Virus record (IMG/VR): IMGVR_UViG_3300031963_000048
Span: 1 to 64,000 of that record
Direction: 5' to 3' (one strand)
Length of the DNA stretch: 64,000 bases
Origin: a virus
This document shows, in pieces, positions 1-64,000 of this stretch (positions are counted from its first letter, which is position 1; the number at the start of each line of letters is the position of its first letter). The position numbers were made by a program, and so were the translations under genes. The notes beneath the pieces were generated by a model. It ran no database searches. It was given only the letters and a program-made list of their open reading frames with translations, and was not told the DNA's origin.

Positions 1-93
1 AACACAAAACACCTAGATAGTAGTAGAATATAGAGGTGAAGCGTATGAACGAAAACCCCTTTGTTATGTTATTCTATGTGCATGGAGGTTATT

Positions 94-270
94 ATGCACA
101 ACCTAATCTCTTACAATCAATTAGCTGGATGGAAACAATTTGAGGAGACAGTAGAACGATCTAATGAACAGAACGACTTAGTTAATGATTATTTTAATTG
201 TTTGATTGAGTGTGATGATGAAAAACAAACTTGTAAAAGAATTTGTAGGGAGTTGTTAAGCAAGTCATAA
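94..270 (+). CDS. small protein of unknown function
   Basis: 58 aa. The ATG at 94 is chosen over an in-frame TTG at 61 because a strong ribosome site (GGAGGT, 84-89) lies 5 nt upstream. The protein has three cysteines in its C-terminal half (motif CDDEKQTCKRICREL), which suggests a metal or disulfide cluster. It is followed at once by a terminator. The family resembles small cyanophage proteins, but I cannot name a function. A 32-aa ORF in another frame (45-143) also has a possible ribosome site and competes for the 5' part. Confidence 0.7.
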   Translation: MHNLISYNQLAGWKQFEETVERSNEQNDLVNDYFNCLIECDDEKQTCKRICRELLSKS

Positions 271-276
271 TGAAAC

Positions 277-302
277 GGGGGGTTGACTGCCCCTCTTTTT
301 TT
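277..302 (+). terminator. rho-independent terminator
   Basis: A G-run (277-282) pairs with CCCC (290-293) across a 7-nt loop and is followed by a T-rich tract to 302. It closes the transcript of the 58-aa gene before the thyX group. Confidence 0.75.
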
Positions 303-333
303 ATGGTAAAATGCCTGAAGAGAATAGTAACTT

Positions 334-513
334 ATGGATAAAGACAAACTAAAACTTCTTGTTCGTAATTTAGAACTCTTGGTTGATTCTCTGAAAGCAG
401 AAGTTTATTCTGATGTTTCTGCGTATAATAAGTATACAGAACCAGAAGTCAGAAAAAGACCAGTGTTAGATTACGACGAAATTTTTGAGGATTCTGATTT
501 AGATGACCAGTAG
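334..513 (+). CDS. small acidic protein upstream of thyX
   Basis: 59 aa starting MDKDKLKLLV and ending in a run of acidic residues (DYDEIFEDSDLDD). It overlaps the next gene, whose ATG is at 503. The amphipathic N-terminal helix and acidic tail are visible; the function is unknown. I recall proteins of this type next to thyX in other T4-like cyanophages, which supports it being a real gene. Confidence 0.75.
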   Translation: MDKDKLKLLVRNLELLVDSLKAEVYSDVSAYNKYTEPEVRKRPVLDYDEIFEDSDLDDQ

Positions 514-670
514 AGCACGAGAACTCATTAAACTTTTAGAAAGATTGGTAAAACAAGAAAATCTTTATACTGATGAAAAAATCAGAGAGATGAAAACACA
601 ACTGCGAACGCTTAAGGAAGAAATCGCAGAACTTGAATCAAAAACATCAAAAGGATTTGGAAAGAAATGA
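503..670 (+). CDS. small coiled-coil protein upstream of thyX
   Basis: 55 aa, almost wholly charged helix with leucine/isoleucine heptads (LIKLLERLV, then LRTLKEEIAELE), so probably a coiled coil. It overlaps the gene before it by 11 nt and thyX after it by 4 nt (ATGA), so it is translationally coupled to thyX. No function can be assigned. Confidence 0.75.
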   Translation: MTSRARELIKLLERLVKQENLYTDEKIREMKTQLRTLKEEIAELESKTSKGFGKK

Positions 671-1302
671 CTGTAAAACTTATCAGCGTGACTCCCGATG
701 CAGAACAAACAATGGCGTTTATTGCGAGAGTTAGTAATCCAGAGAATCAGGATTCTGAAAACTATGCGGGTTTGCTACGTTATTGTATTAAGCACAATCA
801 TTGGTCTGTGTTTGAGCAATCTTCTATGAGTCTTGAGATTGAAACTAACCGTGGTATCGCAGCTCAGATACTTCGACACAGGTCCTTTACATTTCAGGAA
901 TTTTCACAAAGGTATGCTGACACAAATCTAATCACCGAAAATATTCCTATTCCAGATCTTCGTAAACAAGATACCAAGAATCGTCAAAACTCCACAGATG
1001 ATCTTGGTGACTATGTAAAACTTAAGTTTCAGGCAGAAATTGCTGAATTGTTTAAGCACTCTAATAACCTCTACAAGCGAATGTTAGAGGCAGGTGTAGC
1101 AAAAGAGTGTGCAAGATTTGTATTGCCTTTAGCGACGCCCACACGCATCTATATGACGGGTTCTTGCAGGTCGTGGATACATTACATAACACTTAGATCT
1201 GCCAATGGTACTCAAAAAGAGCATATGGATATTGCTCTTGAATGCAAAAAAGTATTTTCTGAGCAATTCCCGACAGTTGCAGAAGCTCTTGAGTGGGTCT
1301 AA
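667..1302 (+). CDS. thyX: FAD-dependent thymidylate synthase ThyX
   Basis: 211 aa, the normal length for ThyX. It carries the ThyX signature RHR-x7-S-x-R at residues 70-82 (RHRSFTFQEFSQR), which binds FAD and dUMP, and a C-terminal GSCRSW segment followed by LRSANGTQKEH, where the family has its second substrate-binding arginine. ThyX methylates dUMP to dTMP with methylenetetrahydrofolate and NADPH, so it would supply dTTP for phage replication. ThyX is common in T4-like cyanophages. The start overlaps the preceding stop (ATGA). Confidence 0.97.
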   Translation: MTVKLISVTPDAEQTMAFIARVSNPENQDSENYAGLLRYCIKHNHWSVFEQSSMSLEIETNRGIAAQILRHRSFTFQEFSQRYADTNLITENIPIPDLRKQDTKNRQNSTDDLGDYVKLKFQAEIAELFKHSNNLYKRMLEAGVAKECARFVLPLATPTRIYMTGSCRSWIHYITLRSANGTQKEHMDIALECKKVFSEQFPTVAEALEWV

Positions 1303-1306
1303 ATAT
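1299..1306 (+). promoter_or_regulatory. possible late promoter CTAAATAT
   Basis: CTAAATAT at the end of thyX, 22 nt before the ATG at 1328. It matches the CTAAATA form seen at the divergent baseplate promoters in this window. No ribosome site stands out. Confidence 0.4.
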
Positions 1307-1327
1307 TTTATGTTGAGATTATAACTG

Positions 1328-1567
1328 ATGCCTACATATCGCTTCGAAAATACTGAAACTGGTGAAATCTTTGAGAAATGGATGCTTATGGCAGAAAAGG
1401 ACCCATATCTCAAAGAAAATCCTCATCTCAAACCACTCATTCCAACACAAATGAATGTTGGTGAGGTGGGAGATTGGAGAAATAAATTAACTCAAAAACA
1501 TCCTTCGTGGAATGATGTCTTAGGTCGTGCTCAAAAAATGCCCGGTTCAACTGTAAAAAAACTCTAA
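1328..1567 (+). CDS. FmdB-like N-terminus, unknown function
   Basis: 79 aa beginning MPTYRFENTETGEIFEKWM. This looks like the FmdB regulatory-protein fold (usually MPxYxYxCxxCGxxFE), but the zinc-binding cysteines are absent. It sits between thyX and phoH, a position in which similar cyanophage proteins are found. Function unknown. Confidence 0.8.
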   Translation: MPTYRFENTETGEIFEKWMLMAEKDPYLKENPHLKPLIPTQMNVGEVGDWRNKLTQKHPSWNDVLGRAQKMPGSTVKKL

Positions 1568-1568
1568 T

Positions 1569-2327
1569 ATGGCAAGAAGAAAAAGAGGAAACAACGATCA
1601 ACCAATCGGTGTTGGTCTGACCGCAAAACAAATGAAGAGGAGAAAACCTCTAAGTGCAGAATACTTGGTTGATATTGACCCTCTTACAGAAAACCAAAAG
1701 CGTTTGTTTGAATCTTATACTGACGGTAAACATCTAGTTGCCTACGGGTGTGCTGGAACGGGTAAGACCTTTATTACTCTTTACAATGCTCTTGCTGACG
1801 TTCTAGATGAATCAACTCCTTATGAGAAAATCTATCTTGTTCGTTCATTAGTTGCGACAAGAGAAATTGGTTTCCTTCCTGGTTCTCACGAAGATAAGGC
1901 AGATATTTACCAGATTCCTTATAAGAATATGGTGAAGTATATGTTCCAGATGCCTAGTGATTCTGAATTTGAGATGCTCTATGGCAACTTAAAGTCGCAA
2001 GAAACAATTAAGTTCTGGTCAACTTCTTTTCTTCGCGGAACGACTCTTGATAATGCAATCATTATTGTGGACGAGTTTCAGAATCTAAACTTCCACGAAC
2101 TTGATTCCATCATTACTCGTGTTGGTGAGAATACCAAGATTTGTTTCTGTGGTGATGCTTCTCAATCAGACTTACAGAAAACAAATGAGCGTAATGGTAT
2201 TGTAGATTTTATGTCAGTATTGCGTAAAATGCCATCTTTTGATATAATTGAATTTGGTGTAGACGATATTGTTCGTTCTGGACTTGTCAAAGAATACATT
2301 ATTGCGAAAATGGATGCTGGTTTTTGA
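1569..2327 (+). CDS. phoH: PhoH-like ATPase
   Basis: 252 aa. A lysine/arginine-rich N-terminus precedes a P-loop ATPase domain with Walker A GCAGTGKT at residues 60-67, Walker B IIIVDEFQN at about 164-172 and the downstream motif FCGDASQSD at 193-201. PhoH is a cytoplasmic NTPase found in most T4-like cyanophages; its cellular role is not settled, and links to phosphate starvation or RNA metabolism are inferred from bacterial homologues. It begins 1 nt after the stop of the preceding gene and its own stop overlaps the next start (TGATG). Confidence 0.95.
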   Translation: MARRKRGNNDQPIGVGLTAKQMKRRKPLSAEYLVDIDPLTENQKRLFESYTDGKHLVAYGCAGTGKTFITLYNALADVLDESTPYEKIYLVRSLVATREIGFLPGSHEDKADIYQIPYKNMVKYMFQMPSDSEFEMLYGNLKSQETIKFWSTSFLRGTTLDNAIIIVDEFQNLNFHELDSIITRVGENTKICFCGDASQSDLQKTNERNGIVDFMSVLRKMPSFDIIEFGVDDIVRSGLVKEYIIAKMDAGF

Positions 2328-3007
2328 TGTTTAATCATATTGATATTGAACTCCCAAAGTTGGAGCGTGAAACGATTGATGGTGTAAGATATTATTCTGT
2401 GCCAGATGAGGAAAAACTCCTTAAGTTAGTATCCATTACTTCTATTACGAGTCATTTTAATCGTGAAATCTTTGTCAATTGGCGTAAAAAGGTCGGTGAG
2501 GAGGAAGCTGATAAGATTACTAAAGCGGCGACTTCTCGCGGCACGGATATGCATTCTCTTACGGAGCACTACCTTAAGAATCAAGATTTGCCGTCTGTTG
2601 CGCCGATTGCGGATTTTCTTTTTAAGATTGCGAAAACGGAGATAAAGCGCATAAATAATATTTACGCCCTTGAAGGGTCCCTATATAGTAAGCAACTGGG
2701 TATTGCTGGGACAGTTGATTGTATCGCTGAATATAACGGCGAGTTAGCAATAATTGACTTTAAGACTTCTAAAAAACCAAAACCACGCGAGTGGATTGAA
2801 CACTATTTTGTTCAATGTATGGCATATGGTTGTATGCTATATGAACTGACTGGTATTTCAGTCAAAAAACTTGTAATCATCATGGCTTGTGAAAATGGAG
2901 AATGCGTCGTTTATGAAGAATATGACAAATCAAAATACATCAAACTTCTCACCGAATACATTAGAAAGTTTGTTAGAGATAAACTGGAGATCTATGGAAC
3001 CAAATAA
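2327..3007 (+). CDS. PD-(D/E)XK (RecB/Cas4-like) exonuclease
   Basis: 226 aa from the ATG at 2327, which shares one base with the phoH stop; an in-frame TTG at 2324 is less likely. Motifs typical of RecB-family nucleases are present: a histidine in RGTDMH (about residue 76), GTVD at 128-131, and IIDFKTSKK with D144 and K146 as the metal-binding D-x-K. The cyanophage version is usually annotated as an exonuclease and is thought to work in recombination or in degrading host DNA. It stands in the replication gene group. Confidence 0.88.
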   Translation: MFNHIDIELPKLERETIDGVRYYSVPDEEKLLKLVSITSITSHFNREIFVNWRKKVGEEEADKITKAATSRGTDMHSLTEHYLKNQDLPSVAPIADFLFKIAKTEIKRINNIYALEGSLYSKQLGIAGTVDCIAEYNGELAIIDFKTSKKPKPREWIEHYFVQCMAYGCMLYELTGISVKKLVIIMACENGECVVYEEYDKSKYIKLLTEYIRKFVRDKLEIYGTK

Positions 3008-3254
3008 AGAATTAGAACAAGTCATAGAAAATAAGTTTCTTACTCCTTCAAAGTTTGCTCTAGAAATAGAGAAAATTGTAATTGAAGAAAACTTCAATTA
3101 TATTGACGCAATTTGTCATTATTGTGAGATCAATAGTCTTGAAGTTGAGTCAGTTACAAAACTTATTTCAAAACCTCTAAAAGAAAAGTTGAAATATGAT
3201 GCGATAAGTTTAAACTTTATGAAGCGGACCTCGCGTGCAAAACTGCCTCTATGA
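2994..3254 (+). CDS. 33: gp33-like late promoter transcription accessory protein
   Basis: 86 aa. The start at 2994 has GGAG (2986-2989) upstream and overlaps the exonuclease gene by 14 nt. The helical C-terminal part, with ISKPLKEKLK and RAKLPL, matches my memory of cyanophage gp33. In T4, gp33 bridges the sliding clamp gp45 and RNA polymerase to activate late promoters with the gp55 sigma factor. Presence of gp33 fits the TATAAATA-type late promoters in this window. Sequence is short, so the call is by motif and context. Confidence 0.75.
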   Translation: MEPNKELEQVIENKFLTPSKFALEIEKIVIEENFNYIDAICHYCEINSLEVESVTKLISKPLKEKLKYDAISLNFMKRTSRAKLPL

Positions 3255-3847
3255 TTGTGACTCCATTTGAAACTTATCAACATTATCTGTCACTTAAAAA
3301 TCATTTTACAAATCCAAAATACGATTTCTTCAAGTATGGTGCGAAGACCCGTGCCAGTATTGCTTCCTTTAATAAGAGGCGCGATAAATATTGGTTCGAG
3401 AAAACAAGTCGCAAATACTCTGACAAAGAAGTCGTAGATTTTTTAGTATCAAATTTTGTAGAGGCAGACAACGCGAGTAATTTATGGATTGGCGAAATTA
3501 TCAATTCTGGCGAAAGGAAATACGCAGATTGGATGCGGAGACAACAGAGTTTGACTTACTTGTTCAAAGAGCAAAGCAGCGAATTGTTCTTGGAAACAAA
3601 ATTAGAGGATGCCTTGAACTGTTCCAAAGGTCATCCACCCGTTCTAAAAAGATTCCTGAGCGGGAAGATTTCTATTGAAACTCTAATCATCTATGATAAA
3701 ATATTCCTGTTCGGGAAAAAGTTTGATAAGAAACTTTCAGATCCGGTATGGGAAACCGTCAGTTTAAAAATGAAAAAATACAATCCATTTCTAAATATTG
3801 ATGTGTTTCAATTCAAGAAGATTTTACGGGAAATTATCAATGAGTAA
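3251..3847 (+). CDS. 59: gp59-like loader of the replicative helicase
   Basis: 198 aa. It follows the T4 gp59 pattern: a KYDFFKYG segment near residues 23-30, then FNKRRDKYWFEKTSRKY (T4 has YQKRRDKYFFQKLSEKY), then LWIGEI. gp59 loads the gp41 helicase onto gp32-coated forked DNA. Its place between gp33 and gp32 is the expected T4 neighbourhood. Overlaps gp33 by 4 nt (ATGA). Confidence 0.92.
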   Translation: MIVTPFETYQHYLSLKNHFTNPKYDFFKYGAKTRASIASFNKRRDKYWFEKTSRKYSDKEVVDFLVSNFVEADNASNLWIGEIINSGERKYADWMRRQQSLTYLFKEQSSELFLETKLEDALNCSKGHPPVLKRFLSGKISIETLIIYDKIFLFGKKFDKKLSDPVWETVSLKMKKYNPFLNIDVFQFKKILREIINE

Positions 3848-4172
3848 ATTTTTTGATTCTGATATTATTCAGGAAGAACTGAAAGAAATCAATCAGTTAC
3901 AAGAGAGTATATATGGAAGCATTTTGACTTTTGGTGTTATGTCCCGTGAAGATAAACTGGAGCATATTGAAAGACTTGAAATGTTACTTGAAAAACAGAG
4001 AGTAATGTATACAAGATTGTCTCTTTCGGATGACCCAGAAGCGGTTGTGATGAAAGAGAATCTTCGTAAATCAGTTGCCCTGATGGGTTTCCCACCAGAG
4101 ACTGATATGGGAGTACTGTTTAGCAGTATGACCAAAACCATCGAATCTCTCAAGCAATTCATTGACGGTTGA
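3840..4172 (+). CDS. DUF1825-like protein
   Basis: 110 aa from the ATG at 3840, overlapping gp59. The sequence FFDSDIIQEELKEINQLQESIYG and PPETDMGVLFSSMTKTIESLK-type C-terminus match the DUF1825 family, shared by cyanobacteria and cyanophages. Function unknown; it is predicted to be all-helical. It ends 59 nt before gp32 and contains the gp32 promoter -35 box near its 3' end. Confidence 0.82.
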   Translation: MSKFFDSDIIQEELKEINQLQESIYGSILTFGVMSREDKLEHIERLEMLLEKQRVMYTRLSLSDDPEAVVMKENLRKSVALMGFPPETDMGVLFSSMTKTIESLKQFIDG

Positions 4173-4190
4173 GAGCATTTTTGCTATAAT
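4162..4190 (+). promoter_or_regulatory. sigma70-type promoter for gp32
   Basis: TTGACG (4162-4167) and TATAAT (4185-4190) with a 17-bp spacer, 42 bp before the gp32 ATG. The -35 box lies inside the upstream gene. Confidence 0.85.
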
Positions 4191-4231
4191 ATCCAAGTAA
4201 TCCAATTCATCCCAAGTATCCTAAAAATCCT

Positions 4232-5155
4232 ATGTCATTCGAAAATCTTAAGAAGCAATCCAAACTTGGTTCTCTCACCGAAAAACTGGTGAAAGAAGTA
4301 GAAAAAATGAATAACTCCGAAAGTTCTAGTGATGACCGCTTTTGGAAGTTGAGTGTAGATAAGTCAAATAATGGTTATGCCGTAATCCGTTTTCTTCCTG
4401 CTCCTAATGGGGAAGATATTCCGTTTGTCAAAGTTTATAGTCACGCATTTCAAGGTCCTGGTGGTTGGTTAATTGATACGTGCCTGACTACCGTGAATCA
4501 AAAGTGCCCTGTGTGCGAGCACAACTCTGGACTCTGGAATAATGGCACTGATGCTGGCAAAGAAGTTGCCCGTAAGCAGAAGCGTAAACTGACTTATGTC
4601 AGCAATGTTTATGTCGTCAAAGACCCTGCCAATCCTGAAAACGAAGGTAAAGTCTTCCTCTTCAAGTATGGTAAGAAAATCTTTGATAAGATTATGGAAG
4701 CAATGCAACCTGAATATGAGGACGAAACTCCGATTAATGCCTTTGACTTCTGGCAAGGTGCAAACTTCAAACTGAAGGCAAAGAGTGTTGCTGGTTATCG
4801 TAACTATGATTCCAGTGAGTTTGCTTCGGTTGGAGCTCTTCTGGACGATGATGATGCAATGGAAGCAATCTGGAAGAAGCAGTATTCTCTTACCGAATTT
4901 GTTGCTCCTGACCAATTCAAGACTTATGAAGAATTGAAGAAGCGTCTTGATTCAGTGCTTGGTGCAAAGTCTGTGCGTCTCGATGAAGAAGTTGATAACG
5001 AGGAAGAGTATTCTCGTGGTTCTGCAAGGGACCTTGATGATGGTCTTCGTAGCGAACTGAATAATCTTCAACCCACTCGTCGTGCTGCTGCTCCAGTGGA
5101 AGAAGATGAGGATGATGACGCACTTTCGTACTTCGCAAAACTTGCCGAAGACTGA
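4232..5155 (+). CDS. 32: gp32 single-stranded DNA-binding protein
   Basis: 307 aa, close to T4 gp32 (301 aa). The basic N-terminus (MSFENLKKQSKLGSL) is the cooperativity domain. The core has the zinc ligands H71, C84, C92 and C95 in the T4 spacing pattern, and the C-terminus is strongly acidic (EEDEDDD), which in T4 recruits gp59 and other partners. It coats ssDNA at replication forks and recombination sites. It has its own promoter and is followed by a strong hairpin, so it can be made as a single-gene transcript. Confidence 0.97.
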   Translation: MSFENLKKQSKLGSLTEKLVKEVEKMNNSESSSDDRFWKLSVDKSNNGYAVIRFLPAPNGEDIPFVKVYSHAFQGPGGWLIDTCLTTVNQKCPVCEHNSGLWNNGTDAGKEVARKQKRKLTYVSNVYVVKDPANPENEGKVFLFKYGKKIFDKIMEAMQPEYEDETPINAFDFWQGANFKLKAKSVAGYRNYDSSEFASVGALLDDDDAMEAIWKKQYSLTEFVAPDQFKTYEELKKRLDSVLGAKSVRLDEEVDNEEEYSRGSARDLDDGLRSELNNLQPTRRAAAPVEEDEDDDALSYFAKLAED

Positions 5156-5163
5156 TGTGTATG

Positions 5164-5187
5164 AGGAGGAGAGAAATCTCCTCCTTT
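5164..5187 (+). terminator. gp32 terminator
   Basis: Stem GGAGGAGA (5165-5172), tetraloop GAAA, stem TCTCCTCC (5177-5184), then TTTAAAA. It lies between the converging gp32 and gp53 genes. Only the plus-strand reading has a following T tract. Confidence 0.85.
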
Positions 5188-5878
5188 AAAATGGAATTGA
5201 AACCTTTGTGTTTTCAGTCTTAATTAATCTATCATTCACATACTGCGATGACCTATCATAGATCATCGCTTTTCTTGTATCATTAATAACTTGTTGGAGG
5301 TATCTTGGTTTTAATACGTAGATACCTCTTTTATCATTGTTTTTTCTGACTTCATATTCATAATTACTCACACCCACAATTGGGTCTGATATGCGAATGA
5401 CATTTTCTCCAAGTGCTGTTGCGTCATTTGTATAAAGATTTCCATCGTAAGTATAATAAACTTTAAAGTCTTCATCAACAACTTGACCAGAAGGTAAAAT
5501 TAAACGATCTTCTGGGTCTTTGACTTCTTTGGTTTCATAATGATGAATTTCATTTAAGTCACTTCCATAAATTGATTCCGAATAATCATAGACTTGTTTA
5601 TCGGAAAGTGGCCATTCATCTCTAAGTCTTGTAATTCCTGCAGATACAATCACAACCCAATCATATTGAACGCTTCCATAAAGTTCTTGTGCGACCAACT
5701 CTGGTCTGGAACCATCTGGAATTTGATATTTGTCAAAGATAGTGAAGACATTTTGTAAGTCGTCACGAAGTTTAACTCTACGGAATAAATTCTTTACCGT
5801 GACATATTGATGAGAAGATTTAGTTCCTGGTAAAAAGGATTGATATTCTAAATTTGGAAGTTCTCTGAAGTATGTCAT
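5186..5878 (-). CDS. 53: gp53-like baseplate wedge subunit
   Basis: 230 aa. The N-terminus MTYFRELPNLEYQSFLPG and the YDWVVIVSAGITRLRDEWPLS segment are the cyanophage gp53 pattern. gp53 is a baseplate wedge protein that helps join six wedges around the hub. It is the last gene of the minus-strand block and its start overlaps the gp48 stop by 1 nt. Confidence 0.9.
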   Translation of the reverse strand: MTYFRELPNLEYQSFLPGTKSSHQYVTVKNLFRRVKLRDDLQNVFTIFDKYQIPDGSRPELVAQELYGSVQYDWVVIVSAGITRLRDEWPLSDKQVYDYSESIYGSDLNEIHHYETKEVKDPEDRLILPSGQVVDEDFKVYYTYDGNLYTNDATALGENVIRISDPIVGVSNYEYEVRKNNDKRGIYVLKPRYLQQVINDTRKAMIYDRSSQYVNDRLIKTENTKVSIPF

Positions 5879-6795
5879 TAGTATCCAACTCCTGTTTCGT
5901 TTCTTTCCGGGTAGTCTTGGGCGTAAATTGGAGTCAACTCTTGGAATGTTAATCCCAAACTCATATGCACTGGAGTTCCGTCAGAATAGGTTGCATATGT
6001 ATTAGACCCAGTAAAGTTAAGTGCTAAATCAGTAAGGGCGCAAATTTTAAACTTGTTGAGATATGGATGTGGTTTTCCACCACTCATATATTGAACTTTA
6101 AAAACGCTTGGAGCAGTTAAGAATAATCCAGCAGCTGCTCCAGTTTGGCTTCCTTTTCTAGCTGCCATTTCTTTTTTAAGGAAAATGACCATATTTCGAA
6201 TTACTTGTGCTTCTTTATCATCTCTTGGCGCCAAATCGAAGGCAAATTGAAATGGTGCTCGAAGATTTAAACCTCTGAATAACAATTCAATATTTTCATT
6301 AAATACTGCTCCTGTTTGTCTTGCTAAAACATCATTAAATAGACCATCTTGCCCTAGCAATTGTTCAACACCTTTTGCAGCAAAAAAACTTTGCAATCCT
6401 TTTTGACCTAGTGTTGTTTGTGCAGCTTTGCTGATACCAACAGCAGCTGCTGCTAAACTTGACCCCAAATTACTAAAAAAATCTTTACTTTCTATAGTTT
6501 TAGATGCTATTCCCAATCCTAAAGTTGCTCCTGGACCCATTCTACCTTCAGACCAACTCGCAGATTGTGTGTTGGTAGGCATACTTTGTGGAATGGGTAA
6601 AATAATAGTCCCTCTTATTTCTTTTGCACCCAAACTATCATATAGTCCATCAGAACTTTTTTGAGCAAAAGAAAAGTTTTGCTGTGTAGGAACATTAAGT
6701 CCTGGAGGACGATACTTATAAGCATCAATTTTTACATAGTCAGTATTCTGATCTATGAGACCTAATGGGTATCTGAATACTGTTGGTTTGGACAT
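5878..6795 (-). CDS. 48: gp48-like baseplate tail-tube cap
   Basis: 305 aa. It begins MSKPTVFRYPLGLIDQNTDY, the cyanophage gp48 start, has an alanine/glycine-rich helical middle, and a C-terminal domain with LAPRDDKEAQVI. In T4, gp48 caps the hub and, with gp54, starts tail-tube polymerisation. It lies 13 nt after the preceding minus-strand gene. Confidence 0.88.
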   Translation of the reverse strand: MSKPTVFRYPLGLIDQNTDYVKIDAYKYRPPGLNVPTQQNFSFAQKSSDGLYDSLGAKEIRGTIILPIPQSMPTNTQSASWSEGRMGPGATLGLGIASKTIESKDFFSNLGSSLAAAAVGISKAAQTTLGQKGLQSFFAAKGVEQLLGQDGLFNDVLARQTGAVFNENIELLFRGLNLRAPFQFAFDLAPRDDKEAQVIRNMVIFLKKEMAARKGSQTGAAAGLFLTAPSVFKVQYMSGGKPHPYLNKFKICALTDLALNFTGSNTYATYSDGTPVHMSLGLTFQELTPIYAQDYPERNETGVGY

Positions 6796-6807
6796 TTATT
6801 TTTTGAA

Positions 6808-7182
6808 CTATTTAGTTAGAATGTTGCTGAAAGGCAATCGCCTTAAGTCATCTATTTCTTCCCTATAGACCTCATAGACAGCACCTGCAACTTCATCCCA
6901 AGTGTATTGGCGCACTTCTCCCCAGTGATAATTGATTCCTCTAAATCCCCAATTAAAAACTTCTGTAACTGCGACTAAAGGATTTTGGTCATATCTCACT
7001 CCAGAAGTCTTTGCGTTATATACAAAAATATAAAACTTACCTGCCTTCGGTGGTCCTACAGTTTCTGGTAAAATAGTCTTTAATTTATTCATAATATCAT
7101 TAGCATTTTCTGTCCCAAGCAGATTTTTTACAAGAAGGGTAATACGACTTCTTTTTCTTTGTTGTAAAGTCTTTCTTGGCAT
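6808..7182 (-). CDS. conserved protein between gp4 and gp48, probably a virion or assembly protein
   Basis: 124 aa. A basic N-terminus (MPRKTLQQRKRSR) is followed by a compact domain with GKFYIFVYNAKT and WGFRGINYHWGE. Similar proteins occur beside gp4 and gp48 in cyanophages and in some other marine T4-like phages. Function unknown; the location suggests a structural or assembly role. Overlaps gp4 by 1 nt. Confidence 0.75.
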   Translation of the reverse strand: MPRKTLQQRKRSRITLLVKNLLGTENANDIMNKLKTILPETVGPPKAGKFYIFVYNAKTSGVRYDQNPLVAVTEVFNWGFRGINYHWGEVRQYTWDEVAGAVYEVYREEIDDLRRLPFSNILTK

Positions 7183-7619
7183 TACTTAATTCCCAATTCG
7201 TGTTCGGTGATTACCTTAAACTCATACCCACGATCAGCACACCATTCTCTTGCTGCTTCCCACTTTGATTGATTTTTAGCATACTCATAAACCTCTGCAA
7301 TGTATTGCTTTGTTTGTCTCTTTGGTTTTGGGGGAGGCACTGTTTGTTTTGAGGGTTTAATCTCAATCATATATTTTTTAATACTACCATCAGATTCTTT
7401 GACTTTAATAAGGAAGTCTGGAAAGTACCGATGTATCTTTCCGTCGATTGGTGACCGATAAGGAATTGCTTTTTCTTCTGATGACCATTCAATTATTTTT
7501 TCATTCGTATCACAATAGACACAAAACTTTCTTTCCCAAAGAGATCGATAAATGATATTTGTAGGATCTCCGTTGTATTTTTCAGGATGCGATGGTTTAT
7601 ATTTTCCCTTATATGACAT
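7182..7619 (-). CDS. 4: gp4-like head completion protein
   Basis: 145 aa, as in T4 gp4 (150 aa). The sequence YRSLWERKFCVYCD, then PYRSPIDGKIHRYFPDFLI and YMIEIKPSKQT, has a nuclease-like layout (D of PDF, E-x-K of IEIKPS). In T4, gp4 finishes the filled head before the neck is added. It is the first gene of the minus-strand block and has a late promoter just upstream. Confidence 0.92.
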   Translation of the reverse strand: MSYKGKYKPSHPEKYNGDPTNIIYRSLWERKFCVYCDTNEKIIEWSSEEKAIPYRSPIDGKIHRYFPDFLIKVKESDGSIKKYMIEIKPSKQTVPPPKPKRQTKQYIAEVYEYAKNQSKWEAAREWCADRGYEFKVITEHELGIK

Positions 7620-7627
7620 CTAAATAC
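7620..7627 (+). promoter_or_regulatory. late promoter CTAAATAC (plus)
   Basis: CTAAATAC, 33 nt upstream of the gp54-like GTG. An identical 8-mer points the other way 24 bp downstream, so the two face each other. Confidence 0.65.
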
Positions 7628-7651
7628 TTAATAATATAAGACTCGTATAAG

Positions 7652-7659
7652 GTATTTAG
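7652..7659 (-). promoter_or_regulatory. late promoter CTAAATAC (minus)
   Basis: The plus strand reads GTATTTAG, so the minus strand has CTAAATAC, 32 nt upstream of the gp4 ATG. It is the only promoter visible for the four minus-strand genes. Confidence 0.65.
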
Positions 7660-7660
7660 A

Positions 7661-8500
7661 GTGGCATTTCCTCGCAGAATATCGGATATTAAACCACTGC
7701 TAACCAATCTTGCACAAACTTCTCATTATGAAGTGCAATTTGGAATGCTGCCTCCAGAGTTGATGTTTTACCTTTCTAGAAGGGGAATCAATCCCAGATT
7801 TATTGCTGAAGGCGCTGGTCTGTTATGCTACTCTGCTGTGCTTCCAACAACATCATTAGGATCTTTTACAGTTGATGGAAATTATATGGGAGTTCAAGAA
7901 AAGTTTGCAAGCTCTAGAATCTATTCAGAAATCACTCTAGATTTTTATGTCGATAGTGATTATCAAATGCTTAACTTTTTAGAATGTTGGATGGAATTTA
8001 TTGCCAGTGGGTCTTTTAATAATCAAGGTCTTATTGGTGAAAACGCACCAATTAGTCAAAATGTCAGTAATTATTTTGTGAGAATGCAATACCCCCAATA
8101 TTATAAGGCAAATCAAGTTAGAATAGTTAAGTTTGATAGGGATTATCGAAGGGAGATTGTATATAATTTTAGAGGGTTGTTTCCATTAAACATAAGTTCA
8201 GTTCCTGTTTCATATACGTCATCAGATACTTTAAAAGTTTCTGCTTCTTTTCAATACGATCGTTATATTGCTGGAGCAACAAATTCCTTTAATCAATTTG
8301 TTATCGGAAATAATAATAATCTCAATCCTCTTCAACCGCAGAATATTCCATCGGCTCCACAATCTGCAGAGGATGTTTTCCGAGCATCTCAGGAAACTTA
8401 TACTTTTGGAGTAAGCAATAGCGAAGCACTTCAGTCAGCATCAGATTCTTTATCTTCAAATCCATTATCTACACAAGCGAACTCAGAAACTCTCTTCTAA
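7661..8500 (+). CDS. 54: gp54-like baseplate tail-tube initiator
   Basis: 279 aa with a GTG start; no better start is in frame. It looks like a tail-tube family protein (LDFYVDSDYQMLNFLECWMEF, then a beta-rich domain with YRREIVYNF and LKVSASFQYDRY) and ends in a serine/asparagine-rich tail. In T4, gp54 sits on gp48 and nucleates the gp19 tube; gp19 has the same fold, so a second tube-like protein is the alternative. Position next to gp48/gp4 and gp26 favours gp54. Confidence 0.68.
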   Translation: MAFPRRISDIKPLLTNLAQTSHYEVQFGMLPPELMFYLSRRGINPRFIAEGAGLLCYSAVLPTTSLGSFTVDGNYMGVQEKFASSRIYSEITLDFYVDSDYQMLNFLECWMEFIASGSFNNQGLIGENAPISQNVSNYFVRMQYPQYYKANQVRIVKFDRDYRREIVYNFRGLFPLNISSVPVSYTSSDTLKVSASFQYDRYIAGATNSFNQFVIGNNNNLNPLQPQNIPSAPQSAEDVFRASQETYTFGVSNSEALQSASDSLSSNPLSTQANSETLF

Positions 8501-8504
8501 ATAA
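8497..8504 (+). promoter_or_regulatory. late promoter CTAAATAA before gp26
   Basis: CTAAATAA overlaps the end of the gp54-like gene, 26 nt before the gp26 ATG. Confidence 0.5.
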
Positions 8505-8530
8505 CTTTACTGACGTTTCTATAGGTTATT

Positions 8531-9250
8531 ATGCCTTTACCAAAAATTTCAACACCGACCTATGAGTTGGAAATTCCTTCTCTAAAGAAAAGTATCAAGT
8601 ATCGCCCATTTCTTGTGAAGGAAGAAAAGGTTTTAATCATTGCAATGGAAAGTGAAGACCCAAAGCAAATTGCTGAAGCAGTAAAAACAGTAATTGGCAA
8701 TTGCATTGTTACTCGTGGAATTAAGATTGAGCAACTTGCAACTTTTGATATTGAATATTTGTTCCTCAACATTCGTGGAAAATCTGTTGGTGAAACCGTT
8801 GATGTTTTAATTACTTGTCCCGATGATGGAAATACACAAGTTCCTGTAAGTATCAATCTAGATGATATTGAAGTTGAGTTTAGAGAAGACCATTCGAGAG
8901 ATATCAAACTTGATGATAGTTTAACTTTGAGAATGAGATATCCATCAATGCAAGAATTTGTCAAGAGTAATTTTATTGCTGGATCTGAAATTTCTGTTGA
9001 TGAAACATTTGATATGATTACCTCTTGTATTGAGCAGATTTATAGTGAAGAAGAGTCTTGGTCATCTTCTGATGTAACAAAAAAAGAACTTAAGGAATTT
9101 CTTGAGCAACTAACTTCTCAACAGTTTAAAGACATTGAAAAGTTTTTTGAAACAATGCCTAAACTTTCTCATACTATTAAAGTTACAAATCCAAATACTG
9201 AAGTGGAAAGTGAAGTAGTATTGGAGGGTCTAACAAGTTTTTTCGCCTAG
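8531..9250 (+). CDS. 26: gp26-like baseplate hub protein
   Basis: 239 aa. The N-terminus has YELEIPSLKKSIKYRPFLVKEEKVLIIAMESED, a pattern characteristic of gp26-type hub proteins in T4-like phages. A middle beta domain (VPVSINLDDIEVEF) and an acidic helical C-terminus follow. gp26 takes part in hub assembly together with gp51. The ATG follows a late promoter. Confidence 0.85.
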   Translation: MPLPKISTPTYELEIPSLKKSIKYRPFLVKEEKVLIIAMESEDPKQIAEAVKTVIGNCIVTRGIKIEQLATFDIEYLFLNIRGKSVGETVDVLITCPDDGNTQVPVSINLDDIEVEFREDHSRDIKLDDSLTLRMRYPSMQEFVKSNFIAGSEISVDETFDMITSCIEQIYSEEESWSSSDVTKKELKEFLEQLTSQQFKDIEKFFETMPKLSHTIKVTNPNTEVESEVVLEGLTSFFA

Positions 9251-9252
9251 GA

Positions 9253-9426
9253 ATGATGCACGAAGACCTTGCATCATACTACAAGACAAACTTTGCCTTG
9301 ATTCAGCACCATAAATATTCATTAACAGAGTTGGAAAATATGATTCCTTGGGAAAGGGAGGTTTATATTACTCTTCTCCAACAATATATTGAAGAGGAAA
9401 CCCTGAAGAATCAAGCGAATGGATAG
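9253..9426 (+). CDS. 51: gp51-like baseplate hub assembly chaperone
   Basis: 57 aa (MMHEDLASYYKTNF at the start, then NMIPWEREVYITLL). The IPWEREVY motif is also seen in small tail chaperones that follow gp26-like genes, and the order 26-51 agrees with cyanophage maps. In T4, gp51 is a catalyst of hub assembly that is absent from the finished virion. It overlaps the next gene by 8 nt. Confidence 0.8.
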   Translation: MMHEDLASYYKTNFALIQHHKYSLTELENMIPWEREVYITLLQQYIEEETLKNQANG

Positions 9427-11026
9427 GGCAGAAGCTGGTTTAAGAGCACAAACAGGTGAAAAACCGGGTGGTGGGTATTATACTGGCACAGAAAGAATTA
9501 CCCTTCAAAAATTTTCTTTAGGTAGAATTACAACCCTCCCAAGAACTGTTTTTGGTGGGCGTGTAGTCTCTGGCGGTGGAGGTAGTGCTGGAGTAGGTGG
9601 AGGAGGTGGCGGTGCTGGCGCCACTACTGGCACAGCAATTGTAGTTAGACCTCAAGTTAGTTTAGTTGATAGAGCACAAGACTTAAGCATTCAAACAACT
9701 CAACAAACAGTTGGCGGTCTTCAGCAGAGTCTTGATGTGATTCGTGTGCAAGTCACCGACTTAAATCAGGGAGTGCAAAACACTGCCAAATTATTGCAAG
9801 CAGAAAGTGCTGTTGAGCAAAATCAACTCAAGCAAGAGCAAGAACAAGAAAGAAGATTAGCAGAGCGTAAAATTCGTCTTGGTAAAGAAAGTGCTCTTGA
9901 AAGAGGAATTCAAGCGGCACTTGCAAGACCAATACTCAAACTTCAACAAACCATTACAAGTTTGTTTGACCGTATTATGGGGTCTCTGACAACATTATTC
10001 TTTGGATGGCTTACAAATCAAGGTATTGAAACCTTAAAAGCACTGACTGAAGGAAATAGTAAAAAACTTGAAGAAATTAAGAATAATGTTATTAAGAATG
10101 TTTTATATGCAATAGGTGCTTTTGCTGCTGTTAAAATAGGATTCGGTCTCTTAATGAGAACGATTACTGGATTAACATTGAGATTGGGGGCACTTGTTGC
10201 TAGAATTGCTTTAGCACCTTTTAGATTAGCAGGGTCAGCAATTGGTGGGTTGCTTGGACTTGGTAGAGGGGCAGCAAGAGCAATTACAGGTGCTGGTGGT
10301 AGGACTCCCATTACTACAAGTGGTGGAAGAGTTTTGAGTAGAAGCGGACCTTTGGGAAGGTTTTTAGGTGGAATTGGAAATATTGGAAAAGGTGCTCAAG
10401 GAGTTTTAAGGGGAGCTGGAAATGTTGCTTCTAAACTTTTTGCTCCTATAGCACTTGGAGTTGGAACTTACAGAATTGCAAAAGGAGATATCACGGGCGG
10501 ATTGTTGTCCTACGCATCTGCTGTCCCAATTATCGGACTTCCTGCTTTAGGTGTTGACATTGCAAGAGAGTATGGTGCTTTTGAAGGAACATTCTTGGGT
10601 AAGAAAAAAGATAATGCGCCAACACCAACACCAACAGCAGCAAAAGTGTCTCCATCACAACCACAAACACCAGCAATGCCGCCAGCATCTGAAATGAAAT
10701 TCAGTGTGGATACTGCAAATATGTTACAGGCACCAGCACAACCTTTAGCACAAGAAACAGCATCTCCTTACGGAACATTAAATATCGAAGGATTGATTCA
10801 AGAAAAACCAGCGGCAAACATGCAGGCACCACCAAAACCAACTACTCCTGTTGGAACATTACCTGAAGCAAAGGCAAATATTATTATGGCAGGTGGTGGT
10901 AGAGATAGAACACAAACAATGGTAGCACAACAAGAACCATTGACTGATGTGCCATTCATACCATCTTCCAATACTGATAATTTTTATGTGCTTTATTCAC
11001 AAATGAATTATAATGTGGTGATGTGA
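9419..11026 (+). CDS. large tail/baseplate protein, possible tape-measure component
   Basis: 535 aa. A glycine-rich stretch near residues 50-70 is followed by a long Q/E-rich coiled coil (about 95-160), a hydrophobic alpha-helical region with AFAAVKIGFGLLMRTITGL (about 235-265) and a Gly/Ala-rich part, then a Pro/Ala/Thr/Gln-rich tail. Cyanophage equivalents are annotated as virion structural or tape-measure proteins. Coiled coil plus hydrophobic helices fit a tape measure (gp29-like) role, but this is inference. Starts within gp51. Confidence 0.7.
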   Translation: MDRAEAGLRAQTGEKPGGGYYTGTERITLQKFSLGRITTLPRTVFGGRVVSGGGGSAGVGGGGGGAGATTGTAIVVRPQVSLVDRAQDLSIQTTQQTVGGLQQSLDVIRVQVTDLNQGVQNTAKLLQAESAVEQNQLKQEQEQERRLAERKIRLGKESALERGIQAALARPILKLQQTITSLFDRIMGSLTTLFFGWLTNQGIETLKALTEGNSKKLEEIKNNVIKNVLYAIGAFAAVKIGFGLLMRTITGLTLRLGALVARIALAPFRLAGSAIGGLLGLGRGAARAITGAGGRTPITTSGGRVLSRSGPLGRFLGGIGNIGKGAQGVLRGAGNVASKLFAPIALGVGTYRIAKGDITGGLLSYASAVPIIGLPALGVDIAREYGAFEGTFLGKKKDNAPTPTPTAAKVSPSQPQTPAMPPASEMKFSVDTANMLQAPAQPLAQETASPYGTLNIEGLIQEKPAANMQAPPKPTTPVGTLPEAKANIIMAGGGRDRTQTMVAQQEPLTDVPFIPSSNTDNFYVLYSQMNYNVVM

Positions 11027-11027
11027 T

Positions 11028-12929
11028 ATGGTAGTAGCATCTCCTCTAAATTTAAAAAAAGTTACGACTTCGGCAAGTGATTCTCAAAAGAAAGTCACTG
11101 AAGCACGAAGCTCTGTAAAAAATATTGGTCAGGTTATTCTAAAAAGAACTAAAGTTAAAAGAGAATCATTTGCACAGACAAATCTTTTTAGAAAAAGAAG
11201 AGAAGAAAATGAAAAAAGAATGATGCTTGAGGATGAACTTGAAGCGCCAAGAGTTGCTATTAGTCTTGGTGGTCCTCAACAACTTACTCAATCAGCAGGC
11301 GTGGGGGGGTTTTTTAATCGAATTTTAGGATTTATTGGATACTTATCTGCTGGGTGGTTGATGAATAATCTTCCGACTTGGATTGCAATGGGTAAAGAGT
11401 TTGTTGCAAGAATTCAAAAAGCAGGTCAAATTCTTTCAGGATTTTTTAATAACACCATTAGATTGTTTGTTAATGTTGGAAATATTTTAGGAGCACTTGG
11501 TCAAAATCTATTGCAGTTTGATTTCTTTGATACTTCAAACCGTGTCAAAACTGCAATGAGTGATTTGAACTTTACGATGGAAAACCTTACAAGTCAAATT
11601 GAAGAAGCATTTGGACTATTAACAACTCCACTCACAGAAGGTAAGTATAGTGGAGAAAAGATTCCTGAAGTGGGCACACAGCAAACTAATGAAGGTGCTT
11701 ATGCAGAACCACCACCTTACAGTGGTGGCACCGTGACTTCAGGGGGTGGGACAAAATATCCCGAATTGGCATCCTTAGTTGTAAAGGGTGAGGGTGGACT
11801 TAATTCAGTTAATAGGGGAAATGCTGGTGATACTCCAGGTGGTGCAAAATCTATTTTTGGCAAAAACCTAACTGATATGACAGTTGGTGAAATTATGCAA
11901 GCTCAAAAAGAAAATAGAGTTTTTGCAGTTGGTAAATATCAATTTATTCCCGTCACTTTAGCTGGTGCGGTTAGACATACTAAAATTCCATTAAATGCTA
12001 AGTTTAATTCTGCAACTCAAAACAGACTGTTTGATTATTTGATTGATGTAAAGAGACCAGAAATTGGTGCATATATTAATGGAAAATCAAATAATAGAAG
12101 ATTAGCTATTCAACAATTGGCAAGAGAATTTGCTTCAGTTGGTCTAGAATATCCTGAAGCTGGTAGAGTTCGTGGGCAATCTAGATATGCTGGTGTTGGT
12201 AGAAATAGAGCTAGTATATCACCTGAAACAGCGGGAGATGCTCTAGATATGCAAAGAAAAGGAGGTCCCGCTCAGACTTCTCAACAATCTACACAGGCAG
12301 TTTCATCTAGAGGAATTACCCCAATTATAACAAGTAGGTATGGGGAATTAAGGGGGACACGAACACATGGTGGATCCGATTTAGCAGTTAAACAAGGCAC
12401 CTCATTAAGGGCTGTTTCTGATGGTGTTATTGTTGATTCTGATTATGAAAACGGATGGGGAAACTTTTTAGTAATGAGAGATAATCTTGGAATTTACCAT
12501 TTATATGGGCATATGCAATCTGGATATAAACGCAGTGGTCCAGTTAAAAAAGGTGAGGTAATTGGCAAAGTTGGAATGAGTGGAAGAACTAGTGGACCTC
12601 ATTTGCACTGGGAAACTGGAACTGGATGGAATGGTGGTACTTTAACTGGTAAATTTGACCCACTAAACAAATATAGTAAATTTGCACCATTTAACACAAC
12701 ATCTGAAGTGCAAATGTCTGCACCACCACAGCAAACAAATATGGTGCCATTATCACTGACACCGGAAAGAAAGGGTCAAGACATTATGATTATTGAACCT
12801 CAACAACAGCAGAATATCATTACTCCTGCATCTGGTGGTGGAGATATGTCACCGTCTCCAATCAGTGATTTTCAACTGTTAAATAACTTTATCAAGAATA
12901 AACTTCTTTTAGATTTAGCATACGTATAA
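11028..12929 (+). CDS. tail-associated peptidoglycan hydrolase with lysozyme-like and M23 domains
   Basis: 633 aa. Residues 1-200 are helical and hydrophobic, like the protein before it. Residues 243-380 resemble a muramidase/transglycosylase domain: KGEGGLNSVNRG with a candidate catalytic E255, AVGKYQFIP at 300-308 and a helical end. Residues 430-535 form an M23 (LytM-type) endopeptidase with metal ligands H447 and D451 (HGGSD), HLYGH (491-495) and HLH (525-527). A glutamine-rich tail follows. It would cut both glycan strands and peptide cross-links during injection. The stop overlaps the next start. Confidence 0.88.
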   Translation: MVVASPLNLKKVTTSASDSQKKVTEARSSVKNIGQVILKRTKVKRESFAQTNLFRKRREENEKRMMLEDELEAPRVAISLGGPQQLTQSAGVGGFFNRILGFIGYLSAGWLMNNLPTWIAMGKEFVARIQKAGQILSGFFNNTIRLFVNVGNILGALGQNLLQFDFFDTSNRVKTAMSDLNFTMENLTSQIEEAFGLLTTPLTEGKYSGEKIPEVGTQQTNEGAYAEPPPYSGGTVTSGGGTKYPELASLVVKGEGGLNSVNRGNAGDTPGGAKSIFGKNLTDMTVGEIMQAQKENRVFAVGKYQFIPVTLAGAVRHTKIPLNAKFNSATQNRLFDYLIDVKRPEIGAYINGKSNNRRLAIQQLAREFASVGLEYPEAGRVRGQSRYAGVGRNRASISPETAGDALDMQRKGGPAQTSQQSTQAVSSRGITPIITSRYGELRGTRTHGGSDLAVKQGTSLRAVSDGVIVDSDYENGWGNFLVMRDNLGIYHLYGHMQSGYKRSGPVKKGEVIGKVGMSGRTSGPHLHWETGTGWNGGTLTGKFDPLNKYSKFAPFNTTSEVQMSAPPQQTNMVPLSLTPERKGQDIMIIEPQQQQNIITPASGGGDMSPSPISDFQLLNNFIKNKLLLDLAYV

Positions 12930-14290
12930 TGTCAATTCAAAAGTCCATATATGAAGAGTTAATTTTAGAATCGAGCGACCGTAGTCGAACGATTGACATT
13001 TCAACAGGTGCTATTTCGATTGATTATTATGAGGATATTTTCTCTCCAACTATTACTGCAAAAATAAAAGTCATCAACACCGGAAACACAATTGTTGCAG
13101 AGAATGGCACCGGAAGGCAGTCAATTTATAATGGTCTTCCTTTAAGAGGTGGTGAAAGAGTTTCGATGAAAATTGCAGGCAACTCTGCAACAAATCCCGG
13201 ACTAGATTTTACAAAAAGAGTTGCAGATTACTTATATGTTTCAAGTATCACTGATGTAATTTCGGAAACCAATCAAGAAAGTTTTACACTTCACTTGGTT
13301 TCTAGAGAAGCAATCACAAATGAAACTGTACGAGTTGGTAAAAAGTTTAAGGTTGATAGTGCAATTAGTGATTCTGTAGAAAATATCTTAACAAATTATC
13401 TTAAAACCGAAAAAATAGGTGCAATTGATAAATCCTCAAACAAATATGGATTTATAGGGAATTTGAGGAAACCCTTTACTCTTTTAGTCTGGTTAGCATC
13501 AAAGGCAGTTCCTCAATCTTCTGGAAGTGCAACTGCTGGATTTTTATTCTATCAAACACAGGATGGATTTCAATTTAGATCTGTTGATGGATTGATTACA
13601 CAACCACCCAGAACAGATATAAACGATACCCGTGTTGTTTATACTTATAATCAGGTCAATCAGGCATATGATGAAAATGACGACAAGGTTAATAATGATT
13701 TTAGAATTTTAAATTATTACATCGAGAAAAATCAAAATCTAATTGAAAAACTTAAACTTGGCACTTATGCAAGTCATCGAATGTTTTTCAATCCACTAGA
13801 TTTTTCATTCTCTAAACCAGAAGAAGGAAAGTTTAAACTTGAAGATTATGCTGGAAAGTCAAATAATCTTGGCAGTCAAATTAAACTACCACCACTATCT
13901 GATGGTTCTGATTTAACACTGGGAGATGTACCAACTAGAATTATTACTGCAGTTTATGATGTGGGGACATTGAATCCTGCAACTAGTTTGGAAGTTTCTT
14001 CAAAAATTAACTCTGACCAAACTTTATATCAATCTCAATCTTTAATGAGATATAATATTCTGTTTACTCAAACTTTGAGTATTATTGTACCATCCAATAC
14101 AAACTTAAGAGCTGGAGACGTAGTTGAATGTCGTTTTCCAAAGATTACACAATCGGACGCGAAGGAATATGACACTGAAACGAGTGGTCTATATATGATT
14201 AAGGAATTGTGTCATCACTTTGATGCGAATCGTTCATATACTTCTATGAAATTAATCAGAGACACTTTTGGAATTAACAAGAAGGCATAA
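12929..14290 (+). CDS. 27: gp27-like baseplate hub subunit
   Basis: 453 aa, longer than T4 gp27 (391 aa). The N-terminal beta domain (IDISTGAISIDYYEDIFSPTITAKIKV) and later LTIIVPSNTNLRAGDVVECRFPKI-type segment, which looks like the second tube-like domain, fit the gp27 hub layout. It lies directly before gp5, its structural partner in T4. The homology call is by layout and context. Start overlaps the preceding stop (TAATG). Confidence 0.7.
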   Translation: MSIQKSIYEELILESSDRSRTIDISTGAISIDYYEDIFSPTITAKIKVINTGNTIVAENGTGRQSIYNGLPLRGGERVSMKIAGNSATNPGLDFTKRVADYLYVSSITDVISETNQESFTLHLVSREAITNETVRVGKKFKVDSAISDSVENILTNYLKTEKIGAIDKSSNKYGFIGNLRKPFTLLVWLASKAVPQSSGSATAGFLFYQTQDGFQFRSVDGLITQPPRTDINDTRVVYTYNQVNQAYDENDDKVNNDFRILNYYIEKNQNLIEKLKLGTYASHRMFFNPLDFSFSKPEEGKFKLEDYAGKSNNLGSQIKLPPLSDGSDLTLGDVPTRIITAVYDVGTLNPATSLEVSSKINSDQTLYQSQSLMRYNILFTQTLSIIVPSNTNLRAGDVVECRFPKITQSDAKEYDTETSGLYMIKELCHHFDANRSYTSMKLIRDTFGINKKA

Positions 14291-14293
14291 TAA

Positions 14294-16309
14294 ATGATAG
14301 ACGAATCACTTCTTAAAAGTAATTTTATCGGTAGAGACGGTTTTCGATGGTGGATTGGACAGATTCCTCCTATCGAGGATATGAATGGTCAAGTAGATGG
14401 TAAGGGATGGGGAAATAGATTTAAAGTAAGAATTATTGGTTATCATCCTTATAGTGAAGCAGAACTTCCTAATGAAGACCTTCCTTGGGCACAATGTTTA
14501 ATTCCAACTACAGCAGGAAGTGGTGCTGCAAATGTAGCGACTGGTGTGCAACTTCAACCAGGCGATACTGTTCTTGGATTCTTTTTGGATGGCGATAATG
14601 CTCAAATTCCTGTAATTCTGGCAACATTTGGCAGAAGTTTTTCTGTTCCCTCAAAAACTTATCAGTCGCCATTTGTTCCTTTTACTGGATATTCTAGTAA
14701 AGTTGAAAAGGCAAAAGTTACTCCAATTCAATCAAATGAAGTAAAAGAAAATTCCAATCCATCGCCTGCAAGCGTCACTGAAGAGCAAGCAGCAGAAATA
14801 GCACAGAGAGTTGGATATCAAGTATTTTCTGAAAACTTTGCAATTGGAAACCAAATTCCATTAGCAAATACTGTTAAGAATACAAGAGTTGATAAAATCA
14901 AATCAATTGTCAAAAATCTTCTTCGTAAATTAAAAAATCTTCAAGGAAACGTAGAAAAAATAGCGCAAACAATTCGTGAAGCAGCAAATAAAATTGTTAC
15001 TTTATGCAATGATTTGATTGGTGGACTTTTTAATTTTTTAATTTATGGAAATGAAGATTTTCCTGGTCTAATAGGTCTTTTAAAACAAGGATTGGATTTG
15101 CTTTACAAACTAGTTTTTTCTCAAGTTCTTGCAGCCACTGGTAATCCAGTTGCAGCACATCTTGCCGGTGTCGCTGCACAAGAAACAATGGTTTTGCCAG
15201 TTAAGGCACTTGAAGAAGCATTTGGATGTATTGCTGGTGCTGCAATTGAAAGTATGAAGAGTTTAGTATTCGATATTCTAAACTCCACCGTCAATAATGT
15301 AGACCGCTTTGTAAGTTGTGCTGCAGATCAATTTGCTGGCACATTGTTAAATTCAATCATTGGTGTGCTTGAAACTTTATTTGATGGTCCCTTGTCGGCA
15401 GTTGAGAAACTTCTTCAATTCTTCTCTAATTTCAATTTGGGAAACATTTTGAGAGAAGCGATTGGGTTGTTGTCTGAATTTGGTGCTGGATTTGCCTGCA
15501 ATCAAAGTTTAGATAATTACAAAGGACTTGTAAATGAGTGGACGGTTGGTGGAGGACCTTCCGGTTCGGTTTCATCAACTGCATCTTCTCTGGTTAATAC
15601 TTATGGAAACATTAGAGATATTACAAATATCATTAGTTCTGGTGTAGACATTAATTCCGTAACAGAATGCTTTACAGGTGCTCTACAATTTGCAAGCCCG
15701 CCAGTTATCAACATTTTTGGTGGGCGTGGATCTGGAGCATCTGCAATTCCTATCTTTGGAAATCTTGTAACAAATCCGGATGGGAATACAACTGCAAGTA
15801 TCATTGGAGTTCAATTGACGAATCCTGGATCTGGTTATGCTTATTCGCCATTTGTTGAAATTATTGATGATGCAGATCAAGGATATGGTGCAGTAGCAAG
15901 AGCACTTATTAATGATAGTGGTCAAGTTGAATCCATTTATATGGTTTCTGAGGGTGAAAATTATTCTGTTGGTAACCTTGCAGAGTTTTCTGTCTTGCGA
16001 GTATTGGTTGAAGATGGTGGAGGTGGATATGAAGATGCAGTTGTCACTGACAATCTTGGAAATGAATACAACTCTCAGATTGTTGATGGTCGTATCTCTC
16101 AAGTCATTCCTCTAAATAATATCGTCGATAGTCTACCTAGACTTAACATAGAATCAGATACTGGATTTGGAGCAATTTTACGCCCCGTCATAGGAGCACT
16201 CAAAGAGACTGGACCTATTCCTGCTTCTCCGGATGCAGATCCTAATTCTCCCAATTCAGCAAATCTTTTTGCACAAGAGGTGCAAACATCCATAGATTGC
16301 CCGATATAA
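14294..16309 (+). CDS. 5: gp5-like baseplate hub protein (OB domain, no lysozyme domain)
   Basis: 671 aa. The N-terminal 120 residues have FIGRDGFRWWIGQIPP, GWGNRFKVRIIGYHPY and LPWAQCLIPTTAGSG, the OB-fold of gp5. The rest is a long helical, hydrophobic region (about 220-420) and a beta-rich repeat region with LTNPGSGYAYSPFVEI. T4 gp5 carries a lysozyme domain between OB and needle; none is visible here, and the enzyme activity appears moved to the 633-aa protein two genes upstream. The needle is encoded by the next gene. Confidence 0.85.
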   Translation: MIDESLLKSNFIGRDGFRWWIGQIPPIEDMNGQVDGKGWGNRFKVRIIGYHPYSEAELPNEDLPWAQCLIPTTAGSGAANVATGVQLQPGDTVLGFFLDGDNAQIPVILATFGRSFSVPSKTYQSPFVPFTGYSSKVEKAKVTPIQSNEVKENSNPSPASVTEEQAAEIAQRVGYQVFSENFAIGNQIPLANTVKNTRVDKIKSIVKNLLRKLKNLQGNVEKIAQTIREAANKIVTLCNDLIGGLFNFLIYGNEDFPGLIGLLKQGLDLLYKLVFSQVLAATGNPVAAHLAGVAAQETMVLPVKALEEAFGCIAGAAIESMKSLVFDILNSTVNNVDRFVSCAADQFAGTLLNSIIGVLETLFDGPLSAVEKLLQFFSNFNLGNILREAIGLLSEFGAGFACNQSLDNYKGLVNEWTVGGGPSGSVSSTASSLVNTYGNIRDITNIISSGVDINSVTECFTGALQFASPPVINIFGGRGSGASAIPIFGNLVTNPDGNTTASIIGVQLTNPGSGYAYSPFVEIIDDADQGYGAVARALINDSGQVESIYMVSEGENYSVGNLAEFSVLRVLVEDGGGGYEDAVVTDNLGNEYNSQIVDGRISQVIPLNNIVDSLPRLNIESDTGFGAILRPVIGALKETGPIPASPDADPNSPNSANLFAQEVQTSIDCPI

Positions 16310-16310
16310 A

Positions 16311-16886
16311 ATGGCAGAAAGAGATAAAAACATTTTTAAAAGACAACTTATTAGTTTTAATCCAAACTTCAGGATTGATACTGCAAACCCTCAGATGGGG
16401 TTGAGTGGTACGGATGTGTATAAAATTTATGGTGTCACTGATAGTGGAGATAACCAATCTTCAATTAGTTTAAGTAGTGGTGGGTTATTTTCAATTTACA
16501 ATGACCAAACCATTCAAATTTCTGGCGGTTCTAAAAATCCTGAAGGAAGAGAAGACGTTGTAATCATTGGTAACAATGGAAATGTTTCCATATCAGCAAA
16601 CGGAATGGTTCGTTTGTATGCGACCAATATTATGATTGAAGCAGAAGAAGATATTCATTTCAAAGCAGGAAGAAATATCACAATGAAGAGTGGTGCTGGT
16701 CGCATCATGATTGATGGTCAACGAGTAGACATAAAAGGAACTAGTGGAAACATTCCTTCTTTACTTGGAATTGATTTTACAAAAAAAGTTTTCTCTGGAA
16801 GTTTTGTTGGTATTGACTTTATTGATAATGCGGTAAGTGGAATTGTTGGCAACGTAATTAACACGGTCGTTGATGCAATATCATGA
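16311..16886 (+). CDS. beta-helical central spike (gp5 C-terminal type)
   Basis: 191 aa. After a 40-residue linker there are regular short strands (VVIIGNNGNVSISANGMV, then NIMIEAEEDIHFKAGRNIT), the pattern of a triple-stranded beta-helix as in the gp5 needle and VgrG tips. It directly follows the gp5 OB protein, so the T4 gp5 needle seems to be a separate polypeptide here. The glycine/valine-rich C-terminus may form the tip. Confidence 0.75.
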   Translation: MAERDKNIFKRQLISFNPNFRIDTANPQMGLSGTDVYKIYGVTDSGDNQSSISLSSGGLFSIYNDQTIQISGGSKNPEGREDVVIIGNNGNVSISANGMVRLYATNIMIEAEEDIHFKAGRNITMKSGAGRIMIDGQRVDIKGTSGNIPSLLGIDFTKKVFSGSFVGIDFIDNAVSGIVGNVINTVVDAIS

Positions 16887-18034
16887 GCAACAGTCAATAT
16901 TTCGGGCAAGAAACTTTTTTCAATGAAAAAATTAATGCATATGCGGGTATATCAGGAGATCTAACTGGCAATGTAATTGGTAATTTAACTGGCGATATTA
17001 CCGGCAATGTAATTGGTAATTTAACTGGCGATATTACCGGCGATATACTTGGCAATGTGACTGGAAATATAACTTCAAGTGGTATTTCTACATTTCAAGA
17101 TATTCGAATTATTGGAAAATATTTTGATGGTAGTAATACTTTTGGATCATCTGGACAAATTTTATCTTCTGATGGAACAAAGACTGCTTGGATTAATGCA
17201 TCAGCCGCAAACGTTGGATCTGCAACTTCTATTGGAATTAATTTAGATTCAACAAATGCTTCGAGATACTTAACTTTTGTTGATGCTACTTCTGGAAATA
17301 ATCTTGTTAAAGTTGATGCAGATCTAACTTATAATCCCAGCACAAATGCACTTACCGCAGGTTCTTTTGTTAAATCTGGAGGAACTTCAAGTCAATTTTT
17401 AAAAGCAGACGGATCAGTTGATTCTACTACATATTCTACACAAACATTTCCATCAGGAACATTAATGTTGTTTCAACAAACAGCAGCACCGACTGGATGG
17501 ACAAAACAAACAACACATAATGATAAAACATTGAGAGTGGTGAGTGGTGCTGCTGGTTCTGGTGGAAGTACAGCATTTACTTCAGTGTTCGCATCAAGAA
17601 CTCCATCAGGGTCTGTGAGTGTTTCTGGTTCTAATAGTGGAGGAAGTATTGCAAACACAACTGTTACTGGTTCTGTTTCTGGATCTAACTCTGGTGGAGG
17701 TGTAAGCAATACTACTCTGTCTACTGCGGAGATGCCATCACATAGTCATGGTACTACTACAGGAACTTTTCTTATTGATAATGGAGGTGGTGGAAGTCAA
17801 GGATTTGCTGGGGGTGGTACTCAAGTTCTTGTTACTCCATCTACTGCTGCTACTGGCGGAAGTGGCGCTCATGGTCACGGATTTACTAATCCATCCTGGT
17901 CTGGTTCCGTTTCAATGAATGCTCACAGTCACACATTTACAAACCCATCATGGAGTGGATCTGCATCATTCTCTGGGGCATCAATGGACTTTGCAGTTCA
18001 ATATGTAGATTTAATTATTGCTTCTAGAAATTGA
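16883..18034 (+). CDS. tail fibre protein with HxH tip
   Basis: 383 aa. The N-terminus has GN(V/L)TGDITG-type short repeats encoded by a DNA tandem repeat. The middle has PSGTLMLFQQTAAPTGWTK, a phage fibre motif, and the C-terminal third is Gly/Ser-rich with MPSHSHG, GAHGHG and NAHSHT. Such HxH pairs bind iron along the T4 gp37 tip and occur in short-tail-fibre collar domains. Probably a receptor-facing fibre. The start overlaps the preceding stop (ATGA). Confidence 0.82.
   Translation: MSNSQYFGQETFFNEKINAYAGISGDLTGNVIGNLTGDITGNVIGNLTGDITGDILGNVTGNITSSGISTFQDIRIIGKYFDGSNTFGSSGQILSSDGTKTAWINASAANVGSATSIGINLDSTNASRYLTFVDATSGNNLVKVDADLTYNPSTNALTAGSFVKSGGTSSQFLKADGSVDSTTYSTQTFPSGTLMLFQQTAAPTGWTKQTTHNDKTLRVVSGAAGSGGSTAFTSVFASRTPSGSVSVSGSNSGGSIANTTVTGSVSGSNSGGGVSNTTLSTAEMPSHSHGTTTGTFLIDNGGGGSQGFAGGGTQVLVTPSTAATGGSGAHGHGFTNPSWSGSVSMNAHSHTFTNPSWSGSASFSGASMDFAVQYVDLIIASRN
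16967..17038 (+). repeat. 36-bp tandem repeat, two exact copies
   Basis: Copies at 16967-17002 and 17003-17038 are identical. They encode GNVIGNLTGDIT twice in the fibre N-terminus, and a degenerate third unit follows. Length could change by slippage without shifting the frame. Confidence 0.9.
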
Positions 18035-18118
18035 TACTATATACTTAGTTAATTTAATTACTGAATATTTTGTCATTGTGAATCAATATTACATTAAAAA
18101 ATTACCTGAAGGAGAATA

Positions 18119-18592
18119 ATGAGACTCACGATTATTCCTGGAGACAAATATATTGCGATTGATAATAATGGACTACTCGATATTCAACAAGATTTAAACT
18201 GGATTCCATCAAATGTTCATGCTCTTCAATGGTATGATACTTGGGGTGAAGTAGAGTATAATGATGAAACACCAAATGAAAGAATAGAAAATCTTGGAAT
18301 TTTTGAACAGGCAGTTGCAGATTTTAATAATGAAAAGAAAATTCTTCAAGATGAACTTGATGCAATTGAAGCAGCAAGAGACTATTGGGAAGAGTTGAGA
18401 GTTTTGAGAAATCAAAGATTGTCTGATTGCGATTGGACTCAAATGTCTGATGTTTCATTTACTGAAGAACAAAAAATTTCTTGGAAAAATTACCGTCAAT
18501 TATTGAGAGATTTACCAGAAAGTATTACGGACCCCAAACAACTTGTTGTAAATCCAACCGACTCAAATTGGCCAATAAAACCTACTTATTGA
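18119..18592 (+). CDS. phage tail assembly chaperone-like protein
   Basis: 157 aa. The C-terminal half has the pattern WEELRVLRNQRLSDCDWTQ, then WKNYRQLLRDLPESI and NWPIKP, which matches the Phage_tail_APC chaperone family (LRxxRdxLL...DWTQ...YRqaLRDlP...WPxxP). These proteins help fibres fold or assemble. It follows a fibre gene, as expected. Strong ribosome site AAGGAG at 18108-18113. Confidence 0.85.
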   Translation: MRLTIIPGDKYIAIDNNGLLDIQQDLNWIPSNVHALQWYDTWGEVEYNDETPNERIENLGIFEQAVADFNNEKKILQDELDAIEAARDYWEELRVLRNQRLSDCDWTQMSDVSFTEEQKISWKNYRQLLRDLPESITDPKQLVVNPTDSNWPIKPTY

Positions 18593-18599
18593 TAATAAA

Positions 18600-18947
18600 A
18601 TGAAAATCAAACCAGGCAACTTTTGCCCACTGATTAAAAAAGATTGTATCGGACTTAAGTGTTCTTGGTATACTCAAATGAGAGGGACAAATCCTAACAC
18701 CGGAGAACCAGTGGATGAGTGGGGTTGTGCTGTTGCTTGGATGCCTTTTATGGCAGTAGAAATCGCACAAAAATCAAATCAAACTGGAGGAGCAGTAGAA
18801 AGTTTTAGAAATGAAGTTGTAAGGGCAAACCAACAAAATCAACAACTTTATATTTCAGCCCTTCAACAAGGAGTTGTGCCAGCACAGATAAGACCTATGG
18901 ATAACCCTATGAATATAATTGAAGGATCGACCGACCAAACCCCTTGA
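18600..18947 (+). CDS. conserved phage protein with N-terminal cysteines
   Basis: 115 aa. The first 45 residues have CPLIKKDCIGLKCSWY and WGCAVAWMPF, giving four cysteines that could hold a metal. The C-terminus is glutamine/asparagine-rich. Similar proteins are found in several marine phage types. Function unknown. Confidence 0.75.
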   Translation: MKIKPGNFCPLIKKDCIGLKCSWYTQMRGTNPNTGEPVDEWGCAVAWMPFMAVEIAQKSNQTGGAVESFRNEVVRANQQNQQLYISALQQGVVPAQIRPMDNPMNIIEGSTDQTP

Positions 18948-18972
18948 CACCCGCCCCCAGCTGCCCTATAAT
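18944..18972 (+). promoter_or_regulatory. consensus sigma70 promoter
   Basis: TTGACA (18944-18949), 17-bp GC-rich spacer, TATAAT (18967-18972), 26 nt before the ATG at 18999. A perfect match to the bacterial consensus, so probably an early promoter for the next gene. Confidence 0.92.
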
Positions 18973-18998
18973 ATGGGGGTAATCGACGAAACCACCCC

Positions 18999-19199
18999 AT
19001 GAGCACTGCACAAGAAACCGTCCAGGGCATTGTGATTGATGTATGCACCCGCACCTTCCTTCTCCTCAGCGACCAGGGCAGCGAGCGTTTGGTTGAGTGT
19101 GATACTGTAGAAGAGTTTATGAATGTGTTGGAAGTTGTCACCGCTCAACTTGACCCTGAGCAGATTGAGTATGCTGATCTTGCCATTTATGGGCAGTGA
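18999..19199 (+). CDS. small protein of unknown function
   Basis: 66 aa (MSTAQETVQGIVIDVCTRTF at the start). The N-terminal half looks like a small beta domain (GIVIDVCTRTFLLLSD), the C-terminal half is acidic and helical. It is a single gene behind a consensus promoter. GC content is higher than in the fibre genes around it. Function unknown. Confidence 0.75.
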   Translation: MSTAQETVQGIVIDVCTRTFLLLSDQGSERLVECDTVEEFMNVLEVVTAQLDPEQIEYADLAIYGQ

Positions 19200-19207
19200 T
19201 GCTATAG

Positions 19208-19215
19208 TATAAATA
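19208..19215 (+). promoter_or_regulatory. late promoter TATAAATA
   Basis: Exact TATAAATA, 13 nt before the ATG of the antitoxin-like gene at 19229. Confidence 0.7.
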
Positions 19216-19228
19216 TCGAAAAAACCGA

Positions 19229-19402
19229 ATGGAAGTTTTCACAGTGGCAGAGTTTCAAGAACGTTTTGACGAACTAATTGAAAGAGTGGAAAACGGAGAG
19301 AGTTTAGGTATAGTAGACGAGAATGGTAGAGCAGCAGTTATGATACCTGCCGATGATGACCTCATACGAATACACACTGAGTATAATAACGAGGCATCAT
19401 AA
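19229..19402 (+). CDS. Phd/YefM-like antitoxin, solitary
   Basis: 57 aa: MEVFTVAEFQERFDELIERV, then ENGESLGIVDENGRAAVMIP. This is the Phd/YefM antitoxin N-terminal fold (helix, then ExGExxxIxxxGxxxAVxIP). No toxin gene follows; tRNA genes come next. The protein could neutralise a host toxin or act as a DNA-binding regulator. It overlaps no neighbour and has a late promoter 13 nt upstream. Confidence 0.72.
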   Translation: MEVFTVAEFQERFDELIERVENGESLGIVDENGRAAVMIPADDDLIRIHTEYNNEAS

Positions 19403-19410
19403 ACGCAGAA

Positions 19411-19498
19411 GCGAGTGAGACTTGGTAGTCAGAGGAGTCTTATAAACTCTTTCCGCCAGATTAGCGGCTTTGACCTGGTTCGAATCCAGGCACTCGTA
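19411..19498 (+). tRNA. tRNA-like gene with long variable arm, apparent anticodon UAU
   Basis: 88 nt. Acceptor stem GCGAGTG/CACTCGT (G-U first pair), T arm CCTGG-TTCGAAT-CCAGG and anticodon arm GGAGT-CTTATAA-ACTCT are clear, giving anticodon TAT at 19441-19443. A variable arm with stem CCGC/GCGG is present. This is odd: UAU would be isoleucine, which normally has a short variable loop, and the D arm is shorter than usual. It may be a misfolded reading or a degenerate tRNA. Confidence 0.6.
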
Positions 19499-19527
19499 TT
19501 GCTATTCTTTATTTGCGAATAGCGAAT

Positions 19528-19601
19528 GCTCGTTTAGCCATCTGGTGAAGGCAGCGTTCTCATAAAGCGCCGTAGGAAGAGTTCGATTCTCTCAACGAGC
19601 A
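19528..19601 (+). tRNA. tRNA with CAU anticodon (Met or Ile2)
   Basis: 74 nt. Acceptor GCTCGTT/AACGAGC pairs perfectly; anticodon arm GCGTT-CTCATAA-AGCGC gives CAT at 19561-19563; T loop TTCGATT with four paired bases and one A-C mismatch. CAU can be methionine or, after lysidine modification of C34, isoleucine for AUA codons. Confidence 0.85.
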
Positions 19602-19602
19602 C

Positions 19603-19631
19603 TTGACCACTACAACTCTTTGAGTTATAAT
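19603..19631 (+). promoter_or_regulatory. sigma70 promoter before the Leu tRNA
   Basis: TTGACC (19603-19608), 17-bp spacer, TATAAT (19626-19631), ending 9 nt before the tRNA at 19641. Confidence 0.75.
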
Positions 19632-19640
19632 GGTCTTATT

Positions 19641-19715
19641 GGCGGTGTAGCCCAATCGGCAGCAGGCAGTTGACTTAAAATCAATACAGTGCGAGTTCGA
19701 ATCTCGCCACCGCTA
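19641..19715 (+). tRNA. tRNA-Leu (UAA anticodon) with short variable loop
   Basis: 75 nt. Acceptor GGCGGTG/CACCGCT (first pair G-U), anticodon arm GTTGA-CTTAAAA-TCAAT with TAA at 19676-19678, T arm GCGAG-TTCGAAT-CTCGC. The variable loop is only about 5 nt (ACAGT), although bacterial leucine tRNAs normally have a long variable arm. Confidence 0.85.
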
Positions 19716-19732
19716 CTTAAAAGACATAGCAA

Positions 19733-19740
19733 TATAAATA
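19733..19740 (+). promoter_or_regulatory. late promoter TATAAATA inside an inverted repeat
   Basis: TATAAATA lies between AGACATA (19722-19728) and its complement TATGTCT (19763-19769). The second arm covers the ATG of the HNH gene at 19764. Confidence 0.6.
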
Positions 19741-19763
19741 ATAATGAGTTTTCCGTTTAAGTT

Positions 19764-20225
19764 ATGTCTAATCGTAAATATACTGATGAGCAATTTATAG
19801 AGGCAGTCAAAACTTCCACGAGTATTAGACAAGTTTTATCCAAACTTAATTTAAAACAAGCAGGTGGAAACTATGAAGTTGCTCAAAAAAGAATAAAAAC
19901 TCTAAATCTTGATGATTCTCATTTTACTGGGCAAGCACACTTAAGAGGAAAAACACACGATTACACTAAAAAACCTATTGAATATTATTTGACTGAAAAT
20001 TCATATCACCAATCGCATAAATTTAAAAAACGATTAATAGCAGAAGGTCTCAAACAACATAAGTGCGAGTGCTGTGGTATAACGGAGTGGAATGGAAAAC
20101 CAGCACCTATTGAACTTGACCACATAAACGGCAACCATCACGATAATCGTTTAGAAAACCTTCGCATCCTGTGCCCCAACTGTCACGCTCAAACAGACAC
20201 CTACAGGGGTAAGAATAAAAAATAA
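19764..20225 (+). CDS. free-standing HNH homing endonuclease
   Basis: 153 aa. An N-terminal helical part is followed by a zinc-HNH domain: C101-x2-C104, the DH pair at 119-120 (ELDHINGNHHDNR), N128 and C137-x2-C140-H141. Homing enzymes of this type cut phage DNA lacking the gene and spread by repair. It sits in an accessory slot beside tRNAs. Its start codon is inside a short inverted repeat with a late promoter in the loop. Confidence 0.93.
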   Translation: MSNRKYTDEQFIEAVKTSTSIRQVLSKLNLKQAGGNYEVAQKRIKTLNLDDSHFTGQAHLRGKTHDYTKKPIEYYLTENSYHQSHKFKKRLIAEGLKQHKCECCGITEWNGKPAPIELDHINGNHHDNRLENLRILCPNCHAQTDTYRGKNKK

Positions 20226-20228
20226 ATA
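20221..20228 (+). promoter_or_regulatory. possible late promoter AATAAATA
   Basis: AATAAATA overlaps the end of the HNH gene and lies 21 nt before the ATG at 20250. Confidence 0.45.
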
Positions 20229-20249
20229 TAAGATATGGGAATTTTTCCT

Positions 20250-20555
20250 ATGTCTTATCGTATCGACACTGCATACTGCTGGTATAACGATGGCAGTATG
20301 ATCGTGAAGATGTATTTTATTAATCACATTCCTTTCACGTTTGACGAACTCCCAGACGGACATTTATACGATCAAGATCTTTGTAGAGCAGCAGATAAGA
20401 ATCGTACATTTGAACCAGAAGACTTATATAGAAGTTCTTTCTATCTTATCGATGAAGAGGTGCATCCTTGCTTCTTTCCAGTTGAGTTAGAAAACCCTGA
20501 AGACCTTCCAGACGACCTTGAATTTGAATATGGTGGGGAAGATTTGACTTCATAA
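20250..20555 (+). CDS. conserved protein of unknown function
   Basis: 101 aa from the ATG at 20250; an in-frame ATG at 20235 is too close to the late promoter to be in its transcript with a leader. The protein has a beta-strand start (YRIDTAYCWYNDGSMIVKMYF) and an acidic C-terminus with repeated Pro-Glu/Asp (ENPEDLPDDLEFEYG). Function unknown. Confidence 0.75.
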   Translation: MSYRIDTAYCWYNDGSMIVKMYFINHIPFTFDELPDGHLYDQDLCRAADKNRTFEPEDLYRSSFYLIDEEVHPCFFPVELENPEDLPDDLEFEYGGEDLTS

Positions 20556-20597
20556 ATAATAATGCTTTTGTTTGTGGTTATTCAAAAGTAAAGAATG

Positions 20598-20617
20598 GGA
20601 GCAGAAATGCTCCTTTT
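20598..20617 (+). terminator. rho-independent terminator
   Basis: Stem GGAGCA (20598-20603), loop GAAA, stem TGCTCC (20608-20613), then TTTT. It would stop upstream transcription before the homing endonuclease. Confidence 0.75.
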
Positions 20618-20621
20618 CTTG

Positions 20622-20629
20622 TATAAATA
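20622..20629 (+). promoter_or_regulatory. late promoter TATAAATA for the GIY-YIG gene
   Basis: Exact TATAAATA directly after the terminator and 23 nt before the ATG at 20653. Confidence 0.7.
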
Positions 20630-20652
20630 TTATTACCACAAACAAAAAGCAG

Positions 20653-21195
20653 ATGGAATACTACACTTACGCTTATTTGCGTGAAGACGGCACACCTTAT
20701 TATATTGGTAAGGGTAAGGCAGGAAGAATTACTAATAATTTACATAGAATTGCTGTTCCTAAAGAAAAAGAAAGAATAATTTATTTAAAGAAAAATCTTA
20801 CCGATGAAGAAGCAAGAAAGCACGAGATTTATATGATTGCTGTCCTTGGTCGAAAAGATTTGGGAACAGGTATTTTGAGAAATATGACTGACGGTGGAGA
20901 AGGATGTGCTGGTCGCCGTTTAAGTGATGAAACTAAAAAGAAGTTAAGTGATAGTCATAAAGGTAAGAAATTTACAGATGAACATAAACGAAAATTAAGT
21001 GAGGCAGCAAAGAAAAAAATATTTACGAAAGAACACAGACACAATATGAGTAAAGGACTATCGGGAGAAAATAATCCATCTTTTGGAAAAAAATGGTGGA
21101 ATAACGGTATAGAAAATAAGTTAAGTAAAGAGCGTCCTGGCGATGATTATATTTTGGGATTTCTACACAAGTATTGGATGAGCAAATATAAATAA
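20653..21195 (+). CDS. GIY-YIG homing endonuclease with NUMOD3 motifs
   Basis: 180 aa from the ATG at 20653; a longer frame reaching to 20572 would run through the terminator and is rejected. The nuclease domain has YAYLREDGTPYYIGKGKAGR (residues 6-25), the GIY-YIG core. The C-terminal part has repeated DNA-binding NUMOD3 units (LSDETKKKLSDSHKGKKF and LSEAAKKKIF), as in the T4 Seg enzymes. It lies just before the largest fibre gene and probably moves as a selfish element. Confidence 0.93.
   Translation: MEYYTYAYLREDGTPYYIGKGKAGRITNNLHRIAVPKEKERIIYLKKNLTDEEARKHEIYMIAVLGRKDLGTGILRNMTDGGEGCAGRRLSDETKKKLSDSHKGKKFTDEHKRKLSEAAKKKIFTKEHRHNMSKGLSGENNPSFGKKWWNNGIENKLSKERPGDDYILGFLHKYWMSKYK
21187..21194 (+). 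promoter_or_regulatory. late promoter TATAAATA for the large fibre gene
   Basis: Exact TATAAATA at the very end of the GIY-YIG gene, 30 nt before the TTG start at 21225. Confidence 0.65.
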
Positions 21196-21224
21196 AACAC
21201 AGAAGAATTTAATGGTGTGGAACC

Positions 21225-24200
21225 TTGGGATTAAATAAATTAGACAACTTTATCAAAAACATTGAAGGGCGTACATTATATGTAAATCCAAATGATTTAG
21301 ACGCTACAGATTCAATTACAAATACTGGCAACTCTCTTGCTCAGCCATTTAAGACGATTCAAAGAGCGTTATTGGAAGCAGCAAGATTTTCTTTTGTGAA
21401 TGGAAATGATAATGATTTAGTAGAAAAAACAACAATTTTAGTTTGGCCAGGTGAGCATTTAATTGATAACAGACCAGGTTTTGCAATTTATGATAATAGT
21501 GGAACTGCATATGCTGTGCCGCCAACTGGAGGAATTGGATCTCCTGCACAAGCAGTTTTATCCCTAGAATTAGATTCCAACTTCGATTTAACGCAAGAAG
21601 ATAATATTCTTTACAAATTTAACAGCGTTACTGGCGGTGTTGTAGTTCCTAGAGGAACTTCTATTGTAGGTCTTGACTTAAGAAAAACAAAAGTTAGACC
21701 AAAGTATGTTCCAAACCCAACGGATCCTTTGGTTTCTAAATCTGCAATCTTTAGAGTAACAGGAGCTTGTTATTTCTGGCAGTTTTCATTTTTTGACGCA
21801 GATGATTCTAGTCTTGTTTATACTCACCCATCTTTCTTTTCAAGTAACTATCAGTCAGCACCAAGATTCTCTCACCATAAACTGACCTGTTTTGAATATG
21901 CTGATGGTGTCAATGAGGTTGGCACATATGGTCTAACAGACCTTGATATGTATTATAGTAAGTTATCGAATGCTTTTAATTCATATCGCCCAATTCCAAC
22001 GACTGCAAAGTTTCCTGCCAGCACTGAAGATTTTGCAAAGAGAAATCCAGAATGGCAAATTGTTGGTGCCTTTGCTTCAGATCCTATTGAAATTGCAACA
22101 ATTATTTCTGGTAACGGAACGACAGCAAGCACACAAGTTACTGTAACTACAACAGAAGCGCACAATTTAAACATAGGCACTCCAATTAAAATCAGAGGAG
22201 TTTCTGCACCAGAATATAACATTGCTTCAACTGTACAAGCAGTCATTAGTGATACACAATTTACGTATCTACTTCAAACATTCCCAATCACATTACCTGC
22301 TAGTCCAAGTGCATCGGGTGCTACAGTTACGGTAGAAACTGATACAGTATCTGGTGCTTCGCCATATATCTTTAACTGCTCATTAAGATCAGTTTGGGGT
22401 ATGAATGGAATGCACGCTGATGGCAGCAAAGCATCAGGATTCCGTTCAATGGTTGTTGCACAGTTTACTGCTGTGTCACTCCAAAAAGATGATAGAGCTT
22501 TTGTAAAGTATGATAAGGAAACTAGAACTTATAATGGTGTCATTTATAACACCGTTTATGGTGGAGACTTACCTACTGGCGCTTCTCAAACAGATACAAC
22601 AAAAGTCTACCACTTAGATCCAAATGCCATCTATCGTCATGGGTGGGAAACGAGTCATATCAAAGTAACAAACGATTCTTTTATTCAAGTTGTTTCTGTT
22701 TTTGCAATTGGTTTCAATAAGCATTTTGATTTAGAGTCCGGTGGTGATGCATCGATTACTAACTCTAACTCAAACTTCGGTCAAATTTCATTAAACTCTG
22801 ATGGATTCAAAGCAGAGGCATTTTCAAAAGATGATAATGCTTTCATCACTTCTATCATTACTCCAAGAGATATTAGTTTAGTAGAAGAAGATATTGAATG
22901 GTTGTCAATTGATGTTGGTCTTACAACTTCTGTTGGCGTATCAACTCATCTTTATCTTTATGGATTAAATGCATCAGATAGTATTCCTGTGAGTGTTACT
23001 CAAGGATACCGAATTGGTGCAAGAGTTCGTGATAAATTATACCTTGCAATTGGGGCTACAGAATATTCTGCAGACATTTATATGGAGGATGGAATCACAA
23101 GTTCCTTCCACGCATATTCAGTAACAAATGTATCTTCTTCAATTCTAACTCTTGGAACTCATGCCATTCAAACGGGTGAAAAGATTATCATCAATAGTGA
23201 AACAGGAGATTTGCCAGAAAATGTAACCCCACATATCGATTACTATACAATTCGAGTTAGCTCTACTCAAATTAAACTTGCAACATCATTTACAAATGCT
23301 CTGAATAATGAAGCTCTGACTCTTTATGGTGGCACTCAACTGAAGGTTTATAGTAGAGTTTCTGATAAAATTGCAGGTGATATTGGATCGCCAATTCAAT
23401 ATGACTCAAGTGCAGGTAACTGGTTTATTACCGTAAATAGCGGTAACCAAATTTACAATCAAATTAATACGCTTGGTGTTGCTGGATTAAGTGAGACCAC
23501 CGATCTCACTTATGTGAAGAGAATCATTGATGAAAGAAGTTTGGATGAGAAAGTTTATAAGATAAGAGCAGTTATTCCAAAAGAACTTTCTGGTGCTAAG
23601 GATCCAGAAAACGGATTTATTATTCAGGACTCAAGCACAACTGGTGCAAGACCTAATGATTTTACAAGAACTAGTATTGCAAGCACCGATTACAATTACA
23701 ATAAGAATCAAAGATTCATTACAACTTGCACAGTAAGTTCTGGTACGGTTACAGTCTTATCTGAACTTCCACATGACTTAAATGTTGATGATATTGTCAT
23801 TGTTAAGAATGTAACCGACAGCAGTAACTTAACTGGCACATATAATCGTGGATACAACGGAAGATTCCGTGTTGCTTCTGTTGTAAATGATATGTCGTTT
23901 ACATACTCTACCACAGATTTGACTGGAAGAGTTCATACTCCAGGTGCTTCCAGCACAAATAATATTGATTTAAGAGTTACCGATGACCAAATTAGAGATC
24001 TTCCTCGTTTCGAAAGAAATGATATTCGACAAAATCTTTATGTCTATCGAAATGAAGTAATTTCTTCTTATGTTGAGGGGCAGCAAGATGGAATCTACCA
24101 CTTGTATGTTTTAAATGCAAGTAACGGAATTCCTGAAGAGTTTATAAACCTAAAGTATTCGCAAAGTCCTGTGGATCTTTATCCCCAATTGGATAGAGAT

Positions 24201-27035
24201 AATGTCAATTCCAATCCTCCAGCAGCAAAAACATTTGCACTTCGCTCACCAATTGGCGACACAAATACAAGCGACTTAAAGAAGAGTATTACCCGCGAAA
24301 CGATTGATAAATTCGCAACATCTCTAGGAATTGGTCAATCAATTACTTCGCTTACTTCATCTTCAACAAGTGCTACTCTTACCTTTGGAAGAAATCATGG
24401 TCTCGGTGGTATTGCTATTGGTGCGATTACTGCTGGAGCATCATACAATAATGGCACCTATTATGATGTAAAACTCCTAAACACAGACCCAAGTCCCTCT
24501 GTTGGAACTTGGAAAGGTGCCACCGCAAAAGTAGTTGTAACTGGTGGTGCTGTTACTTCCGTTGATATTATTTCCGCTGGATCTGGATATACAAACGGAG
24601 AAGCACTCTATTTTGACAACACCAGAATTGGTGCTGGTAATGGTAACGCGAGATATACATTATCAACCGCCGGTATTTCTACAAGCATTGGTGATGTAGT
24701 TCAGATTACTGGTATTGGCACCACATCTGATTCTTATCATCGTATCAGTGCAGTTAATTCTGCATCTCAAATCTCTATTGCTAAAACTGCTGGAGATCCA
24801 ACACCAGTTGTTGGTGAGTATGTCTTCATTGTAGGACCATCTGCTAGAATTACATCTACAAGTTATAGTTCAACAACTGGAATTGCAACATTCACGACAG
24901 CAACTCCACATGGATTGTTGGCAGGAAACAAGTTTAGAGTCATCGATTCTTCTAATAATAATGCTGGAGACTATCTAGTTAAGGAAAGAGTAGGCGTAAC
25001 TACATTTACTGCGATTACAAATCAATCATTGAGTGTTGCAAATGGTCATGTATTGAAGCACGGTCTGTCTGCTAATGATGCGATTTCTGATATTAGAGAA
25101 GAAAACTTTGGTATTCGTCAAACTTCTTTTTATGGAAATGAAATTGTAAGACTCACTGCAGCAATTACAGATGATTCTGCTGCAACAACTCTTCAAATTT
25201 CTTCTATTACTTCGGGTATTGGAACTGGTGCAAGATTCTCAATGGGATCTTACATCCAAATTGATAGTGAAATAATGAGAATTACTTCTTCAAGTAATAA
25301 TTCTCAATTTACAGTCATTCGTGGTGCTCTTGGAACAAGAAAAGAAACTCACGATGCAGGATCACTAATTCGTAAGATTGACCCAATTCCAGTTGAATTC
25401 CGTAGACCATCAATTCTTCGTGCTTCTGGACATACATTTGAATATCTTGGTTACGGTCCCGGAAACTATTCCACTGGTCTTCCTCAAGTTCAAATCAAGT
25501 CTCTTACTGAAAGAGAAGATTTCTTAGTTCAATCACAAGAAAGATCTGGGGGCATTGTTGTTTATACTGGTATGAATAACAATGGTGATTTCTTCAGTGG
25601 AAACACCAAAACATCTTCAACTTCAGGTGAGGTTACTTCATATGATATTCCAACTCCTACAGTAACTGGACAAGATCCTTCCAAATCCAGTGTTGTTTAT
25701 GATGAAGTCACTGTTAAAGAAAGACTTCTTGTAGAGGGTGGTGATTCTGGTACGGTTCTTTCTCAATTTGACGGTCCTGTAACATTCAACAAACAAATCA
25801 GAGCAAAAGATGCTGTTACATTTAGTGGACAAGTCAGAATTACAAATACAACATCTTCCGATTCTGTTGGAAAAGGTGCTCTGACTGTCAAAGGTGGAGT
25901 TGGAATTGGAGAAAATCTTTATGTTGGTGGAAATTCTGTTTTCACTGGTAGCGTAACTTTAAATACATCTCTTGATGTTGATAATTTGAGACTGGACGGA
26001 AATGTATTAAGTTCTACAAATACCAACGGCAACATTACACTTACTCCAAATGGGTCAGGAATTGTAATAGTAAGCAGCGATTTGCGCGTCAATGGCAACG
26101 ATATTCAAGCATCTGATGGTAACACAAACATTACATTAGCATCTAATACACTTACAACATTTGCTGGCGATATTCGTATTAATGGTAATGATATTCAGTC
26201 TTCAGCAGGTTCTGTAGCACTTAGTTTGTCAGGTACAGATGTAACAACTGCCAATAATCTCATTGTCACAAATGACCTGAGAATTAATGGTAATGATATT
26301 CAATCTTCCACCGGATCTGTTGCACTCAGTCTATCTGGAACAAATGTAACCACTGCCAATGATTTAATTGTTACAAATGACCTGAGAATTAATGGTAATG
26401 ATATTCAAGCATCTGATGGAAATACTAATATTACATTAACATCTAACACTCTGACTACATTTGCTGGCGATATTCGTATTAATGGTAATGATATTCAGGC
26501 ATCAAATGGTAATACTAATATTACTCTGACATCAAATACCCTGACCACATTTGCTGGCGATATTAGAGTCAATGGTAATGATATTCAAGCATCTGATGGA
26601 TCAACCGCTATCAGTCTTTCGGGAGCAAATGTAACAGTTGCTGGAACATTAAACGTTAATGGAAACACAACTCTTGGAGATGCAATCACCGATATTACAA
26701 CTGTTAATGGTGAATTAAGAGTCACTCAAGATATCACGGCATTCTATACTTCGGACCAAAGGTTAAAAGATAATATCACTCCAATCCCAGATGCTTTGAA
26801 TAAGGTCATTTCAATCAGTGGTAATACATTTGATTGGAATGAAAAATCAAACAAAGAGGGTAATGATGTTGGTGTTGTTGCACAAGAAATTCTTGAAGTT
26901 TTACCGGAGGCAGTAACAACAAGAGAGAATGGATACCTCGCCGTTCGTTATGAAAAACTTGTCCCACTTTTAATTGAAGCAATTAAAGATTTAAAAACTG
27001 AAATTGATGAACTAAAACAAACAATCAATAAGTAA
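21225..27035 (+). CDS. very large tail fibre protein with C-terminal S74 chaperone domain
   Basis: 1936 aa. A TTG start is used: an in-frame TAA at 21210 leaves no other start before the conserved N-terminus GLNKLDNFIKN. The N-terminal 600 residues resemble a pectate-lyase-like beta-helix, the middle is made of beta domains, and residues about 1600-1810 hold INGNDIQ(A/S)S repeats. The end has SDQRLKDNI (about 1842-1850) and GVVAQEILEVLPE, the S74 intramolecular chaperone that trimerises fibres and cuts itself off at the Ser-Asp site. A late promoter precedes it. Confidence 0.88.
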   Translation: MGLNKLDNFIKNIEGRTLYVNPNDLDATDSITNTGNSLAQPFKTIQRALLEAARFSFVNGNDNDLVEKTTILVWPGEHLIDNRPGFAIYDNSGTAYAVPPTGGIGSPAQAVLSLELDSNFDLTQEDNILYKFNSVTGGVVVPRGTSIVGLDLRKTKVRPKYVPNPTDPLVSKSAIFRVTGACYFWQFSFFDADDSSLVYTHPSFFSSNYQSAPRFSHHKLTCFEYADGVNEVGTYGLTDLDMYYSKLSNAFNSYRPIPTTAKFPASTEDFAKRNPEWQIVGAFASDPIEIATIISGNGTTASTQVTVTTTEAHNLNIGTPIKIRGVSAPEYNIASTVQAVISDTQFTYLLQTFPITLPASPSASGATVTVETDTVSGASPYIFNCSLRSVWGMNGMHADGSKASGFRSMVVAQFTAVSLQKDDRAFVKYDKETRTYNGVIYNTVYGGDLPTGASQTDTTKVYHLDPNAIYRHGWETSHIKVTNDSFIQVVSVFAIGFNKHFDLESGGDASITNSNSNFGQISLNSDGFKAEAFSKDDNAFITSIITPRDISLVEEDIEWLSIDVGLTTSVGVSTHLYLYGLNASDSIPVSVTQGYRIGARVRDKLYLAIGATEYSADIYMEDGITSSFHAYSVTNVSSSILTLGTHAIQTGEKIIINSETGDLPENVTPHIDYYTIRVSSTQIKLATSFTNALNNEALTLYGGTQLKVYSRVSDKIAGDIGSPIQYDSSAGNWFITVNSGNQIYNQINTLGVAGLSETTDLTYVKRIIDERSLDEKVYKIRAVIPKELSGAKDPENGFIIQDSSTTGARPNDFTRTSIASTDYNYNKNQRFITTCTVSSGTVTVLSELPHDLNVDDIVIVKNVTDSSNLTGTYNRGYNGRFRVASVVNDMSFTYSTTDLTGRVHTPGASSTNNIDLRVTDDQIRDLPRFERNDIRQNLYVYRNEVISSYVEGQQDGIYHLYVLNASNGIPEEFINLKYSQSPVDLYPQLDRDNVNSNPPAAKTFALRSPIGDTNTSDLKKSITRETIDKFATSLGIGQSITSLTSSSTSATLTFGRNHGLGGIAIGAITAGASYNNGTYYDVKLLNTDPSPSVGTWKGATAKVVVTGGAVTSVDIISAGSGYTNGEALYFDNTRIGAGNGNARYTLSTAGISTSIGDVVQITGIGTTSDSYHRISAVNSASQISIAKTAGDPTPVVGEYVFIVGPSARITSTSYSSTTGIATFTTATPHGLLAGNKFRVIDSSNNNAGDYLVKERVGVTTFTAITNQSLSVANGHVLKHGLSANDAISDIREENFGIRQTSFYGNEIVRLTAAITDDSAATTLQISSITSGIGTGARFSMGSYIQIDSEIMRITSSSNNSQFTVIRGALGTRKETHDAGSLIRKIDPIPVEFRRPSILRASGHTFEYLGYGPGNYSTGLPQVQIKSLTEREDFLVQSQERSGGIVVYTGMNNNGDFFSGNTKTSSTSGEVTSYDIPTPTVTGQDPSKSSVVYDEVTVKERLLVEGGDSGTVLSQFDGPVTFNKQIRAKDAVTFSGQVRITNTTSSDSVGKGALTVKGGVGIGENLYVGGNSVFTGSVTLNTSLDVDNLRLDGNVLSSTNTNGNITLTPNGSGIVIVSSDLRVNGNDIQASDGNTNITLASNTLTTFAGDIRINGNDIQSSAGSVALSLSGTDVTTANNLIVTNDLRINGNDIQSSTGSVALSLSGTNVTTANDLIVTNDLRINGNDIQASDGNTNITLTSNTLTTFAGDIRINGNDIQASNGNTNITLTSNTLTTFAGDIRVNGNDIQASDGSTAISLSGANVTVAGTLNVNGNTTLGDAITDITTVNGELRVTQDITAFYTSDQRLKDNITPIPDALNKVISISGNTFDWNEKSNKEGNDVGVVAQEILEVLPEAVTTRENGYLAVRYEKLVPLLIEAIKDLKTEIDELKQTINK
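26080..26640 (+). repeat. six INGNDIQ-encoding repeats, about 90-107 bp apart
   Basis: Copies containing AATGGTAATGATATTCA or close variants start near 26080, 26167, 26274, 26381, 26468 and 26561. They encode fibre-shaft repeats and are similar enough to recombine. Confidence 0.85.
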
Positions 27036-27036
27036 A

Positions 27037-27924
27037 ATGCCCACTCCATCATCTGGTGCAATTAGTTTTACCGATATAACAAATGAATTTGGTATTGCCG
27101 GTACAAGGTCAATATCAAGATATTATGGTTTAGACGCTGGTATTCCAAACAGCGGTCAGATAAAGTTTTCAGATTTTTATAGTAAAATAATTAATGCTAC
27201 AAGAACTATAGGTGCGGCTACAGATTACAATGCCTATAATGACCTTTCAAATGCATCTGTTACGGGTGGATATAAATCAATTGCAACGATTATTACCAAT
27301 AATCTGCCAGTTAAATATTACTTAACTGTAAACGGAACAATAAGTGCATCAAACACTTCAACAACTGCCTTCAATACCGGCAGTTTTCCTGCAGGATCTT
27401 CACTCTATCTAACAAATAATAATTACATTGTGGGTGCTGGCGGAAATGGTGGAAATGCAAATGGTGGAGGGGGCAGCAATGGCGGTCCAGCTTTAACTTT
27501 AAATCTCACAACTTTCATTACAAATAATGGAACCATCGGTGGCGGCGGAGGTGGCGGCGGCGCAGGAAGCGGTGGTTGCTTTACTCAATGTCGGCAAGTT
27601 GGTTGTTGTGAGCAAAGGTGTGATACTGCCTGCGCCGATGGTGGTGGAGGTGGTGGCGGCGCCGGATCTGTTGCCGGATCTGGTGGATCTGGTGCAAATA
27701 GTGGTACTGCAGGAAATTTAACTGCCGGCGGTGGCGGCGGCGGCGGTGGATATTCTCAAAATGGGGCTGCAAGCGCCTCAGGATCTGCTGGTGCAAGTGG
27801 AGGAAATCTAGGGCAAAATGGTGGAAGTTCTTCTGGTGGCGGAGGGACGGCAGGCAACTATATAGTTAATAGTGGTTTTGCAACTTGGTTGGTAACTGGA
27901 TCTAGATTAGGAGGTGTTGGGTAA
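27037..27924 (+). CDS. glycine-rich tail fibre adhesin with a cysteine-rich insert
   Basis: 295 aa. The N-terminal domain (ISFTDITNEFG, ISRYYGLDAGIPNSGQIKFSDFY) is a common cyanophage fibre start. Residues about 140-280 are poly-glycine motifs like those of gp38-type adhesins that form a receptor-binding polyglycine-II lattice. One loop between glycine runs has six cysteines in 17 residues (CFTQCRQVGCCEQRCDTAC). It is likely the tip that contacts the host. Start is 1 nt after the large fibre gene. Confidence 0.8.
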   Translation: MPTPSSGAISFTDITNEFGIAGTRSISRYYGLDAGIPNSGQIKFSDFYSKIINATRTIGAATDYNAYNDLSNASVTGGYKSIATIITNNLPVKYYLTVNGTISASNTSTTAFNTGSFPAGSSLYLTNNNYIVGAGGNGGNANGGGGSNGGPALTLNLTTFITNNGTIGGGGGGGGAGSGGCFTQCRQVGCCEQRCDTACADGGGGGGGAGSVAGSGGSGANSGTAGNLTAGGGGGGGGYSQNGAASASGSAGASGGNLGQNGGSSSGGGGTAGNYIVNSGFATWLVTGSRLGGVG

Positions 27925-28556
27925 TGCAACCAGTAGAATTTAAAAATTTTAGAGATAGTAAAAATAAACTGCTGTTAAGTTATTGGACTATGAATAAAGG
28001 TGAAATATTCATCACCTGCGACTTATCAAAAACTAGTCTTGAATTGGGAGAAGATAATCAAATAGAAGATTATGGATGCACTTTTGCAACCGAAGGAAGC
28101 TTTACATTTCAAGAAATAGGAACGGATGTAATCGATACTGTTTATGCTGGAGACTCTTTTAATAGAAGACCACAAAAGGCAGTTTTAATAACTGCCTTAG
28201 AAGATAATTCAAAATGGTGCTATTCATTACATTTTAATAGTTTGTTTACCACAAATGAATCTGAAGGAGTGGAGTGGGAGTGTCCAAGTTCTGCAAAAAC
28301 TTTAAATGGTGAGCAAATAAAAATATCAGCAGGAGAAACGATAGAAGTAGTTGATAAAAACAAAGATCTTTATCTTGCAAATCCAATATATAAATCAGAA
28401 TTAAACACAATCACCTATAAAAGTCCTACTCAAGAAAATTTCACCAACCTTAATTTTGGTAAGTATTTAAGAATTAAAAAAGGTGAAGTTTTTGAAATTC
28501 AATCTGTCATTGATACTTATATTCCAAAACTTTATTATATTACTAGCCAACCATAA
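27924..28556 (+). CDS. unknown protein between fibre genes
   Basis: 210 aa, beta-rich and acidic (SYWTMNKGEIFITCDLSK, LEDNSKWCYSLHFNSLF). Its start overlaps the adhesin stop by 1 nt (TAATG), so the two are made together. It may be an adhesin chaperone or a fibre component; no motif decides this. A late promoter begins at its end. Confidence 0.75.
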   Translation: MQPVEFKNFRDSKNKLLLSYWTMNKGEIFITCDLSKTSLELGEDNQIEDYGCTFATEGSFTFQEIGTDVIDTVYAGDSFNRRPQKAVLITALEDNSKWCYSLHFNSLFTTNESEGVEWECPSSAKTLNGEQIKISAGETIEVVDKNKDLYLANPIYKSELNTITYKSPTQENFTNLNFGKYLRIKKGEVFEIQSVIDTYIPKLYYITSQP

Positions 28557-28559
28557 ATA
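28552..28559 (+). promoter_or_regulatory. late promoter CATAAATA
   Basis: CATAAATA overlaps the preceding stop, 14 nt before the ATG at 28574. Confidence 0.6.
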
Positions 28560-28573
28560 GTTAAAAATCTAAA

Positions 28574-30589
28574 ATGGCAAATTATAAGAAGTCATTTAAT
28601 TTTAGAAATGGAGTCCAAGTTGACGAAGATAATTTCGTTGTAAATGCGAATGGCTTGGTTGGAATTGGAACAACAATTCCAGAATCTTATCTTTTAAATG
28701 TTTATGGTGATACTAGAGTTATTGGACTAGTTACTGCAACGAGTGCAAAAATTGGTGACTTGAATGTTACTGGTGTTAGCACCGTTGGATTTTTAACTGC
28801 GTCAAATATAAATGCTTCTGGAGTCGTAACTGCAACAACTTTTTATGGAGATGCTGCGGGACTAACAAACATTTATGCAATTGCTGTTGATGGTTGGTAT
28901 GTTTCTGCAGGCACTATTTCTACAACATCAAGTGTTGGTGTGGCGACAACCAATCCAACAGGAACTTTACAGGTTGGTGTTGCAGTCACGATCAATAATA
29001 ATGGAAATGCAACATATACAGGAATCATAACTGCTGCAAGTTTTGCTGGAATTGGGTCAGATATTACTCAGATTAATGCCTCTAACATTTCTTCAGGAAC
29101 TTTATCCAATCCTAGATTACCCCAAAACATCAATGTTTCTGGAGTTGTAACTGCTGCAAGTTTTGATGGAATTGGGTCAAACATCACTCAAATTAATGCT
29201 TCAAATATTTCTTCAGGCACTTTATCCAACCCTAGATTACCTCAAAGCATTAGTGTTTCTGGAATCGTAACAGCGTACAGTTTTGCCGGATTTGGAACAG
29301 ATATTTCTGGAATCAATGCTTCAAATATTTCTTCGGGCACTTTATCCAATCCTAGATTACCTCAAAGCATCAGCGTTTCTGGGATCGTAACTGCCGCTGG
29401 CGGATTTGTTGGGAATGTAACTGGAACTGCAAGCACGGCACAATCACTAACAGGGACCCCAAGTATTACTGTTGGAAATATAACGGCTGCCAATTTAAAT
29501 GCAAGTGGAATCATAACTGCCACTACTCTTGGTGTATCAGGACTTACAACAACCACAAATCTAGTTGCCCAAACAAGTATTGGAATTGGAACAACTAATC
29601 CAATTGGTGATTTGCAAATTAGAAATGCAACTGCTGCATCAATTCTAGTTACAAGTGATACTCAATCCGCACTTATTTCTATTGGAAGAAGCAATTCACT
29701 ACAAACTTCCAATGGGGTATTAAGATTTGGAAATACTAACGTAAGTCAAGGATATAGCACACAGTCTTCTTTAGATATTATCAATTATGCTCTTGGAAAT
29801 GTAAATAATTACTTGAATCTAGGTTCTTCTGGTGTCGGAACTGGTGCATTTAATTGGATTTATGGGCAAAATGCTAATACTCCATTAATGACTTTGACTT
29901 ATGGAGGTTCTCTTGGAATTGGAATTACCATTCCATCTAACACTCTACACGTAGTTGGAACGTCAACAGTAACTGGAAATTCTTTTGTTGGTGGAAATCT
30001 TGGAGTTTCCGGAAACTTAACTGTTGGTGGAGTTTTAACAGCAAATAATCTTATTACAACTACACTGTCTCTTACGGGATCTTTAAATAACAACGTAAAT
30101 GCAACAACAGGCATTTCAACATTTAATCGTATTCAAGTAAATTCTTCAGTAGGATTTACAACGATTACTACTACTGGAAACATTGGCATTCAAACATCTG
30201 CATCTTCAACTTATCCTCTTATAGTTAATGCCGGCACTACTGCATTCATAGTCAATTCACTTGGTGGCATTGGAGTTGGAACAAATGTATTCACTTATGC
30301 ACCAAGTCTTGCATACGATGTAAGTGTTGATGCTGCTCGTGGTGTTGGTTATTTTCAGGGTGTTGGAGTTGGAACAACGACTCCAAGTTCTTTTGCTGAT
30401 TTTAGTGCTGCTGGGTATAATGTTCCAACTCTTGGAAGTATATTCCAATTTATGATTCCACCTAAAGTCACAACAACGCAGAGAAATTCATTATCAATTG
30501 TAGAAGGTGGTTTGATTTATAATACAACTAACAAGAGATTAGAAGTTTATAATGGAATTGGTTGGTGTGGTATCGCTACAATTCCATAA
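28574..30589 (+). CDS. repeat-containing tail fibre protein
   Basis: 671 aa. The start (ANYKKSFNFRNGVQVDEDNF) is a common cyanophage fibre N-terminus. Valine/threonine/glycine-rich strand repeats such as VSGVVTAASF and GIGTT(N/I)P run through the protein, with three near-identical 40-aa units containing NASNISSGTLSNPRLPQ (about residues 153-272). The C-terminus (NKRLEVYNGIGWCGIATIP) is a typical fibre end. It ends just before the terminator at 30627. Confidence 0.82.
   Translation: MANYKKSFNFRNGVQVDEDNFVVNANGLVGIGTTIPESYLLNVYGDTRVIGLVTATSAKIGDLNVTGVSTVGFLTASNINASGVVTATTFYGDAAGLTNIYAIAVDGWYVSAGTISTTSSVGVATTNPTGTLQVGVAVTINNNGNATYTGIITAASFAGIGSDITQINASNISSGTLSNPRLPQNINVSGVVTAASFDGIGSNITQINASNISSGTLSNPRLPQSISVSGIVTAYSFAGFGTDISGINASNISSGTLSNPRLPQSISVSGIVTAAGGFVGNVTGTASTAQSLTGTPSITVGNITAANLNASGIITATTLGVSGLTTTTNLVAQTSIGIGTTNPIGDLQIRNATAASILVTSDTQSALISIGRSNSLQTSNGVLRFGNTNVSQGYSTQSSLDIINYALGNVNNYLNLGSSGVGTGAFNWIYGQNANTPLMTLTYGGSLGIGITIPSNTLHVVGTSTVTGNSFVGGNLGVSGNLTVGGVLTANNLITTTLSLTGSLNNNVNATTGISTFNRIQVNSSVGFTTITTTGNIGIQTSASSTYPLIVNAGTTAFIVNSLGGIGVGTNVFTYAPSLAYDVSVDAARGVGYFQGVGVGTTTPSSFADFSAAGYNVPTLGSIFQFMIPPKVTTTQRNSLSIVEGGLIYNTTNKRLEVYNGIGWCGIATIP
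29031..29390 (+). repeat. three 120-bp tandem repeats
   Basis: Units begin near 29031, 29151 and 29271 and share long identical stretches (for example CCTAGATTACC in each). Each encodes 40 residues, so copy-number change keeps the frame and alters fibre length. Confidence 0.85.
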
Positions 30590-30608
30590 GTCTTGATACT
30601 TAAGACAC

Positions 30609-30659
30609 TTGACAAACTGGCACAGGGGGGTCGCAAGACCCCTTTTTTGCTGCTATAAT
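30609..30659 (+). promoter_or_regulatory. TGGCACA-class early promoter with internal terminator
   Basis: TTGACAAACTGGCACA (TGGCACA at 30618) and TATAAT (30654), start-to-start 36 bp. The terminator at 30627-30648 lies between them. Serves the SF2 helicase. Confidence 0.8.
30627..30648 (+). terminator. terminator of the fibre operon
   Basis: GGGGTC-GCAA-GACCCC followed by six T. It ends the late fibre transcripts. Confidence 0.92.
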
Positions 30660-30678
30660 ATGTGTATTGAATTGAGAG

Positions 30679-31908
30679 ATGATGTACCAACTTCGCCCTC
30701 ACCAACAAGTTGCTCTGGATGCTCTGGCACAGCATCTCAAAGGTATCTGTGTGTTTCCTACCGGTGGTGGTAAGACCAACGTGGGCATTTTTGATGCTAT
30801 TCGTGTGTTTCAGTCTAGCACCCCCAAGACTATTGTAGTGACGGCGCCGCGCATCCTCCTGGCAGAGCAGTTGTCTGCTGAATACCTTGAGTTTATCACT
30901 AATGCTTCTGTGATGCACATTCACAGTGGTGAGACTCATCACTTCAGCAGCACTCGTCCCAATGCGATTCGCACTTGGTATGAGCAAACTCAAGGTCACA
31001 AACTGATTTTCACCACTTACAATTCTCTGCAGCAACTTGCAAAGGCAGATATTGAGGTGGATACGATTTACTTTGATGAGGCACACAATAGCGTTCAACG
31101 TCACTTCTTTCCTGCTGTAGAGCATTTTGCTGCTGAAGCAAAGCGTTGCTACTTCTTTACTGCAACTCCCAAGTATTCTGCCACCGTTGCCAAACCTGGT
31201 ATGAATGATGTTGCTGTCTACGGTAATATCATCGCCAAAGTTCCTGCTCCTGAATTGGTACAGGGTGGCTATATCATTCCTCCCAAAGTGATTACTGCTC
31301 CAATGCGTCTGTCCGTCAAGGGTGAGGATATTGCTCAACGGGACTGTGAGTATCTGATGCAAATCATTCAGGACAATCCTGTCGATAAGATTCTGGTGTG
31401 TGCAAAGGCAACTCGCCACATCATTGCTCTGCTGTCTGAATCTGACTTTGCAGACCAGATTGCCGAGCAAGGTTACTCTGTGCTGCACATTACTGCCAAG
31501 CACGGTGCATTTATTGATGGGCAGAAGGTCAATCGTGAGGTGTTTTTTGACACTCTGAATGCTTGGGGCAAAGACCCTGACAAAAAGTTTGTGGTCCTGC
31601 ATCACAGCATTCTGGCAGAAGGCATCAACATTTCTGCTCTGGAAGCGGTCGTGTTCTTGCGCTCTATGGACGTTGTGGGCATCGGTCAGACCGTTGGTCG
31701 GACGCTGCGTCTGCACCCCCAAGACGCCGCTGGAATCCGCTCTGGCGCCATTCAGGCAGGCGACCTGTCGTCCTACACTAAATCCTATGGTCTGGTGGTC
31801 TGCCCGGTCTTTGACAAGGCATCTACGGGCACTGCGAAGGCAGTCCAGAATGTGGTGGACATCATCTTCAAGCAAGGTGAGGTTGCCGTCAGCATTGTCA
31901 GGCGCTGA
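30679..31908 (+). CDS. superfamily 2 DNA/RNA helicase
   Basis: 409 aa. Motifs in order: Walker A FPTGGGKT (26-33), DEAH (132-135), TATP motif III (160-163) and motif VI GQTVGRTLR (335-343). This is a ResIII-like SF2 helicase. It could be the UvsW-type branch-migration enzyme, but I see no extra UvsW domain, so the exact role (recombination, replication restart, transcription) is open. Codon use is more GC-rich than in the fibre genes. Two ATG codons stand in tandem at the start. Confidence 0.92.
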   Translation: MMYQLRPHQQVALDALAQHLKGICVFPTGGGKTNVGIFDAIRVFQSSTPKTIVVTAPRILLAEQLSAEYLEFITNASVMHIHSGETHHFSSTRPNAIRTWYEQTQGHKLIFTTYNSLQQLAKADIEVDTIYFDEAHNSVQRHFFPAVEHFAAEAKRCYFFTATPKYSATVAKPGMNDVAVYGNIIAKVPAPELVQGGYIIPPKVITAPMRLSVKGEDIAQRDCEYLMQIIQDNPVDKILVCAKATRHIIALLSESDFADQIAEQGYSVLHITAKHGAFIDGQKVNREVFFDTLNAWGKDPDKKFVVLHHSILAEGINISALEAVVFLRSMDVVGIGQTVGRTLRLHPQDAAGIRSGAIQAGDLSSYTKSYGLVVCPVFDKASTGTAKAVQNVVDIIFKQGEVAVSIVRR

Positions 31909-31947
31909 CTTTTCTGCTATACTACCTACACATCAGGAGAAACTCTA

Positions 31948-32091
31948 ATGCGCTGCAAAGTCCAACTCTATGTCGCTGGCAAAGTCTTTGATGAGATTGT
32001 CGAGGCACGTGATTATGATGATGCCAGGCGGACTGCTCTAGCACGTAATCCAAGTGCTAAAGTTATTGGTGTGACCGCTGTATTCGGATGA
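31948..32091 (+). CDS. small conserved protein
   Basis: 47 aa (MRCKVQLYVAGKVFDEIVEA at the start, ARNPSAKVIGVTAVFG at the end). Ribosome site AGGAG at 31935-31939. It looks like a tiny alpha/beta domain of a kind I recall in many cyanophages. The stop overlaps the next start (ATGA). Function unknown. Confidence 0.78.
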   Translation: MRCKVQLYVAGKVFDEIVEARDYDDARRTALARNPSAKVIGVTAVFG

Positions 32092-32333
32092 GCGAAAACT
32101 TTCAGAAACCTTTTGTAGATCGTCCAGGAATCTTAAATCCAAAACCATCAGATCCACAAGGTTATGTCACTAAAGATGGTATGTGGGCAGCAGTGCCATT
32201 TGGTAAAAAGTTTATTATCATTCACAACGGACAGCAGGTTCATCTAGCAAACAATTACAAGTCCGCCAAAACCTACATTCAAAAGTCCGCAAAAGGCGCA
32301 TCGGTCTCCAGTCTAGATCAATTTCTTGGTTAA
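32088..32333 (+). CDS. conserved protein of unknown function
   Basis: 81 aa. Proline-rich start (KPFVDRPGILNPKPSDPQG), then a small beta domain (WAAVPFGKKFIIIHNGQQ) and a helix (YKSAKTYIQKSA). It is coupled to the 47-aa gene by an ATGA overlap. Confidence 0.75.
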   Translation: MSENFQKPFVDRPGILNPKPSDPQGYVTKDGMWAAVPFGKKFIIIHNGQQVHLANNYKSAKTYIQKSAKGASVSSLDQFLG

Positions 32334-32355
32334 ATAATAAAACTATGAGACCTAG

Positions 32356-32589
32356 ATGATGTCTTATTATGCTTGGTTTATCGTATTTGCAGTAGCGGCA
32401 TACTTTATCGCAACAGATGATAGTATCGCTGCTGCCTTTTATTATGTGCTTAAGTTAGCAAAGTCTAACTATGAGAAACAAAAGTGGTGGTTGTTAAACA
32501 ATCCACGTAATCCTGTGGTAAAATATTTAATGTGGCGTCGTTCTATGAAACTCGCAAAAGAGTTAATGGACGAATATAAAAATAAATAA
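32356..32589 (+). CDS. small membrane protein
   Basis: 77 aa. Residues 4-20 (YYAWFIVFAVAAYFIAT) form one membrane segment, possibly a second weak one (AAAFYYVLKL). The rest is basic and likely cytoplasmic. Function unknown. Confidence 0.72.
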   Translation: MMSYYAWFIVFAVAAYFIATDDSIAAAFYYVLKLAKSNYEKQKWWLLNNPRNPVVKYLMWRRSMKLAKELMDEYKNK

Positions 32590-32609
32590 CACTACATCTG
32601 GTAATACAT

Positions 32610-32927
32610 ATGCTCTCTACGCAGTACAGATTGAGACTGGAAGCAATCTGTGAGAAGATTGTACTTCATAAAGAAGTAAGTTTAGAAGATATGATCTGGG
32701 CAGAGAAACTTGCAAAGGCAAATCGCTCTGCTGGAACAATGCTCCGCCAGGCAAGACGTAAAGCGGAAAATCCCAATATGGATGAAATGGATGATTTCCT
32801 AAACTCAATGGATATTGGTGGTTTAGGGCACGAAAGATTTGGTAGAAGAGGTTTTGACAACCCAGATGAACTGCATGATTGGTTTAAACGTGATGATGAC
32901 GAAACCGATTGGCGAACAAGAGATTGA
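32610..32927 (+). CDS. conserved cyanophage protein of unknown function
   Basis: 105 aa. A helical, charged N-terminal half (LEAICEKIVLHKEVSLEDMIWAEKLAK) is followed by a flexible acidic region with GGLGHERFGRRGF and a terminal DDDETDWRTRD. The promoter for the next unit begins at its 3' end. Confidence 0.75.
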   Translation: MLSTQYRLRLEAICEKIVLHKEVSLEDMIWAEKLAKANRSAGTMLRQARRKAENPNMDEMDDFLNSMDIGGLGHERFGRRGFDNPDELHDWFKRDDDETDWRTRD

Positions 32928-32952
32928 CAATATCTGAAAAAACCTTTATAAT
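32924..32952 (+). promoter_or_regulatory. consensus sigma70 promoter
   Basis: TTGACA (32924-32929), 17-bp spacer, TATAAT (32947-32952), 21 nt before the ATG at 32974. Starts the first small-gene unit (32974-34176). Confidence 0.92.
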
Positions 32953-32973
32953 ACCCGCATATACACTCTGATT

Positions 32974-33177
32974 ATGGACTACAAACCCTATAGTATGGAA
33001 TGGAGTCGGCGGCGGTATCTTGCCGAAGCAATCCAACAATACTTTGATACTGATGCGTCTCTGGATGTTGTCCTGGACGATATTGTGAGTGTGCTTGAGG
33101 AGAATGTAGAGCACCACAAGAGTCGTGCCGAACGCTTTCAGGAAGTTCTGGATGGTCTGAAATCTCTTCCTTATTGA
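32974..33177 (+). CDS. small conserved protein
   Basis: 67 aa, fully helical (WSRRRYLAEAIQQYFDTD, then VLDDIVSVLEENVEHHKSRAERF). First gene behind a consensus early promoter. Function unknown. Confidence 0.78.
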   Translation: MDYKPYSMEWSRRRYLAEAIQQYFDTDASLDVVLDDIVSVLEENVEHHKSRAERFQEVLDGLKSLPY

Positions 33178-33178
33178 T

Positions 33179-33364
33179 ATGAAACCTAACTTTCGTAAGG
33201 TATTGGAGATGGCACTGGAAGAAGGTGTCCGTTATGGATACAATCGTGCCCATAAACACGTAGAGAACCCACACGAAGATGCTGTGGTTGATTGTGTGGT
33301 TGATGGTGCGATGAACTCTCTGTATGAATGGTTTGACTTTGAGGAAAACAATAATGAGCAGTAA
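33179..33364 (+). CDS. small conserved protein
   Basis: 61 aa (MKPNFRKVLEMALEEGVRYG at the start; YNRAHKHVENP; DGAMNSLYEWFDFEENN). Helical with two His-rich turns. It overlaps the next start by 11 nt. Function unknown. Confidence 0.75.
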   Translation: MKPNFRKVLEMALEEGVRYGYNRAHKHVENPHEDAVVDCVVDGAMNSLYEWFDFEENNNEQ

Positions 33365-33527
33365 AACTTATCTACAATATGTCGCAATCCCTGCACTTGC
33401 GTTTTTTGTGTCCGCTATTGTATCATATAATCTGACACCAGAAAAAACACCACACCATACATCTACGGTCTCTGGATCTTCTGGTGACCTTAAATGCACT
33501 ACATCTTGTGTTATTAAAGAGCAATGA
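33354..33527 (+). CDS. small single-pass membrane protein
   Basis: 57 aa from the ATG at 33354 with GAGG upstream. Residues 8-26 (YVAIPALAFFVSAIVSYNL) form a membrane segment; a Thr/Ser-rich part and a CTTSC pair follow, likely outside the cytoplasm. Confidence 0.7.
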   Translation: MSSKTYLQYVAIPALAFFVSAIVSYNLTPEKTPHHTSTVSGSSGDLKCTTSCVIKEQ

Positions 33528-33811
33528 ATCTAATTAAATTTAAGCATCGCTATGACTTTGGACACGAAGTTTATGTTCAAGTTGTTAATATTAAACGATG
33601 GAGTTTGTTTCAGTTTTCTGTAAGTTGGAATGATTATCCTTCTTCACCTTATCTTCAGATTACAATGGGAAGTAATGGTCTTTTAGGTATTCTCTTCTGG
33701 GCATATAAGTTTGGGTTTGATATTGATTTGCTTTCCCGCACTTGGAGATGGGACCATTTAGAGGAAGTGGATGAAAAAGAGACTGATTATCTTGGAATGG
33801 ATGAGTGTTGA
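33524..33811 (+). CDS. conserved protein of unknown function
   Basis: 95 aa. Beta-rich start (HEVYVQVVNIKRWSLFQFSVSW), a hydrophobic middle (LLGILFWAYKFGFDIDLL) and acidic tail. ATGA overlap with the gene before. A membrane-edge location is possible from the middle segment. Confidence 0.73.
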   Translation: MNLIKFKHRYDFGHEVYVQVVNIKRWSLFQFSVSWNDYPSSPYLQITMGSNGLLGILFWAYKFGFDIDLLSRTWRWDHLEEVDEKETDYLGMDEC

Positions 33812-34176
33812 TGAAGAAAAAACTGAACTGGTTTGAGTATTACTTCGGACATTGTTTCCAGACTGGTTGGAGAGAGATCTGGAACAACTTTAAGATGTGG
33901 AGAGATCTCATCAGTGGAAACTATGCTGATTATGCTCTGCTGAAAAACGACGATCCATATGAAGAATGTTATCAGTGGTTCTGGTGCAGCATTAATATGG
34001 ATGAAACATATCCCAAAGAGTTTCTAGAATATCTGATGGAGATGTGTGATAGGATTGATCGTGGTGAAGAAAAGGTCTATCCACTTGATGAAGACTTTAT
34101 GAATAGACTTAAAGACCTTACTGGCGATGAGGACACTTTGGAAACTGGCACAGAGGACGTTGAAGACGCCTCCTGA
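33811..34176 (+). CDS. conserved acidic protein
   Basis: 121 aa from the ATG at 33811 (TGATG overlap); an in-frame GTG at 33805 is possible. Aromatic-rich N-terminus (WFEYYFGHCFQTGWREIWNNF) and acidic C-terminus. The TGGCACA element of the next promoter (34146) is inside its 3' end, encoding part of its C-terminal TGTEDVED. Confidence 0.72.
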   Translation: MKKKLNWFEYYFGHCFQTGWREIWNNFKMWRDLISGNYADYALLKNDDPYEECYQWFWCSINMDETYPKEFLEYLMEMCDRIDRGEEKVYPLDEDFMNRLKDLTGDEDTLETGTEDVEDAS

Positions 34177-34187
34177 TGCCCTATAAT
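34137..34187 (+). promoter_or_regulatory. TGGCACA-class early promoter
   Basis: TGGCACA at 34146 and TATAAT at 34182, 36 bp start to start, inside and after the preceding gene. Leader of 21 nt to the ATG at 34209. Confidence 0.75.
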
Positions 34188-34208
34188 ACCATTATACGAA
34201 ACGCCCCT

Positions 34209-34472
34209 ATGACTCTCAAAGAGAAGAAGGCACTACTCAAACGACTTGAGCAGGCAGGCACCACTTGTATGGATTGTGGTCAAACTTATGGTGTTTATTC
34301 AGTCGGTTGTTCATCTGTCTGGAATGGTAAATGTGGTGTCTGTGGTGAAGAAAAACGGGTGACTGAATCCCGTGATTTTGCTTACTTTATTACTGGTATT
34401 CGCAAACTGAAACTGGAGATCCAAAATGAGAAGAGTAACCGTAAGACCCAAAAGCAGCAAGGCGAAGAATAG
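34209..34472 (+). CDS. zinc-ribbon protein
   Basis: 87 aa from the ATG at 34209. The longer frame starting MPYNT at 34176 translates the -10 box and is rejected. Two CxxC pairs (CMDCG and CGVCGEE) with an extra CSS between them form a zinc ribbon; the C-terminus is a basic/glutamine-rich helix. Might bind nucleic acid. First gene of the 34209-35065 unit. Confidence 0.75.
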   Translation: MTLKEKKALLKRLEQAGTTCMDCGQTYGVYSVGCSSVWNGKCGVCGEEKRVTESRDFAYFITGIRKLKLEIQNEKSNRKTQKQQGEE

Positions 34473-34638
34473 ATTAGCAAATATCATGGGAAACAATCCT
34501 GTCTGTATTGTAGAGCAGGACACTGGTGGTGAGTTATTCTTGGCATCAGAAAACCGTAAATACTTTTTTTGGGTTAGTACAAGAACTGGAACTAATCGTT
34601 TCGGTGACAAATCTGATGCACACTGGGAGGTGCTCTAA
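34426..34638 (+). CDS. conserved small cyanophage protein
   Basis: 70 aa overlapping the zinc-ribbon gene by 47 nt. GGAG precedes the ATG. Basic N-terminus (MRRVTVRPKSSKAKNRLAN), then a beta domain with NPVCIVEQDTGGELFLASE and KYFFWVST. Similar small proteins recur in cyanophages. Function unknown. Confidence 0.78.
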   Translation: MRRVTVRPKSSKAKNRLANIMGNNPVCIVEQDTGGELFLASENRKYFFWVSTRTGTNRFGDKSDAHWEVL

Positions 34639-34814
34639 TGAATTACCTTTGTATTGTTGATGGACTCATAGAGTACGCTAGCACTTCTGAAAGTAGTTTT
34701 GCTCACTATCAGTTAGTGTATGCCGAAGAGCACAAAGATGCTGATGTTCAGTATCTGACTCTCACTGATGAAGAGTATGATGAAATGTTCCCTTATGAAG
34801 AGGAAGAAGAATGA
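34638..34814 (+). CDS. small acidic protein
   Basis: 58 aa. Starts MNYLCIVDGLIEYASTSESS and ends in a run of glutamates (PYEEEEE). Overlaps both neighbours (TAATG before, ATGA after). Function unknown. Confidence 0.75.
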   Translation: MNYLCIVDGLIEYASTSESSFAHYQLVYAEEHKDADVQYLTLTDEEYDEMFPYEEEEE

Positions 34815-35065
34815 GATTTCGTAACATAGAGTTTCGTTGGAGTAAAGTCAACAACAAGTATGAACTCGTCAAGTGGTATACTCACGACTCTGGTGATAGT
34901 TGCTATGTCGTTGCTTTCTTCAATAAAAGCACAGAAGGCTATGATATGAGAACCATCGGTACTAGGTTCTTTGAGGATAAAGATGCTTGGGTTGTAGGTA
35001 AATATGGTTTGGAGTTTCTAAATGCTATCTCTGCTATTCAAAAAGAGGAAGATGAACTGAAATAG
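34811..35065 (+). CDS. conserved protein of unknown function
   Basis: 84 aa. Beta-rich (FRNIEFRWSKVNNKYELVKWYTH, CYVVAFFNK) with a short helical acidic end (LEFLNAISAIQKEEDELK). Last gene before the next promoter/terminator module. Confidence 0.75.
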   Translation: MRFRNIEFRWSKVNNKYELVKWYTHDSGDSCYVVAFFNKSTEGYDMRTIGTRFFEDKDAWVVGKYGLEFLNAISAIQKEEDELK

Positions 35066-35070
35066 GACAC

Positions 35071-35121
35071 TTGAAGAACTGGCACAGGAGCATCCCACAG
35101 GTGCTCCTTTTGCCTTATAAT
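35071..35121 (+). promoter_or_regulatory. TGGCACA-class early promoter with hairpin
   Basis: TTGAAGAACTGGCACA (TGGCACA at 35080) and TATAAT (35116), 36 bp apart. A hairpin AGGAGCA/TGCTCCT followed by TTTG lies between and can end the upstream unit. Confidence 0.82.
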
Positions 35122-35142
35122 GACTTCATAAGAAACAAACCG

Positions 35143-35316
35143 ATGAACTACGAAACTGACATCATCATTCATCAGTATTCTTCTGATGGAGATTTTTATT
35201 ACAAACTCAAAGTCACAGATGTAATGAATATGGATTACTACTATGAGGGTAGTGCTCTAACTCTTGATAATGTTATGGAATGTATCCAACTTCACCTCAA
35301 ACAACACCAGAACTGA
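35143..35316 (+). CDS. small protein of unknown function
   Basis: 57 aa from the ATG at 35143; upstream in-frame codons run through the promoter. Beta-type start (YETDIIIHQYSSDGDFYYKLKV) and helical end. First gene of the 35143-36581 unit. Confidence 0.73.
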   Translation: MNYETDIIIHQYSSDGDFYYKLKVTDVMNMDYYYEGSALTLDNVMECIQLHLKQHQN

Positions 35317-35317
35317 A

Positions 35318-35548
35318 ATGAAACGCAACAACTTTGATTTTATGGATGCTTGGACTGTTTTGATTGTTGGTACTGTTGTTTTGGTTCTTCTTGCTGCTCC
35401 CATCACAGGAGTTATGAAAGTCATTACAACTCAACAAGCACTCAACGAACAGTGTGGGACTAACTACAACTTCTTCCAAGTTGCTACTGCGGGTGATAAT
35501 CTTTCCCGTCTTTGCCAAATCAAAAATCAAACTGTGACGATTAAATGA
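35318..35548 (+). CDS. small single-pass membrane protein
   Basis: 76 aa. Residues 11-32 (AWTVLIVGTVVLVLLAAPITGV) are a membrane helix; the C-terminal 45 residues contain two cysteines (NEQCGTNYN, SRLCQIKN) that could form a disulfide outside the cytoplasm. Starts 1 nt after the previous stop. Confidence 0.73.
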   Translation: MKRNNFDFMDAWTVLIVGTVVLVLLAAPITGVMKVITTQQALNEQCGTNYNFFQVATAGDNLSRLCQIKNQTVTIK

Positions 35549-35730
35549 GATACTACGAAAGTAGAACCTACGAACACCAGTGCGACTTTGATGCTAAAAA
35601 CAGAGCAGAAAAAGCATCACAAGATTACTACAAAAAGTGGATAAATCTTCGTAAAGAAGTTCGTAATCTTGTAAGAGAACAAAACCTCACCATTACTCCT
35701 GAATTTTCTAAACTGATTGGACTGAAATGA
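35545..35730 (+). CDS. small helical protein, paralogue of the gene at 39619
   Basis: 61 aa (MRYYESRTYEHQCDFDAKNR). The second half (RKEVRNLVREQNLTITPEF) is nearly identical to the 61-aa product at 39619-39804, including DNA identity over 35 nt, so the two are duplicates. Function unknown. ATGA overlaps at both ends. Confidence 0.8.
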   Translation: MRYYESRTYEHQCDFDAKNRAEKASQDYYKKWINLRKEVRNLVREQNLTITPEFSKLIGLK

Positions 35731-35939
35731 CTAACCACATCATTCCCAAAGTCGCATACATTCCTCTGGAATACCATATGTCTGTTGAAGATTTCTTGGA
35801 AGTTTGGAAGGATATGGAAATGGAAGATGAACCAACCCAAGAAGATTATGATACTTTTATTCTTGATAGGGGAAAATCGTATTTTTATGATATGAGAGGT
35901 GAGATTGAAAACAACATTCGTTTGATAGAGGACAACTGA
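35727..35939 (+). CDS. small acidic protein
   Basis: 70 aa (SVEDFLEVWKDMEMEDEPTQ in the middle; LDRGKSYFYDMRGEIENNIR near the end). Helical and acidic. ATGA overlap with the gene before. Function unknown. Confidence 0.73.
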   Translation: MTNHIIPKVAYIPLEYHMSVEDFLEVWKDMEMEDEPTQEDYDTFILDRGKSYFYDMRGEIENNIRLIEDN

Positions 35940-35940
35940 A

Positions 35941-36264
35941 ATGACTGCCTTCAATTACAAAGGATACGGACGCATCTACACTAATCCAGAAAACATTCAA
36001 GATGTAGAACAAATCATTCAAGAACTTGATGAGTTTGAGTGGGGTTATTATCCAGGAGGACTTGTAGCATCTTGGGATATGTATCCATATGTTGAGTATG
36101 TTGGTAAGTTTGAACTGAATGAAGACAAGTTCAAACAAATCTGTAAAGAACGAAACATTCCTGTTTTTGTCTTTAATGCTTATGATAATGACTATCCTCG
36201 TGGTTATGTTAAAACTTTGAATAGAGAAGAAATTCAACAACTTTCTTATGGAGAACTGAAATGA
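35941..36264 (+). CDS. conserved protein of unknown function
   Basis: 107 aa. A two-layer alpha/beta pattern is suggested by KGYGRIYTNPENIQDVEQII, GLVASWDMYPYVEYVGKFEL and NIPVFVFNAYDND. No catalytic motif recognised. Overlaps the next gene by 4 nt. Confidence 0.75.
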   Translation: MTAFNYKGYGRIYTNPENIQDVEQIIQELDEFEWGYYPGGLVASWDMYPYVEYVGKFELNEDKFKQICKERNIPVFVFNAYDNDYPRGYVKTLNREEIQQLSYGELK

Positions 36265-36581
36265 CTGAACGCATTCAAGTCAAAGAAACTCAACAATACT
36301 GGGGAGATTTTGACGGAACACTTGAAAGTATTATTGCCGCACTTCAAGCAGAGTTAGATGCTGGTTGGGTGGGACTTGAATATGAATGCGAACCATATGA
36401 GGATGGTGCCTATTATCTTTACAAGCATCGTGAAGAAACCGACAAAGAATACAATAAGAGAATGAAACAACTGGAGAAAGAAAAGGCAGAGAAAGAAAAA
36501 GCAAAGGAACGAAAACTTCAACAACTGAAGAAAGACCTTGCTTCTTTGAGTGATGCCGACAAAAAACTCTTGGGTATGTAG
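36261..36581 (+). CDS. protein with C-terminal coiled coil
   Basis: 106 aa. Residues 1-55 form a small domain (GTLESIIAALQAELDAGWVG, YEDGAYYLYKHR); residues 56-95 are a lysine/glutamate coiled coil (EKEKAEKEKAKERKLQQL) and the end is SDADKKLLGM. Last gene of its unit. Confidence 0.75.
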   Translation: MTERIQVKETQQYWGDFDGTLESIIAALQAELDAGWVGLEYECEPYEDGAYYLYKHREETDKEYNKRMKQLEKEKAEKEKAKERKLQQLKKDLASLSDADKKLLGM

Positions 36582-36586
36582 GACAC

Positions 36587-36637
36587 TTGAAGAACTGGCA
36601 CAGGGGATGCTCTGGATGCCTCTGGATGCCTTATAAT
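36587..36637 (+). promoter_or_regulatory. TGGCACA-class early promoter
   Basis: TTGAAGAACTGGCACA (TGGCACA 36596) and TATAAT (36632), 36 bp apart. Between them TCTGGATGCC occurs twice in tandem (36611-36630). The leader CATACACACAGACACCT is shared with the promoters at 37312 and 41996. Confidence 0.82.
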
Positions 36638-36662
36638 ACTCTCATACACACAGACACCTCTT

Positions 36663-36890
36663 ATGACAATTGAAATCACTAATCAAGTTCGTATTCAGGA
36701 ACACACTGATTTTTGGTACACCGTAGAAGACACTCACCTTGATGTAGGATTTGAAGGTTGTACCATTTCTTATTGGGAACTTCCTTCTGGTGTGAATACA
36801 AGTGAAAAACGAGTAAATCATATTTGTATGGAAAAAGAAGAAGCACTCGCAGTAGCAGACGCAATCTACAAACTCTTCAAAAAAGACTGA
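36663..36890 (+). CDS. conserved protein of unknown function
   Basis: 75 aa. Beta-rich (IEITNQVRIQEHTDFWYTVE, GCTISYWELPSG) and then a helix (KEEALAVADAIYKLFKK). First gene of the 36663-37260 unit. Confidence 0.74.
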   Translation: MTIEITNQVRIQEHTDFWYTVEDTHLDVGFEGCTISYWELPSGVNTSEKRVNHICMEKEEALAVADAIYKLFKKD

Positions 36891-37102
36891 TGAAAATCAT
36901 CGCACACACACCTCAAGGAACTTTTGAGAGTGTTGATTTTGAGAGTGTTGATAAAGAAGGTGATGAGCAAGATTATCTTGATGCTTGTAATCTTCTATCA
37001 AAAATTGGGGATGTGACCTACTTTACCTTTGAAACTGACAAGGGTAGTGTCTATTTTCCAAAACAACTTATTCAACAATCTGTATTTGTGATTGAAAAAT
37101 GA
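36890..37102 (+). CDS. small protein of unknown function
   Basis: 70 aa from the ATG at 36890 (TGATG overlap with the gene before). Starts MKIIAHTPQGTFESVDFESV. A FESVDFESVD duplication is visible. Function unknown. Confidence 0.72.
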   Translation: MKIIAHTPQGTFESVDFESVDKEGDEQDYLDACNLLSKIGDVTYFTFETDKGSVYFPKQLIQQSVFVIEK

Positions 37103-37260
37103 CTGACGAACAAATCCTACAACTTGTAAAAGAACATTTTGAAGAAGATTGGGATGAGAATGATGGTTGGGAGTATTCTGGAAACTTTGATGCCTTTGTG
37201 AAGTTTGCCCAAGAAATCTATGATAAGGCTTATGATGATGGTTGCTTCGACAATTATTGA
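37099..37260 (+). CDS. MTDEQIL-family small protein
   Basis: 53 aa: MTDEQILQLVKEHFEEDW, later FVKFAQEIYDKAYDDG. The start MT(D/N)EQIL and the later FA-x-I-x2-x-GY segment recur at 40579, 40778 and 42025, so this is one member of a local paralogue family. Function unknown. Confidence 0.75.
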   Translation: MTDEQILQLVKEHFEEDWDENDGWEYSGNFDAFVKFAQEIYDKAYDDGCFDNY

Positions 37261-37266
37261 GGACAC

Positions 37267-37317
37267 TTGAAGAACTGGCACAGGGGATGCTCTGGGTGCC
37301 TCTGGATGCCCTATAAT
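37267..37317 (+). promoter_or_regulatory. TGGCACA-class early promoter
   Basis: TTGAAGAACTGGCACA (TGGCACA 37276) and TATAAT (37312), 36 bp apart; GGCAC can pair with GTGCC downstream. Follows the previous stop directly. Confidence 0.82.
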
Positions 37318-37342
37318 ACTCTTATACACACAGACACCTGAA

Positions 37343-37528
37343 ATGACTAATCTTCTTCAAAACTATACTCTTGAAGATTTCGTCAAATGTCGTAATCAAA
37401 AAGAATGGATTTGTGATGAATGTAGAAATTGTGGTGATAGAGATTGTTGCTCTGGAAATCACATAATGTTTAGAGTTCCTAAAACTGATGATTGTCTCTG
37501 TTCTATTTGTATGAGTAAATTGAAATGA
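37343..37528 (+). CDS. cysteine-rich zinc-binding protein
   Basis: 61 aa with nine cysteines arranged in CxxC-type pairs (CDECRNCGDRDCC, then CLCSIC). Such density suggests two zinc sites. First gene of the long unit 37343-40513. Function unknown. Confidence 0.76.
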   Translation: MTNLLQNYTLEDFVKCRNQKEWICDECRNCGDRDCCSGNHIMFRVPKTDDCLCSICMSKLK

Positions 37529-37722
37529 AACTTTCATATAATCTCAAACAGTTTTGGTTGCGAAGATTGATGTGGAGATGGTGTTTTGATTGGTGGTTTA
37601 GAGTAATGTATCCTCACATTTATTATAGTGAATATGGTAAAAGGTATGAGGAATATGTGAGTGATGATGATATGTTGTGGTTTTGGAACTATCTAAACAA
37701 CTTTGATAATGAGGTATTATGA
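37525..37722 (+). CDS. small aromatic-rich protein
   Basis: 65 aa, with many Trp/Tyr/Phe residues (WLRRLMWRWCFDWWFRVMYP). The basic, aromatic helix could lie on a membrane surface. ATGA overlap with the gene before. Function unknown. Confidence 0.73.
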   Translation: MKLSYNLKQFWLRRLMWRWCFDWWFRVMYPHIYYSEYGKRYEEYVSDDDMLWFWNYLNNFDNEVL

Positions 37723-37919
37723 CTTTACTTGAAACACTGAATGAAGTGAGTTGGGATTGGTCTTCAATGGAACAATCTTCCCCACAAACAATTGCTTCTG
37801 CTGTTCTTCAATATTTGATTGATGAGCATAGTGAAGTTAGAGGAACTGGACGAGTTGATAAGAAATCTCAAGTAGTATCCGTCAAAACTCTTATGAAACT
37901 TATTGAGGAACTGAAATGA
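37719..37919 (+). CDS. small protein of unknown function
   Basis: 66 aa, helical (MTLLETLNEVSWDWSSMEQS; VVSVKTLMKLIEELK). Overlaps both neighbours by 4 nt (ATGA). Confidence 0.73.
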   Translation: MTLLETLNEVSWDWSSMEQSSPQTIASAVLQYLIDEHSEVRGTGRVDKKSQVVSVKTLMKLIEELK

Positions 37920-38248
37920 AAGTTTATTCACTCTATCACAACGACACTTATGTTGCTTCCTTTCCAAATAAGGAAGATGCTATTTTCTATGGTAAGCAGT
38001 TCTATGAGGATGGATGGTCTTGTAATATTGTAGAAGAGTATTTGAGTAAATCTCCACTCACTTATATTCCTCCTTATACTTCTCTCACTCCTCAACAAAC
38101 CATTCCTTGTAATCCTGGTATTTCTCCTAATATTACAAAGTTGGTTCATACTGCTCAACCTAATGACCCAAAACCTCATTTTGATACTTATGGTGGAGTG
38201 AAAGCAGAACCTTATAAAGATGTGAGAGCAAATTGGGAGAAGAAATGA
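37916..38248 (+). CDS. conserved protein with proline-rich C-terminus
   Basis: 110 aa. The N-terminal 45 residues look like a small alpha/beta domain (VYSLYHNDTYVASFPNKEDAI); the rest is proline/threonine-rich (TYIPPYTSLTPQQTIPCNPG). Function unknown. Confidence 0.72.
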   Translation: MKVYSLYHNDTYVASFPNKEDAIFYGKQFYEDGWSCNIVEEYLSKSPLTYIPPYTSLTPQQTIPCNPGISPNITKLVHTAQPNDPKPHFDTYGGVKAEPYKDVRANWEKK

Positions 38249-38391
38249 CTTACGAAGTTCAAACTTGGGATGACGCAGATAAAACTGTGTATTATGAAAC
38301 CGTAAAGGATGCGATTGACTATGAGGATGCTCGTGATATAATTGTAGAGAAGTATCCAAATCGTAAAGTAATTGCTGTGATTAGAAAATGA
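38245..38391 (+). CDS. small alpha/beta protein
   Basis: 48 aa: MTYEVQTWDDADKTVYYETV, then ARDIIVEKYPNRKVIAVIRK. Its shape (strand, helix, strand) is like the 47-aa protein at 31948, which also ends in a KVI(G/A)V strand. Function unknown. Confidence 0.74.
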   Translation: MTYEVQTWDDADKTVYYETVKDAIDYEDARDIIVEKYPNRKVIAVIRK

Positions 38392-38747
38392 ATTTACTTG
38401 AAACACTTGAATACTTTCTCACAGAAACCGCAGCAGATATGGATGGTTTGTCTTGGGAAATCCGTGAGGAAACTAACTTTGAAGACAATAACATAGAACA
38501 TTTGACTGAATGTTATGATTTTCAAAAAGAACTTTATGATAATCTCAAACAACTCAAACTGATGATTGAAGAAAAAGACCCAGTAAAACAAATCCTCAAC
38601 GACCCTGATGATGAACTGATTGAAAAGTTTGTGGAAAAGAAAAAAGAAGTTAATGATAAACTGATTGAGAATGTGCTAAAATGGTCTGATAAAGTTTTAG
38701 ATGGTATTGATTTGAATGAAAAACTACCCGATGAAGAAAATGACTGA
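38388..38747 (+). CDS. helical acidic protein
   Basis: 119 aa, all-helical and acidic (FLTETAADMDGLSWEIREE; EKFVEKKKEVNDKLIENVL). ATGA overlap with the gene before and an 8-nt overlap with the next. Function unknown. Confidence 0.74.
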   Translation: MNLLETLEYFLTETAADMDGLSWEIREETNFEDNNIEHLTECYDFQKELYDNLKQLKLMIEEKDPVKQILNDPDDELIEKFVEKKKEVNDKLIENVLKWSDKVLDGIDLNEKLPDEEND

Positions 38748-38916
38748 ACCAACAGACACAGAAATCCTTGAATTTCTACTCAATCAATTTCATCCACACA
38801 ATCTCCAAATGAATGGTGAAAGTGATTGGAAATTTATGAGTAGTGGATTTCCTATGAATAAAGCAAAAGGTAAAAGTGCCCGTGATGCTGTGATTACTGC
38901 TATGAGGGCAAAATGA
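38740..38916 (+). CDS. small protein of unknown function
   Basis: 58 aa from the ATG at 38740; in-frame ATGs at 38716 and 38731 would enlarge the overlap. C-terminus GKSARDAVITAMRAK looks like a helix with conserved small residues. Function unknown. Confidence 0.7.
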   Translation: MTEPTDTEILEFLLNQFHPHNLQMNGESDWKFMSSGFPMNKAKGKSARDAVITAMRAK

Positions 38917-39455
38917 CTGAAAAAATAGGATACAAACTCAATCCAAAGAAACTTGTGGGAGCACCTCAAAGTATTCTTCCTTTTATTTGTGGTGCTTTTT
39001 ATTACACCGAAGAGTTTGAGTATTTTGATGTAATCAAACCTTATCTTGATATTCCTGAACCACGCAAGTCATTAGAAGAAATCCAACAAGAACTTGATGA
39101 GAAGATTGAGAAACTGATTGAGAAAACTCATCTTGAATATAGGATAGGGCACAATTGGTTGTATAAGAAAAAAAGGTATGAGGAGTTCTGTAAGAAACAG
39201 GATGAGGACTTTGAGTATGCCCGTGAGAATGGATTTTTCCCACTCAAATATACATTAGATTACTCTAAAATTTCTGTTTTTGGTGATGGTAGTAATATTA
39301 CTTCCAGTTTTGTAATTAAACAAGGAAATAAACACGAAGGTTATTATACGATTGGAAATGGTTATTTGAGGTTCTATATGCCTTATAAACCAAATGCTAT
39401 TACTCGTTGGTTTATGGATAAATGTCTTTCTATTAGATGGGTGGATGAGAAATGA
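38913..39455 (+). CDS. unknown protein
   Basis: 180 aa. A central helical segment (RKSLEEIQQELDEKIEKLIE) is flanked by mixed regions (LPFICGAFYYTEEFEYFDVI; YLRFYMPYKPNAITRWFMDK). No motif recognised. ATGA overlaps at both ends. Confidence 0.73.
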   Translation: MTEKIGYKLNPKKLVGAPQSILPFICGAFYYTEEFEYFDVIKPYLDIPEPRKSLEEIQQELDEKIEKLIEKTHLEYRIGHNWLYKKKRYEEFCKKQDEDFEYARENGFFPLKYTLDYSKISVFGDGSNITSSFVIKQGNKHEGYYTIGNGYLRFYMPYKPNAITRWFMDKCLSIRWVDEK

Positions 39456-39622
39456 AATACCCCCAATCAGTAAATAAATCTATCTTCATTAGAGAAGTGT
39501 ATGAAGACACTTATGAAACCCCATATGACTATATTGTAGATACTATGATTTGGGAAAATCGTGTTGATGAACTTCATACTATTTGGTGTAAAGGTAAAAC
39601 ACCAAAGGTGGATGAGAAATGA
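39452..39622 (+). CDS. small protein of unknown function
   Basis: 56 aa: MKYPQSVNKSIFIREVYEDT, then YIVDTMIWENRVDELHTIW. ATGA overlap with the gene before and with the MRYY-family gene after it. Confidence 0.7.
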   Translation: MKYPQSVNKSIFIREVYEDTYETPYDYIVDTMIWENRVDELHTIWCKGKTPKVDEK

Positions 39623-39804
39623 GATACTACGAAACCAGAACTTACGAGCACCAAAAGGACTTTGATGAAAAGAACCGAGCACAAAAGTATCTCACAGAAT
39701 ACCGAGATAAGTATCTTCATCTCCGTAAAGAAGTTCGTAATCTTGTAAGAGAACAAAACCTTACTATCACTCCTGATTTTGCTAAACTGATTGGATTGAA
39801 ATGA
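39619..39804 (+). CDS. small helical protein, paralogue of the gene at 35545
   Basis: 61 aa (MRYYETRTYEHQKDFDEKNR; RKEVRNLVREQNLTITPDF). About three quarters of residues match the product at 35545-35730, 4 kb upstream. Both begin in an ATGA overlap, so whole gene cassettes seem to be duplicated or exchanged. Confidence 0.8.
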   Translation: MRYYETRTYEHQKDFDEKNRAQKYLTEYRDKYLHLRKEVRNLVREQNLTITPDFAKLIGLK

Positions 39805-39938
39805 CTAAACCAACAGATGAAGAACTTGATGGATTTATTGAAGGTTATTTGAGTGATGGTATGGATTGGTGGTATGATGAAGAAATCGTAAGAGGACTTG
39901 CTCGTGCTTTACTTGAACATTTTGGTGATAAAGAATGA
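39801..39938 (+). CDS. small acidic protein
   Basis: 45 aa: MTKPTDEELDGFIEGYLSDG, then IVRGLARALLEHFGDKE. Helical. The start resembles the MT-x-P-TD-x-E start of the gene at 38740. ATGA overlaps at both ends. Confidence 0.68.
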   Translation: MTKPTDEELDGFIEGYLSDGMDWWYDEEIVRGLARALLEHFGDKE

Positions 39939-40039
39939 CCCACCCATCTTATCGTTGTCCTAAATGCGGAGATATGATAGGATATATTGGAAGGTTCTTT
40001 CAGTTTCTTCGTATTCCATTACATCGGTGTAAGAAATGA
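39935..40039 (+). CDS. very small zinc-ribbon-like protein
   Basis: 34 aa: MTHPSYRCPKCGDMIGYIGR, then LRIPLHRCKK. CPKCG and a later H-x-C could bind zinc. Included because it fills the space between overlapping neighbours with ATGA joins on both sides. Confidence 0.58.
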   Translation: MTHPSYRCPKCGDMIGYIGRFFQFLRIPLHRCKK

Positions 40040-40224
40040 CTAACAAGAAAGACACTTGGAAGAAATGGAACATCTATACTTCAATTCATCTCTTTGAGTA
40101 TTGTGTGTATTCTTGGAGTAATCATATGTGGAACCATATTCACGGATTTGAAGATGAAGAAAGAATGAGAGAATTGTTCTGGTATTATTTGAACTACGGA
40201 CACGCAAACACTTATTATGACTAA
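40036..40224 (+). CDS. small aromatic-rich protein
   Basis: 62 aa, tryptophan/tyrosine/histidine-rich (WKKWNIYTSIHLFEYCVYSW; RELFWYYLNYGHANTYYD). Compare the aromatic protein at 37525, which has a similar end (WFWNYLNNFDN). Overlaps both neighbours. Confidence 0.72.
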   Translation: MTNKKDTWKKWNIYTSIHLFEYCVYSWSNHMWNHIHGFEDEERMRELFWYYLNYGHANTYYD

Positions 40225-40513
40225 TCCTCTCCTACAAAAATATGAAGAACTCTACGGAAAGAAAGAAGAACCAAAACCAGATTATTATAAGGGTGAAAAG
40301 TCATACGCAGAAGAACTGGAAGAACTTCGGGATACTTCTACTATTCCAATCACAAAACTCACCTGTTATGATAATGAGAGTTTGAATGATGGTTTCTTAC
40401 AAATTGCAGAAAAGTTAAAAAACAAAGAGGCACAAGTATATTCTATGAATATGAATATAGACCATTCAAGTCGCACAAGAAGAATTACCTTTGAGGTGTG
40501 GGACAATTTTTGA
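40217..40513 (+). CDS. unknown protein
   Basis: 98 aa. Charged N-terminal half (YEELYGKKEEPKPDYYKGEK) and a C-terminal alpha/beta half (LQIAEKLKNKEAQVYSMNMN; TRRITFEVWDNF). Last gene of the 37343-40513 unit; the next promoter element begins inside its last codons. Confidence 0.72.
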   Translation: MTNPLLQKYEELYGKKEEPKPDYYKGEKSYAEELEELRDTSTIPITKLTCYDNESLNDGFLQIAEKLKNKEAQVYSMNMNIDHSSRTRRITFEVWDNF

Positions 40514-40557
40514 ACTGGCACAAGGACTCCCCAAAGTCCCTGAAAATGCCTTATAAT
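40507..40557 (+). promoter_or_regulatory. TGGCACA-class early promoter with hairpin
   Basis: TGGCACA (40516) and TATAAT (40552), 36 bp apart. GGACT/AGTCC can form a hairpin between. Serves 40579-41953. Confidence 0.78.
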
Positions 40558-40578
40558 ACTCTCATAAGCAACCAACCG

Positions 40579-40785
40579 ATGAAAGACGAAGAACTTCTAA
40601 AACTTGCTTCTCATTTTCTCGCAATTCATCCTATTGATGAAAACAAACCAGAAAACCTTTTGAAGTTTGCCCTTGCAATTCGTAAAGAAACTATTGAGGA
40701 AGTTCTTACTTCACTGAAAGATGTTCCTAATCCAGAAGCAAACAAAACAGCAATCAACCGTATTATGAGTATGAATTATGACTAA
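40579..40785 (+). CDS. MTDEQIL-family protein
   Basis: 68 aa from the ATG at 40579; the longer frame passes through the promoter. MKDEELLKLASHFLAIHPID, then LLKFALAIRKETIEEVLTSL. LLKFALAI is shared with the next gene. Function unknown. Confidence 0.74.
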   Translation: MKDEELLKLASHFLAIHPIDENKPENLLKFALAIRKETIEEVLTSLKDVPNPEANKTAINRIMSMNYD

Positions 40786-40957
40786 CGAACAAATACTTGA
40801 ACTTGCTAAAACCTGTGGATTTGATGATTTCACTGGTGAGAAAGAAAACTTCTGGGAGTGTTGGGAAGAACAACTCTTGAAGTTTGCCCTTGCAATTCAT
40901 GAAGATGGATACAATAAGGGTTATGAACAATGTTCTATTGTGAAAACTTATGACTAA
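40778..40957 (+). CDS. MTDEQIL-family protein
   Basis: 59 aa: MTNEQILELAKTCGFDDF, later LLKFALAIHEDGYNKGYEQ. A tandem paralogue of the gene before it; see also 37099 and 42025. Confidence 0.75.
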   Translation: MTNEQILELAKTCGFDDFTGEKENFWECWEEQLLKFALAIHEDGYNKGYEQCSIVKTYD

Positions 40958-41174
40958 CGAACAAAAACTCACACTTCTCCTCAAGGTTCTCAAAGAATAC
41001 GCAGAGGTAAAACACTGCTATGATGTATATGGAGATGATTATACTCCAAGTGCTGGTAGTTATGATGATGCCTTTGCGGAGGGTATTGATTACGGTGAAA
41101 TTCACCTTGCCCGCACTCTATTAGAACAAATCGGTGAAACTTTTGAATACCCTTGTATGAAAGAAAATGACTGA
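40950..41174 (+). CDS. MTDEQIL-like small protein
   Basis: 74 aa. MTNEQKLTLLLKVLKEYAEV resembles the start of the MTDEQIL family, but the rest (YDDAFAEGIDYGEIHLARTL) differs. Overlaps both neighbours by 8 nt. Confidence 0.73.
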   Translation: MTNEQKLTLLLKVLKEYAEVKHCYDVYGDDYTPSAGSYDDAFAEGIDYGEIHLARTLLEQIGETFEYPCMKEND

Positions 41175-41526
41175 ACTTGAACTTGGGCAAATGTTATTTG
41201 GAAATCCCACAGAGGAATATAGTGTTCCTCGTGAGAAATGGATGGGTGGTCCATTCCAAATCCTGATTGATGCGATCACAGAAAAGACAGGAGAAAAAGA
41301 TTATGGATACACTCCACATTTCTCCAACGATTTCTTTATCATCCGTCCTTATTATTGGGGTGATGAAGAAGATGAAATGGATAAACCTAACTTTGAAATC
41401 CCAAGTGAAAACTTTAGACTTTATTGGTATAAGTATCCATTCAGGTCCTCAACTGCTAATGAAAAACTTACTCCAAAGAGGTGGAATGACCTGATTCAAA
41501 AATGTATTAAGAGTTTGGAAGAATGA
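41167..41526 (+). CDS. unknown protein
   Basis: 119 aa (GQMLFGNPTEEYSVPREKWM near the start; FRLYWYKYPFRSSTANEKLT later). No motif recognised. ATGA overlap with the gene after. Confidence 0.73.
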   Translation: MTELELGQMLFGNPTEEYSVPREKWMGGPFQILIDAITEKTGEKDYGYTPHFSNDFFIIRPYYWGDEEDEMDKPNFEIPSENFRLYWYKYPFRSSTANEKLTPKRWNDLIQKCIKSLEE

Positions 41527-41708
41527 CTAACAAACTAAAATTCACACAAGTATCCAGAGTCATCTGCCCCAAGACTGGTGTTCATCATCTTGATGCGATT
41601 GATGAGAATGGAATACACTGGGTTGCTCAACAAGAAATTGGTGTGGAACGGTGGATTACTTATAAGGAAACTTGGAAAAGAGACCCCCAACAACCATTAG
41701 ACCTATGA
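41523..41708 (+). CDS. small beta-rich protein
   Basis: 61 aa (LKFTQVSRVICPKTGVHHLD; GIHWVAQQEIGVERWITYKE). Its two beta hairpins and Gly turns suggest a small SH3-like fold; this is inference. ATGA overlaps at both ends. Confidence 0.72.
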   Translation: MTNKLKFTQVSRVICPKTGVHHLDAIDENGIHWVAQQEIGVERWITYKETWKRDPQQPLDL

Positions 41709-41953
41709 AACATCCTGCTAATGAATATCTTGACCCCCAAGAAGATGCTCAACTTTCATTTAACAAGTGGTTTTATGAAGATTTTTATGGACGATTTACA
41801 TATCGGTATGAATACTTTATGGACGACATAAAAATTGAGGATGAGAACCAAAGGAAACAAATTCTTATCAGTTGGGTGGAAAGTGCATTTTTGTGTGGAT
41901 ACGAATATGCTCTTTATAAGCAACTGGAAAAAGAGGTAGAGAAGGACACTTGA
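41705..41953 (+). CDS. unknown protein
   Basis: 82 aa from the ATG at 41705. Aromatic and acidic (FNKWFYEDFYGRFTYRYEYF; WVESAFLCGYEYALYKQLEK). The FxxGYExAL segment is similar to the C-terminal pattern of the MTDEQIL family. Last gene of its unit. Confidence 0.72.
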   Translation: MKHPANEYLDPQEDAQLSFNKWFYEDFYGRFTYRYEYFMDDIKIEDENQRKQILISWVESAFLCGYEYALYKQLEKEVEKDT

Positions 41954-42001
41954 AGAACTGGCACAGGGGCACTTGAAAACGGGTGCCCTTTGTCGTATAA
42001 T
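41950..42001 (+). promoter_or_regulatory. TGGCACA-class early promoter with hairpin
   Basis: TTGAAGAACTGGCACA (TGGCACA 41959) and TATAAT (41996), 37 bp apart, with GGGCAC/GTGCCC hairpin and TTTG between. Shares the leader CACACAGACACCT with the modules at 36632 and 37312. Confidence 0.82.
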
Positions 42002-42024
42002 ACTTTCATACACACAGACACCTG

Positions 42025-42216
42025 ATGACTGACGAACAAATCCTTAACCTCGCTGAAAAGCATCTTGAAGTATTGGTTGATGATTATGAGGGAATAGAGT
42101 ATTTTTCTTCAACCAAAAAACAAATGGTTGAGTTTGCCCTAAAAATCCACGAAATGGGTTATAATATGGGAAGAATGGAAGGACTTGAAGTAGGACTGAC
42201 GAATAATGAAGATTGA
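42025..42216 (+). CDS. MTDEQIL-family protein
   Basis: 63 aa: MTDEQILNLAEKHLEVLVDD, later MVEFALKIHEMGYNMGRMEG. The family pattern is MT(D/N)EQIL(x)LA, about 25 variable residues, then FAL-x-IH-x2-GYN-x-G. Function unknown. Confidence 0.76.
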   Translation: MTDEQILNLAEKHLEVLVDDYEGIEYFSSTKKQMVEFALKIHEMGYNMGRMEGLEVGLTNNED

Positions 42217-42391
42217 AATCACTATTACTTCACATCCCACAAAGGGATGCACTGCTACAATCTGGGATGGTCCAGATGGGGTGGATGAAGACAGTTTCGT
42301 TTGTCGCAATCTTGGAGAATGCTTTGAACAGATTGTAATGTGGAGAACACTCAACGCACAAAAGTATGTTGAAGGAACTGAAAATGACTGA
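42206..42391 (+). CDS. small beta-rich protein
   Basis: 61 aa (MKIEITITSHPTKGCTATIW; GECFEQIVMWRTLNAQKYVE). Its beta start and C-terminal helix resemble the gene at 36663, also second class in a promoter unit. Overlaps both neighbours. Confidence 0.72.
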   Translation: MKIEITITSHPTKGCTATIWDGPDGVDEDSFVCRNLGECFEQIVMWRTLNAQKYVEGTEND

Positions 42392-43160
42392 ATATCAACC
42401 AAAACCACAAACACCAGAGCAAGTTGCCGATGGATTGCGTGATGCCTTTAGACAAGCAATCAAAGATGGTGTGATGGATGCTACTCCTTATCTTAAACAA
42501 ATGACTTACAAATCTGATATTGAAAAGACAGAAGCAGAAATCAAAGTGCTTCAAAAGAAACTGGAACTTCTCAAAGAGATTGAGACACATAAATCTCAAC
42601 CAAGAATGGAAGCAGAAAAATCTGGTGAAGTTCATATTGTCTCTTATAATAAGAAAACTTATTATCGTATTGAATATACTGATGAGTATGGGTATGTTGT
42701 GTGGTGGAGAAGAGAAAAAGAAGAGGATTTCTGGGATAATGCTTCAAGACTTGTGATGGTGACTGATAAAGAAACTGAACGACTTCTTGAAGGACTTTGG
42801 TTTAATGATGTGAAGAAGGAAAAGTATGATGATGTGGTTGATGAACACAAATCACCAGTAGAAGAAGCATACAAAGATTGGGGGGGGCAATATCCTGAAT
42901 TAGAAACTGATTCCGAGTATGATGATATGAGGTGGAAGGGGTTTCAAGCAGGTTTTCAGGCAGCATATGAAGAGAAGGTAAGAGAAGATGATTATTATAA
43001 ACCAAAACCTACTACTCTTTTTGCTAATCTTGACCCCTATTCTAATGTTGATAGGGAGCATATTTGTAGTATTGTTGCCGAATGGTTGCCGAAAGAACAC
43101 GATACTAACTCTTATAAATGGAACGAGTGTCTGAAACTTATGCGGGAGAAATTAAGGTAA
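42384..43160 (+). CDS. unknown protein with coiled coil
   Basis: 258 aa from the ATG at 42384. A coiled coil (IEKTEAEIKVLQKKLELLKE) lies near residues 48-67; the rest includes a beta segment (YRIEYTDEYGYVVWWRREKE) and a C-terminal helix with MRWKGFQAGFQAAYEEKV. No known domain recognised. Last gene before the homing endonuclease slot. Confidence 0.75.
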   Translation: MTEYQPKPQTPEQVADGLRDAFRQAIKDGVMDATPYLKQMTYKSDIEKTEAEIKVLQKKLELLKEIETHKSQPRMEAEKSGEVHIVSYNKKTYYRIEYTDEYGYVVWWRREKEEDFWDNASRLVMVTDKETERLLEGLWFNDVKKEKYDDVVDEHKSPVEEAYKDWGGQYPELETDSEYDDMRWKGFQAGFQAAYEEKVREDDYYKPKPTTLFANLDPYSNVDREHICSIVAEWLPKEHDTNSYKWNECLKLMREKLR

Positions 43161-43204
43161 TAAATAAAAATGTCTGTTGAAACCGCAATCTCTACGGACG
43201 GATT

Positions 43205-43225
43205 AGGTGCTTTCGGGCACCTTTT
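43205..43225 (+). terminator. rho-independent terminator
   Basis: AGGTGC (43205-43210), loop TTTCGG, GCACCT (43217-43222), then TTT. Confidence 0.75.
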
Positions 43226-43229
43226 CTAT

Positions 43230-43237
43230 TATAAATA
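43230..43237 (+). promoter_or_regulatory. late promoter TATAAATA
   Basis: Exact TATAAATA, 25 nt before the ATG of the putative homing endonuclease. A late promoter here is out of character for the surrounding early region. Confidence 0.7.
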
Positions 43238-43262
43238 CTAATGCGGTTTCAATAAGATTACG

Positions 43263-44021
43263 ATGACTTCACAAAGTCCAAGAATATACTTATACAAAAT
43301 TACTTTTGAAGAAGTTCCATATTATTATTATGGGGTTCATAAGGAAAAATATTACAACGAAGAATATTGGGGAACTCCTATAACTCATAAATGGTGTTGG
43401 AAATTTTATACTCCAAAGAAACAAATACTTGAAGTTTTTGATTATACTGACGAAAGTTGGTTAGAAGCACAAGAAGTTGAAAAAAGAATAATTAGACCTT
43501 TTCTTAACGATAATTGGTGTTTGAATGAAAATTGTAATGGTATTTTATCACTAAAAATACTCAAAGCAGCAGGAAAAAAAGCAGCAGAAACTCATAAAAA
43601 TAATAATACAGGACTTTACAATGTTTCTTTGGAAAAAAGAATTGAAAATGGTAAAAAGGCATATGAACTTGGAGTGGGAGTTCATTCAAGAACAAAAGAA
43701 AAAATGAGTGAAGATGGTAGAAAAGGTGCTAAAACACAACAGGAACTTTGTATAGGAATACACGGAAAAACAAAAGAACAAATTCGTGAAGATGGTAGAA
43801 AAGGTGGAAATAAAGTAAAAGAACTCGGATTAGGAATACACGGATTTACTAAACAACAGAGAATTGAAAATGCTAGAAATGGTGGAAAAGTTAGTGGAAA
43901 AAATGTAGGAAATCAAAAATGGATGTGTATTGAAACTGGATTTATTTCTAATCCAGGAGGACTTACGAGATATCAAAAATCAAAAAATATAGACACTTCT
44001 AAAAGAGTAAGAGTATCATAA
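43263..44021 (+). CDS. putative GIY-YIG-like homing endonuclease
   Basis: 252 aa. The N-terminus IYLYKITFEEVPYYYYGVHK (residues 8-27) resembles a diverged GIY-YIG core. The C-terminal half has repeated DNA-binding-like units: LGVGVHSRTKEKMSEDGRKG, GIHGKTKEQIREDGRKGG and LGIHGFTKQQRIENARNGG. Such repeats occur in T4-like homing enzymes. It is inserted between two early units with its own late promoter. The catalytic Arg/Glu are not pinned down. Confidence 0.75.
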   Translation: MTSQSPRIYLYKITFEEVPYYYYGVHKEKYYNEEYWGTPITHKWCWKFYTPKKQILEVFDYTDESWLEAQEVEKRIIRPFLNDNWCLNENCNGILSLKILKAAGKKAAETHKNNNTGLYNVSLEKRIENGKKAYELGVGVHSRTKEKMSEDGRKGAKTQQELCIGIHGKTKEQIREDGRKGGNKVKELGLGIHGFTKQQRIENARNGGKVSGKNVGNQKWMCIETGFISNPGGLTRYQKSKNIDTSKRVRVS

Positions 44022-44027
44022 GGACAC

Positions 44028-44079
44028 TTTGCAAACTGGAACAGGGGCACTTGAAATCTGGTGCCCTTTGTTGTATAAT
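44028..44079 (+). promoter_or_regulatory. TGGCACA-class early promoter (variant TGGAACA)
   Basis: TTTGCAAACTGGAACA (TGGAACA 44037) and TATAAT (44074), 37 bp apart, with GGGCAC/GTGCCC hairpin between. Serves the long unit 44102-49190. Confidence 0.76.
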
Positions 44080-44101
44080 GACTTTATGAAACAAAAATCT
44101 T

Positions 44102-44821
44102 ATGACTGATAATCTTCCAGTTCCTGATGATTTGCCTCATTTAAATCTATCTCAAAGTGAATTGGATGAATTGAGAAAATCAAAGAAAGAATTAACGGAA
44201 TACGGTAAACAGAAGTTGAGAGAACTTATGAACAAGGACTTAATCTTCTATACAAACGGTAAGGAAACATCCCGTATGCCTGCTCCAACTCTTGAAACTC
44301 TTACTACTGGAACCAAAGCACCTGAAATTAAACTTGAAATCAAAATGACTGAACCAATTGAAGCAAAAGTATCCGAAGAAGATTACCAGAAAGTTCTAGA
44401 ACTTATGAACAATCAAGAACCATACCCGGATGAAATGTTTGAGGAGGCAGAGCGTCGTGAATCAGAACGCAAGGCACTTGATGCTCTTGATAAACATCTC
44501 TATGAAGAGAACGTCAATACTATGTTGAAACTTGCTGAAATTGAAAAAGAAGAATGGGAACGCAAAGAACGAAGTGATACTGTCCTGCGACGGTATAATG
44601 ATTACTACAATCTGGAATGTTCTGGACTTCCTCACGGCACACCAATCACTCCAGAGCAACAACAAATGATTACTCTACAATCTATGATTGATGCTATTCG
44701 TTGTGAATATCTCAATCGTGAGTATAATGAGATTGCGATTAGTGATATTGAGAACTTGATTGAGGCACTTTATCAACAATCAATTACATTTCTTGAACGA
44801 GTGAGGAAGAGTAATGAGTAG
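44102..44821 (+). CDS. large acidic helical protein, unknown
   Basis: 239 aa, mostly charged helix (LSQSELDELRKSKKELTEYG; EEAERRESERKALDALDKHL; AEIEKEEWERKERSDTVLRR). No domain recognised. First gene of the longest early unit. Confidence 0.76.
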   Translation: MTDNLPVPDDLPHLNLSQSELDELRKSKKELTEYGKQKLRELMNKDLIFYTNGKETSRMPAPTLETLTTGTKAPEIKLEIKMTEPIEAKVSEEDYQKVLELMNNQEPYPDEMFEEAERRESERKALDALDKHLYEENVNTMLKLAEIEKEEWERKERSDTVLRRYNDYYNLECSGLPHGTPITPEQQQMITLQSMIDAIRCEYLNREYNEIAISDIENLIEALYQQSITFLERVRKSNE

Positions 44822-44999
44822 ATTTACTGAAAACCCAGATGAAATCGTGCTGAAAGATGTGGAGATGTTTCACCTTGAAAGTATGAATGAACGCACTCTA
44901 TGGGTGGGAGTTTATACCAAAGATGGCAAAATCTACCACTTGAATATTTCTGCTTATGGTGATAAACTATCTTATTGGTGGAGTGATGAAACGCCGTGA
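44814..44999 (+). CDS. small protein of unknown function
   Basis: 61 aa: SRFTENPDEIVLKDVEMFHL, then TLWVGVYTKDGKIYHLNIS. Beta-rich. Overlaps the gene before by 8 nt and the GTG start of the next by 4 nt. Confidence 0.73.
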   Translation: MSRFTENPDEIVLKDVEMFHLESMNERTLWVGVYTKDGKIYHLNISAYGDKLSYWWSDETP

Positions 45000-45349
45000 G
45001 ATTTGAAAACCCAACAAAATGGGAACTTTTCCTTGATGGATTTCGTAATGTCCTGTATATTCTTGACTGTTATGATGACGGTGATGAATGGGGTTATGGT
45101 GAGTTCTGGGAGAGTTTGAGTATTGGATGGTTTCAGGAATACATCTATCCTTATGATGACCCTTACAATCTAACCATCAGTCCAGAACGCAGGTTGAGAT
45201 TGGGACAAGAACCAGAAAGGATTATTGTATCCGCAGAAGCATATGATGAACTTGTGCGACGAATCAATGAACCACAAGACCCTGCTGTGGTGGAAAGAAT
45301 TAAAGAACTGATGAATCGTAAAGCACCTTGGGATGATAATGATGAATAA
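44996..45349 (+). CDS. protein with DUF1778/antitoxin-like C-terminus
   Basis: 117 aa with a GTG start overlapping the previous TGA. The C-terminal 45 residues (ERIIVSAEAYDELVRRINEP, ERIKELMNRKAPWDD) match the small domain common in phage and plasmid antitoxin-like proteins. The N-terminal 65 residues are acidic and aromatic and unfamiliar. No toxin partner is visible, so a role as antitoxin is doubtful. Confidence 0.7.
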   Translation: MRFENPTKWELFLDGFRNVLYILDCYDDGDEWGYGEFWESLSIGWFQEYIYPYDDPYNLTISPERRLRLGQEPERIIVSAEAYDELVRRINEPQDPAVVERIKELMNRKAPWDDNDE

Positions 45350-45497
45350 GTATGCGGTGATCTTATCATCTCTTGTGGATGGTGCAACTGTAAAAATACA
45401 GTTTCTTGCAAATAGTGAGATGACTGCTCAGCAACTCACAACTTATTATAAATGTAAAAGTGCCACGATTAGTGATGTGGAGGTATTCCCATTATGA
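45342..45497 (+). CDS. small protein of unknown function
   Basis: 51 aa: MNKYAVILSSLVDGATVKIQ, then FLANSEMTAQQLTTYYKCKS. Overlaps both neighbours. Function unknown. Confidence 0.7.
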   Translation: MNKYAVILSSLVDGATVKIQFLANSEMTAQQLTTYYKCKSATISDVEVFPL

Positions 45498-45673
45498 CTG
45501 AAAAAGACAAGATATTCTATAACGTCTGGTGCTGTGCCTATCGTCGTAGGTATGCTGCGAAACTCAAACAAGATTGGGAACTGTATAACCGTGAACACCA
45601 AACTTTGCTGATGTGCCTTAAAATGGCAAAGTGGGTAACATTTGAATCTGAAAAACCTCATTATCTGAAATGA
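45494..45673 (+). CDS. small basic protein
   Basis: 59 aa, helical and aromatic (DKIFYNVWCCAYRRRYAAKL; LLMCLKMAKWVTFESEKPHY). ATGA overlaps at both ends. Function unknown. Confidence 0.7.
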   Translation: MTEKDKIFYNVWCCAYRRRYAAKLKQDWELYNREHQTLLMCLKMAKWVTFESEKPHYLK

Positions 45674-45885
45674 CTCAACTTATTGACTCCTCATCACCAG
45701 AATACTTTAAACAAACATCTGATAAACCTTATGATCGCCACGATTATAAGTTAGTTTATGAAGATGGTAAAGAGGTCATCTTTGATAACTATGAGGATGT
45801 TCAACTCACCTGGTTTCAAAATGGTGGGCACTTTTTGAGTCACGTTGAAGTATTAGACAAAAAGAAAAGTAAGGGGTTCAAGTAA
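45670..45885 (+). CDS. conserved small protein
   Basis: 71 aa. HDYKLVYEDGKEVIFDNYED matches the gene at 46228 (FPWKLVYKDGNETRKCYFQS), so the two share a KLVY(E/K)DG core and may be paralogues. Function unknown. Confidence 0.73.
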   Translation: MTQLIDSSSPEYFKQTSDKPYDRHDYKLVYEDGKEVIFDNYEDVQLTWFQNGGHFLSHVEVLDKKKSKGFK

Positions 45886-46070
45886 TGTTCAAGTTATTAT
45901 GTGACGACCATCATTATGGATGGGTGGTGAATAGTCATTATGACTGGGTGAATATGCTCACCAAGATGGAGAAGAAAAAACCACAACGATTTGAGGAGTT
46001 TGAGTACTCAAAAGCAACGATCTACCACTACCTAGATAAAATACAACAGGAGCAAAATCTTTACGACTAA
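45885..46070 (+). CDS. small protein of unknown function
   Basis: 61 aa (LLCDDHHYGWVVNSHYDWVN; FEYSKATIYHYLDKIQQEQN). Several His/Trp residues. TAATG overlap with the gene before and after. Confidence 0.72.
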   Translation: MFKLLCDDHHYGWVVNSHYDWVNMLTKMEKKKPQRFEEFEYSKATIYHYLDKIQQEQNLYD

Positions 46071-46228
46071 TGAACTTTACCTCTGAACAATATAGATTGA
46101 TCTACACTGCCGTTCGTCGGTATCAAGAGTGGAGTGTATTTGATCCAAAAACCTACGATGAGTGTGGTGAGGTACTTGACGAACTGTTTGATTCCGTGTA
46201 TACTCAACGTGTTGAACAACCTACCTGA
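46070..46228 (+). CDS. small conserved cyanophage protein
   Basis: 52 aa: MNFTSEQYRLIYTAVRRYQE, then CGEVLDELFDSVYTQRVEQ. Helical. I recall very similar small proteins in several cyanophages. Function unknown. Confidence 0.78.
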   Translation: MNFTSEQYRLIYTAVRRYQEWSVFDPKTYDECGEVLDELFDSVYTQRVEQPT

Positions 46229-46401
46229 TGGACTACTCCGAAGAATTTCCCTTTGATCAGTTTCCCTGGAAACTTGTGTATAAAGACGGAAATGAAACCC
46301 GTAAGTGCTATTTTCAATCTGAAGACCATCGTAAAAAGCATATCGATCGATATAGTTTGAAAAAGAAAGACATCAAATTGAGTTACAAATTTGAAGAATA
46401 A
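46228..46401 (+). CDS. small protein of the KLVYxDG type
   Basis: 57 aa: MDYSEEFPFDQFPWKLVYKD, then HRKKHIDRYSLKKKDIKLSY. Basic C-terminus. Probable distant paralogue of the gene at 45670. Overlaps the previous stop (TGATG). Confidence 0.73.
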   Translation: MDYSEEFPFDQFPWKLVYKDGNETRKCYFQSEDHRKKHIDRYSLKKKDIKLSYKFEE

Positions 46402-46406
46402 AACAA

Positions 46407-46613
46407 ATGGAAAAGAAACTAATTGATGATGCTTTTTATGTTGATGAAAAAAAGTATGGACTCTGGTATTCGACTGACAAAGATGGTAACGGACTTATCA
46501 CATCTCTCACTGAAGAGCAGTGTATCTCAGCGACCCGTTTTTATCTTAAAGGACGGCAGGAAGGTTTCTCTGAATCCAAAACTTATGAGTCGGAAGTAGG
46601 TGGAAAACTCTGA
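46407..46613 (+). CDS. small conserved protein
   Basis: 68 aa: IDDAFYVDEKKYGLWYSTDK, then CISATRFYLKGRQEGFSESK. Alpha/beta. Function unknown. Confidence 0.75.
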   Translation: MEKKLIDDAFYVDEKKYGLWYSTDKDGNGLITSLTEEQCISATRFYLKGRQEGFSESKTYESEVGGKL

Positions 46614-46764
46614 TTATCCATATCACGTATTAGATCCTACCACACCTTGGTATGAGTGGTTGTGTTATTGTGAAATCTGCTATCAATTAAATGTCCAGGG
46701 GCAACCAAACTGGAATCGTTTTATGCGATATAGAAACTATTTGAAAGAGGTTGGTGTATTATGA
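46600..46764 (+). CDS. small protein with GTG start
   Basis: 54 aa: GTG at 46600 is the first possible start after an in-frame stop at 46597. Sequence (MENSDYPYHVLDPTTPWYEW; NVQGQPNWNRFMRYRNYLKE) is protein-like and the frame fills the space between neighbours, ending in an ATGA overlap. Moderate support only. Confidence 0.62.
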   Translation: MENSDYPYHVLDPTTPWYEWLCYCEICYQLNVQGQPNWNRFMRYRNYLKEVGVL

Positions 46765-46976
46765 GTGATTCATATTGGTTTCATAAGAAGTGGGGACTTA
46801 AACCAGAAGTTCCTATGGATGAAGTATATGAAAGACTTGCTGCTCTTGAGGATAAAGTCAGCAAACTAGAGGAAGAAAACGTAGAACTAACAAATGAAAT
46901 TTATCGTCTTGAGAATTCTCTTGACGCCCGTATAGATATTCTTGCCGAACACTGTAGGATTAATTACGATGTATGA
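46761..46976 (+). CDS. small coiled-coil protein
   Basis: 71 aa. Residues 20-60 (VYERLAALEDKVSKLEEENV, ELTNEIYRLENSLDARI) are a leucine-zipper-like coiled coil. Could dimerise. Function unknown. Confidence 0.75.
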   Translation: MSDSYWFHKKWGLKPEVPMDEVYERLAALEDKVSKLEEENVELTNEIYRLENSLDARIDILAEHCRINYDV

Positions 46977-47154
46977 TTTAGACTGTTTTGAAAAAGCACT
47001 CGCACATTTTGGTACCCGAGTAGATATTATTGTTGCCCTTGAGTTGGGTGATAAGATTGACTCTGAAACTGCTTATAAGATGATTAAGGAAGAACTGAAA
47101 CAACTTAAAAAAATTCGTAAGAAACATAAGGATACTGACTGCGATGAATGCTGA
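46969..47154 (+). CDS. small protein of unknown function
   Basis: 61 aa from the ATG at 46969 (8-nt overlap with the gene before). FEKALAHFGTRVDIIVALEL, then a basic end with KKIRKKHKDTDCDEC. Function unknown. Confidence 0.73.
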   Translation: MYDLDCFEKALAHFGTRVDIIVALELGDKIDSETAYKMIKEELKQLKKIRKKHKDTDCDEC

Positions 47155-47305
47155 TAGTCTTAAGATAACACAAAATGAAGATGGGTCTTATACAATGGGA
47201 TGGGACAAGGAAGACCCAAATTGGAAGTGGTTGAATGGGTTGACTTCCAAGGAGATTCAGGTTATTATGGAACAAGCAATCAAAGACTACCTCAATGACC
47301 TCTGA
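47144..47305 (+). CDS. small conserved cyanophage protein
   Basis: 53 aa: LKITQNEDGSYTMGWDKEDP, WKWLNGLTSKEIQVIMEQAI. The QNEDGSYTMxWDxxDPxW core is one I recall in many cyanophages. Function unknown. Overlaps both neighbours by 11 nt. Confidence 0.8.
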   Translation: MNADSLKITQNEDGSYTMGWDKEDPNWKWLNGLTSKEIQVIMEQAIKDYLNDL

Positions 47306-47882
47306 TTACAAAAAGTATTCGCTTGAAAAACTTCAAGAGTGGGTTCACGATGCGATGAATAGTGATGCTTCACCGCACGAAATCTATTCTGCGATTCGTG
47401 AAGCAGTTCGTGAAGAGTATTATTACCATAAAGACTGTATTAGTCGTGCTTCTGGACTTCTGGAACTTCTGAGTGGTCATCGTCCCGTAGAAGATAGTTC
47501 AATTCTTCAATGTGATAAAGACGATAAATCTCCAGAGTGTCAAAAATCCTGGAATGATTTCTGGGAAGAGAATTATTACCCAGAAGAATATCAAAAATAT
47601 ACTACAAATAATATCAATCTTCAAAAAGAAGTTGAAGACATTCGTAAAGAGGGTGGATACGATTGGACCCCAGAAGTAAAAAAAGATAAGGTAAAGAAGT
47701 GGGTTCTTCCAGTTGAAGAAGTCCGAGATGAAGACACTGATGAAGATATTTACTGCGTAACATTTCCCGATGATCTTCTAGAAGCAGCAAATCTGAAAGA
47801 AGGTGATATTGTTGAGTGGGTGAATCAGGGTGATGATTCTTATCTTTTGCAAAAACACACTGAAACGTTTAGATTTAAATGA
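47295..47882 (+). CDS. two-part protein with AbrB-like C-terminus
   Basis: 195 aa. The N-terminal part (SLEKLQEWVHDAMNSDASPH; EEYYYHKDCISRASGLLELL) is helical with a KSWNDFWEENYYPEE segment. The C-terminal 50 residues (YCVTFPDDLLEAANLKEGDI, VEWVNQGDDSYLL) have the SpoVT/AbrB swapped-hairpin pattern, which usually binds DNA as a dimer. A regulatory role is inferred. Confidence 0.77.
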   Translation: MTSDYKKYSLEKLQEWVHDAMNSDASPHEIYSAIREAVREEYYYHKDCISRASGLLELLSGHRPVEDSSILQCDKDDKSPECQKSWNDFWEENYYPEEYQKYTTNNINLQKEVEDIRKEGGYDWTPEVKKDKVKKWVLPVEEVRDEDTDEDIYCVTFPDDLLEAANLKEGDIVEWVNQGDDSYLLQKHTETFRFK

Positions 47883-48118
47883 TGTATGGTCTTGAATTTA
47901 TCGCTCCATTTGTTGCTGGACTTTGTTTTGATAATTTTATGAAAATGCAGGGAGAACTCTGCAACTTTAGAGATTCGCAACCACAAGCAATGAAATACTA
48001 TCAACCAAGTCCAGAAGATGCCTGCTATCGTGATGGTATCTTCTATCCACGATGTAAAGACCTTGAAAATCCAGAGGTATTACGTTATCATAATTTATTG
48101 AAAGGAGAAATTAAGTAA
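47879..48118 (+). CDS. small protein of unknown function
   Basis: 79 aa, two ATGs in tandem at 47879 and 47882. Hydrophobic start (GLEFIAPFVAGLCFDNFMKM) could be a signal anchor; four cysteines follow (GELCNFRD, DACYRDGIFYPRCKD). Possibly exported. Confidence 0.7.
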   Translation: MMYGLEFIAPFVAGLCFDNFMKMQGELCNFRDSQPQAMKYYQPSPEDACYRDGIFYPRCKDLENPEVLRYHNLLKGEIK

Positions 48119-48348
48119 TGGCACTATCACAATCAGTAGAAGAATCTTTGAAGGAAGCGGAACAATCTCTGCGTAATGCTCTTTCATATGCTGCGCGTCA
48201 AGAACGTCCAATGGTTTGTAGTGTGATTGCAGATCTTATTCATCGTATTGAAACACTTCAAACAACTGATTCTCTTCTTGATAAATTAGAAAACCGTAAA
48301 CCAGGTGACTCTGGTTTCTTTGGAACTATCTTTGGAAAAGATGACTGA
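48118..48348 (+). CDS. small helical protein
   Basis: 76 aa: SVEESLKEAEQSLRNALSYA, then VIADLIHRIETLQTTDSLLD. A two-helix protein with a Gly/Phe-rich end. TAATG overlap with the gene before. Confidence 0.75.
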   Translation: MALSQSVEESLKEAEQSLRNALSYAARQERPMVCSVIADLIHRIETLQTTDSLLDKLENRKPGDSGFFGTIFGKDD

Positions 48349-48688
48349 AAAGAAAAACTCTTGGCAAGAATGGTGGGACTCTGATGCCTGTAAGCAACTT
48401 CAGAAAGAATCTGAAGAAGCAAAGCAACGAGCAGTAGGAAAGTATTTTATGCTTTCTGAATCAGACAAACTTGATATGGTTCAGGCAATCTGCTACATTA
48501 TGTGTAAGGCAGAAAGTGAAGGAACGAGCCATCGTGGTCTTCAAGATGCTCTAGGTGTTTATCCTGCTGGTTTCTGGATTGATCACCTGATGGATGTACA
48601 TAATGCTCTGTGGTCTTATTATCACGATAAGAAGAGGGAGAAGGATTTGCAAGATGATCTTGATGCACTTGACGACTTCATTAAGTAA
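48341..48688 (+). CDS. conserved helical protein
   Basis: 115 aa from the ATG at 48341 (8-nt overlap). WQEWWDSDACKQLQKESEEA, LDMVQAICYIMCKAESEGTS, GVYPAGFWIDHLMDVHNALW. All-helical, probably globular. Function unknown. Confidence 0.75.
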   Translation: MTEKKNSWQEWWDSDACKQLQKESEEAKQRAVGKYFMLSESDKLDMVQAICYIMCKAESEGTSHRGLQDALGVYPAGFWIDHLMDVHNALWSYYHDKKREKDLQDDLDALDDFIK

Positions 48689-48772
48689 TGTAACCCAATC
48701 CCGAAGAAAATATTAAACTTCTAGATAGTAATGTATTGAAATGCTAATATTGGGACACACCGCAAAAAACCT

Positions 48773-48949
48773 ATGACTCTAGCAAAAACTGGACCTGAAA
48801 TTCTTACAAAAGAAGAATGGAGCGAACTTATAGCACTGAAAGATGCAATTACATATGCTCCGCAGACAGTTTCTGCCGAAAAAATGGAAAAATTCACTGA
48901 ATTGATGGTTCGTTCTCTTGAAGGTAAAGAGGATAACTCACCAAAATAA
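48773..48949 (+). CDS. small protein of unknown function
   Basis: 58 aa: MTLAKTGPEILTKEEWSELI, then SAEKMEKFTELMVRSLEGKE. Helical. It follows an 84-bp gap containing CCCAAT/ATTGGG, an inverted repeat that may be a weak terminator. Confidence 0.7.
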   Translation: MTLAKTGPEILTKEEWSELIALKDAITYAPQTVSAEKMEKFTELMVRSLEGKEDNSPK

Positions 48950-48956
48950 AATAAAT

Positions 48957-49190
48957 ATGTCATCACGTTACAAAACTATGGATAACATCGATCAACATAT
49001 TCAAAAGGACGAGGACCTTTTGAGTGACCCAACTATTTCTCCACAATCAAGGAGACATACTGAAGAAGAACTAGAAGCACTTAAAACATATAAAGAACAC
49101 CATCCTGAAGACTCTCACGATCCTACACCACTGGAACTTTATTGTGATGCCAATCCTGATGCATTAGAGTGTAGAGTGTATGATGACTGA
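48957..49190 (+). CDS. cp12: CP12-like regulator of the Calvin cycle
   Basis: 77 aa from the ATG at 48957. The C-terminus (LELYCDANPDALECRVYDD, C63 and C72) is the CP12 signature: a redox-sensitive cysteine pair ending in ECR(I/V)YDD. The second, N-terminal cysteine pair of host CP12 is absent, as in phage forms I recall. CP12 binds glyceraldehyde-3-phosphate dehydrogenase and phosphoribulokinase and shuts the Calvin cycle. In cyanophages it is thought to redirect carbon to the pentose phosphate pathway and NADPH for nucleotide synthesis. Last gene of the 44102-49190 unit; AATAAATA-like sequence overlaps its start. Confidence 0.85.
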   Translation: MSSRYKTMDNIDQHIQKDEDLLSDPTISPQSRRHTEEELEALKTYKEHHPEDSHDPTPLELYCDANPDALECRVYDD

Positions 49191-49196
49191 GGACAG

Positions 49197-49248
49197 TTAG
49201 AAAACTGGCACAAGGGGTCTCCTGGTTCGCTGGGAGACCCCTTATAAT
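49197..49248 (+). promoter_or_regulatory. TGGCACA-class early promoter with strong hairpin
   Basis: GTTAGAAAACTGGCACA (TGGCACA 49206) and TATAAT (49243), 37 bp apart. A 9-bp hairpin GGGGTCTCC/GGAGACCCC (49214-49241) fills the space up to the -10. Confidence 0.83.
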
Positions 49249-49273
49249 ATGTGGGTAATCGACAGACACCTCA

Positions 49274-49654
49274 ATGGCAACTCGTGGAAGAATCGGAATC
49301 GAACTTTCTGATGGAAGCATCTTGAGCAGTTATCATCATTGGGACTCGTATCCCGAATGGTTGGGTCGCATCCTGAAGACGCACTACAATAGCAAAGAAC
49401 TTGCTGCCGACCTGATTGACGGTGGTGATATGAGCACGTGCTGGGCAGAAGATAAGAAACCCGAGTATTATAGTGCCCGTGGTGAAGATTGCCCCCCTCG
49501 CCTTGATGCTAATCTGGGTGAGTTTCTTCAAAACGGTGAAGAGTATGGTTATGTTTATACTCAAGAAGAAGGTTGGTTGTGCTATGACACTTGCGACTGG
49601 CATGAAACCTACCTTGAAGGTGTAGAGATTCCTTCTGGTGCTCTTGCTGTGTGA
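49274..49654 (+). CDS. conserved phage protein of unknown function
   Basis: 126 aa. ATRGRIGIELSDGSILSSYHHWDSYPEWLG is a pattern I recall in many phage proteins, beginning with RGRIG and a YHHWD(S/G)YP motif. Possible catalytic or metal role of the histidines is speculative. Single gene between a TGGCACA promoter and a terminator. Confidence 0.85.
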   Translation: MATRGRIGIELSDGSILSSYHHWDSYPEWLGRILKTHYNSKELAADLIDGGDMSTCWAEDKKPEYYSARGEDCPPRLDANLGEFLQNGEEYGYVYTQEEGWLCYDTCDWHETYLEGVEIPSGALAV

Positions 49655-49718
49655 AAATATGAATTTGTATAGATACCTTTGGTATCGTTGAACTGGAAGT
49701 TATAAGGATTCTTTAAGA

Positions 49719-49740
49719 CCCGCCCCACCAGGCGGGTTTT
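49719..49740 (+). terminator. rho-independent terminator
   Basis: CCCGCC (49719-49724), loop CCACCA, GGCGGG (49731-49736), then TTTT. Directly followed by a -10 box TATAAT at 49745-49750. Confidence 0.88.
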
Positions 49741-49744
49741 ATGC

Positions 49745-49750
49745 TATAAT
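49745..49750 (+). promoter_or_regulatory. -10 box after terminator
   Basis: TATAAT preceded by TG (TTATGCTATAAT); no TGGCACA at the 36/37-bp position and no clear -35. Serves 49776. Confidence 0.55.
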
Positions 49751-49775
49751 ACTGAGGTAGTTGAACGCCAATCCA

Positions 49776-49901
49776 ATGGACCTGTCTGAACTGATTGATG
49801 AACTGCGGGAGATCGCTCTGTATGAGTCTGATCCACAAGATTGGATGGGTTATTTGGAGAATGATGACTATTGGGTGCCAGATCCTGAACTGGCATACTG
49901 A
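49776..49901 (+). CDS. very small acidic protein
   Basis: 41 aa: MDLSELIDELREIALYESDP, then WMGYLENDDYWVPDPELAY. Between a promoter and the next promoter element, whose TGGCATA encodes its last residues (LAY). Confidence 0.65.
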   Translation: MDLSELIDELREIALYESDPQDWMGYLENDDYWVPDPELAY

Positions 49902-49932
49902 CGCTCTGAGAGGCGCCTAGGTGCCTTATAAT
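49883..49932 (+). promoter_or_regulatory. TGGCACA-class early promoter (variant TGGCATA)
   Basis: TGGCATA (49891) and TATAAT (49927), 36 bp apart, with GGCGCC-containing hairpin between. Serves 49954-52555. Confidence 0.72.
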
Positions 49933-49953
49933 AAGCACATACGCAACCAGGCA

Positions 49954-50385
49954 ATGACCACCACCTTCGCTGACTACGCCGCTGCTGCTGAGGCACGGAA
50001 AGACATCGCTGCTGCTGTTCTGGGGCACACCTATGCCCTCTGTGAGGCACTGCGTCAGAACTACATTGATTACTCTATTCGGAGTCATCAACTTCGTACA
50101 TCTGATGTAGAGTATCACGATGCTTGCATTGAGAATCTGAAGCAGGGCACTTGTGACTATGACTTCTACCCTGAGACTGGTCGTAAGTATCACAAAATCA
50201 TTATGAATGCGAATGGTTCGCGTTCTGTCCACGCTTTTGTGGACAAGAAGACTGGTCAAGTCTACAAGTCTGCATCCTGGAAAGCACCTGCCAAGGGTGT
50301 TCGCTACGATCTTCGCATCATTGAGCAGCGTGAATGGTTGCTTCAACATGCTGACTGGGCAGGTTCCTACCTTTACGCCCGCTGA
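49954..50385 (+). CDS. conserved cyanophage protein
   Basis: 143 aa from the ATG at 49954; the longer MPYN-starting frame is promoter sequence. FADYAAAAEARKDIAAAVLG is helical, and a C-terminal domain has HAFVDKKTGQVYKSASWKAP and GVRYDLR. Very similar proteins are frequent in T4-like and other cyanophages. Function unknown. Confidence 0.85.
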   Translation: MTTTFADYAAAAEARKDIAAAVLGHTYALCEALRQNYIDYSIRSHQLRTSDVEYHDACIENLKQGTCDYDFYPETGRKYHKIIMNANGSRSVHAFVDKKTGQVYKSASWKAPAKGVRYDLRIIEQREWLLQHADWAGSYLYAR

Positions 50386-50414
50386 TGTTTATCCCAACTC
50401 AACAATTCCTTAAA

Positions 50415-50648
50415 ATGACCTACGCTAACGAAATCCGTGAATTGACCATCACCAAGTCTCTGCGACTGCTGCGTGATGGTTTCAAGAGTGAGTTTGCCAC
50501 ATCTGTATTTTCTGATGAGCGGACAATTGAACTCTTTGGACAACTTGCTTCCGAATTTGTTGATGATAACATTCCTGTGGTTGATGAAGACAATCGTATG
50601 GATCTTGCGATGATGCTGTTGGAATCCTTGGATGTGATCGCCCGATGA
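50415..50648 (+). CDS. small conserved protein
   Basis: 77 aa from the ATG at 50415. LTITKSLRLLRDGFKSEFAT, then NRMDLAMMLLESLDVIAR. All-helical. ATGA overlap with the next gene. Function unknown. Confidence 0.75.
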   Translation: MTYANEIRELTITKSLRLLRDGFKSEFATSVFSDERTIELFGQLASEFVDDNIPVVDEDNRMDLAMMLLESLDVIAR

Positions 50649-50731
50649 CTTGGATACTTTTATGGATTTTACTTTCTGTTCCTGTTGCAGTAATTGTTGG
50701 AAAGTTAATTGAAACTCCCGATGACTTCTAA
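50645..50731 (+). CDS. tiny membrane peptide
   Basis: 28 aa: a single membrane helix WILLWILLSVPVAVIVGKLI followed by ETPDDF. Supported by the ATGA overlap at its start. Small, so confidence is limited. Confidence 0.58.
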   Translation: MTWILLWILLSVPVAVIVGKLIETPDDF

Positions 50732-50782
50732 AGAAAAACTGCTTTTTGTTTCATCTTTCGTTTGGTTTTTGCACTGGGGTCA

Positions 50783-51256
50783 ATGTCTTACATCACGTAT
50801 TCTGGATACGGTTATTCTAAACTCCTCTGTGAGGACGTTACCACTTGGTTTCTGAATAAGTTTCTGCCCCGTCATAAGATTGAGGTGGAGATTCTTCATC
50901 GTGGTTTGAAACGTGAGGAAGTTTATGGATACTGTGACTATGTGGGAGAATCCTATCGTCCCCGTGAGTTTCTGATTGAACTTCAGACCCATATGGAGGA
51001 GGAGTTGTATATAAAAACTCTTTTACACGAACTGGTCCACCTGCGACAATGGGTAGTCGGTTCGCTGCGGTCCAAGCGTGGAAAAATGTATTATGGTAAA
51101 GAACCCGTTGAAAATTACGACTATTGGCATCAACCACACGAAATTGAGGCACGGGAGCAAGAAGAAACCCTATATCTTGAGTACCTATTTGAGAAGAATG
51201 GGTGGACTAATTCGCAAGTGGCACAGTTATTCCCCAACCGCCTACTGGTGGCATAA
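50783..51256 (+). CDS. SprT-like zinc metalloprotease
   Basis: 157 aa from the ATG at 50783. It has the zinc motif HELVHLRQW (H82, E83, H86), and a downstream HEIEAREQE segment (119-127) that can give the third ligand. SprT/SPRTN-type enzymes cut DNA-bound proteins. In a phage this could remove DNA-protein crosslinks or a host DNA-binding protein; substrate unknown. Forms an early unit with the helical gene and the methyltransferase downstream. Confidence 0.82.
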   Translation: MSYITYSGYGYSKLLCEDVTTWFLNKFLPRHKIEVEILHRGLKREEVYGYCDYVGESYRPREFLIELQTHMEEELYIKTLLHELVHLRQWVVGSLRSKRGKMYYGKEPVENYDYWHQPHEIEAREQEETLYLEYLFEKNGWTNSQVAQLFPNRLLVA

Positions 51257-51280
51257 TTACTCTTATTACACATCAGATTC

Positions 51281-51670
51281 ATGAAGTATCTTCTTTCTGC
51301 CCTTTTGTTTCTTCCCGCACCTGTTTTTGCTCAGCAGGTAAATCAATTTGCAGTTTGCACTCAAAATCAAGAGGTTTATCGCCCTGGTGGATACGATCGC
51401 TTTGGCAACTATGTTGCTGGCGGTGTGAGTGTGCAAACTTATAATGTGCCCTGTAACAATGTCAATCAAGGTTGGAGACCTACCAATCAGTATTATGGTG
51501 GGGGTGGATATGGCAGAGCAACAAATCCAAATTGCAATCCTACAAGAACTTTGTTAGGAACTGTTTTGGGTGGGGCGATTGGTCGTGCTGCTGCAAGTGC
51601 ATATCCTGATAATTATGGTTGGGCAACTGCTGCAGGTGCTGCAATCGGAGGTCTTTCTTTTGCCTGTTGA
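51281..51670 (+). CDS. secreted glycine-zipper protein
   Basis: 129 aa with a clear signal peptide (MKYLLSALLFLPAPVFAQQ; cut after AQ or FA). The mature part has three or more cysteines and ends with a glycine-zipper segment (LLGTVLGGAIGRAAASAYPD, AAGAAIGGLSFAC) like outer-membrane/periplasmic surface antigens. It would act in the host envelope, perhaps in lysis or superinfection exclusion. This is inference. Confidence 0.8.
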   Translation: MKYLLSALLFLPAPVFAQQVNQFAVCTQNQEVYRPGGYDRFGNYVAGGVSVQTYNVPCNNVNQGWRPTNQYYGGGGYGRATNPNCNPTRTLLGTVLGGAIGRAAASAYPDNYGWATAAGAAIGGLSFAC

Positions 51671-51721
51671 TAAGTTGCATTTCATGCTTACATTCTGCTA
51701 TAATAGTAGTTTCAATCTTAG

Positions 51722-52555
51722 ATGACTATGGAGACAAACCGAGTTTATAATGATAGCTGTGTTGATGGCATGAATGCCATGAATGCAGAATCTGTGGATT
51801 TGTGTGTAACCTCTCCTCCATATGATGATTTAAGAACGTATAACGATTCCTCCAAGTGGGATTTTAATGTCTTTAAAGATGTTGCACAAGCACTTGCCAG
51901 AGTATTGAAACCTGGTGGGGTTATCATGTGGAATGTTGGGGACGCAACAATTGATGGTGGCGAAACTGGAAGTAGTTTTCGCCAGGCACTTTACTTTATG
52001 GATGAGTGCGGATTGCGTCTGCATGATACCATGATTTACGAAAAGACAGGAATTGCTTTTGCTGCTGGTGAAAAGTCGCTGCGCTATTCGCAGGCATTTG
52101 AGTATTGTTTTATTCTGAGCAAAGGCAAACCCAAGACGGTGAATATTATCATGGACAAACCAAATGCCTGGGCAGGGCATAAGTCCTGGGGAAATGCACG
52201 TGCTCGGAAGAAGGATGGAAGTCTGGAGATTACAGACGAAAAGACAAAAGAAATCAAGGAGTTTGGTGCTCGTACGAATATCTGGAAAATCAAGAATAGT
52301 GGTGGATTTGGACAATCCAATAAAAGAGCATATGAGCATCCTGCTACCATGCCAGAGCAACTTGCCTACGATCATATTATCACTTGGACCAATCCTGGTG
52401 ACCTTGTTTTAGATCCATTTATGGGCAGTGGCACAACGGCAAGAATGGCAATCAAAGCAGACCGTAAGTATATTGGATTTGAGATTGACCAAACCTACTG
52501 GGAGTTGTGTCAGGACATTACACCACAAAGCACTGTCTTTGACGCCCTGAACTGA
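51722..52555 (+). CDS. DNA methyltransferase (TSPPY/DPFMGSGTT type)
   Basis: 277 aa. The catalytic TSPPY is at 30-34 and the AdoMet-binding DPFMGSGTT at 231-239, in the order catalytic then binding (beta-class arrangement), with EHPATMPEQLA before the second. Such enzymes methylate N4 of cytosine or N6 of adenine. The target site cannot be read from sequence. It could protect phage DNA or alter regulation. A specificity domain may be residues 140-205. Confidence 0.93.
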   Translation: MTMETNRVYNDSCVDGMNAMNAESVDLCVTSPPYDDLRTYNDSSKWDFNVFKDVAQALARVLKPGGVIMWNVGDATIDGGETGSSFRQALYFMDECGLRLHDTMIYEKTGIAFAAGEKSLRYSQAFEYCFILSKGKPKTVNIIMDKPNAWAGHKSWGNARARKKDGSLEITDEKTKEIKEFGARTNIWKIKNSGGFGQSNKRAYEHPATMPEQLAYDHIITWTNPGDLVLDPFMGSGTTARMAIKADRKYIGFEIDQTYWELCQDITPQSTVFDALN

Positions 52556-52559
52556 CCAA

Positions 52560-52611
52560 TTCAAAAACTGGCACAGGGGGCACTGCGCTGTCTCCTGTAT
52601 TGCCCTATAAT
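52560..52611 (+). promoter_or_regulatory. TGGCACA-class early promoter
   Basis: TTCAAAAACTGGCACA (TGGCACA 52569) and TATAAT (52606), 37 bp apart. Serves 52645-53918. Confidence 0.8.
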
Positions 52612-52644
52612 ACAAGGGTAGTCAAGGGGAAACACCCGCTTCTG

Positions 52645-52806
52645 ATGAAAAACTACCGCATTCAAGTCACCACTTTTGATGGACTTCGCACCATCTGGTA
52701 TGAGAAGTCCAAAGCAAAGAAAGCAACCGATATTATCTGTAGGCGTGTGTATGAGCAACTCTGTGGTTTGAATATCAAAGAAATCGACGTTACTCTTTCT
52801 GTATGA
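52645..52806 (+). CDS. small conserved protein
   Basis: 53 aa from the ATG at 52645; the MPYNT frame upstream is the -10 box. KNYRIQVTTFDGLRTIWYEK, then VYEQLCGLNIKEIDVTLSV. Alpha/beta. ATGA overlap with the next gene. Confidence 0.75.
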   Translation: MKNYRIQVTTFDGLRTIWYEKSKAKKATDIICRRVYEQLCGLNIKEIDVTLSV

Positions 52807-52955
52807 AACCCATTTACATCAAACAGTTTGCGAATCGTTGGTATCTGGTCTGGACTGATACTGGACGCACCATTGCATCATTTGCATCTGAATTTGAGGC
52901 TTACGCAGCACGGCGTTCTATGATAGAATATAACAAAACCGGAGGAAATCAATGA
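52803..52955 (+). CDS. small protein of unknown function
   Basis: 50 aa: KPIYIKQFANRWYLVWTDTG, then EFEAYAARRSMIEYNKTG. Beta hairpin plus helix. Its 3' end carries the ribosome site GGAGG for the next gene. Confidence 0.72.
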   Translation: MKPIYIKQFANRWYLVWTDTGRTIASFASEFEAYAARRSMIEYNKTGGNQ

Positions 52956-53110
52956 GTTATTATTGGACCACAAAAATGAATGAGGCGACTGCCCGCCGAC
53001 TGAATAAACTGTCTGATCAAGGTGTGGAAATTGATACTTCCACTCATGCAGGAAGACAAGTGATTGGTTATAATTATTTGGAACTTGCACTTGACGAATC
53101 TGAAGAATGA
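52952..53110 (+). CDS. small protein of unknown function
   Basis: 52 aa: SYYWTTKMNEATARRLNKLS, then DTSTHAGRQVIGYNYLELAL. Strong ribosome site GGAGG at 52941-52945. ATGA overlaps at both ends. Confidence 0.73.
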   Translation: MSYYWTTKMNEATARRLNKLSDQGVEIDTSTHAGRQVIGYNYLELALDESEE

Positions 53111-53490
53111 AAAAACTTCTATTGCTGACTGCCCTGCTGTTTGCCTCTCCTGCATTGGCACAGACCGCACCAGCAAAACCTAAAACATATCGCCCCTTTA
53201 CATATGAAACTCCTTGTGCCTTAGAATCAAGTCTTCAAACCTATCATGATGTGTGTAAAGTAGTAGAAACCCGCGAAACTGGTGGAGCACTTCGCACTCG
53301 CAATATCTTTTCTAACAAGTTTGGTCTGACTATCAAATCTTGGTTTGATAAGGAGAAAGGTTTTATGACTTGGGACAGTCATAATAAGTTTGCTTATAAG
53401 TGGGAATATAAAGTTGGTGGTATCAATCAGGAGGGTGCCTGGAGTATGGTGATGCCTGGTTTTCTTCTTCAAAATGTTAGTTGGGATTGA
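53107..53490 (+). CDS. secreted protein of unknown function
   Basis: 127 aa with a signal peptide (MKKLLLLTALLFASPALAQ). The mature part has two cysteines (TPCALESSLQTYHDVCKVV) and a beta-rich C-terminus with many aromatic residues (WGY-type WDSHNKFAYKWEYKVGG). It is probably released into the periplasm. Second signal-peptide protein in this early region. Confidence 0.78.
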   Translation: MKKLLLLTALLFASPALAQTAPAKPKTYRPFTYETPCALESSLQTYHDVCKVVETRETGGALRTRNIFSNKFGLTIKSWFDKEKGFMTWDSHNKFAYKWEYKVGGINQEGAWSMVMPGFLLQNVSWD

Positions 53491-53493
53491 ATC

Positions 53494-53718
53494 ATGAAAG
53501 AAGTTGTTTTGTATCCTAGTTTTGCTTTAATCGCAATGCTTGGATTTATCACTGGTGGTGGTTTTTATTCACAATCATCACACAATGACACACTGAAAAT
53601 GTGTAATCAAAAACCATTGGAATGTAAGTTCAAATACGACATTCTGATGTACAATGAGACTGGTAGAGTTCCTTACACAACACCTAAACCTGTAGCAAAG
53701 GAGACTGAAAAGAAATGA
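53494..53718 (+). CDS. small membrane-anchored protein
   Basis: 74 aa. N-terminal membrane helix (YPSFALIAMLGFITGGGFYS), then an external part with two cysteines (MCNQKPLECKF) and a proline/lysine-rich end. Just after the secreted protein, so the two may work together. Confidence 0.72.
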   Translation: MKEVVLYPSFALIAMLGFITGGGFYSQSSHNDTLKMCNQKPLECKFKYDILMYNETGRVPYTTPKPVAKETEKK

Positions 53719-53918
53719 CCGAAGCAAATGTTAATCTAAATGTTCATGAAGTTGGTGTAATTCTATCCGCACTTCAGTTATTGAATCTCCGTGATGAGAA
53801 TCAAATCGCAAGAGAATATGGAAGTGTACCAGCACTGTACAACAAACTTTACACGGTCTTTGAGCAGATGGACAGTTCGCAAACTGGTCTACGCAACGAC
53901 GTGGTGCCGTCCTTCTGA
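53715..53918 (+). CDS. small conserved cyanophage protein
   Basis: 67 aa: VNLNVHEVGVILSALQLLNL, then IAREYGSVPALYNKLYTVFE. The VN-x-NVHEVGVILSALQ core is one I recall widely in cyanophages. Function unknown. The next promoter element (TGGTCTA at 53885) is inside its 3' end. Confidence 0.8.
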   Translation: MTEANVNLNVHEVGVILSALQLLNLRDENQIAREYGSVPALYNKLYTVFEQMDSSQTGLRNDVVPSF

Positions 53919-53926
53919 CCTATAAT
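53877..53926 (+). promoter_or_regulatory. TGGCACA-class early promoter (degenerate, TGGTCTA)
   Basis: GTTCGCAAACTGGTCTA (TGGTCTA 53885) and TATAAT (53921), 36 bp apart; weak match to TGGCACA, but spacing and flanks fit. Serves 53951-56106. Confidence 0.6.
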
Positions 53927-53950
53927 TACAAGGTAATCGAGGGACACTCC

Positions 53951-54214
53951 ATGACCACCTTCCCCACTCTCCAGTCTGCAGACGGCACGATGCTGGTCGG
54001 ATACTACCCTGTGAAGACCCCCTACGGTGACATCAGCCAAGAATGGTGTCTGCAGGTTCTGTCTTGGAAAGGTGTGGATCAAATCTCCAAGAAGTTTCTG
54101 AATCGTGTTGAGAAGACTCTTGCGATTCGTGAGCGTCTGGCACTGGGTTATACCGAAACTGGTGACAACTCCGATCTGCCTCAACTGGGTAATCCTTTCT
54201 ATGGTGCTTGCTGA
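53951..54214 (+). CDS. conserved protein of unknown function
   Basis: 87 aa: LQSADGTMLVGYYPVKTPYG, then ISKKFLNRVEKTLAIRERLA. Alpha/beta. TGATG overlap with the next gene. Function unknown. Confidence 0.74.
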   Translation: MTTFPTLQSADGTMLVGYYPVKTPYGDISQEWCLQVLSWKGVDQISKKFLNRVEKTLAIRERLALGYTETGDNSDLPQLGNPFYGAC

Positions 54215-54378
54215 TGTCTCTTTCAACGACTGAACTGGGTGCAATGTTGAATGTGTTCACGTATTATCAGGATTGGGATGACTTGTCCGAACTGATTGAG
54301 TATGATGTTCACAAACTTCGGTCAAAACTAATGTCTGAGATGATGTCTGCTGTTTCTTACGATCTTGAATGCGAATGA
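54214..54378 (+). CDS. small acidic helical protein
   Basis: 54 aa: SLSTTELGAMLNVFTYYQDW, then VHKLRSKLMSEMMSAVSYD. All-helical. Function unknown. ATGA overlap with the membrane gene that follows. Confidence 0.72.
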   Translation: MSLSTTELGAMLNVFTYYQDWDDLSELIEYDVHKLRSKLMSEMMSAVSYDLECE

Positions 54379-54518
54379 ATCTTTCACCCAAATATGTTTT
54401 TGTTGGTGTTGTGTTTCTGATTGCTTTCTTTGGATACAATGCCTTTCTCATACAACGTGACCAAAAGTTGTATGAGTCCTATTATTGCCAAACGATTGGA
54501 TGTACCAATGAACGATGA
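54375..54518 (+). CDS. small membrane protein
   Basis: 47 aa: membrane helix in residues 6-24 (KYVFVGVVFLIAFFGYNAFL), then a short tail with two cysteines (YYCQTIGCTNER). Pattern (helix plus cysteine pair) like the proteins at 35318 and 53494. Confidence 0.7.
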   Translation: MNLSPKYVFVGVVFLIAFFGYNAFLIQRDQKLYESYYCQTIGCTNER

Positions 54519-54690
54519 AGATATTCGACAATTTATGTCTGCATTTGAGGACTTTATGAAACACGCTGAGGTTGAAGAGTTTAATCATGAAGCATGGGTT
54601 TCTGCCAAACAATACACTGACAACTTCTATGAGCAAAAAGCAGCAGAACTGGAAGTCACCGTAGACTACTACATTTCGGAGTTTGTGTAA
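54508..54690 (+). CDS. small protein ending KAAELE-x-DYYxxEFV
   Basis: 60 aa from the ATG at 54508. MNDEDIRQFMSAFEDFMKHA, then FYEQKAAELEVTVDYYISEF. The C-terminal 18 residues match those of the gene at 57016 (KAAELELPLDYYLAEFV), so the end is shared between two proteins. Function unknown. Confidence 0.76.
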   Translation: MNDEDIRQFMSAFEDFMKHAEVEEFNHEAWVSAKQYTDNFYEQKAAELEVTVDYYISEFV

Positions 54691-54869
54691 TGGATGAAAA
54701 GACAAAATTGATTCTGGCACAGATGCAGGTTGAGAACATTTACAATCTTCTCAAGGATGGGCAGTATGCTGGATTCTTCTCATCACATTTGTTTCCCATC
54801 AGGTTTGAGATTGAGCGACAACTTTGTAACTTGACAGGATACAGCAAATACACTAAAATAGAGGAGTAA
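54690..54869 (+). CDS. small conserved protein
   Basis: 59 aa: DEKTKLILAQMQVENIYNLL, then FFSSHLFPIRFEIERQLCNL. Helical. TAATG overlap with the gene before. Function unknown. Confidence 0.74.
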   Translation: MDEKTKLILAQMQVENIYNLLKDGQYAGFFSSHLFPIRFEIERQLCNLTGYSKYTKIEE

Positions 54870-54882
54870 TTTACACATAACA

Positions 54883-55113
54883 ATGAAATCTCTTTATATT
54901 GTCGATTACTGGGTTCCTTTTCCTTCCAGTGAGTATGGCGGTCTGATTAACTTGATTGCCGAATCTGATACGGAAGCATTTGAGATTCTTGCGAATGAAG
55001 AATCCTTCGACGATCGCTATACGGATCGAATTATGGAAAGAGTTGTGAATGCTCAAAAATTCATACTTCAAGATGATTATGAATCTGGTATTCTGGAGGC
55101 ATTTACGACGTGA
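54883..55113 (+). CDS. conserved protein of unknown function
   Basis: 76 aa: SLYIVDYWVPFPSSEYGGLI, then ESDTEAFEILANEESFDDRY. Alpha/beta, acidic. GTGA overlap with the next gene. Function unknown. Confidence 0.76.
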   Translation: MKSLYIVDYWVPFPSSEYGGLINLIAESDTEAFEILANEESFDDRYTDRIMERVVNAQKFILQDDYESGILEAFTT

Positions 55114-55274
55114 CACAACTTTATCGCATTTTAGAATTGACAACCACCGGATGGGAATTGATTGAAGAGGATGCAAGGCAATTAACAAAGGAGCAGTGTG
55201 ACCTACTCCTTAACAATTATTTGTCTGCAGGTTATCCCCCCAATCGTCTTCGTGCTGTTTATGACAACGATTGA
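55110..55274 (+). CDS. small conserved cyanophage protein with GTG start
   Basis: 54 aa: TQLYRILELTTTGWELIEED, then QCDLLLNNYLSAGYPPNRL. YR(I/V)LEL-x-TTGWEL is familiar from other cyanophages. GTG overlaps the preceding TGA by 4 nt. Confidence 0.77.
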   Translation: MTQLYRILELTTTGWELIEEDARQLTKEQCDLLLNNYLSAGYPPNRLRAVYDND

Positions 55275-55545
55275 ATTTCCACACCAAGCACCGAAAGGAA
55301 TGTATTATGAGCAGACAGAGTTTAAACGCAATGTTATTGCTATCTGGATTCATTACGATTGTAGGTTTGATTACAATCTGGGTGATGCCGTTCGTTGTAT
55401 TTGGGGATTCTATAATACCAAAACCAGAACCTATTACTCCCCCATCAACTCAGGAAAGATCGGGAACGCTGTTAGTATAGAACGAACATCACCTTATTCG
55501 GCAATGGTTCCCAAGCAAACTCCATTAGAAGCGGCATATGTATGA
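55261..55545 (+). CDS. conserved cyanophage protein
   Basis: 94 aa: TIEFPHQAPKGMYYEQTEFK, then YNLGDAVRCIWGFYNTKTRT and SPYSAMVPKQTPLEAAYV. I recall proteins of this length and pattern in cyanophages, so I take this frame. A second frame inside it (55307-55480) encodes a membrane-like peptide with its own ribosome site. See findings. Confidence 0.68.
   Translation: MTTIEFPHQAPKGMYYEQTEFKRNVIAIWIHYDCRFDYNLGDAVRCIWGFYNTKTRTYYSPINSGKIGNAVSIERTSPYSAMVPKQTPLEAAYV
55307..55480 (+). CDS. overlapping small membrane protein (alternative frame)
   Basis: 57 aa within the gene at 55261, in the +1 frame. AAGGAA precedes the ATG. A membrane helix (LLLSGFITIVGLITIWVMPF) and a proline-rich tail (KPEPITPPSTQERSG) look protein-like. 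Both frames may be used; this one is the less certain. Confidence 0.4.
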   Translation: MSRQSLNAMLLLSGFITIVGLITIWVMPFVVFGDSIIPKPEPITPPSTQERSGTLLV

Positions 55546-55822
55546 ACCACAAGTTAATCATTATGTAAAGTGGAAACCTCATATTGAAGGATGGGTCTAT
55601 TTCAAGGACAATGACTACATTACGATTGAGATAGGGGTCAAACCAAAAAATGAAGAGAACTATGAGGCATGTTCCATTCATCGCAATGATCGTTTGATGG
55701 TCCTGTGTTATCATAATCAATGGAAAGAACTGACTTATATCAAATCAAGAGAGTCTATCTATGAAGAAAAGAAAAACACTGTGGAGATACTGGGCAAAAG
55801 CGATTGGGGAGAAAGCAAGTAA
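55538..55822 (+). CDS. conserved cyanophage protein
   Basis: 94 aa: VNHYVKWKPHIEGWVYFKDN, YITIEIGVKPKNEENYEACS, RLMVLCYHNQWKELTYIKSR. This is a widely seen cyanophage protein of unknown function; beta-rich. It overlaps the genes before (8 nt) and after (62 nt). Confidence 0.86.
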   Translation: MYEPQVNHYVKWKPHIEGWVYFKDNDYITIEIGVKPKNEENYEACSIHRNDRLMVLCYHNQWKELTYIKSRESIYEEKKNTVEILGKSDWGESK

Positions 55823-56033
55823 AAATGACAGAGAATCAGACCACGTTGCTCATATACGGACTGTTATATTCGGTACTTATCTTCTTACTAATCTATTCAT
55901 TATCGCAGGGGTCATAAGACATTGGAACGACGGACCAACTATTAATTTGTATTATTATGAAGTATCAAGTCATCTACCTGAAACCCAAAAAGAAAGCATT
56001 CTCAAAGCAAACCGCAGTTTTCTATACGATTGA
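55761..56033 (+). CDS. membrane protein, conserved in cyanophages
   Basis: 90 aa. A basic N-terminus (KKRKTLWRYWAKAIGEKASK) precedes a membrane helix (TVIFGTYLLTNLFIIAGVIR). I recall the same start and helix in cyanophages. The C-terminal 25 residues overlap the next gene in another frame and could be an extension. Function unknown. Confidence 0.72.
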   Translation: MKKRKTLWRYWAKAIGEKASKNDRESDHVAHIRTVIFGTYLLTNLFIIAGVIRHWNDGPTINLYYYEVSSHLPETQKESILKANRSFLYD

Positions 56034-56106
56034 AGATGCTACTCATTGGGAGAAGTATGTAAAGACTCAAGGATGCCAAAATACTGAGATTATGCCAGTT
56101 TTATAG
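55957..56106 (+). CDS. small conserved cyanophage protein
   Basis: 49 aa: KYQVIYLKPKKKAFSKQTAV, then FYTIEDATHWEKYVKTQGC. The KYQVIY...FY(T/S)IEDA core is familiar. Overlaps the membrane gene by 77 nt. Last gene before the 56.1-56.6 kb regulatory stretch. Confidence 0.76.
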   Translation: MKYQVIYLKPKKKAFSKQTAVFYTIEDATHWEKYVKTQGCQNTEIMPVL

Positions 56107-56252
56107 TGTTTTAACTTAAATTTAATTAAAAAAGGTATTAAAAAATATAAATGTGTTTGTTGTAACATTCTCAATAAGATGAATATTATTGAGAATCAAT
56201 TGAGTATTATTGTTGAGAATAGAATAAATGTAGAGGATTATAAGTCTTATAA

Positions 56253-56312
56253 ATGCCTCTGAGTCTTGTTTAATGCCTTTGAGTCTTGTTTAATGCCTCC
56301 AGGACTTGTGAC
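56253..56312 (+). repeat. three 20-bp tandem repeats
   Basis: Units at 56253, 56273 and 56293, based on ATGCCTCTGAGTCTTGTTTA; the first two differ by one base, the third has diverged. Too short and too few for a CRISPR. Confidence 0.85.
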
Positions 56313-56386
56313 CTTAGCGAGCGTATCATAAGAAGAGCAGTTTGTCAACCCCCGCCCCCATAAAAATCCCCAGACCCTCACAAGAA

Positions 56387-56435
56387 CTCGACGAGACTTG
56401 ACATTCTTCTAGAAGCATGATAGAATCTCGTCGAG
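56387..56435 (+). promoter_or_regulatory. operator-flanked sigma70 promoter
   Basis: TTGACA (56398-56403), 17-bp spacer, TAGAAT (56421-56426). CTCGACGAG (56387-56395) lies just upstream of the -35 and CTCGTCGAG (56427-56435) starts right after the -10, where it would cover the start point. Confidence 0.72.
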
Positions 56436-56506
56436 ACATTCTGTTACGAGATCCACATCAGAACTCGTCTAGAACGCTCTAGATTCATATATATTATCGT
56501 ATGAAT

Positions 56507-56590
56507 CTCGTCGAGATCTGCACACACCTATTGCAATCTCGACGAGCCTTATGCTACAATATACAAGTCACATCACACAATCTCGACGAG
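56507..56590 (+). promoter_or_regulatory. second promoter with three CTCGWCGAG sites
   Basis: Sites at 56507-56515, 56538-56546 and 56582-56590. TTGCAA (56531-56536) and TACAAT (56555-56560) with 18 bp between make a promoter; one site lies in its spacer and one covers the leader just before the ATG at 56594. Confidence 0.65.
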
Positions 56591-56593
56591 CTC

Positions 56594-56734
56594 ATGTACG
56601 ACGATTACGATTTCGACTATACGTATACGAATGATTATGTAGATCTAGATGAGAACTATACACTAGATCTAGATGATGATTATGCACGAGATTCGCATGA
56701 TTATCAAGATCTAGCATATCGTCATTATGCATAA
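56594..56734 (+). CDS. Asp/Tyr-rich acidic microprotein
   Basis: 46 aa, with 14 Asp, 1 Glu and 10 Tyr (start MYDDYDFDYTYTNDYVDLDE). The ATG at 56594 is preferred to one at 56501, because the longer form would run through the operators. The composition suggests a DNA mimic that could bind a nuclease, repressor or RNA polymerase. No motif confirms this. Overlaps the next gene by 8 nt. Confidence 0.65.
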   Translation: MYDDYDFDYTYTNDYVDLDENYTLDLDDDYARDSHDYQDLAYRHYA

Positions 56735-56876
56735 TAAGCAACACGTTCGTATCATTCTAGATGTAGAGTGTTATGATGATCTAGATCTAGATGTATATGA
56801 ATGGGCAGAAATATTGCAGCTCGAAGGTGATGAGACTGTGCATTCTACCATCATGCATCTCGATCCATTCAAGTAA
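56727..56876 (+). CDS. small conserved acidic protein
   Basis: 49 aa: HNKQHVRIILDVECYDDLDL, then YEWAEILQLEGDETVHSTI. The VRI(I/V)LDVE...W...L-L-GDE pattern is one I recall in cyanophages. Coupled to the Asp/Tyr-rich protein. Function unknown. Confidence 0.76.
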   Translation: MHNKQHVRIILDVECYDDLDLDVYEWAEILQLEGDETVHSTIMHLDPFK

Positions 56877-56938
56877 TGTGGCAGTTTAAAGATTGGACCT
56901 ATTCTCAATAAGGTCCTCGTTATTGAGAATGAGGACAG

Positions 56939-56990
56939 TTGAGAATCTGGCACAGTAGGGGTTGATATCTGCCACGTGATGGTTTACATT
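56939..56990 (+). promoter_or_regulatory. TGGCACA-class promoter
   Basis: GTTGAGAATCTGGCACA (TGGCACA 56948) and TACATT (56985), 37 bp apart. Serves 57016. Confidence 0.72.
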
Positions 56991-57015
56991 ACCTTCGTTG
57001 TCGCAATTAATTCGA

Positions 57016-57150
57016 ATGTGTGGTCCTGTTTTTGAATATTCTCGTGAGGATTTCTTCAATGATGCTTCTCAGGAAGAATGGGATGAATGGGAATCTAAAG
57101 CAGCAGAACTTGAGTTGCCTTTAGATTACTATCTCGCGGAGTTTGTATAA
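57016..57150 (+). CDS. small protein ending KAAELE-x-DYYxxEFV
   Basis: 44 aa: CGPVFEYSREDFFNDASQEE, then KAAELELPLDYYLAEFV. Its C-terminus matches the gene at 54508. The 3' end is followed by another promoter. Function unknown. Confidence 0.72.
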   Translation: MCGPVFEYSREDFFNDASQEEWDEWESKAAELELPLDYYLAEFV

Positions 57151-57165
57151 GAAACCTTGTGCCAG

Positions 57166-57217
57166 TTGAGAGAGTGGCACACAGGGGGTTGTGGTGCGCC
57201 AGGATCCCTGATACATT
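57166..57217 (+). promoter_or_regulatory. TGGCACA-class promoter
   Basis: GTTGAGAGAGTGGCACA (TGGCACA 57175) and TACATT (57212), 37 bp apart. Serves 57242-57733. Confidence 0.72.
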
Positions 57218-57241
57218 ACATTCGTCCCTGAGAGACAAACC

Positions 57242-57367
57242 ATGTTTGACGAACTCTGGTCTGAGATTCAAGATGCTCCTGGTGAAATCTTTGACCTTGA
57301 CATTCCCGAACTTCGTGATGAGAAGTTCGATGTGAATGAGTACCTGAACGCAAACTACGATTACTGA
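57242..57367 (+). CDS. very small acidic protein
   Basis: 41 aa: FDELWSEIQDAPGEIFDLDI, then ELRDEKFDVNEYLNANYDY. Overlaps the next gene (TGATG). Function unknown. Confidence 0.7.
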   Translation: MFDELWSEIQDAPGEIFDLDIPELRDEKFDVNEYLNANYDY

Positions 57368-57516
57368 TGAACTATCTCACTCCCGACGATCTTAACAATC
57401 TGATTCGTTTGGTTGAAGATAACAACCAATACAATGATGATGAGGATAAAGAGTTTTGGAATGACATTCTCATTCGTCTGAATCAAACTTCCCGTCACTG
57501 TCTTGATGAGTTCTGA
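57367..57516 (+). CDS. small acidic protein
   Basis: 49 aa: NYLTPDDLNNLIRLVEDNNQ, then FWNDILIRLNQTSRHCLDE. Helical. Coupled to the gene before it. Function unknown. Confidence 0.72.
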   Translation: MNYLTPDDLNNLIRLVEDNNQYNDDEDKEFWNDILIRLNQTSRHCLDEF

Positions 57517-57517
57517 A

Positions 57518-57733
57518 ATGACCCTTACTACCCAACAACTTGACCAACTGATTGAAAACTACGCTGAGCGTATTGTTGATGAGATGGACACCAAATGTTT
57601 GATGCAATTTGTGTACGATACGCTTGTTGAGAGTTTGGCAGGTAAATCTGAAGAAGATGTGCTCGGTGAGATTGCCTATGTTTATGATGAGGATGTTGTC
57701 GAAGAATTGATTGAGAGTGTGACAGTTCAGTAA
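57518..57733 (+). CDS. small acidic helical protein
   Basis: 71 aa from the ATG at 57518. TTQQLDQLIENYAERIVDEM, then SEEDVLGEIAYVYDEDVVEE. All-helical. Its last codons overlap the next TGGCACA element. Confidence 0.76.
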   Translation: MTLTTQQLDQLIENYAERIVDEMDTKCLMQFVYDTLVESLAGKSEEDVLGEIAYVYDEDVVEELIESVTVQ

Positions 57734-57777
57734 GTGGCACAAGGGGGGTTGCAAGTCCCCCCGATCTGGTCCATACT
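57726..57777 (+). promoter_or_regulatory. TGGCACA-class promoter (weak -10)
   Basis: TTCAGTAAGTGGCACA (TGGCACA 57735), CATACT at 57772 as -10, 37 bp apart. A GGGGGG/CCCCCC hairpin lies between. Confidence 0.6.
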
Positions 57778-57803
57778 ACATTTGTTGAGAGGGAAACCCC
57801 CAA

Positions 57804-58151
57804 ATGCGTAAGATTGAATCCCAGATGAATGCTGCCATTCGTGACTCCCGCAATTGGAAGTCTGGCAACACTGAGGTTACCTTTGACGCTGAAACTAACG
57901 AGTCGAAAGTGTTTCTTTTCGGCAATCACATTGCTACCATTGGTGACAACTTCGTGCAAATCTTTGACGGTGGATGGCAGTCTGTGACCACCAAATCCCG
58001 CCTGAATGCGATTCTTCAAGAGCATGGAATCAAGGGTGAATGTGTGTTTCAAAAGAACTTTAAGTGGTTCGTCCACAAGTTCATCGGGCAGGCAGGAACT
58101 TCTCCTGTCTACAATGAATACGATTTCAGCAATGGTTTCATGTTTGCATAA
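57804..58151 (+). CDS. conserved phage protein of unknown function
   Basis: 115 aa: MRKIESQMNAAIRDSRNWKS, EVTFDAETNESKVFLFGNHI, TTKSRLNAILQEHGIKGECV. Found in many T4-like and T7-like cyanophages in my memory. Single gene between a TGGCACA promoter and a terminator. Confidence 0.85.
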   Translation: MRKIESQMNAAIRDSRNWKSGNTEVTFDAETNESKVFLFGNHIATIGDNFVQIFDGGWQSVTTKSRLNAILQEHGIKGECVFQKNFKWFVHKFIGQAGTSPVYNEYDFSNGFMFA

Positions 58152-58157
58152 AGAATC

Positions 58158-58183
58158 GGGGGGCAATATGCTCCCCTTTTTTT
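58158..58183 (+). terminator. rho-independent terminator
   Basis: 8-bp stem from GGGGGGCA to TGCTCCCC with loop ATA (one G-T pair), followed by seven T. Confidence 0.9.
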
Positions 58184-58211
58184 ATACTCAAGTCGGCTGC
58201 TCGTGTGCCAG

Positions 58212-58263
58212 TTGAGAGAGTGGCACACACCCCCTTGCAATCGGCACCAATCCCTGCAATACT
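58212..58263 (+). promoter_or_regulatory. TGGCACA-class promoter (weak -10)
   Basis: GTTGAGAGAGTGGCACA (TGGCACA 58221) and AATACT (58258), 37 bp apart. Confidence 0.6.
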
Positions 58264-58269
58264 AAAAGC

Positions 58270-59166
58270 ATGAAAAACACCCACCTTGAGCACCCCGAAG
58301 ATTCTATTCTCACGGGTGACCTTTCTGCCCTGGATTGGTTCGTGAATCCTGGCAACTTGAGCGTCAAGATTGATGGCGCCCCTGCGATTGTCTGGGGTGT
58401 GAATCCTGCCAATGGTGAGTTCTTTGTAGGAACCAAAGCAGTCTTTAACAAGAAAAAGATTCGTATTGCTCACAATCATGAAGAAATTGATTCATTCTAT
58501 CAGGGTGAAGTTGCGCGTATTCTTCACGCTTGCTTTGATTATCTGCCTCGCTTCGATACTATCTACCAAGGTGATTTTATTGGGTTTGGTGGTAGTGATG
58601 AGTATACTCCCAACACGATCACTTACAAGTTTCCTGAGGTAGTTTCTCAGCAAATTATCATTGCACCGCACACTTGCTATTATGCTGAGAGCGATCTTCG
58701 TGACGCTCAAGCATTCCCCGATCGTAGCATCTGGAATGATACTGAGACGGTGAAGTTCGTGCAACCTCAAGCATACATTCAGCACGGTCAAACGTCCTTC
58801 GCTGATGTAGAGGAAGTCTGCAAGTTTGCCCGTCAAATGGCAACTGTTGTGACCTTTGCAACTGATAAAGAAGCGGCAAAGATTAAGCAGCAACTGAATG
58901 CTTGCATCCGTGAGAATCGTCCTGTTGTGAATAGTGAATTCGACTGCGATCCTAACCTGCTGGGGTTGTGGGCACTGGTGAAATCTATCAAGGCAGATTG
59001 TCTCTATCTGTGCCGCAATGATGGTCCTGCCGCTTACATCGGGCAGGAGAGAATCGACTCCGAAGGTTACGTACTCACCAATGAGTTTGGTATGTTTAAG
59101 TTGGTGAATCGTGAGGCATTCTCCTATCATAATTTCAACAGCGGTCGCTTTCAGTGTGCCAGTTGA
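58270..59166 (+). CDS. KxDG-containing, ligase-like nucleotidyltransferase candidate
   Basis: 298 aa. VKIDGAPAIVWG (K33-I-D-G36) has the K-x-D-G motif in which ATP-dependent DNA/RNA ligases and capping enzymes become adenylylated. IYQGDFIGF (about 98-106) can act as motif III. Similar phage proteins are grouped as DUF6267. A role in nucleic acid end repair is possible, but the other motifs (IV, V) are not clear. Single gene with its own promoter. Confidence 0.62.
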   Translation: MKNTHLEHPEDSILTGDLSALDWFVNPGNLSVKIDGAPAIVWGVNPANGEFFVGTKAVFNKKKIRIAHNHEEIDSFYQGEVARILHACFDYLPRFDTIYQGDFIGFGGSDEYTPNTITYKFPEVVSQQIIIAPHTCYYAESDLRDAQAFPDRSIWNDTETVKFVQPQAYIQHGQTSFADVEEVCKFARQMATVVTFATDKEAAKIKQQLNACIRENRPVVNSEFDCDPNLLGLWALVKSIKADCLYLCRNDGPAAYIGQERIDSEGYVLTNEFGMFKLVNREAFSYHNFNSGRFQCAS

Positions 59167-59213
59167 ATAGGTGGCACAACCCCACCAGGGTGCCCGCACC
59201 GATACCCTATACT
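59163..59213 (+). promoter_or_regulatory. TGGCACA-class promoter
   Basis: GTTGAATAGGTGGCACA (TGGCACA 59172) and TATACT (59208), 36 bp apart. Confidence 0.7.
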
Positions 59214-59256
59214 AAGGGCATCGGAGGGGAAACGACCCTCCACAGCATTCCCCCTG

Positions 59257-59844
59257 ATGACTCTGACCGCCACCCTTGAGAAACTCACCGCTTTTGTGGT
59301 GACTGAAACCAACCGCTACGTTAGTGAAGAGTTCCGCCTGTATGGTAAGACTCTGCAACAGATTAAAGATAGCGGCATGGAAACTGCAGACTTTACGAAA
59401 ATCTTTCAATACATTGTAAATGAGGTGATTGAGGAAGGAATCCGTCGCCTTGGGATTGATGGTCGCCGTGAGGAAGTTGCCGGGTATGATTACATCATCG
59501 AAGGTCAACCTGTTGAGTTCAAATTGATGGGCGGCGAGTCTAAATCGTCCTTTGCCACTGGTAACAAAACCTCTCACTTTGGTGGCAAAAAGACTAACCT
59601 TGTGTGGTCGATTAAGTACACCTTCAGTGATAATCAAATCGACAACTTTGGTATGGTTTTGATTGATACCAATCTCACCAAATCTAACGTTTGGAAGTCT
59701 TCCTCTGGTCGCAAAGATTCCTTCTCTCAGTTGCAACTTTCTATCGGTGAAGATAACTGCATTCTGTCGCAAATGGGCATTGTGAAACCTGCTCAAAAGT
59801 GGTTGCAGTTCCTGCCCCTGCCCACTGCCGTCCTGCTGGGGTGA
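59257..59844 (+). CDS. PD-(D/E)XK nuclease candidate
   Basis: 195 aa. GYDYIIEGQPVEFKLM gives D78-x8-E87-x-K89, a restriction-type catalytic triad. Ser/Thr/Gly-rich NKTSHFGGKKTNLVWSIKYT follows. The arrangement is like type II restriction or repair enzymes, so it may be a phage nuclease that degrades host DNA or excludes other phages. A clear methyltransferase is 7 kb away. Long leader (about 44 nt) after the promoter. Confidence 0.65.
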   Translation: MTLTATLEKLTAFVVTETNRYVSEEFRLYGKTLQQIKDSGMETADFTKIFQYIVNEVIEEGIRRLGIDGRREEVAGYDYIIEGQPVEFKLMGGESKSSFATGNKTSHFGGKKTNLVWSIKYTFSDNQIDNFGMVLIDTNLTKSNVWKSSSGRKDSFSQLQLSIGEDNCILSQMGIVKPAQKWLQFLPLPTAVLLG

Positions 59845-59847
59845 CAA

Positions 59848-59899
59848 TTCACCAGGTGGCACACCCTGCCCCCTGAGACCCCACCCGACCCCTTACACT
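59848..59899 (+). promoter_or_regulatory. TGGCACA-class promoter
   Basis: ATTCACCAGGTGGCACA (TGGCACA 59857) and TACACT (59894), 37 bp apart. Serves 59924. Confidence 0.62.
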
Positions 59900-59923
59900 T
59901 AACAAGTCAACCGCAAACGACCC

Positions 59924-60100
59924 ATGCGCTACAACCCCGCCACCGACCGCGCCCTCTATACCATCGATGAGATTGCTGCCCAGTGCCGCGCTGCCATCCT
60001 GAAGGCAGAGCGCCAGCACGTTGAGCAGGTCGCTGACCGTATCTATGATGAGGTGCTGAGCTTTGCCCGTTGGGAGAACGACGTTTTGGTTGCCGCCTGA
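59924..60100 (+). CDS. small helical protein in a GC-rich island
   Basis: 58 aa: RYNPATDRALYTIDEIAAQC, then VEQVADRIYDEVLSFARWEN. GC content is far higher than in the fibre genes. ORF ends at the next -10 box. Confidence 0.74.
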   Translation: MRYNPATDRALYTIDEIAAQCRAAILKAERQHVEQVADRIYDEVLSFARWENDVLVAA

Positions 60101-60101
60101 C

Positions 60102-60119
60102 CTGCTACAATACTCTCAC
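60102..60119 (+). promoter_or_regulatory. repeated promoter CTGCTACAATACTCTCAC
   Basis: TACAAT at 60106 in a repeated 18-bp block, also at 60478 and 60939 and, altered, at 60283. Directly follows a stop codon. Confidence 0.7.
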
Positions 60120-60133
60120 CCATCCGAGTCACG

Positions 60134-60280
60134 ATGTCCCGCCAGCAACGCCACACTCACAGTCTCCGTTGCAACAGTCACCAGATCCGCGCGGTGCTCA
60201 TGCATGGACCCCGCTACTCCCCGGTAGAATATGTGCCACTCGTGAAGGTGACCCACGGCAACGCTGACCCTGACCGCTGA
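60134..60280 (+). CDS. small basic protein
   Basis: 48 aa: SRQQRHTHSLRCNSHQIRAV, then PRYSPVEYVPLVKVTHGNAD. Basic, His/Arg-rich. GC-rich single gene with its own promoter. Function unknown. Confidence 0.66.
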   Translation: MSRQQRHTHSLRCNSHQIRAVLMHGPRYSPVEYVPLVKVTHGNADPDR

Positions 60281-60282
60281 CC

Positions 60283-60299
60283 CTGTAGAATTCTCTCAC
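60283..60299 (+). promoter_or_regulatory. repeated promoter, variant
   Basis: CTGTAGAATTCTCTCAC: TAGAAT as -10; aligns to the 60102 block. Confidence 0.6.
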
Positions 60300-60314
60300 A
60301 ACCGCAACCGACCC

Positions 60315-60476
60315 ATGAGAATCGAAGTCCGTTACCAGACCCCCTACAACCACACCGAGTGGCGCTCGCAGTGGTTCCCCACCCTGCAGGAGGCAGAGCG
60401 TATGGTAGACTTCTACCGGTCCTGTGGGTCGCCTGCTCACGTTGCCCCCAGCAGTCTGGCGCAGTTCGCCCGCTGA
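60315..60476 (+). CDS. small protein of unknown function
   Basis: 53 aa: RIEVRYQTPYNHTEWRSQWF, then EAERMVDFYRSCGSPAHVA. Alpha/beta. GC-rich single gene. Confidence 0.73.
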   Translation: MRIEVRYQTPYNHTEWRSQWFPTLQEAERMVDFYRSCGSPAHVAPSSLAQFAR

Positions 60477-60477
60477 C

Positions 60478-60495
60478 CTGCTACAATACTCTCAC
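60478..60495 (+). promoter_or_regulatory. repeated promoter CTGCTACAATACTCTCAC
   Basis: Identical 18-bp block to 60102-60119, TACAAT at 60482. Overlaps the end of the preceding gene. Confidence 0.72.
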
Positions 60496-60513
60496 CCCAC
60501 ACCCCCCGACATC

Positions 60514-60666
60514 ATGACCGCTGACCTTGCCATCTCCCTGCTCCGCCGTGGCGCCAACGGCACCCAGATCCTGGAGATTCTGGAGACCCTGACCGCTGAG
60601 GTCGAACAGGAGAACATCGCTGACTTTCTTGCCCATGCTGCCACGCTGCAGGAAATCCAGTTTTGA
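60514..60666 (+). CDS. small helical protein
   Basis: 50 aa: TADLAISLLRRGANGTQILE, then LTAEVEQENIADFLAHAAT. Helix with an SLLRRG...ILEIL pattern I recall in cyanophages. Function unknown. Confidence 0.75.
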   Translation: MTADLAISLLRRGANGTQILEILETLTAEVEQENIADFLAHAATLQEIQF

Positions 60667-60668
60667 AA

Positions 60669-60711
60669 TCGCACACCCCCTGCCTGCTGTCGCGGGTGGG
60701 GGGTTTACACT
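60669..60711 (+). promoter_or_regulatory. degenerate TGGCACA-class promoter
   Basis: TCGCACA (60669) and TACACT (60706), 37 bp apart. GC-rich stretch between. Weak. Confidence 0.4.
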
Positions 60712-60742
60712 AAGGCATACCAAAGCAACCGACAGACGACCG

Positions 60743-60931
60743 ATGCGTTTCCCCCTTGCCATGTGCTCTGACCTGGAGACCCGCCAAATCAAATGGATCT
60801 CCCGCGCTGACCAGTTGAAGAACGGTTCCCGCCCTTCCCCCTACATTCACTGGGGAGTGCCCGCTGCCACCATCGCTGCCCAGTATGCTGAGGCACACCG
60901 TAACGACGTTCGTCAGGCGCAGTGGGGGTGA
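60743..60931 (+). CDS. small protein of unknown function
   Basis: 62 aa from the ATG at 60743. RFPLAMCSDLETRQIKWISR, then WGVPAATIAAQYAEAHRND. Basic. GC-rich single gene. Confidence 0.7.
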   Translation: MRFPLAMCSDLETRQIKWISRADQLKNGSRPSPYIHWGVPAATIAAQYAEAHRNDVRQAQWG

Positions 60932-60938
60932 CCCCGAT

Positions 60939-60955
60939 CTGCTACAATACTCTCA
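60939..60955 (+). promoter_or_regulatory. repeated promoter CTGCTACAATACTCTCA
   Basis: Same block as at 60102 and 60478, TACAAT at 60943. Confidence 0.72.
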
Positions 60956-60971
60956 ACCGCAACCAACCCCC

Positions 60972-61238
60972 ATGCTTCGCCCCAACGCCCGCCAGACCAA
61001 AGGACAAATCGCCAAAGGTGATGGCGCACTGAAAGGCACGTGCCCCGTGAATGGCAGTGCTGGTTCGGGTCGTGCCTTCACCATTACCCCCGTCGTTGGG
61101 TTGGGGCGTCAATGGGTCGGTGATAAGGACGCCAACGCCCGCCGCTTTGCAGAGCAGGCACGTGCTGACCGTATCGCTGCTGCCCGTGACCGCCTGCTGA
61201 ATCGGGTGGGTCATTCGCCGCTCGCTGCCCGCTTCTGA
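60972..61238 (+). CDS. basic Gly/Ala-rich protein
   Basis: 88 aa: LRPNARQTKGQIAKGDGALK, GRAFTITPVVGLGRQWVGDK, AEQARADRIAAARDRLLNRV. Basic; possibly binds nucleic acid. Last gene of the GC-rich island. Confidence 0.72.
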   Translation: MLRPNARQTKGQIAKGDGALKGTCPVNGSAGSGRAFTITPVVGLGRQWVGDKDANARRFAEQARADRIAAARDRLLNRVGHSPLAARF

Positions 61239-61466
61239 GTCATTCGTGCGTCGGCAGTCATTCGTGCGTGTTTGGCAGGGGTCCGGGATTTATGCCCGCC
61301 CCGTCGGGCGGCGTGTTATAATATTATAAAGGTTAAACCCCCGTATATAAAATCGATGGGTCCCTGTAACCTACAAAGTGTTACGGAAGCAAGCTAATTA
61401 TTACATTGAAGATTAAAAATTTTTTTGCCATATATAAAAACGAAAAAGGTTGTTTGTTTTACACAT
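61239..61466 (+). promoter_or_regulatory. gap with direct repeat, hairpin and -10-like sites
   Basis: A direct repeat GTCATTCGTGCGT occurs at 61239 and again about 18 bp on. A GC-rich stretch (CCCGCC...GGGCGG) can form a terminator-like hairpin, followed by TTATAATATTATAA. The rest is AT-rich without a clear gene. Confidence 0.5.
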
Positions 61467-61643
61467 ATGAAAAAAAATTCCGGGGAAATTTTTGAGACCA
61501 TAGAGGTTGATCCAGTTAGCGGTGATTATTACATCAAAATTCCAGGTGAGATTATGAATGAACTTTCTTGGTATGAAGATACTGAGATTTCTTTTACTTT
61601 AGATGGTAATGATATTATTCTATCTGAAAGAAAGGAAGATTGA
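61467..61643 (+). CDS. AbrB/SpoVT-like small DNA-binding protein
   Basis: 58 aa from the ATG at 61467; an in-frame TTG lies at 61425. YYIKIPGEIMNELSWYEDTE, then DIILSERKED. This fits the AbrB/MazE swapped-hairpin fold. It could be a regulator; target unknown. It lies before the glycosyltransferase. Confidence 0.75.
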   Translation: MKKNSGEIFETIEVDPVSGDYYIKIPGEIMNELSWYEDTEISFTLDGNDIILSERKED

Positions 61644-61690
61644 CATTGAATACATAATGTTGTATGATACTGAAGTAACTACTTTCTATT

Positions 61691-62449
61691 ATGGCTAAAG
61701 GATTTACGGTAAAAGCAAAATCGCCCGTCACTCAAACAGCAACAGAAGAATGGGATTATAATCTTGCAAGAGAAATGGTAAGAGGAAAATCTGTTGTTTT
61801 CTGTCTCCCAGGGCGGGGAGTTTCATATACATATCTTAAAAACTTTGTACAACTCTGTTTTGATTTGGTGCAGAGCGGGGCAAGCATTCAAATCTCACAA
61901 GACTACTCTTCAATGGTCAACTTTGCCCGTTGCAAGTGTTTAGGTGCAAACGTATTACGTGGACCAGATCAGGTGCCATGGGATGGTAAACTGAATTATG
62001 ATTGGCAGTTGTGGATTGATTCTGACATTGTATTCAACACTGAAAAATTCTGGCAACTGGTGCTAATGGACAAAGATATTGCTTCTGGTTGGTATGCAAC
62101 AGAAGATGGTCACACAACTTCGGTTGCTCATTGGATGGAAGAAGATGACTTTAGAAACAATGGTGGTGTGATGAATCATGAAACCGTTGAGAGCATCTCA
62201 AAGCGTCGTAAACCATTCACTGTGGATTATGCAGGTTTTGGTTGGTTGCTGATTAAGCACGGTGTCTTTGAGCACTCTGAAATGAAGTATCCTTGGTTCG
62301 CACCAAAGATGCAGGTTTTCGAATCAGGAGAAGTGCAGGATATGTGCGGTGAGGACGTATCTTTCTGTCTGGATGCAAAGGAGGCAGGATTTGAAATCTG
62401 GTGCGATCCACGCATTCGTGTTGGGCATGAAAAAACAAGAATCATCTGA
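61691..62449 (+). CDS. GT-A-type glycosyltransferase-like protein
   Basis: 252 aa. A Rossmann-like start (KSVVFCLPGRGVSYTYLKNF) is followed by YDWQLWIDSDIVF (about 108-120), with an acidic metal-binding DxD-like motif (DSD), and GEDVSFCLDAKEAGFEIWCD (about 220-239), typical of GT2-type enzymes, ending in GHEK. Phage glycosyltransferases modify DNA or surface sugars; the substrate is unknown. Confidence 0.82.
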   Translation: MAKGFTVKAKSPVTQTATEEWDYNLAREMVRGKSVVFCLPGRGVSYTYLKNFVQLCFDLVQSGASIQISQDYSSMVNFARCKCLGANVLRGPDQVPWDGKLNYDWQLWIDSDIVFNTEKFWQLVLMDKDIASGWYATEDGHTTSVAHWMEEDDFRNNGGVMNHETVESISKRRKPFTVDYAGFGWLLIKHGVFEHSEMKYPWFAPKMQVFESGEVQDMCGEDVSFCLDAKEAGFEIWCDPRIRVGHEKTRII

Positions 62450-62453
62450 GAAA

Positions 62454-62621
62454 ATGGCAGAGGAAACGTATAACATCATCTGCAAGGGAAGAAAGATTTA
62501 TTCCTCACTCACTGAAGAAGAATATTTCAATGTAATGGAGGATCTGTCGATTGAATATTATCAGACAGGTTCTCCACGCCCTGAAGATATTGAAACAGAA
62601 ATTATTGGAGAATTAGATTAA
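62454..62621 (+). CDS. small conserved protein
   Basis: 55 aa from the ATG at 62454, 4 nt after the glycosyltransferase. YNIICKGRKIYSSLTEEEYF, then EDLSIEYYQTGSPRPEDIE. An alpha/beta fold I recall in cyanophages. TAATG overlap with the next. Confidence 0.74.
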   Translation: MAEETYNIICKGRKIYSSLTEEEYFNVMEDLSIEYYQTGSPRPEDIETEIIGELD

Positions 62622-62767
62622 TGGCAATTAAAAAATCACTCAGCGGCAATAAAATCATCGAGTCTCATCCAAAGAATACTCGGCAAGGATGTGGGTCTAA
62701 TACCAAGTATGCAGCGTCTTCTCGTAACAAAGCTCGTAAAAAATACAGAGGGCAAGGGAAAGGATAA
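62621..62767 (+). CDS. small basic conserved protein
   Basis: 48 aa: AIKKSLSGNKIIESHPKNTR, then YAASSRNKARKKYRGQGKG. Very basic; the SLSGN...SRNKARKKYRGQG pattern recurs in cyanophages. Probably binds nucleic acid. Function unknown. Confidence 0.8.
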   Translation: MAIKKSLSGNKIIESHPKNTRQGCGSNTKYAASSRNKARKKYRGQGKG

Positions 62768-62776
62768 TCAACCAAG

Positions 62777-63367
62777 ATGTATCATTTAGATGGAAATGAT
62801 GAATGGAATCATATACATCCTGAAGATCTTTGGGTATACAATAAATTATTTTTAAGTCGGATGTTGGGGTATACATGTGGTCCTGTTGGGACTACAGTTT
62901 TCAAACCCGACTTTTATATTGTTCGACCTTCTTTTAATTTACTTGGAATGGGGCGTTTTGCTCGTAAAGAATGGATTGAAAAACACACCGATAATATTCA
63001 TCCTGCAGAATTTTGGTGTGAAATTTTTGAAGGCGAGCACATTAGTGTTGATTTTTATCATAAAAAAGCAGAATTAGTCGTAATTGGAACTCGGGATGAT
63101 CATGAACCTCTTTATAAGTGGAAAAAGTGGCAAAAAATAGATAAAGATATTTCTTTTCCGGATATTTTAAACAATTTAGTAGGCAATTACGAATGGATTA
63201 ATTGTGAATTTATCGGGGAAAATCTAATAGAAGTTCATTTTCGTAGAAATCCTGATTTTCGTTATGGAAATTCTGTTGCGATTCCCGTTTGGGATGATAA
63301 AAAAATCAAAAATATGAAATTCATTGAAGACAATGACTATCATCGTAAAGGTTTTTATATAAAATAA
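62777..63367 (+). CDS. conserved phage protein of unknown function
   Basis: 196 aa: LWVYNKLFLSRMLGYTCGPV, PSFNLLGMGRFARKEWIEKH, PAEFWCEIFEGEHISVDFYH. Compact alpha/beta; homologues are found in several phages, where no function is established. No catalytic motif identified by eye. Confidence 0.75.
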   Translation: MYHLDGNDEWNHIHPEDLWVYNKLFLSRMLGYTCGPVGTTVFKPDFYIVRPSFNLLGMGRFARKEWIEKHTDNIHPAEFWCEIFEGEHISVDFYHKKAELVVIGTRDDHEPLYKWKKWQKIDKDISFPDILNNLVGNYEWINCEFIGENLIEVHFRRNPDFRYGNSVAIPVWDDKKIKNMKFIEDNDYHRKGFYIK

Positions 63368-63405
63368 ATAAATTTTTACCGCAAAATGAATTGAAACAGT
63401 TTTCG

Positions 63406-63732
63406 ATGGGCAGACACCTACTTTTAGAGGTGTATGATGTAAAATTTGATATCATTAATGATGTAACTTCTCTCCAAGAAGCAATGGTGAAAGGTATAAA
63501 ACGTGCCAATATGACGATTTTAAATATTTTTTCACATTGTTTCATTCCACAGGGATGCACAGTGGTCATTGCCCTTGCGGAAAGTCATGTTTCCTGCCAT
63601 ACTTGGCCAGAGGAAGGTTGTATTGCGGTAGATGTTTATACTTGTGGGGAAGGAAATCCTAAATTAATCGCTCTAGAAATGTTAAAATACCTCAATTCTG
63701 ACAATTATTCTCTACGTGAAGTCGATCGTTAA
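63406..63732 (+). CDS. speD: S-adenosylmethionine decarboxylase proenzyme
   Basis: 108 aa from the ATG at 63406; an in-frame TTG at 63391 is the other option. AESHVSCHTWPEEG (E59-S60-H61, H65) is the self-cleavage site where S60 becomes the pyruvoyl cofactor, and VDVYTCG supplies the catalytic cysteine (about C80). The enzyme makes decarboxylated AdoMet, the aminopropyl donor for spermidine. It is a common cyanophage auxiliary gene; polyamines may help pack or protect DNA. Confidence 0.95.
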   Translation: MGRHLLLEVYDVKFDIINDVTSLQEAMVKGIKRANMTILNIFSHCFIPQGCTVVIALAESHVSCHTWPEEGCIAVDVYTCGEGNPKLIALEMLKYLNSDNYSLREVDR

Positions 63733-63738
63733 ATAGAA

Positions 63739-63790
63739 ATAAGGAGATAGCAACCTCCTTTATAAAAGTTCTGTTTTATTTTTAAAACAG
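63739..63790 (+). terminator. two hairpins after speD
   Basis: AAGGAG/CTCCTT near 63741-63760, and CTGTTTTA/TAAAACAG (63771-63790) with a TTTT loop. Their T tracts are short; the second hairpin's end supplies the AGGAG of the next gene. Confidence 0.5.
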
Positions 63791-63798
63791 GAGCTAAA

Positions 63799-64000
63799 AT
63801 GTCAAATTTACCAGTCGATCGTGATTCAAATTATATGAGAGAAATGTGGGGCACTACCCGCCTGATTACAGATTATGATACCGTATCACCAAAAAGAGTC
63901 ATTCAAGAGGTTATGCACGATTTGGCACCCAAGCATGACTTAAAAAAACAACAAGAATTGCATGAAAAAATTCGCAATGATGAAGATTATGATGATTGGG
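63799..64000 (+). CDS. partial protein cut by the window end
   Basis: At least 67 codons, open to the end of the window. AGGAG ribosome site at 63789-63793. SNLPVDRDSNYMREMWGTTR, then DYDTVSPKRVIQEVMHDLAP and a Lys/Glu/Asp-rich stretch. Unknown. Confidence 0.75.
   Translation, partial: MSNLPVDRDSNYMREMWGTTRLITDYDTVSPKRVIQEVMHDLAPKHDLKKQQELHEKIRNDEDYDDW

Follow-up and report, generated by a model that had tools for sequence, protein, structure and literature searches.

A predicted same-strand small RNA in the leader of mobile homing endonuclease cassettes of T4-like phages

The I-TevI, I-TevII, I-TevIII and segB genes of phage T4 and the mobE gene of phage Aeh1 encode homing endonucleases whose start region is held in a stem on read-through RNA, and leaders of the I-TevI type have a late promoter placed so that the late RNA is made without the 5′ arm (PMC2988022, PMC3014915). 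The leader described here shares both properties. It differs in having a second late promoter and a terminator, which make the 5′ arm a discrete predicted RNA with its own hairpin, and in being portable, common to several nuclease families and found at more than 120 sites. A second likeness is to IS10, where RNA-OUT, a short structured RNA, complements the 5′ end and initiation region of the mRNA for the mobile element's enzyme (RNA-IN); like RNA-OUT, the leader RNA is predicted to block ribosome binding, with an effect that increases with copy number (PMC5006887). RNA-OUT, however, is transcribed from the DNA strand opposite its target, whereas the RNA proposed here, known from sequence alone, would come from its target's own strand, at an upstream position, by way of an inverted repeat; it may work like RNA-OUT but, sharing a strand with its target, is no member of that class.

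The c4 RNA of phages P1 and P7 has a comparable layout, lying on the same strand as its target and just upstream of it, with short complementary stretches between the two. It is referred to as an antisense RNA where PMC8546580 cites Citron and Schuster. It is processed from a longer transcript, whereas the leader RNA would have a late promoter and terminator of its own. In cyanophage S-PM2, a homing endonuclease gene is likewise associated with a regulatory RNA, CfrI (PMC2984593, PMC12197685); unlike the present leader, CfrI is about 225 nt long, is a true antisense RNA to psbA and the homing endonuclease gene, and is not built from an inverted repeat. A 2010 review of post-transcriptional control in T4 stated that no small trans-acting regulatory RNA from this phage had been functionally characterised (PMC3014915).

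We analysed a 64,000-base stretch of viral DNA (the window; positions 1-64000 of a 94,806-base virus record), whose closest named relative is Synechococcus phage S-SRM01 (Kyanoviridae). The original prediction had placed a perfect 13-bp inverted repeat over the start of a GIY-YIG nuclease gene, with a terminator and a late promoter between its arms and the ATG 5 nt further on. This layout was confirmed. The sequence TTTTGTTTGTGGT (20566-20578) is the exact complement of ACCACAAACAAAA (20635-20647), and is the only such repeat in the window when at least 13 bp and a loop of at most 100 nt are asked for. Between the arms lie the terminator, GGGAGCAgaaaTGCTCC-TTTTCTT, and the promoter TATAAATA; the sequence NATAAATA is the late promoter reported for cyanomyoviruses (PMC2984593). 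If one bulged base is allowed, the helix lengthens to GCTTTTGTTTGTGGT (20564-20578) with ACCACAAACAAAAAGC (20635-20650). The leader reads AAGCAG-ATG and has no clear Shine-Dalgarno sequence in it. The proposal that read-through RNA would fold over the start region was also supported, the RNA from 20564 to 20660 having a predicted energy of -35.3 kcal/mol compared to a shuffled mean of -15.2 (z -6.8; 0 of 200 shuffles).

Three features lie beyond what had been predicted: a second ATAAATA (20552-20558) immediately 5′ of the first arm, a local hairpin (hairpin A) in the 5′ segment, and another cassette built alike elsewhere in the window, at 43161-44021 (Table 1). The upstream promoter motif, which we call P1 to distinguish it from P2 in the loop, begins its TAAATA with the stop codon (TAA, 20553-20555) of the upstream ORF at 20235-20555. 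Across the whole window, all 15 copies of ATAAATA are on the + strand, in keeping with a one-directional late module. The adjoining HNH ORF (19764-20225) has its ATG in a 9-bp stem (19717-19770), with TATAAATA at 19733-19740 in the loop and without a terminator; this leader folds weakly better than shuffled sequence (z -1.1) and looks like a plain I-TevI-type arrangement.

Table 1. Coordinates of predicted features of the GIY-YIG cassette and of the second cassette in the window.
Feature	Position	Strand	Remark
P1, upstream late-promoter motif CATAAATA	20551-20558	+	predicted RNA start 20564
Predicted late small RNA, ~55 nt: 5′ arm with hairpin A, then terminator	20564-20620	+	folding z -4.65 (57 nt)
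5′ arm (first arm, 20566-20578, extended); complement of nuclease mRNA 5′-UTR	20564-20579	+	
Hairpin A, local, within predicted small RNA	20564-20570 with 20583-20589	+	
Intrinsic terminator in loop, GGGAGCA-gaaa-TGCTCC TTTTCTT	20597-20620	+	
P2, late promoter TATAAATA in loop	20622-20629	+	predicted mRNA start 20635
3′ arm, start of 5′-UTR of late nuclease mRNA	20635-20650	+	UTR 20635-20652
GIY-YIG/NUMOD3 homing endonuclease, 180 aa	20653-21195	+	Pfam NUMOD3 2.4e-13
P3, TATAAATA over nuclease stop codon	21187-21194	+	positioned for displaced tail-fibre gene
Second cassette: P1 (AATAAATA)	43159-43166	+	predicted RNA start 43172
Second cassette: predicted small RNA, hairpin A (GTCTGT/ACGGAC) and terminator	43172-43228	+	z -4.77
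Second cassette: P2 TATAAATA (43230-43237) and 5′-UTR/3′ arm (43243-43262)	43230-43262	+	
Second cassette: nuclease-like ORF MTSQSPRIYLYK..., 252 aa	43263-44021	+	

Pfam recognised only NUMOD3 in the window's nuclease; PF01541 matched the protein of another cassette instead, and a sequence search of the PDB yielded no relative. The GIY...YIG signature (YTY, Y-I-G), R25, E58 and N77 show no or almost no variation across 33 sequences. When an AlphaFold model (mean pLDDT 78) was compared to the PDB, the best matches included UvrC GIY-YIG domains (probability 0.85-0.97, E 0.16-0.33). The GIY-YIG assignment made in the original prediction is thus well supported, without a significant database score for this protein. 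The insertion is mobile: filled and empty sites both exist, with the upstream gene followed directly by the tail-fibre gene in S-SRM01 and in about 70 IMG/VR loci. Cassette-free homologues of the site carry TAAATA in 49 of 51 cases, as the native late promoter of the tail-fibre gene, and the 3′ end of the nuclease gene, TATAAATAA (21187-21195), re-creates a late promoter for this displaced gene. Promoter re-creation at the end of a nuclease gene has been described for T4 segG and others (PMC2988022). Two other loci bear apparent cassette remnants. Near position 3303 of L348 the ORF end alone is kept, and in L107, at the tail-fibre site and another site, TAAATACTAGTGCCTTATT is directly joined to ORF sequence, the pattern that a deletion of leader and gene start would leave. 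A sigma-70-like promoter (TTGAAA-17-TATAAT, 44051-44079) lies 3′ of the second cassette's nuclease gene, and TATAAT-like sequences are also seen 3′ of many other cassettes; it seems that the 3′ end of a cassette supplies anew the kind of promoter needed by the gene that was displaced. The idea of an element flanked by TAAATA on both sides was rejected, since TAAATA was present close to the 3′ end in only 18 of 95 genes.

Relatives were gathered from IMG/VR contigs by protein, by the conserved leader/start pattern and by promoter layout alone. For GIY-YIG and neighbouring genes, 103 distinct cassettes were obtained, together with 85 promoter-layout detections that may partly overlap them; all cassettes pooled make up 174 distinct contexts in 123 site clusters. 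The layout-alone search asked for two promoters and the initiator and required neither arms nor a nuclease gene. Complementary arms were nonetheless present in 85 of its 96 distinct matches, and the other 11 look like chance matches. Behind the leader are genes of the GIY-YIG, NUMOD3, HNH_3, HNH (weak), recombination endonuclease VII, PD-(D/E)XK (weak) and DUF7487 families: the leader is a module, separate from any one gene family. The cultured phage S-SRM01, whose laboratory host is KCZYC6, has five copies of the cassette, near positions 17955, 48435, 51249, 55961 and 192423, and B23 has one; the annotations of the S-SRM01 genes behind them include an HNH restriction endonuclease and a nuclease associated modular domain 3 protein. 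The cassette of one of these genes (MW015081, 17955-18703) lies directly 5′ of the single-stranded DNA-binding protein gene, the homologue of T4 gene 32, and recalls T4 segG, where gene 32 promoters lie inside the segG nuclease gene (PMC2988022). Two divergent arrangements were also encountered. In L150 (3672-3780), a different gene (ATGGCAAATGAAATTAGAAAT...) is preceded by a strong hairpin whose loop contains ATAAATA; P1 and terminator are both absent. L021 (2430-2520) has a GIY-YIG cassette with inverted arms, hairpin and P2, without a TAAATA P1; a promoter of another kind may serve here, or control may be in cis alone.

The long helix was examined at ten anchored pairs in 60 distinct arm-pair sequences. 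In all, 97.0% of cells were paired, compared to 53.4% after shuffling and 27-40% when the arms were slid by 1-3 columns. Compensatory changes were seen at 10 of 10 pairs (covariation score 1.10 vs. 0.24), and pairs 1-7 are kept, with varied Watson-Crick pairs, in all 45 representative cassettes. This phylogenetic test excludes chance as the source of the inverted repeat. The anchored blocks, with their shuffle and slide controls, were used in place of a raw MAFFT alignment, on which RNAalifold found no pairs because divergent arms of unequal length were misaligned. The register had been picked for maximal pairing, hence exchange and permutation controls with a re-optimised register were included. 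In the best register, own arms form 9.76 of 10 pairs and arms swapped between cassettes 6.83; the duplex energies are -20.4 and -8.8 kcal/mol, respectively. The same data make it very improbable that the repeat works as a DNA-level element, i.e. the nuclease's own binding site or a mobile-element end (an operator or homing-site mimic, cf. I-TevI autorepression): the arms vary freely yet stay complementary, whereas a protein-binding site would conserve sequence instead, and the same leader precedes unrelated nuclease families. Nor was there support for the idea that arms define incompatibility groups, which would have to differ within a genome. Arms mostly differ, yet identical arms co-occur in G034 and G029, and specificity between cassettes is therefore not strictly kept.

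P1 and P2, both late promoters, have the same downstream form, TAAATA-N-T-N-N-T-purine, in the 45 representative cassettes: position 5 is T in 43 and position 6 a purine in 44, for each promoter. If the purine is taken as the RNA start, the RNA from P1 is predicted to begin exactly where the 5′ arm begins, and the RNA from P2 exactly where the 3′ arm begins. The first arm, local hairpin and terminator would therefore form a unit of about 55 nt (median over the representatives, 54 nt). All representatives have ATAAATA in the loop, with the predicted late RNA start at the 3′ arm, and the paired region begins within 1 nt of that start; positions +1 to +7 of the mRNA are paired in 45 of 45 cassettes, compared to 18 of 45 at position -2.

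TAAATA lies directly 5′ of the 5′ arm in 91 of 95 cassettes that had been detected by their arms and P2, with P1 not required; of the four without it, one duplicates a normal cassette with a shift. At 31 of 45 comparable sites, TAAATA is missing near the junction from every homologue that is free of the cassette, and P1 therefore arrived with the cassette there. The notion that P1 is always a displaced host promoter holds at the tail-fibre site and is rejected generally by the cassette-free homologues elsewhere.

These observations bear on the T4 I-TevI/Seg logic invoked in the original prediction, according to which the late RNA lacks the first arm and is hence translated. P2 does lie in the loop, with its start at the 3′ arm, and the resemblance to I-TevI and SegB control stands (PMC2988022, PMC3014915). 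That the late RNA is translated need not hold, because the first arm has a late promoter of its own (TAAATA, 20553-20558; predicted start 20564); the late polymerase would therefore also make the first arm, as a separate terminated RNA able to pair in trans. A doubtful alternative is that control is in cis only: read-through RNA either ends or hides the start, P2 RNA without the first arm is translated, and P1 is a promoter of the upstream context whose short RNA is waste. Such control has been established for I-TevI, and there are reports of it for I-TevII, I-TevIII, segB and Aeh1 mobE (PMC2988022, PMC3014915). It is also consistent with the great stability of the long hairpin in read-through RNA, with the native origin of P1 at the window's own site and, indeed, with all of the leader geometry. 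Purely cis control predicts neither the carriage of P1 to sites without a native TAAATA, nor an initiator common to P1 and P2, nor pairing that starts at the mRNA start.

Nor does it predict hairpin A, and in this respect the T4 logic is incomplete. Hairpin A joins the first six bases of the 5′ arm to bases just 3′ of the arm. Its cells were paired in 87.8% of cases compared to 72.9% in the control, with compensatory change at 6 of 6 pairs and a covariation score of 0.57 vs. 0.30 (0 of 500); re-optimising the register for each permutation gave a z of 7.2, and using one sequence per hexamer gave 0 of 5000. The long helix and hairpin A are mutually exclusive on the same bases, and their covariation argues that both are under selection. 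Since hairpin A competes with the long helix, it fits best an RNA that exists without the second arm. If the small RNA is made, hairpin A would be the structure of the free RNA, whereas under cis control alone it would weaken the key hairpin.

The terminator, which had been described as an addition to the T4 logic, turned out to be a regular component, present in 45 of 45 representatives. Its constancy, and the frequent position of the cassette immediately 3′ of a phage gene's stop codon (the TAA of TAAATA doubles as this stop in 33 of 101 contexts), would suit a transcriptional insulator, where P1 and the terminator bar strong late or upstream transcription from the nuclease gene and arm pairing serves mainly RNA stability or processing, e.g. 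by RNase III. We consider this explanation improbable: a terminator alone requires neither P1, nor hairpin A, nor 16 nt of complementarity to the 5′-UTR.

We propose, with a probability of roughly 0.6, that an antisense small RNA acting in trans, together with sequestration of the ribosome binding site in cis as in T4, controls the dose of the nuclease. From P1, transcription would begin on the first arm and give an RNA of about 55 nt that would form a small hairpin and the terminator and then be released, while P2 would start the nuclease mRNA on the second arm. The first 16 nt of the predicted small RNA complement nearly the whole 5′-UTR of the nuclease mRNA, and the long helix ends 1-8 nt, mostly 1-5 nt and most commonly 1 nt, before the AUG. 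When small RNA and mRNA come from one cassette, their binding brings a computed net gain of -12.7 kcal/mol, with all 45 at -8.9 kcal/mol or below, compared to -2.8 kcal/mol for exchanged pairs. Provided both promoters fire and the small RNA is stable, it would pair in trans with fresh nuclease mRNA to within a few nt of the AUG and block translation; the duplex may in addition expose the mRNA to RNase III. Repression would grow with the number of phage genome copies, as for IS10 RNA-OUT. In cis, the same pairing would hide the start on RNA reading through the terminator, as in T4 I-TevI. The net outcome would be a short, low dose of nuclease late in infection at any landing site.

We read the leader as the control region of a mobile homing endonuclease cassette in T4-like phages related to cyanophages. 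It is probable that a family of same-strand, just-upstream antisense small RNAs doses free-standing homing endonucleases in T4-like phages, the leader being swapped as a unit among unrelated nuclease families while small RNA/mRNA pairs drift into dozens of sequence types and stay matched. An Rfam search of the window brought only tRNAs to the gathering score, and a permissive Rfam search of the cassettes gave no c4 match and no family for the leader. Each half of the proposed mechanism has precedents, namely the hairpins of I-TevI (PMC2988022, PMC3014915), RNA-OUT of IS10 (PMC5006887) and the c4 RNA of P1 (cited in PMC8546580); that we did not find the combination of cis and trans control, its modular use by several nuclease families or a same-strand antisense RNA for homing endonucleases in the literature searched is weak evidence, most subscription journals being outside its scope.

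The leader represents a concrete candidate class of trans-acting small RNA in T4-like cyanobacterial phages, for which a cultured isolate, S-SRM01, with its five cassettes is at hand. Dozens of naturally matched small RNA:mRNA pairs are available for studies of specificity. The proposed mechanism is also relevant to the question of how over-expression is avoided when a free-standing selfish nuclease inserts itself 3′ of nearly any gene of a phage.

Follow-up and report, generated by a model that had tools for sequence, protein, structure and literature searches.

What kind of promoter repeats a TGGCACA element at a nearly constant distance from its -10 box along one part of a viral genome? An earlier note on the window, that is, the whole stretch of 64,000 nucleotides analysed from the record IMGVR_UViG_3300031963_000048, had described 18 such sites, and all 18 are present at the positions it gave, with 36 bp from TGG to the start of the -10-like hexamer at nine sites and 37 bp at the other nine. 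All lie inside 30.6-59.9 kb of the 94.8-kb record. TGGCACA is exact in 15 of the 18, the variants being TGGAACA (44037), TGGCATA (49891) and TGGTCTA (53885). The hexamer is exactly TATAAT at 12/18 sites, and the six sites from 56948 on read, in order, TACATT, TACATT, CATACT, AATACT, TATACT and TACACT. The note had joined TGGCACA to an upstream TTGA as a bipartite box, TTGA-N5-TGGCACA, said to be complete in most copies; the TGGCACA part stands, TTGA is found in nine of 18 copies (TT in 17), and the real element is a dyad.

This element is an imperfect 24-bp dyad with the promoter-proximal half-site TGTG[C/A]CA[G/C]TT and a weaker distal half, the proximal half being closer to consensus in 44 of 66 dyads, further from it in 13 and equal in nine. 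With the transcription start predicted from the -10 box, the dyad would span about -65 to -42, centred at about -54, leaving the -10 box and the start free. The whole record of 94.8 kb has 21 matches to GNCANTT-N4-AANTGGCAC with at most one mismatch, both strands being counted so that a palindrome may score twice, versus 0.0 per dinucleotide-type shuffle set. When each dyad is counted once, 12/17 have TATAAT (at most one mismatch) at TGG+35..37, compared with 0-2 in five control windows, in agreement with the earlier claim that the fixed geometry exceeds chance. Within the limits of the site scan, no additional + strand site was found in the 64-kb window or in the remaining 30.8 kb, and the three matches on the - strand, at 49880, 57724 and 59161, are dyads of the list read from the other side. 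Being an inverted repeat with 4 nt between its arms, the dyad could also fold in read-through RNA into a hairpin that signals processing or termination, but this already disfavoured reading is very improbable: at half-site positions 0, 1, 2, 4 and 7 (five of ten) the arms could pair in no more than 21-26 of 66 copies, and the fixed distance to the -10 box would go unexplained. A -10 box is found on both sides of six dyads, about two being implied by the control windows (a rough estimate), and some dyads may be bidirectional.

All 18 cassettes are on the + strand. In the first (30601..30659) the dyad is followed by the stem-loop GGGGGGTC.gcaa.GACCCCTT, then TTTT, and by TATAAT at a spacing of 36 bp; the ATG of the helicase ORF (30679-31908) lies 13 nt past the predicted start. 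Dyad and TATAAT are likewise 36 bp apart at 34129..34187 (TTGAAG-N16; ATG at +15), 35063..35121 (8-bp stem and TTTT; +15), 36579..36637 and 37259..37317 (each with a 6-bp stem, G-T pairs allowed; +19) and 40499..40557 (5-bp stem; +15). The same spacing is seen at 49874..49932, where a TGGCATA dyad and a 6-bp stem precede an ATG at 49954 (+15) within the DUF7717 (phrog_818) frame, and at 53868..53926, with the weak dyad TGGTCTA and an ATG at +18. TATAAT follows at 37 bp in 41942..42001 (10-bp stem region including TTGAAA at N17; +17), 44020..44079 (TGGAACA dyad, 8-bp stem region including TTGAAA at N17; +16), 49189..49248 (13-bp stem; phrog_1987 ORF 49274-49654, ATG at +19) and 52552..52611 (7-bp stem; +27). 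The dyad at 56931..56990 is followed by TTGATA-N17-TACATT (37 bp), and an ATG at leader distance is absent there. Near-perfect palindromes are present at 57158..57217 (TGTGCCA..TGGCACA; TACATT, 37 bp; +18), 57718..57777 (8-bp stem; TTGCAA-N17-CATACT, 37 bp; Kyano_Gp96 ORF 57804-58151, ATG at +20), 58204..58263 (TTGCAA-N17-AATACT, 37 bp; DUF6267 ORF 58270-59166, which starts at the predicted transcription start) and 59155..59213 (TATACT, 36 bp; ORF 59257-59844, ATG at +37). The last cassette, 59840..59899, combines a dyad with TACACT (37 bp) and an ATG at +18. The earlier statement that no normal -35 lies 17 bp from the -10 box is wrong for several of these sites: TTGAAA (41959 and 44037) and TTGATA (56948) each match TTGACA in 5/6 positions, and TTGCAA (57735 and 58221) in 4/6.

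The arrangement is not confined to this record. In seven T4-like cyanophage genomes (the record itself, S-PM2, S-CRM01, P-SSM2, Syn9, P-HM2 and S-SRM01), 53 of 82 dyads have TATAAT (at most one mismatch) at TGG+35..37 on either side, while control windows centred at 26, 31, 42, 47 and 52 catch 3, 6, 4, 6 and 3 of the same dyads; 29/82 lack a close -10 box at that distance. The phage promoter class with activator-like geometry that had been proposed thus recurs in independent cyanophage genomes. The dyad core is exact in eight of 11 T4-like cyanophages (two exact dyads in P-SSM4) and occurs with one mismatch, which is weak evidence, in the other three (Syn9, S-CREM1 and S-RSM4); it was found in none of four other phages, and this search gave no dyad match in Ma-LMM01. 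The P-HM2 record is not filed under Kyanoviridae; the HTVC008M record is. The main dyad clusters lie at 2-20 kb in S-PM2, 42-69 kb in P-SSM2 and 49-89 kb in S-SRM01, with some sites outside, and in S-CRM01 the dyads are scattered along the genome. This clustering is in hyperplastic ORFan regions, as for the PeSL (promoter-early stem-loop) cassettes, and related viruses from oceans and lakes carry the same putative switch. When 84,980 prokaryote species were scanned once with a stringent exact pattern of dyad plus -10 box, two stretches matched, from MAGs with the titles Microbacteriaceae and Flavobacteriales, and no host regulon of this architecture was seen. One stretch has a DUF7717-like gene and the other phage-like genes; judged by eye, the former is on a cyanophage contig and the latter is phage-like or a chance match.

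A wider sample came from viral contigs, where the matches listed comprise 262 starting sites, 263 over spacings N28-30 and 257 with flanks on both sides; these are not all independent, near-duplicates having been removed by a 52-bp key only. The search pattern did not include the upstream half-site; scored as CA at -9/-8, this half occurs among the matches listed at 111/120 sites with N29, 55/60 with N30, 61/83 with N28 and 10/18 with N27, and at 6/44 with the control spacing N19-20. Downstream, the matches listed share a conserved C[A/G]TA at hexamer +11..+14, and among the 257, which were chosen for TATAAT, this hexamer is followed by A in 71% and by G in 17%. An ATG of an ORF of at least 30 codons follows within 80 nt in 221/249 of the matches listed, and at 14-21 nt past the predicted start in 174/249; at random positions such an ATG occurs in 111/249, and scattered. 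This 14-21-nt leader, the conserved start region and terminator-like stem-loops in the spacer go beyond what the earlier note described.

Among the matches listed, the spacer is terminator-like in 76/257, compared with a shuffled mean of 11.7 and with five on the opposite strand; most copies fail the strict terminator test, and where it is passed a putative terminator is fused to the promoter as in PeSLs. Stems of at least 7 bp, near a preferred place, occur in 97/257 versus 14/257 in one shuffle. Such stems would also be expected if the stem-loop were itself the recognition element, an N4-type hairpin promoter for a phage polymerase, but this is the least credible of the readings considered here: a notable stem is missing from about half of the spacers listed (z < -1 in 53%; at most 4 bp of stem in 99/257), the terminator-like cases are one-stranded, as expected for RNA terminators, and 77 ORFs at 30.7-63.7 kb match 24 Pfam families, none of which is an RNA polymerase. 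For the same listed matches, with one shuffle as control, -35-like hexamers with at least four matches are found in 120/257 versus 38/257 and with at least five in 38/257 versus 3, and TGn precedes the -10 box in 79/257 versus 11. The earlier idea of a bipartite box standing in for an absent -35 is not supported, the element being a dyad and -35-like hexamers being enriched. For replacement of the -35 by the dyad there is no more than a trend: the TTGACA match averages 3.04 at dyad promoters (n=47) and 3.48 at dyad-less candidates (n=110; p = 0.08).

Spacers of different contigs have a median identity of 0.31-0.33 versus 0.24-0.26 when shuffled, and exceed 0.7 in 1.2-2.6% of pairs (among the matches listed); within genomes only 8/973 pairs are more than 70% identical, suggesting that the copies are not recent duplicates. 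That the spacing persists although the spacers are mostly unrelated in sequence suggests selection for it, as opposed to recent copying. These data bear on the possibility that the cassettes are plain PeSLs, host sigma-70 early promoters joined to terminators, with the dyad as a recombination or replication mark without a role in transcription. The fusion of stem-loop and promoter, mostly in ORF-dense variable regions, would fit, as would dyad-less stem-loop promoter candidates such as that near 22,067 in S-PM2. The retained dyad-to--10 spacing and the few similar spacer pairs argue against it, as do the ends of the published S-PM2 deletion (5,799-15,339), which are not at dyads, and we consider it improbable. 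Low spacer identity and these deletion ends also lend no support to dyads as recombination sites.

What can be read directly from the DNA is a dyad at a fixed spacing, spacers that often resemble terminators, a conserved start region, short leaders and a spread among cyanophages, and together these probably represent a class of host sigma-70 promoters that a dimer activates and that is fused to a terminator in a PeSL-like cassette of T4-like cyanophages. Bound to the 24-bp dyad, a dimeric protein would recruit or steady a host sigma-70-type RNA polymerase, placing it on a good -10 box (TATAAT, in many cases extended by TGn) next to a degenerate -35. Between dyad and -10 box, 28-30 bp would be free in sequence and often serve as intrinsic terminator of the upstream gene, so that about 60 bp would hold both a terminator and the promoter that follows, much like the PeSLs of T4 relatives. 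The dyad might instead be a repressor operator, unaided host polymerase starting at the -10 box until a phage protein shuts the genes off later. Dyads are equally typical of repressors and activators, the enriched -35-like hexamers suggest that many such promoters may need no activator, and strong dyads do not compensate for weak -10 boxes (rho -0.004, n=171, a negative trend being expected from simple compensation). Repression is nevertheless unlikely, since a repressor bound there, ahead of the core promoter, would hardly need a fixed 35-37 bp, and the stronger half faces the promoter.

If activation is the correct reading, the protein involved becomes of interest. The best tracker of exact dyads among 15 named phages is phrog_1987 (T4-GC66 in S-PM2, P-SSM2 and P-HM2; the S-PM2 protein is S-PM2p016), found in seven of the eight phages with them and in none of the seven others; it is absent from P-SSM4, Syn9, S-CREM1, S-RSM4 and four dyad-free phages. 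Of the S-SRM01-seeded families, it alone was found in each of the five named phages rich in dyads while missing in Syn9, and in 5/6 genomes a dyad promoter lies at most 400 bp upstream of it. Its structure is predicted confidently (pLDDT 88); the model has no PDB match at E <= 0.001 and shows no DNA-binding fold, and the sequence matches no Pfam family. Judged from these patterns, phrog_1987 is a conserved target and the first regulator candidate. The AbrB/MazE-like phrog_661 was rejected as sole regulator, being present in 9/11 T4-like cyanophages and absent from S-CRM01 and P-HM2.

Cyanomyoviruses lack motA and asi homologues, and gene ordering in T4-like cyanophages without them is called unclear in the portions available of a review (PMC2984593). 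We tentatively suggest that these phages might share a lineage-wide transcription programme, in which an undescribed dimeric activator, phage-made or virion-delivered, replaces T4 MotA/AsiA and switches the ORFan-rich region via one 24-bp dyad. The dyad is not described in the accessible parts of PMC2297514, PMC3037559, PMC2984593, PMC5780444, PMC5931967, PMC4503421, PMC4177764, PMC3950731, PMC5082946, PMC10976474 and PMC6414667; Doron 2016, Arbiol 2010 and Comeau 2014, outside the literature searched, could describe it. PMC7156551, the sole cyanophage paper among the best 15 of 72, contains one 8-letter match. As T4-like cyanophages are among the common ocean viruses, a recognisable promoter would allow their genomes to be divided into transcription units and gene starts to be corrected, and dyad DNA could serve as bait for fishing the regulator.

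Compared with known systems, the cassettes share the host sigma-70 -10 box with the sigma-70-like early promoters of S-PM2 and Syn9 (PMC2984593) and the SigA-like ones of Ma-LMM01 (PMC5780444), and differ in the dyad, which is not named in the available descriptions of either. PhoB boxes in S-PM2d, given as PyTTAAPyPyT/A in the part available of PMC10976474, are also transcription-factor sites upstream of phage genes, and the dyad differs from them in sequence. T4 and cyanophage late promoters (NATAAATA, gp55) are likewise phage promoters with an A+T-rich -10 box, whereas exact TATAAT occurs at 12 and NATAAATA at none of the 18 window -10 boxes. T4 middle promoters combine a MotA box near -30 with a sigma-70 -10 box. 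Here too a -10 box is joined to a probable activator site further upstream, the -35 being weak or absent, but the conserved cyanophage element is centred near -54, and the earlier distinction from MotA boxes holds. PeSL cassettes of T4-like phages are reportedly described by Arbiol 2010 and Comeau 2014. They consist of an intergenic terminator stem-loop and a sigma-70-like promoter in variable gene regions (PMC4503421 and PMC3950731, as far as available). The present cassettes share the stem-loop/promoter fusion, the concentration in variable regions and the sigma-70-like TATAAT, and differ from PeSLs in the dyad 35-37 bp before the -10 box, the degenerate -35 and copies that are not near-identical. 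PeSLs were judged too sparse in S-PM2 in the accessible part of PMC4503421, where a stem loop at 11369-11391 is listed; this stem loop forms the spacer in one of the dyad cassettes (-10 box at 11400, dyad at about 11347-11370), and the dyad cassettes bear on the published view that S-PM2 has few PeSLs.

From its nearest phage records and its gene content, we infer that the 94,806-base virus record in IMG/VR, of which the window covers bases 1-64,000, is a T4-like cyanophage; the closest records in the phage collection belong to Synechococcus and marine phages, which share 77-84% identity with a 20-kb query across no more than 4% of its length. All 18 sites at which the earlier note placed a bipartite promoter are present, with the spacing from TGG to the -10 hexamer as described there (36 bp at nine, 37 bp at nine), and all lie inside a 30.6-59.9 kb block of small ORFs. 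The hexamer is an exact TATAAT at 12 of the 18. The box itself, read as TTGA-N5-TGGCACA, holds in its downstream part (TGGCACA is exact at 15 of 18 sites) and less so upstream, with TTGA at nine sites alone and TT at 17.

The element is a dyad, an imperfect 24-bp site of two halves, the proximal of which faces the -10. A symmetric-pattern scan of seven genomes retained 66 dyads flanked by a -10 on just one of their two sides. Their proximal half has the consensus TGTG[C/A]CA[G/C]TT from the outside inward, the distal half retains G[A/C]CA[G/C]TT and is loose past that, and the proximal half fits the consensus better in 44 dyads, worse in 13 and equally in nine. Arm positions 0, 1, 2, 4 and 7 could base-pair in just 21-26 of the 66, which favours a protein site over an RNA hairpin. 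Near-full palindromes, each with 17 of 18 fixed positions, stand at window positions 57175, 57735, 58221 and 59172 (first base of TGG). Two-sided dyads number six across the seven genomes, within the limits of the one-sided/two-sided scan. At P-SSM2 66597(-)/66608(+), a -10-like hexamer stands 36 bp away on either side of one near-perfect dyad.

Counted with at most one mismatch over 13 fixed positions on both strands, dyads stand above shuffled sequence: 21 versus 0.0 in the record itself, 14 versus 0.2 in S-PM2, 22 versus 0.2 in S-CRM01, 17 versus 0.2 in P-SSM2, 3 versus 0.2 in Syn9, 5 versus 1.2 in P-HM2 and 22 versus 0.0 in S-SRM01. When each of the 82 dyads in these seven genomes is counted once, TATAAT (at most one mismatch) lies at TGG+35 to +37 in 53 and is lacking there in 29; five control windows hold 3, 6, 4, 6 and 3. 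The -10 falls at +35 in six cases, at +36 in 36 and at +37 in 16. The spacing is thus not due to chance, and the fixed geometry claimed earlier is borne out.

The dyad cassette (dyad, spacer and -10) is spread widely among cyanophages. At least 120 stretches came from each of two IMG/VR scans, and 67 in total from the control spacing. The upstream half (CA), absent from the search pattern, accompanies 111 of 120 sites with an N29 spacer, 55 of 60 with N30, 61 of 83 with N28 and 10 of 18 with N27 among the matches listed, versus 6 of 44 in the control. In a set of 15 named phages, eight have an exact CANTTNNNNAACTGGCAC (S-PM2, P-SSM2, S-CRM01, S-SRM01, P-SSM4, P-HM2, DSL-LC02 and DSL-LC03), Syn9, S-CREM1 and S-RSM4 have it solely in one-mismatch form, and it was not found in Ma-LMM01, Syn5, T4 and pelagiphage HTVC008M, the last filed under Kyanoviridae by its record. 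Some of the one-mismatch matches consist of CACTTCCCNATCTGGCAC, a string that recurs and resembles conserved coding sequence, so the dyad evidence is weak for those three phages. A dyad half with TANNNT at N28-30 occurs in nine of the 15, including Syn9 and S-RSM4 with one each. Across 84,980 bacterial and archaeal species, each represented by one genome, a stringent scan gave two stretches and no host regulon of the same architecture, since one stretch carries a DUF7717-like gene, as phages do, and the other (L242) has phage-like genes and may match by chance. The former, L243 (NHFO01000061.1), is a cassette-bearing contig binned into a Flavobacteriales MAG and is probably cyanophage.

Cassette composition was taken from 257 viral sites among the matches listed in these scans, to which the following counts apply. 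The spacer tends to run from G-rich through C-rich and G/C to T-rich. Stems of at least 7 bp occur in 97 spacers (14 in a single shuffle), terminator-like spacers number 76 (shuffled mean 11.7, opposite strand 5) and TTTT lies close to the spacer end in 84 versus 8; because of these counts, roughly one third of the spacers may double as terminators for the upstream gene, while many do not. The -35, of which the earlier note saw no normal copy 17 bp from the -10, is degenerate rather than absent: at N15-19, at least four TTGACA matches are found in 120 sites versus 38 shuffled, and at least five in 38 versus 3. TGn precedes the -10 in 79 versus 11 shuffled. The base next to the hexamer is A in 71%, and C[A/G]TA at +11 to +14 would about coincide with the expected initiation point. 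An ATG ORF begins within 80 nt of the predicted start at 221 of 249 sites, at 14-21 nt in 174; in the window, 14 of 18 sites have a start codon 13-20 nt past it. Two dyad-less canonical TTGACA-N17-TATAAT candidates, each with an ATG at leader distance, have the first T of their TATAAT at 18967 and 32947 of the window.

Genes downstream of dyads include a helicase (window, P-SSM2, S-PM2), the phage protein family phrog_1987 (window, S-PM2, P-SSM2, P-HM2, S-SRM01), relatives of the P-SSM2 'peptidase' (P-SSM2, P-HM2, Syn9) and of P-SSM2 cobS (P-SSM2, S-SRM01), and DUF7717 genes. Among 77 ORFs at 30.7-63.7 kb of the window are Pfam matches to S-adenosylmethionine decarboxylase and CP12. Four of the record's 24 late-type NATAAATA matches fall inside the dyad block and 20 outside, a contrast that is not strong because about seven would be expected inside by length. 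In S-PM2, transcription is predicted to begin at about 9918 for p035 and about 17095 for p056, downstream of their annotated starts (9900 and 17030), so these start codons may be misplaced.

Most probably, an activator dimer on the dyad, at about -65 to -42, would touch the polymerase; this fits the fixed 35-37 bp spacing, the free spacer, the stronger proximal half, the upstream place and the uneven -35. The promoters would be early or middle and would use the host polymerase. A simple activator model predicts compensation between dyad and -10, of which none is seen, and between dyad and -35 there is a trend only; both results count against that model. A repressor acting at the dyad is an unlikely alternative. 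As a candidate regulator, phrog_1987 is present in seven of eight phages with exact dyads (the exception is P-SSM4) and in none of seven others; its predicted model gave no DNA-binding fold match in a structure search. Another family, phrog_661, was rejected as the only regulator, as it is missing from two dyad-rich phages. Two window proteins with AbrB/MazE-like (phrog_661) domains, at 47295-47882 and 61425-61643, have weak Pfam MazE matches under the cut-off and are possible phage DNA-binding proteins.

Cyanomyoviruses are described in a review (PMC2984593) as lacking motA and asi homologues, their early and middle control being called unclear. Promoter-early stem-loops (PeSLs) of T4-like phages are treated in PMC4503421 and PMC3950731, the former giving an S-PM2 stem loop at 11369-11391 and judging PeSLs too few in that phage. 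In our scan this stem loop forms the spacer between the dyad (TGG 11364) and the -10 (TATAAT 11400) of a cassette; S-PM2 has more dyad promoters, at 5093, 8590, 9870 and 17047. A published S-PM2 deletion, 5,799-15,339, takes out those at 8590, 9870 and 11364, and neither of its ends is at a dyad. The Pho-box string given for S-PM2d250 in PMC10976474 may instead belong to a core promoter: it occurs once in the scanned S-PM2 (AJ630128) pieces, near 22067, overlapping a TATACT with a stem-loop ahead and TTGACG at N17. No description of the dyad promoter architecture was found in the literature searched. Judged from sequence, T4-like cyanophages appear to share a genuine promoter architecture here, which resembles the PeSL-type promoter-terminator cassette in its fused terminator and promoter but differs from it in the dyad added at the cyanophage sites.
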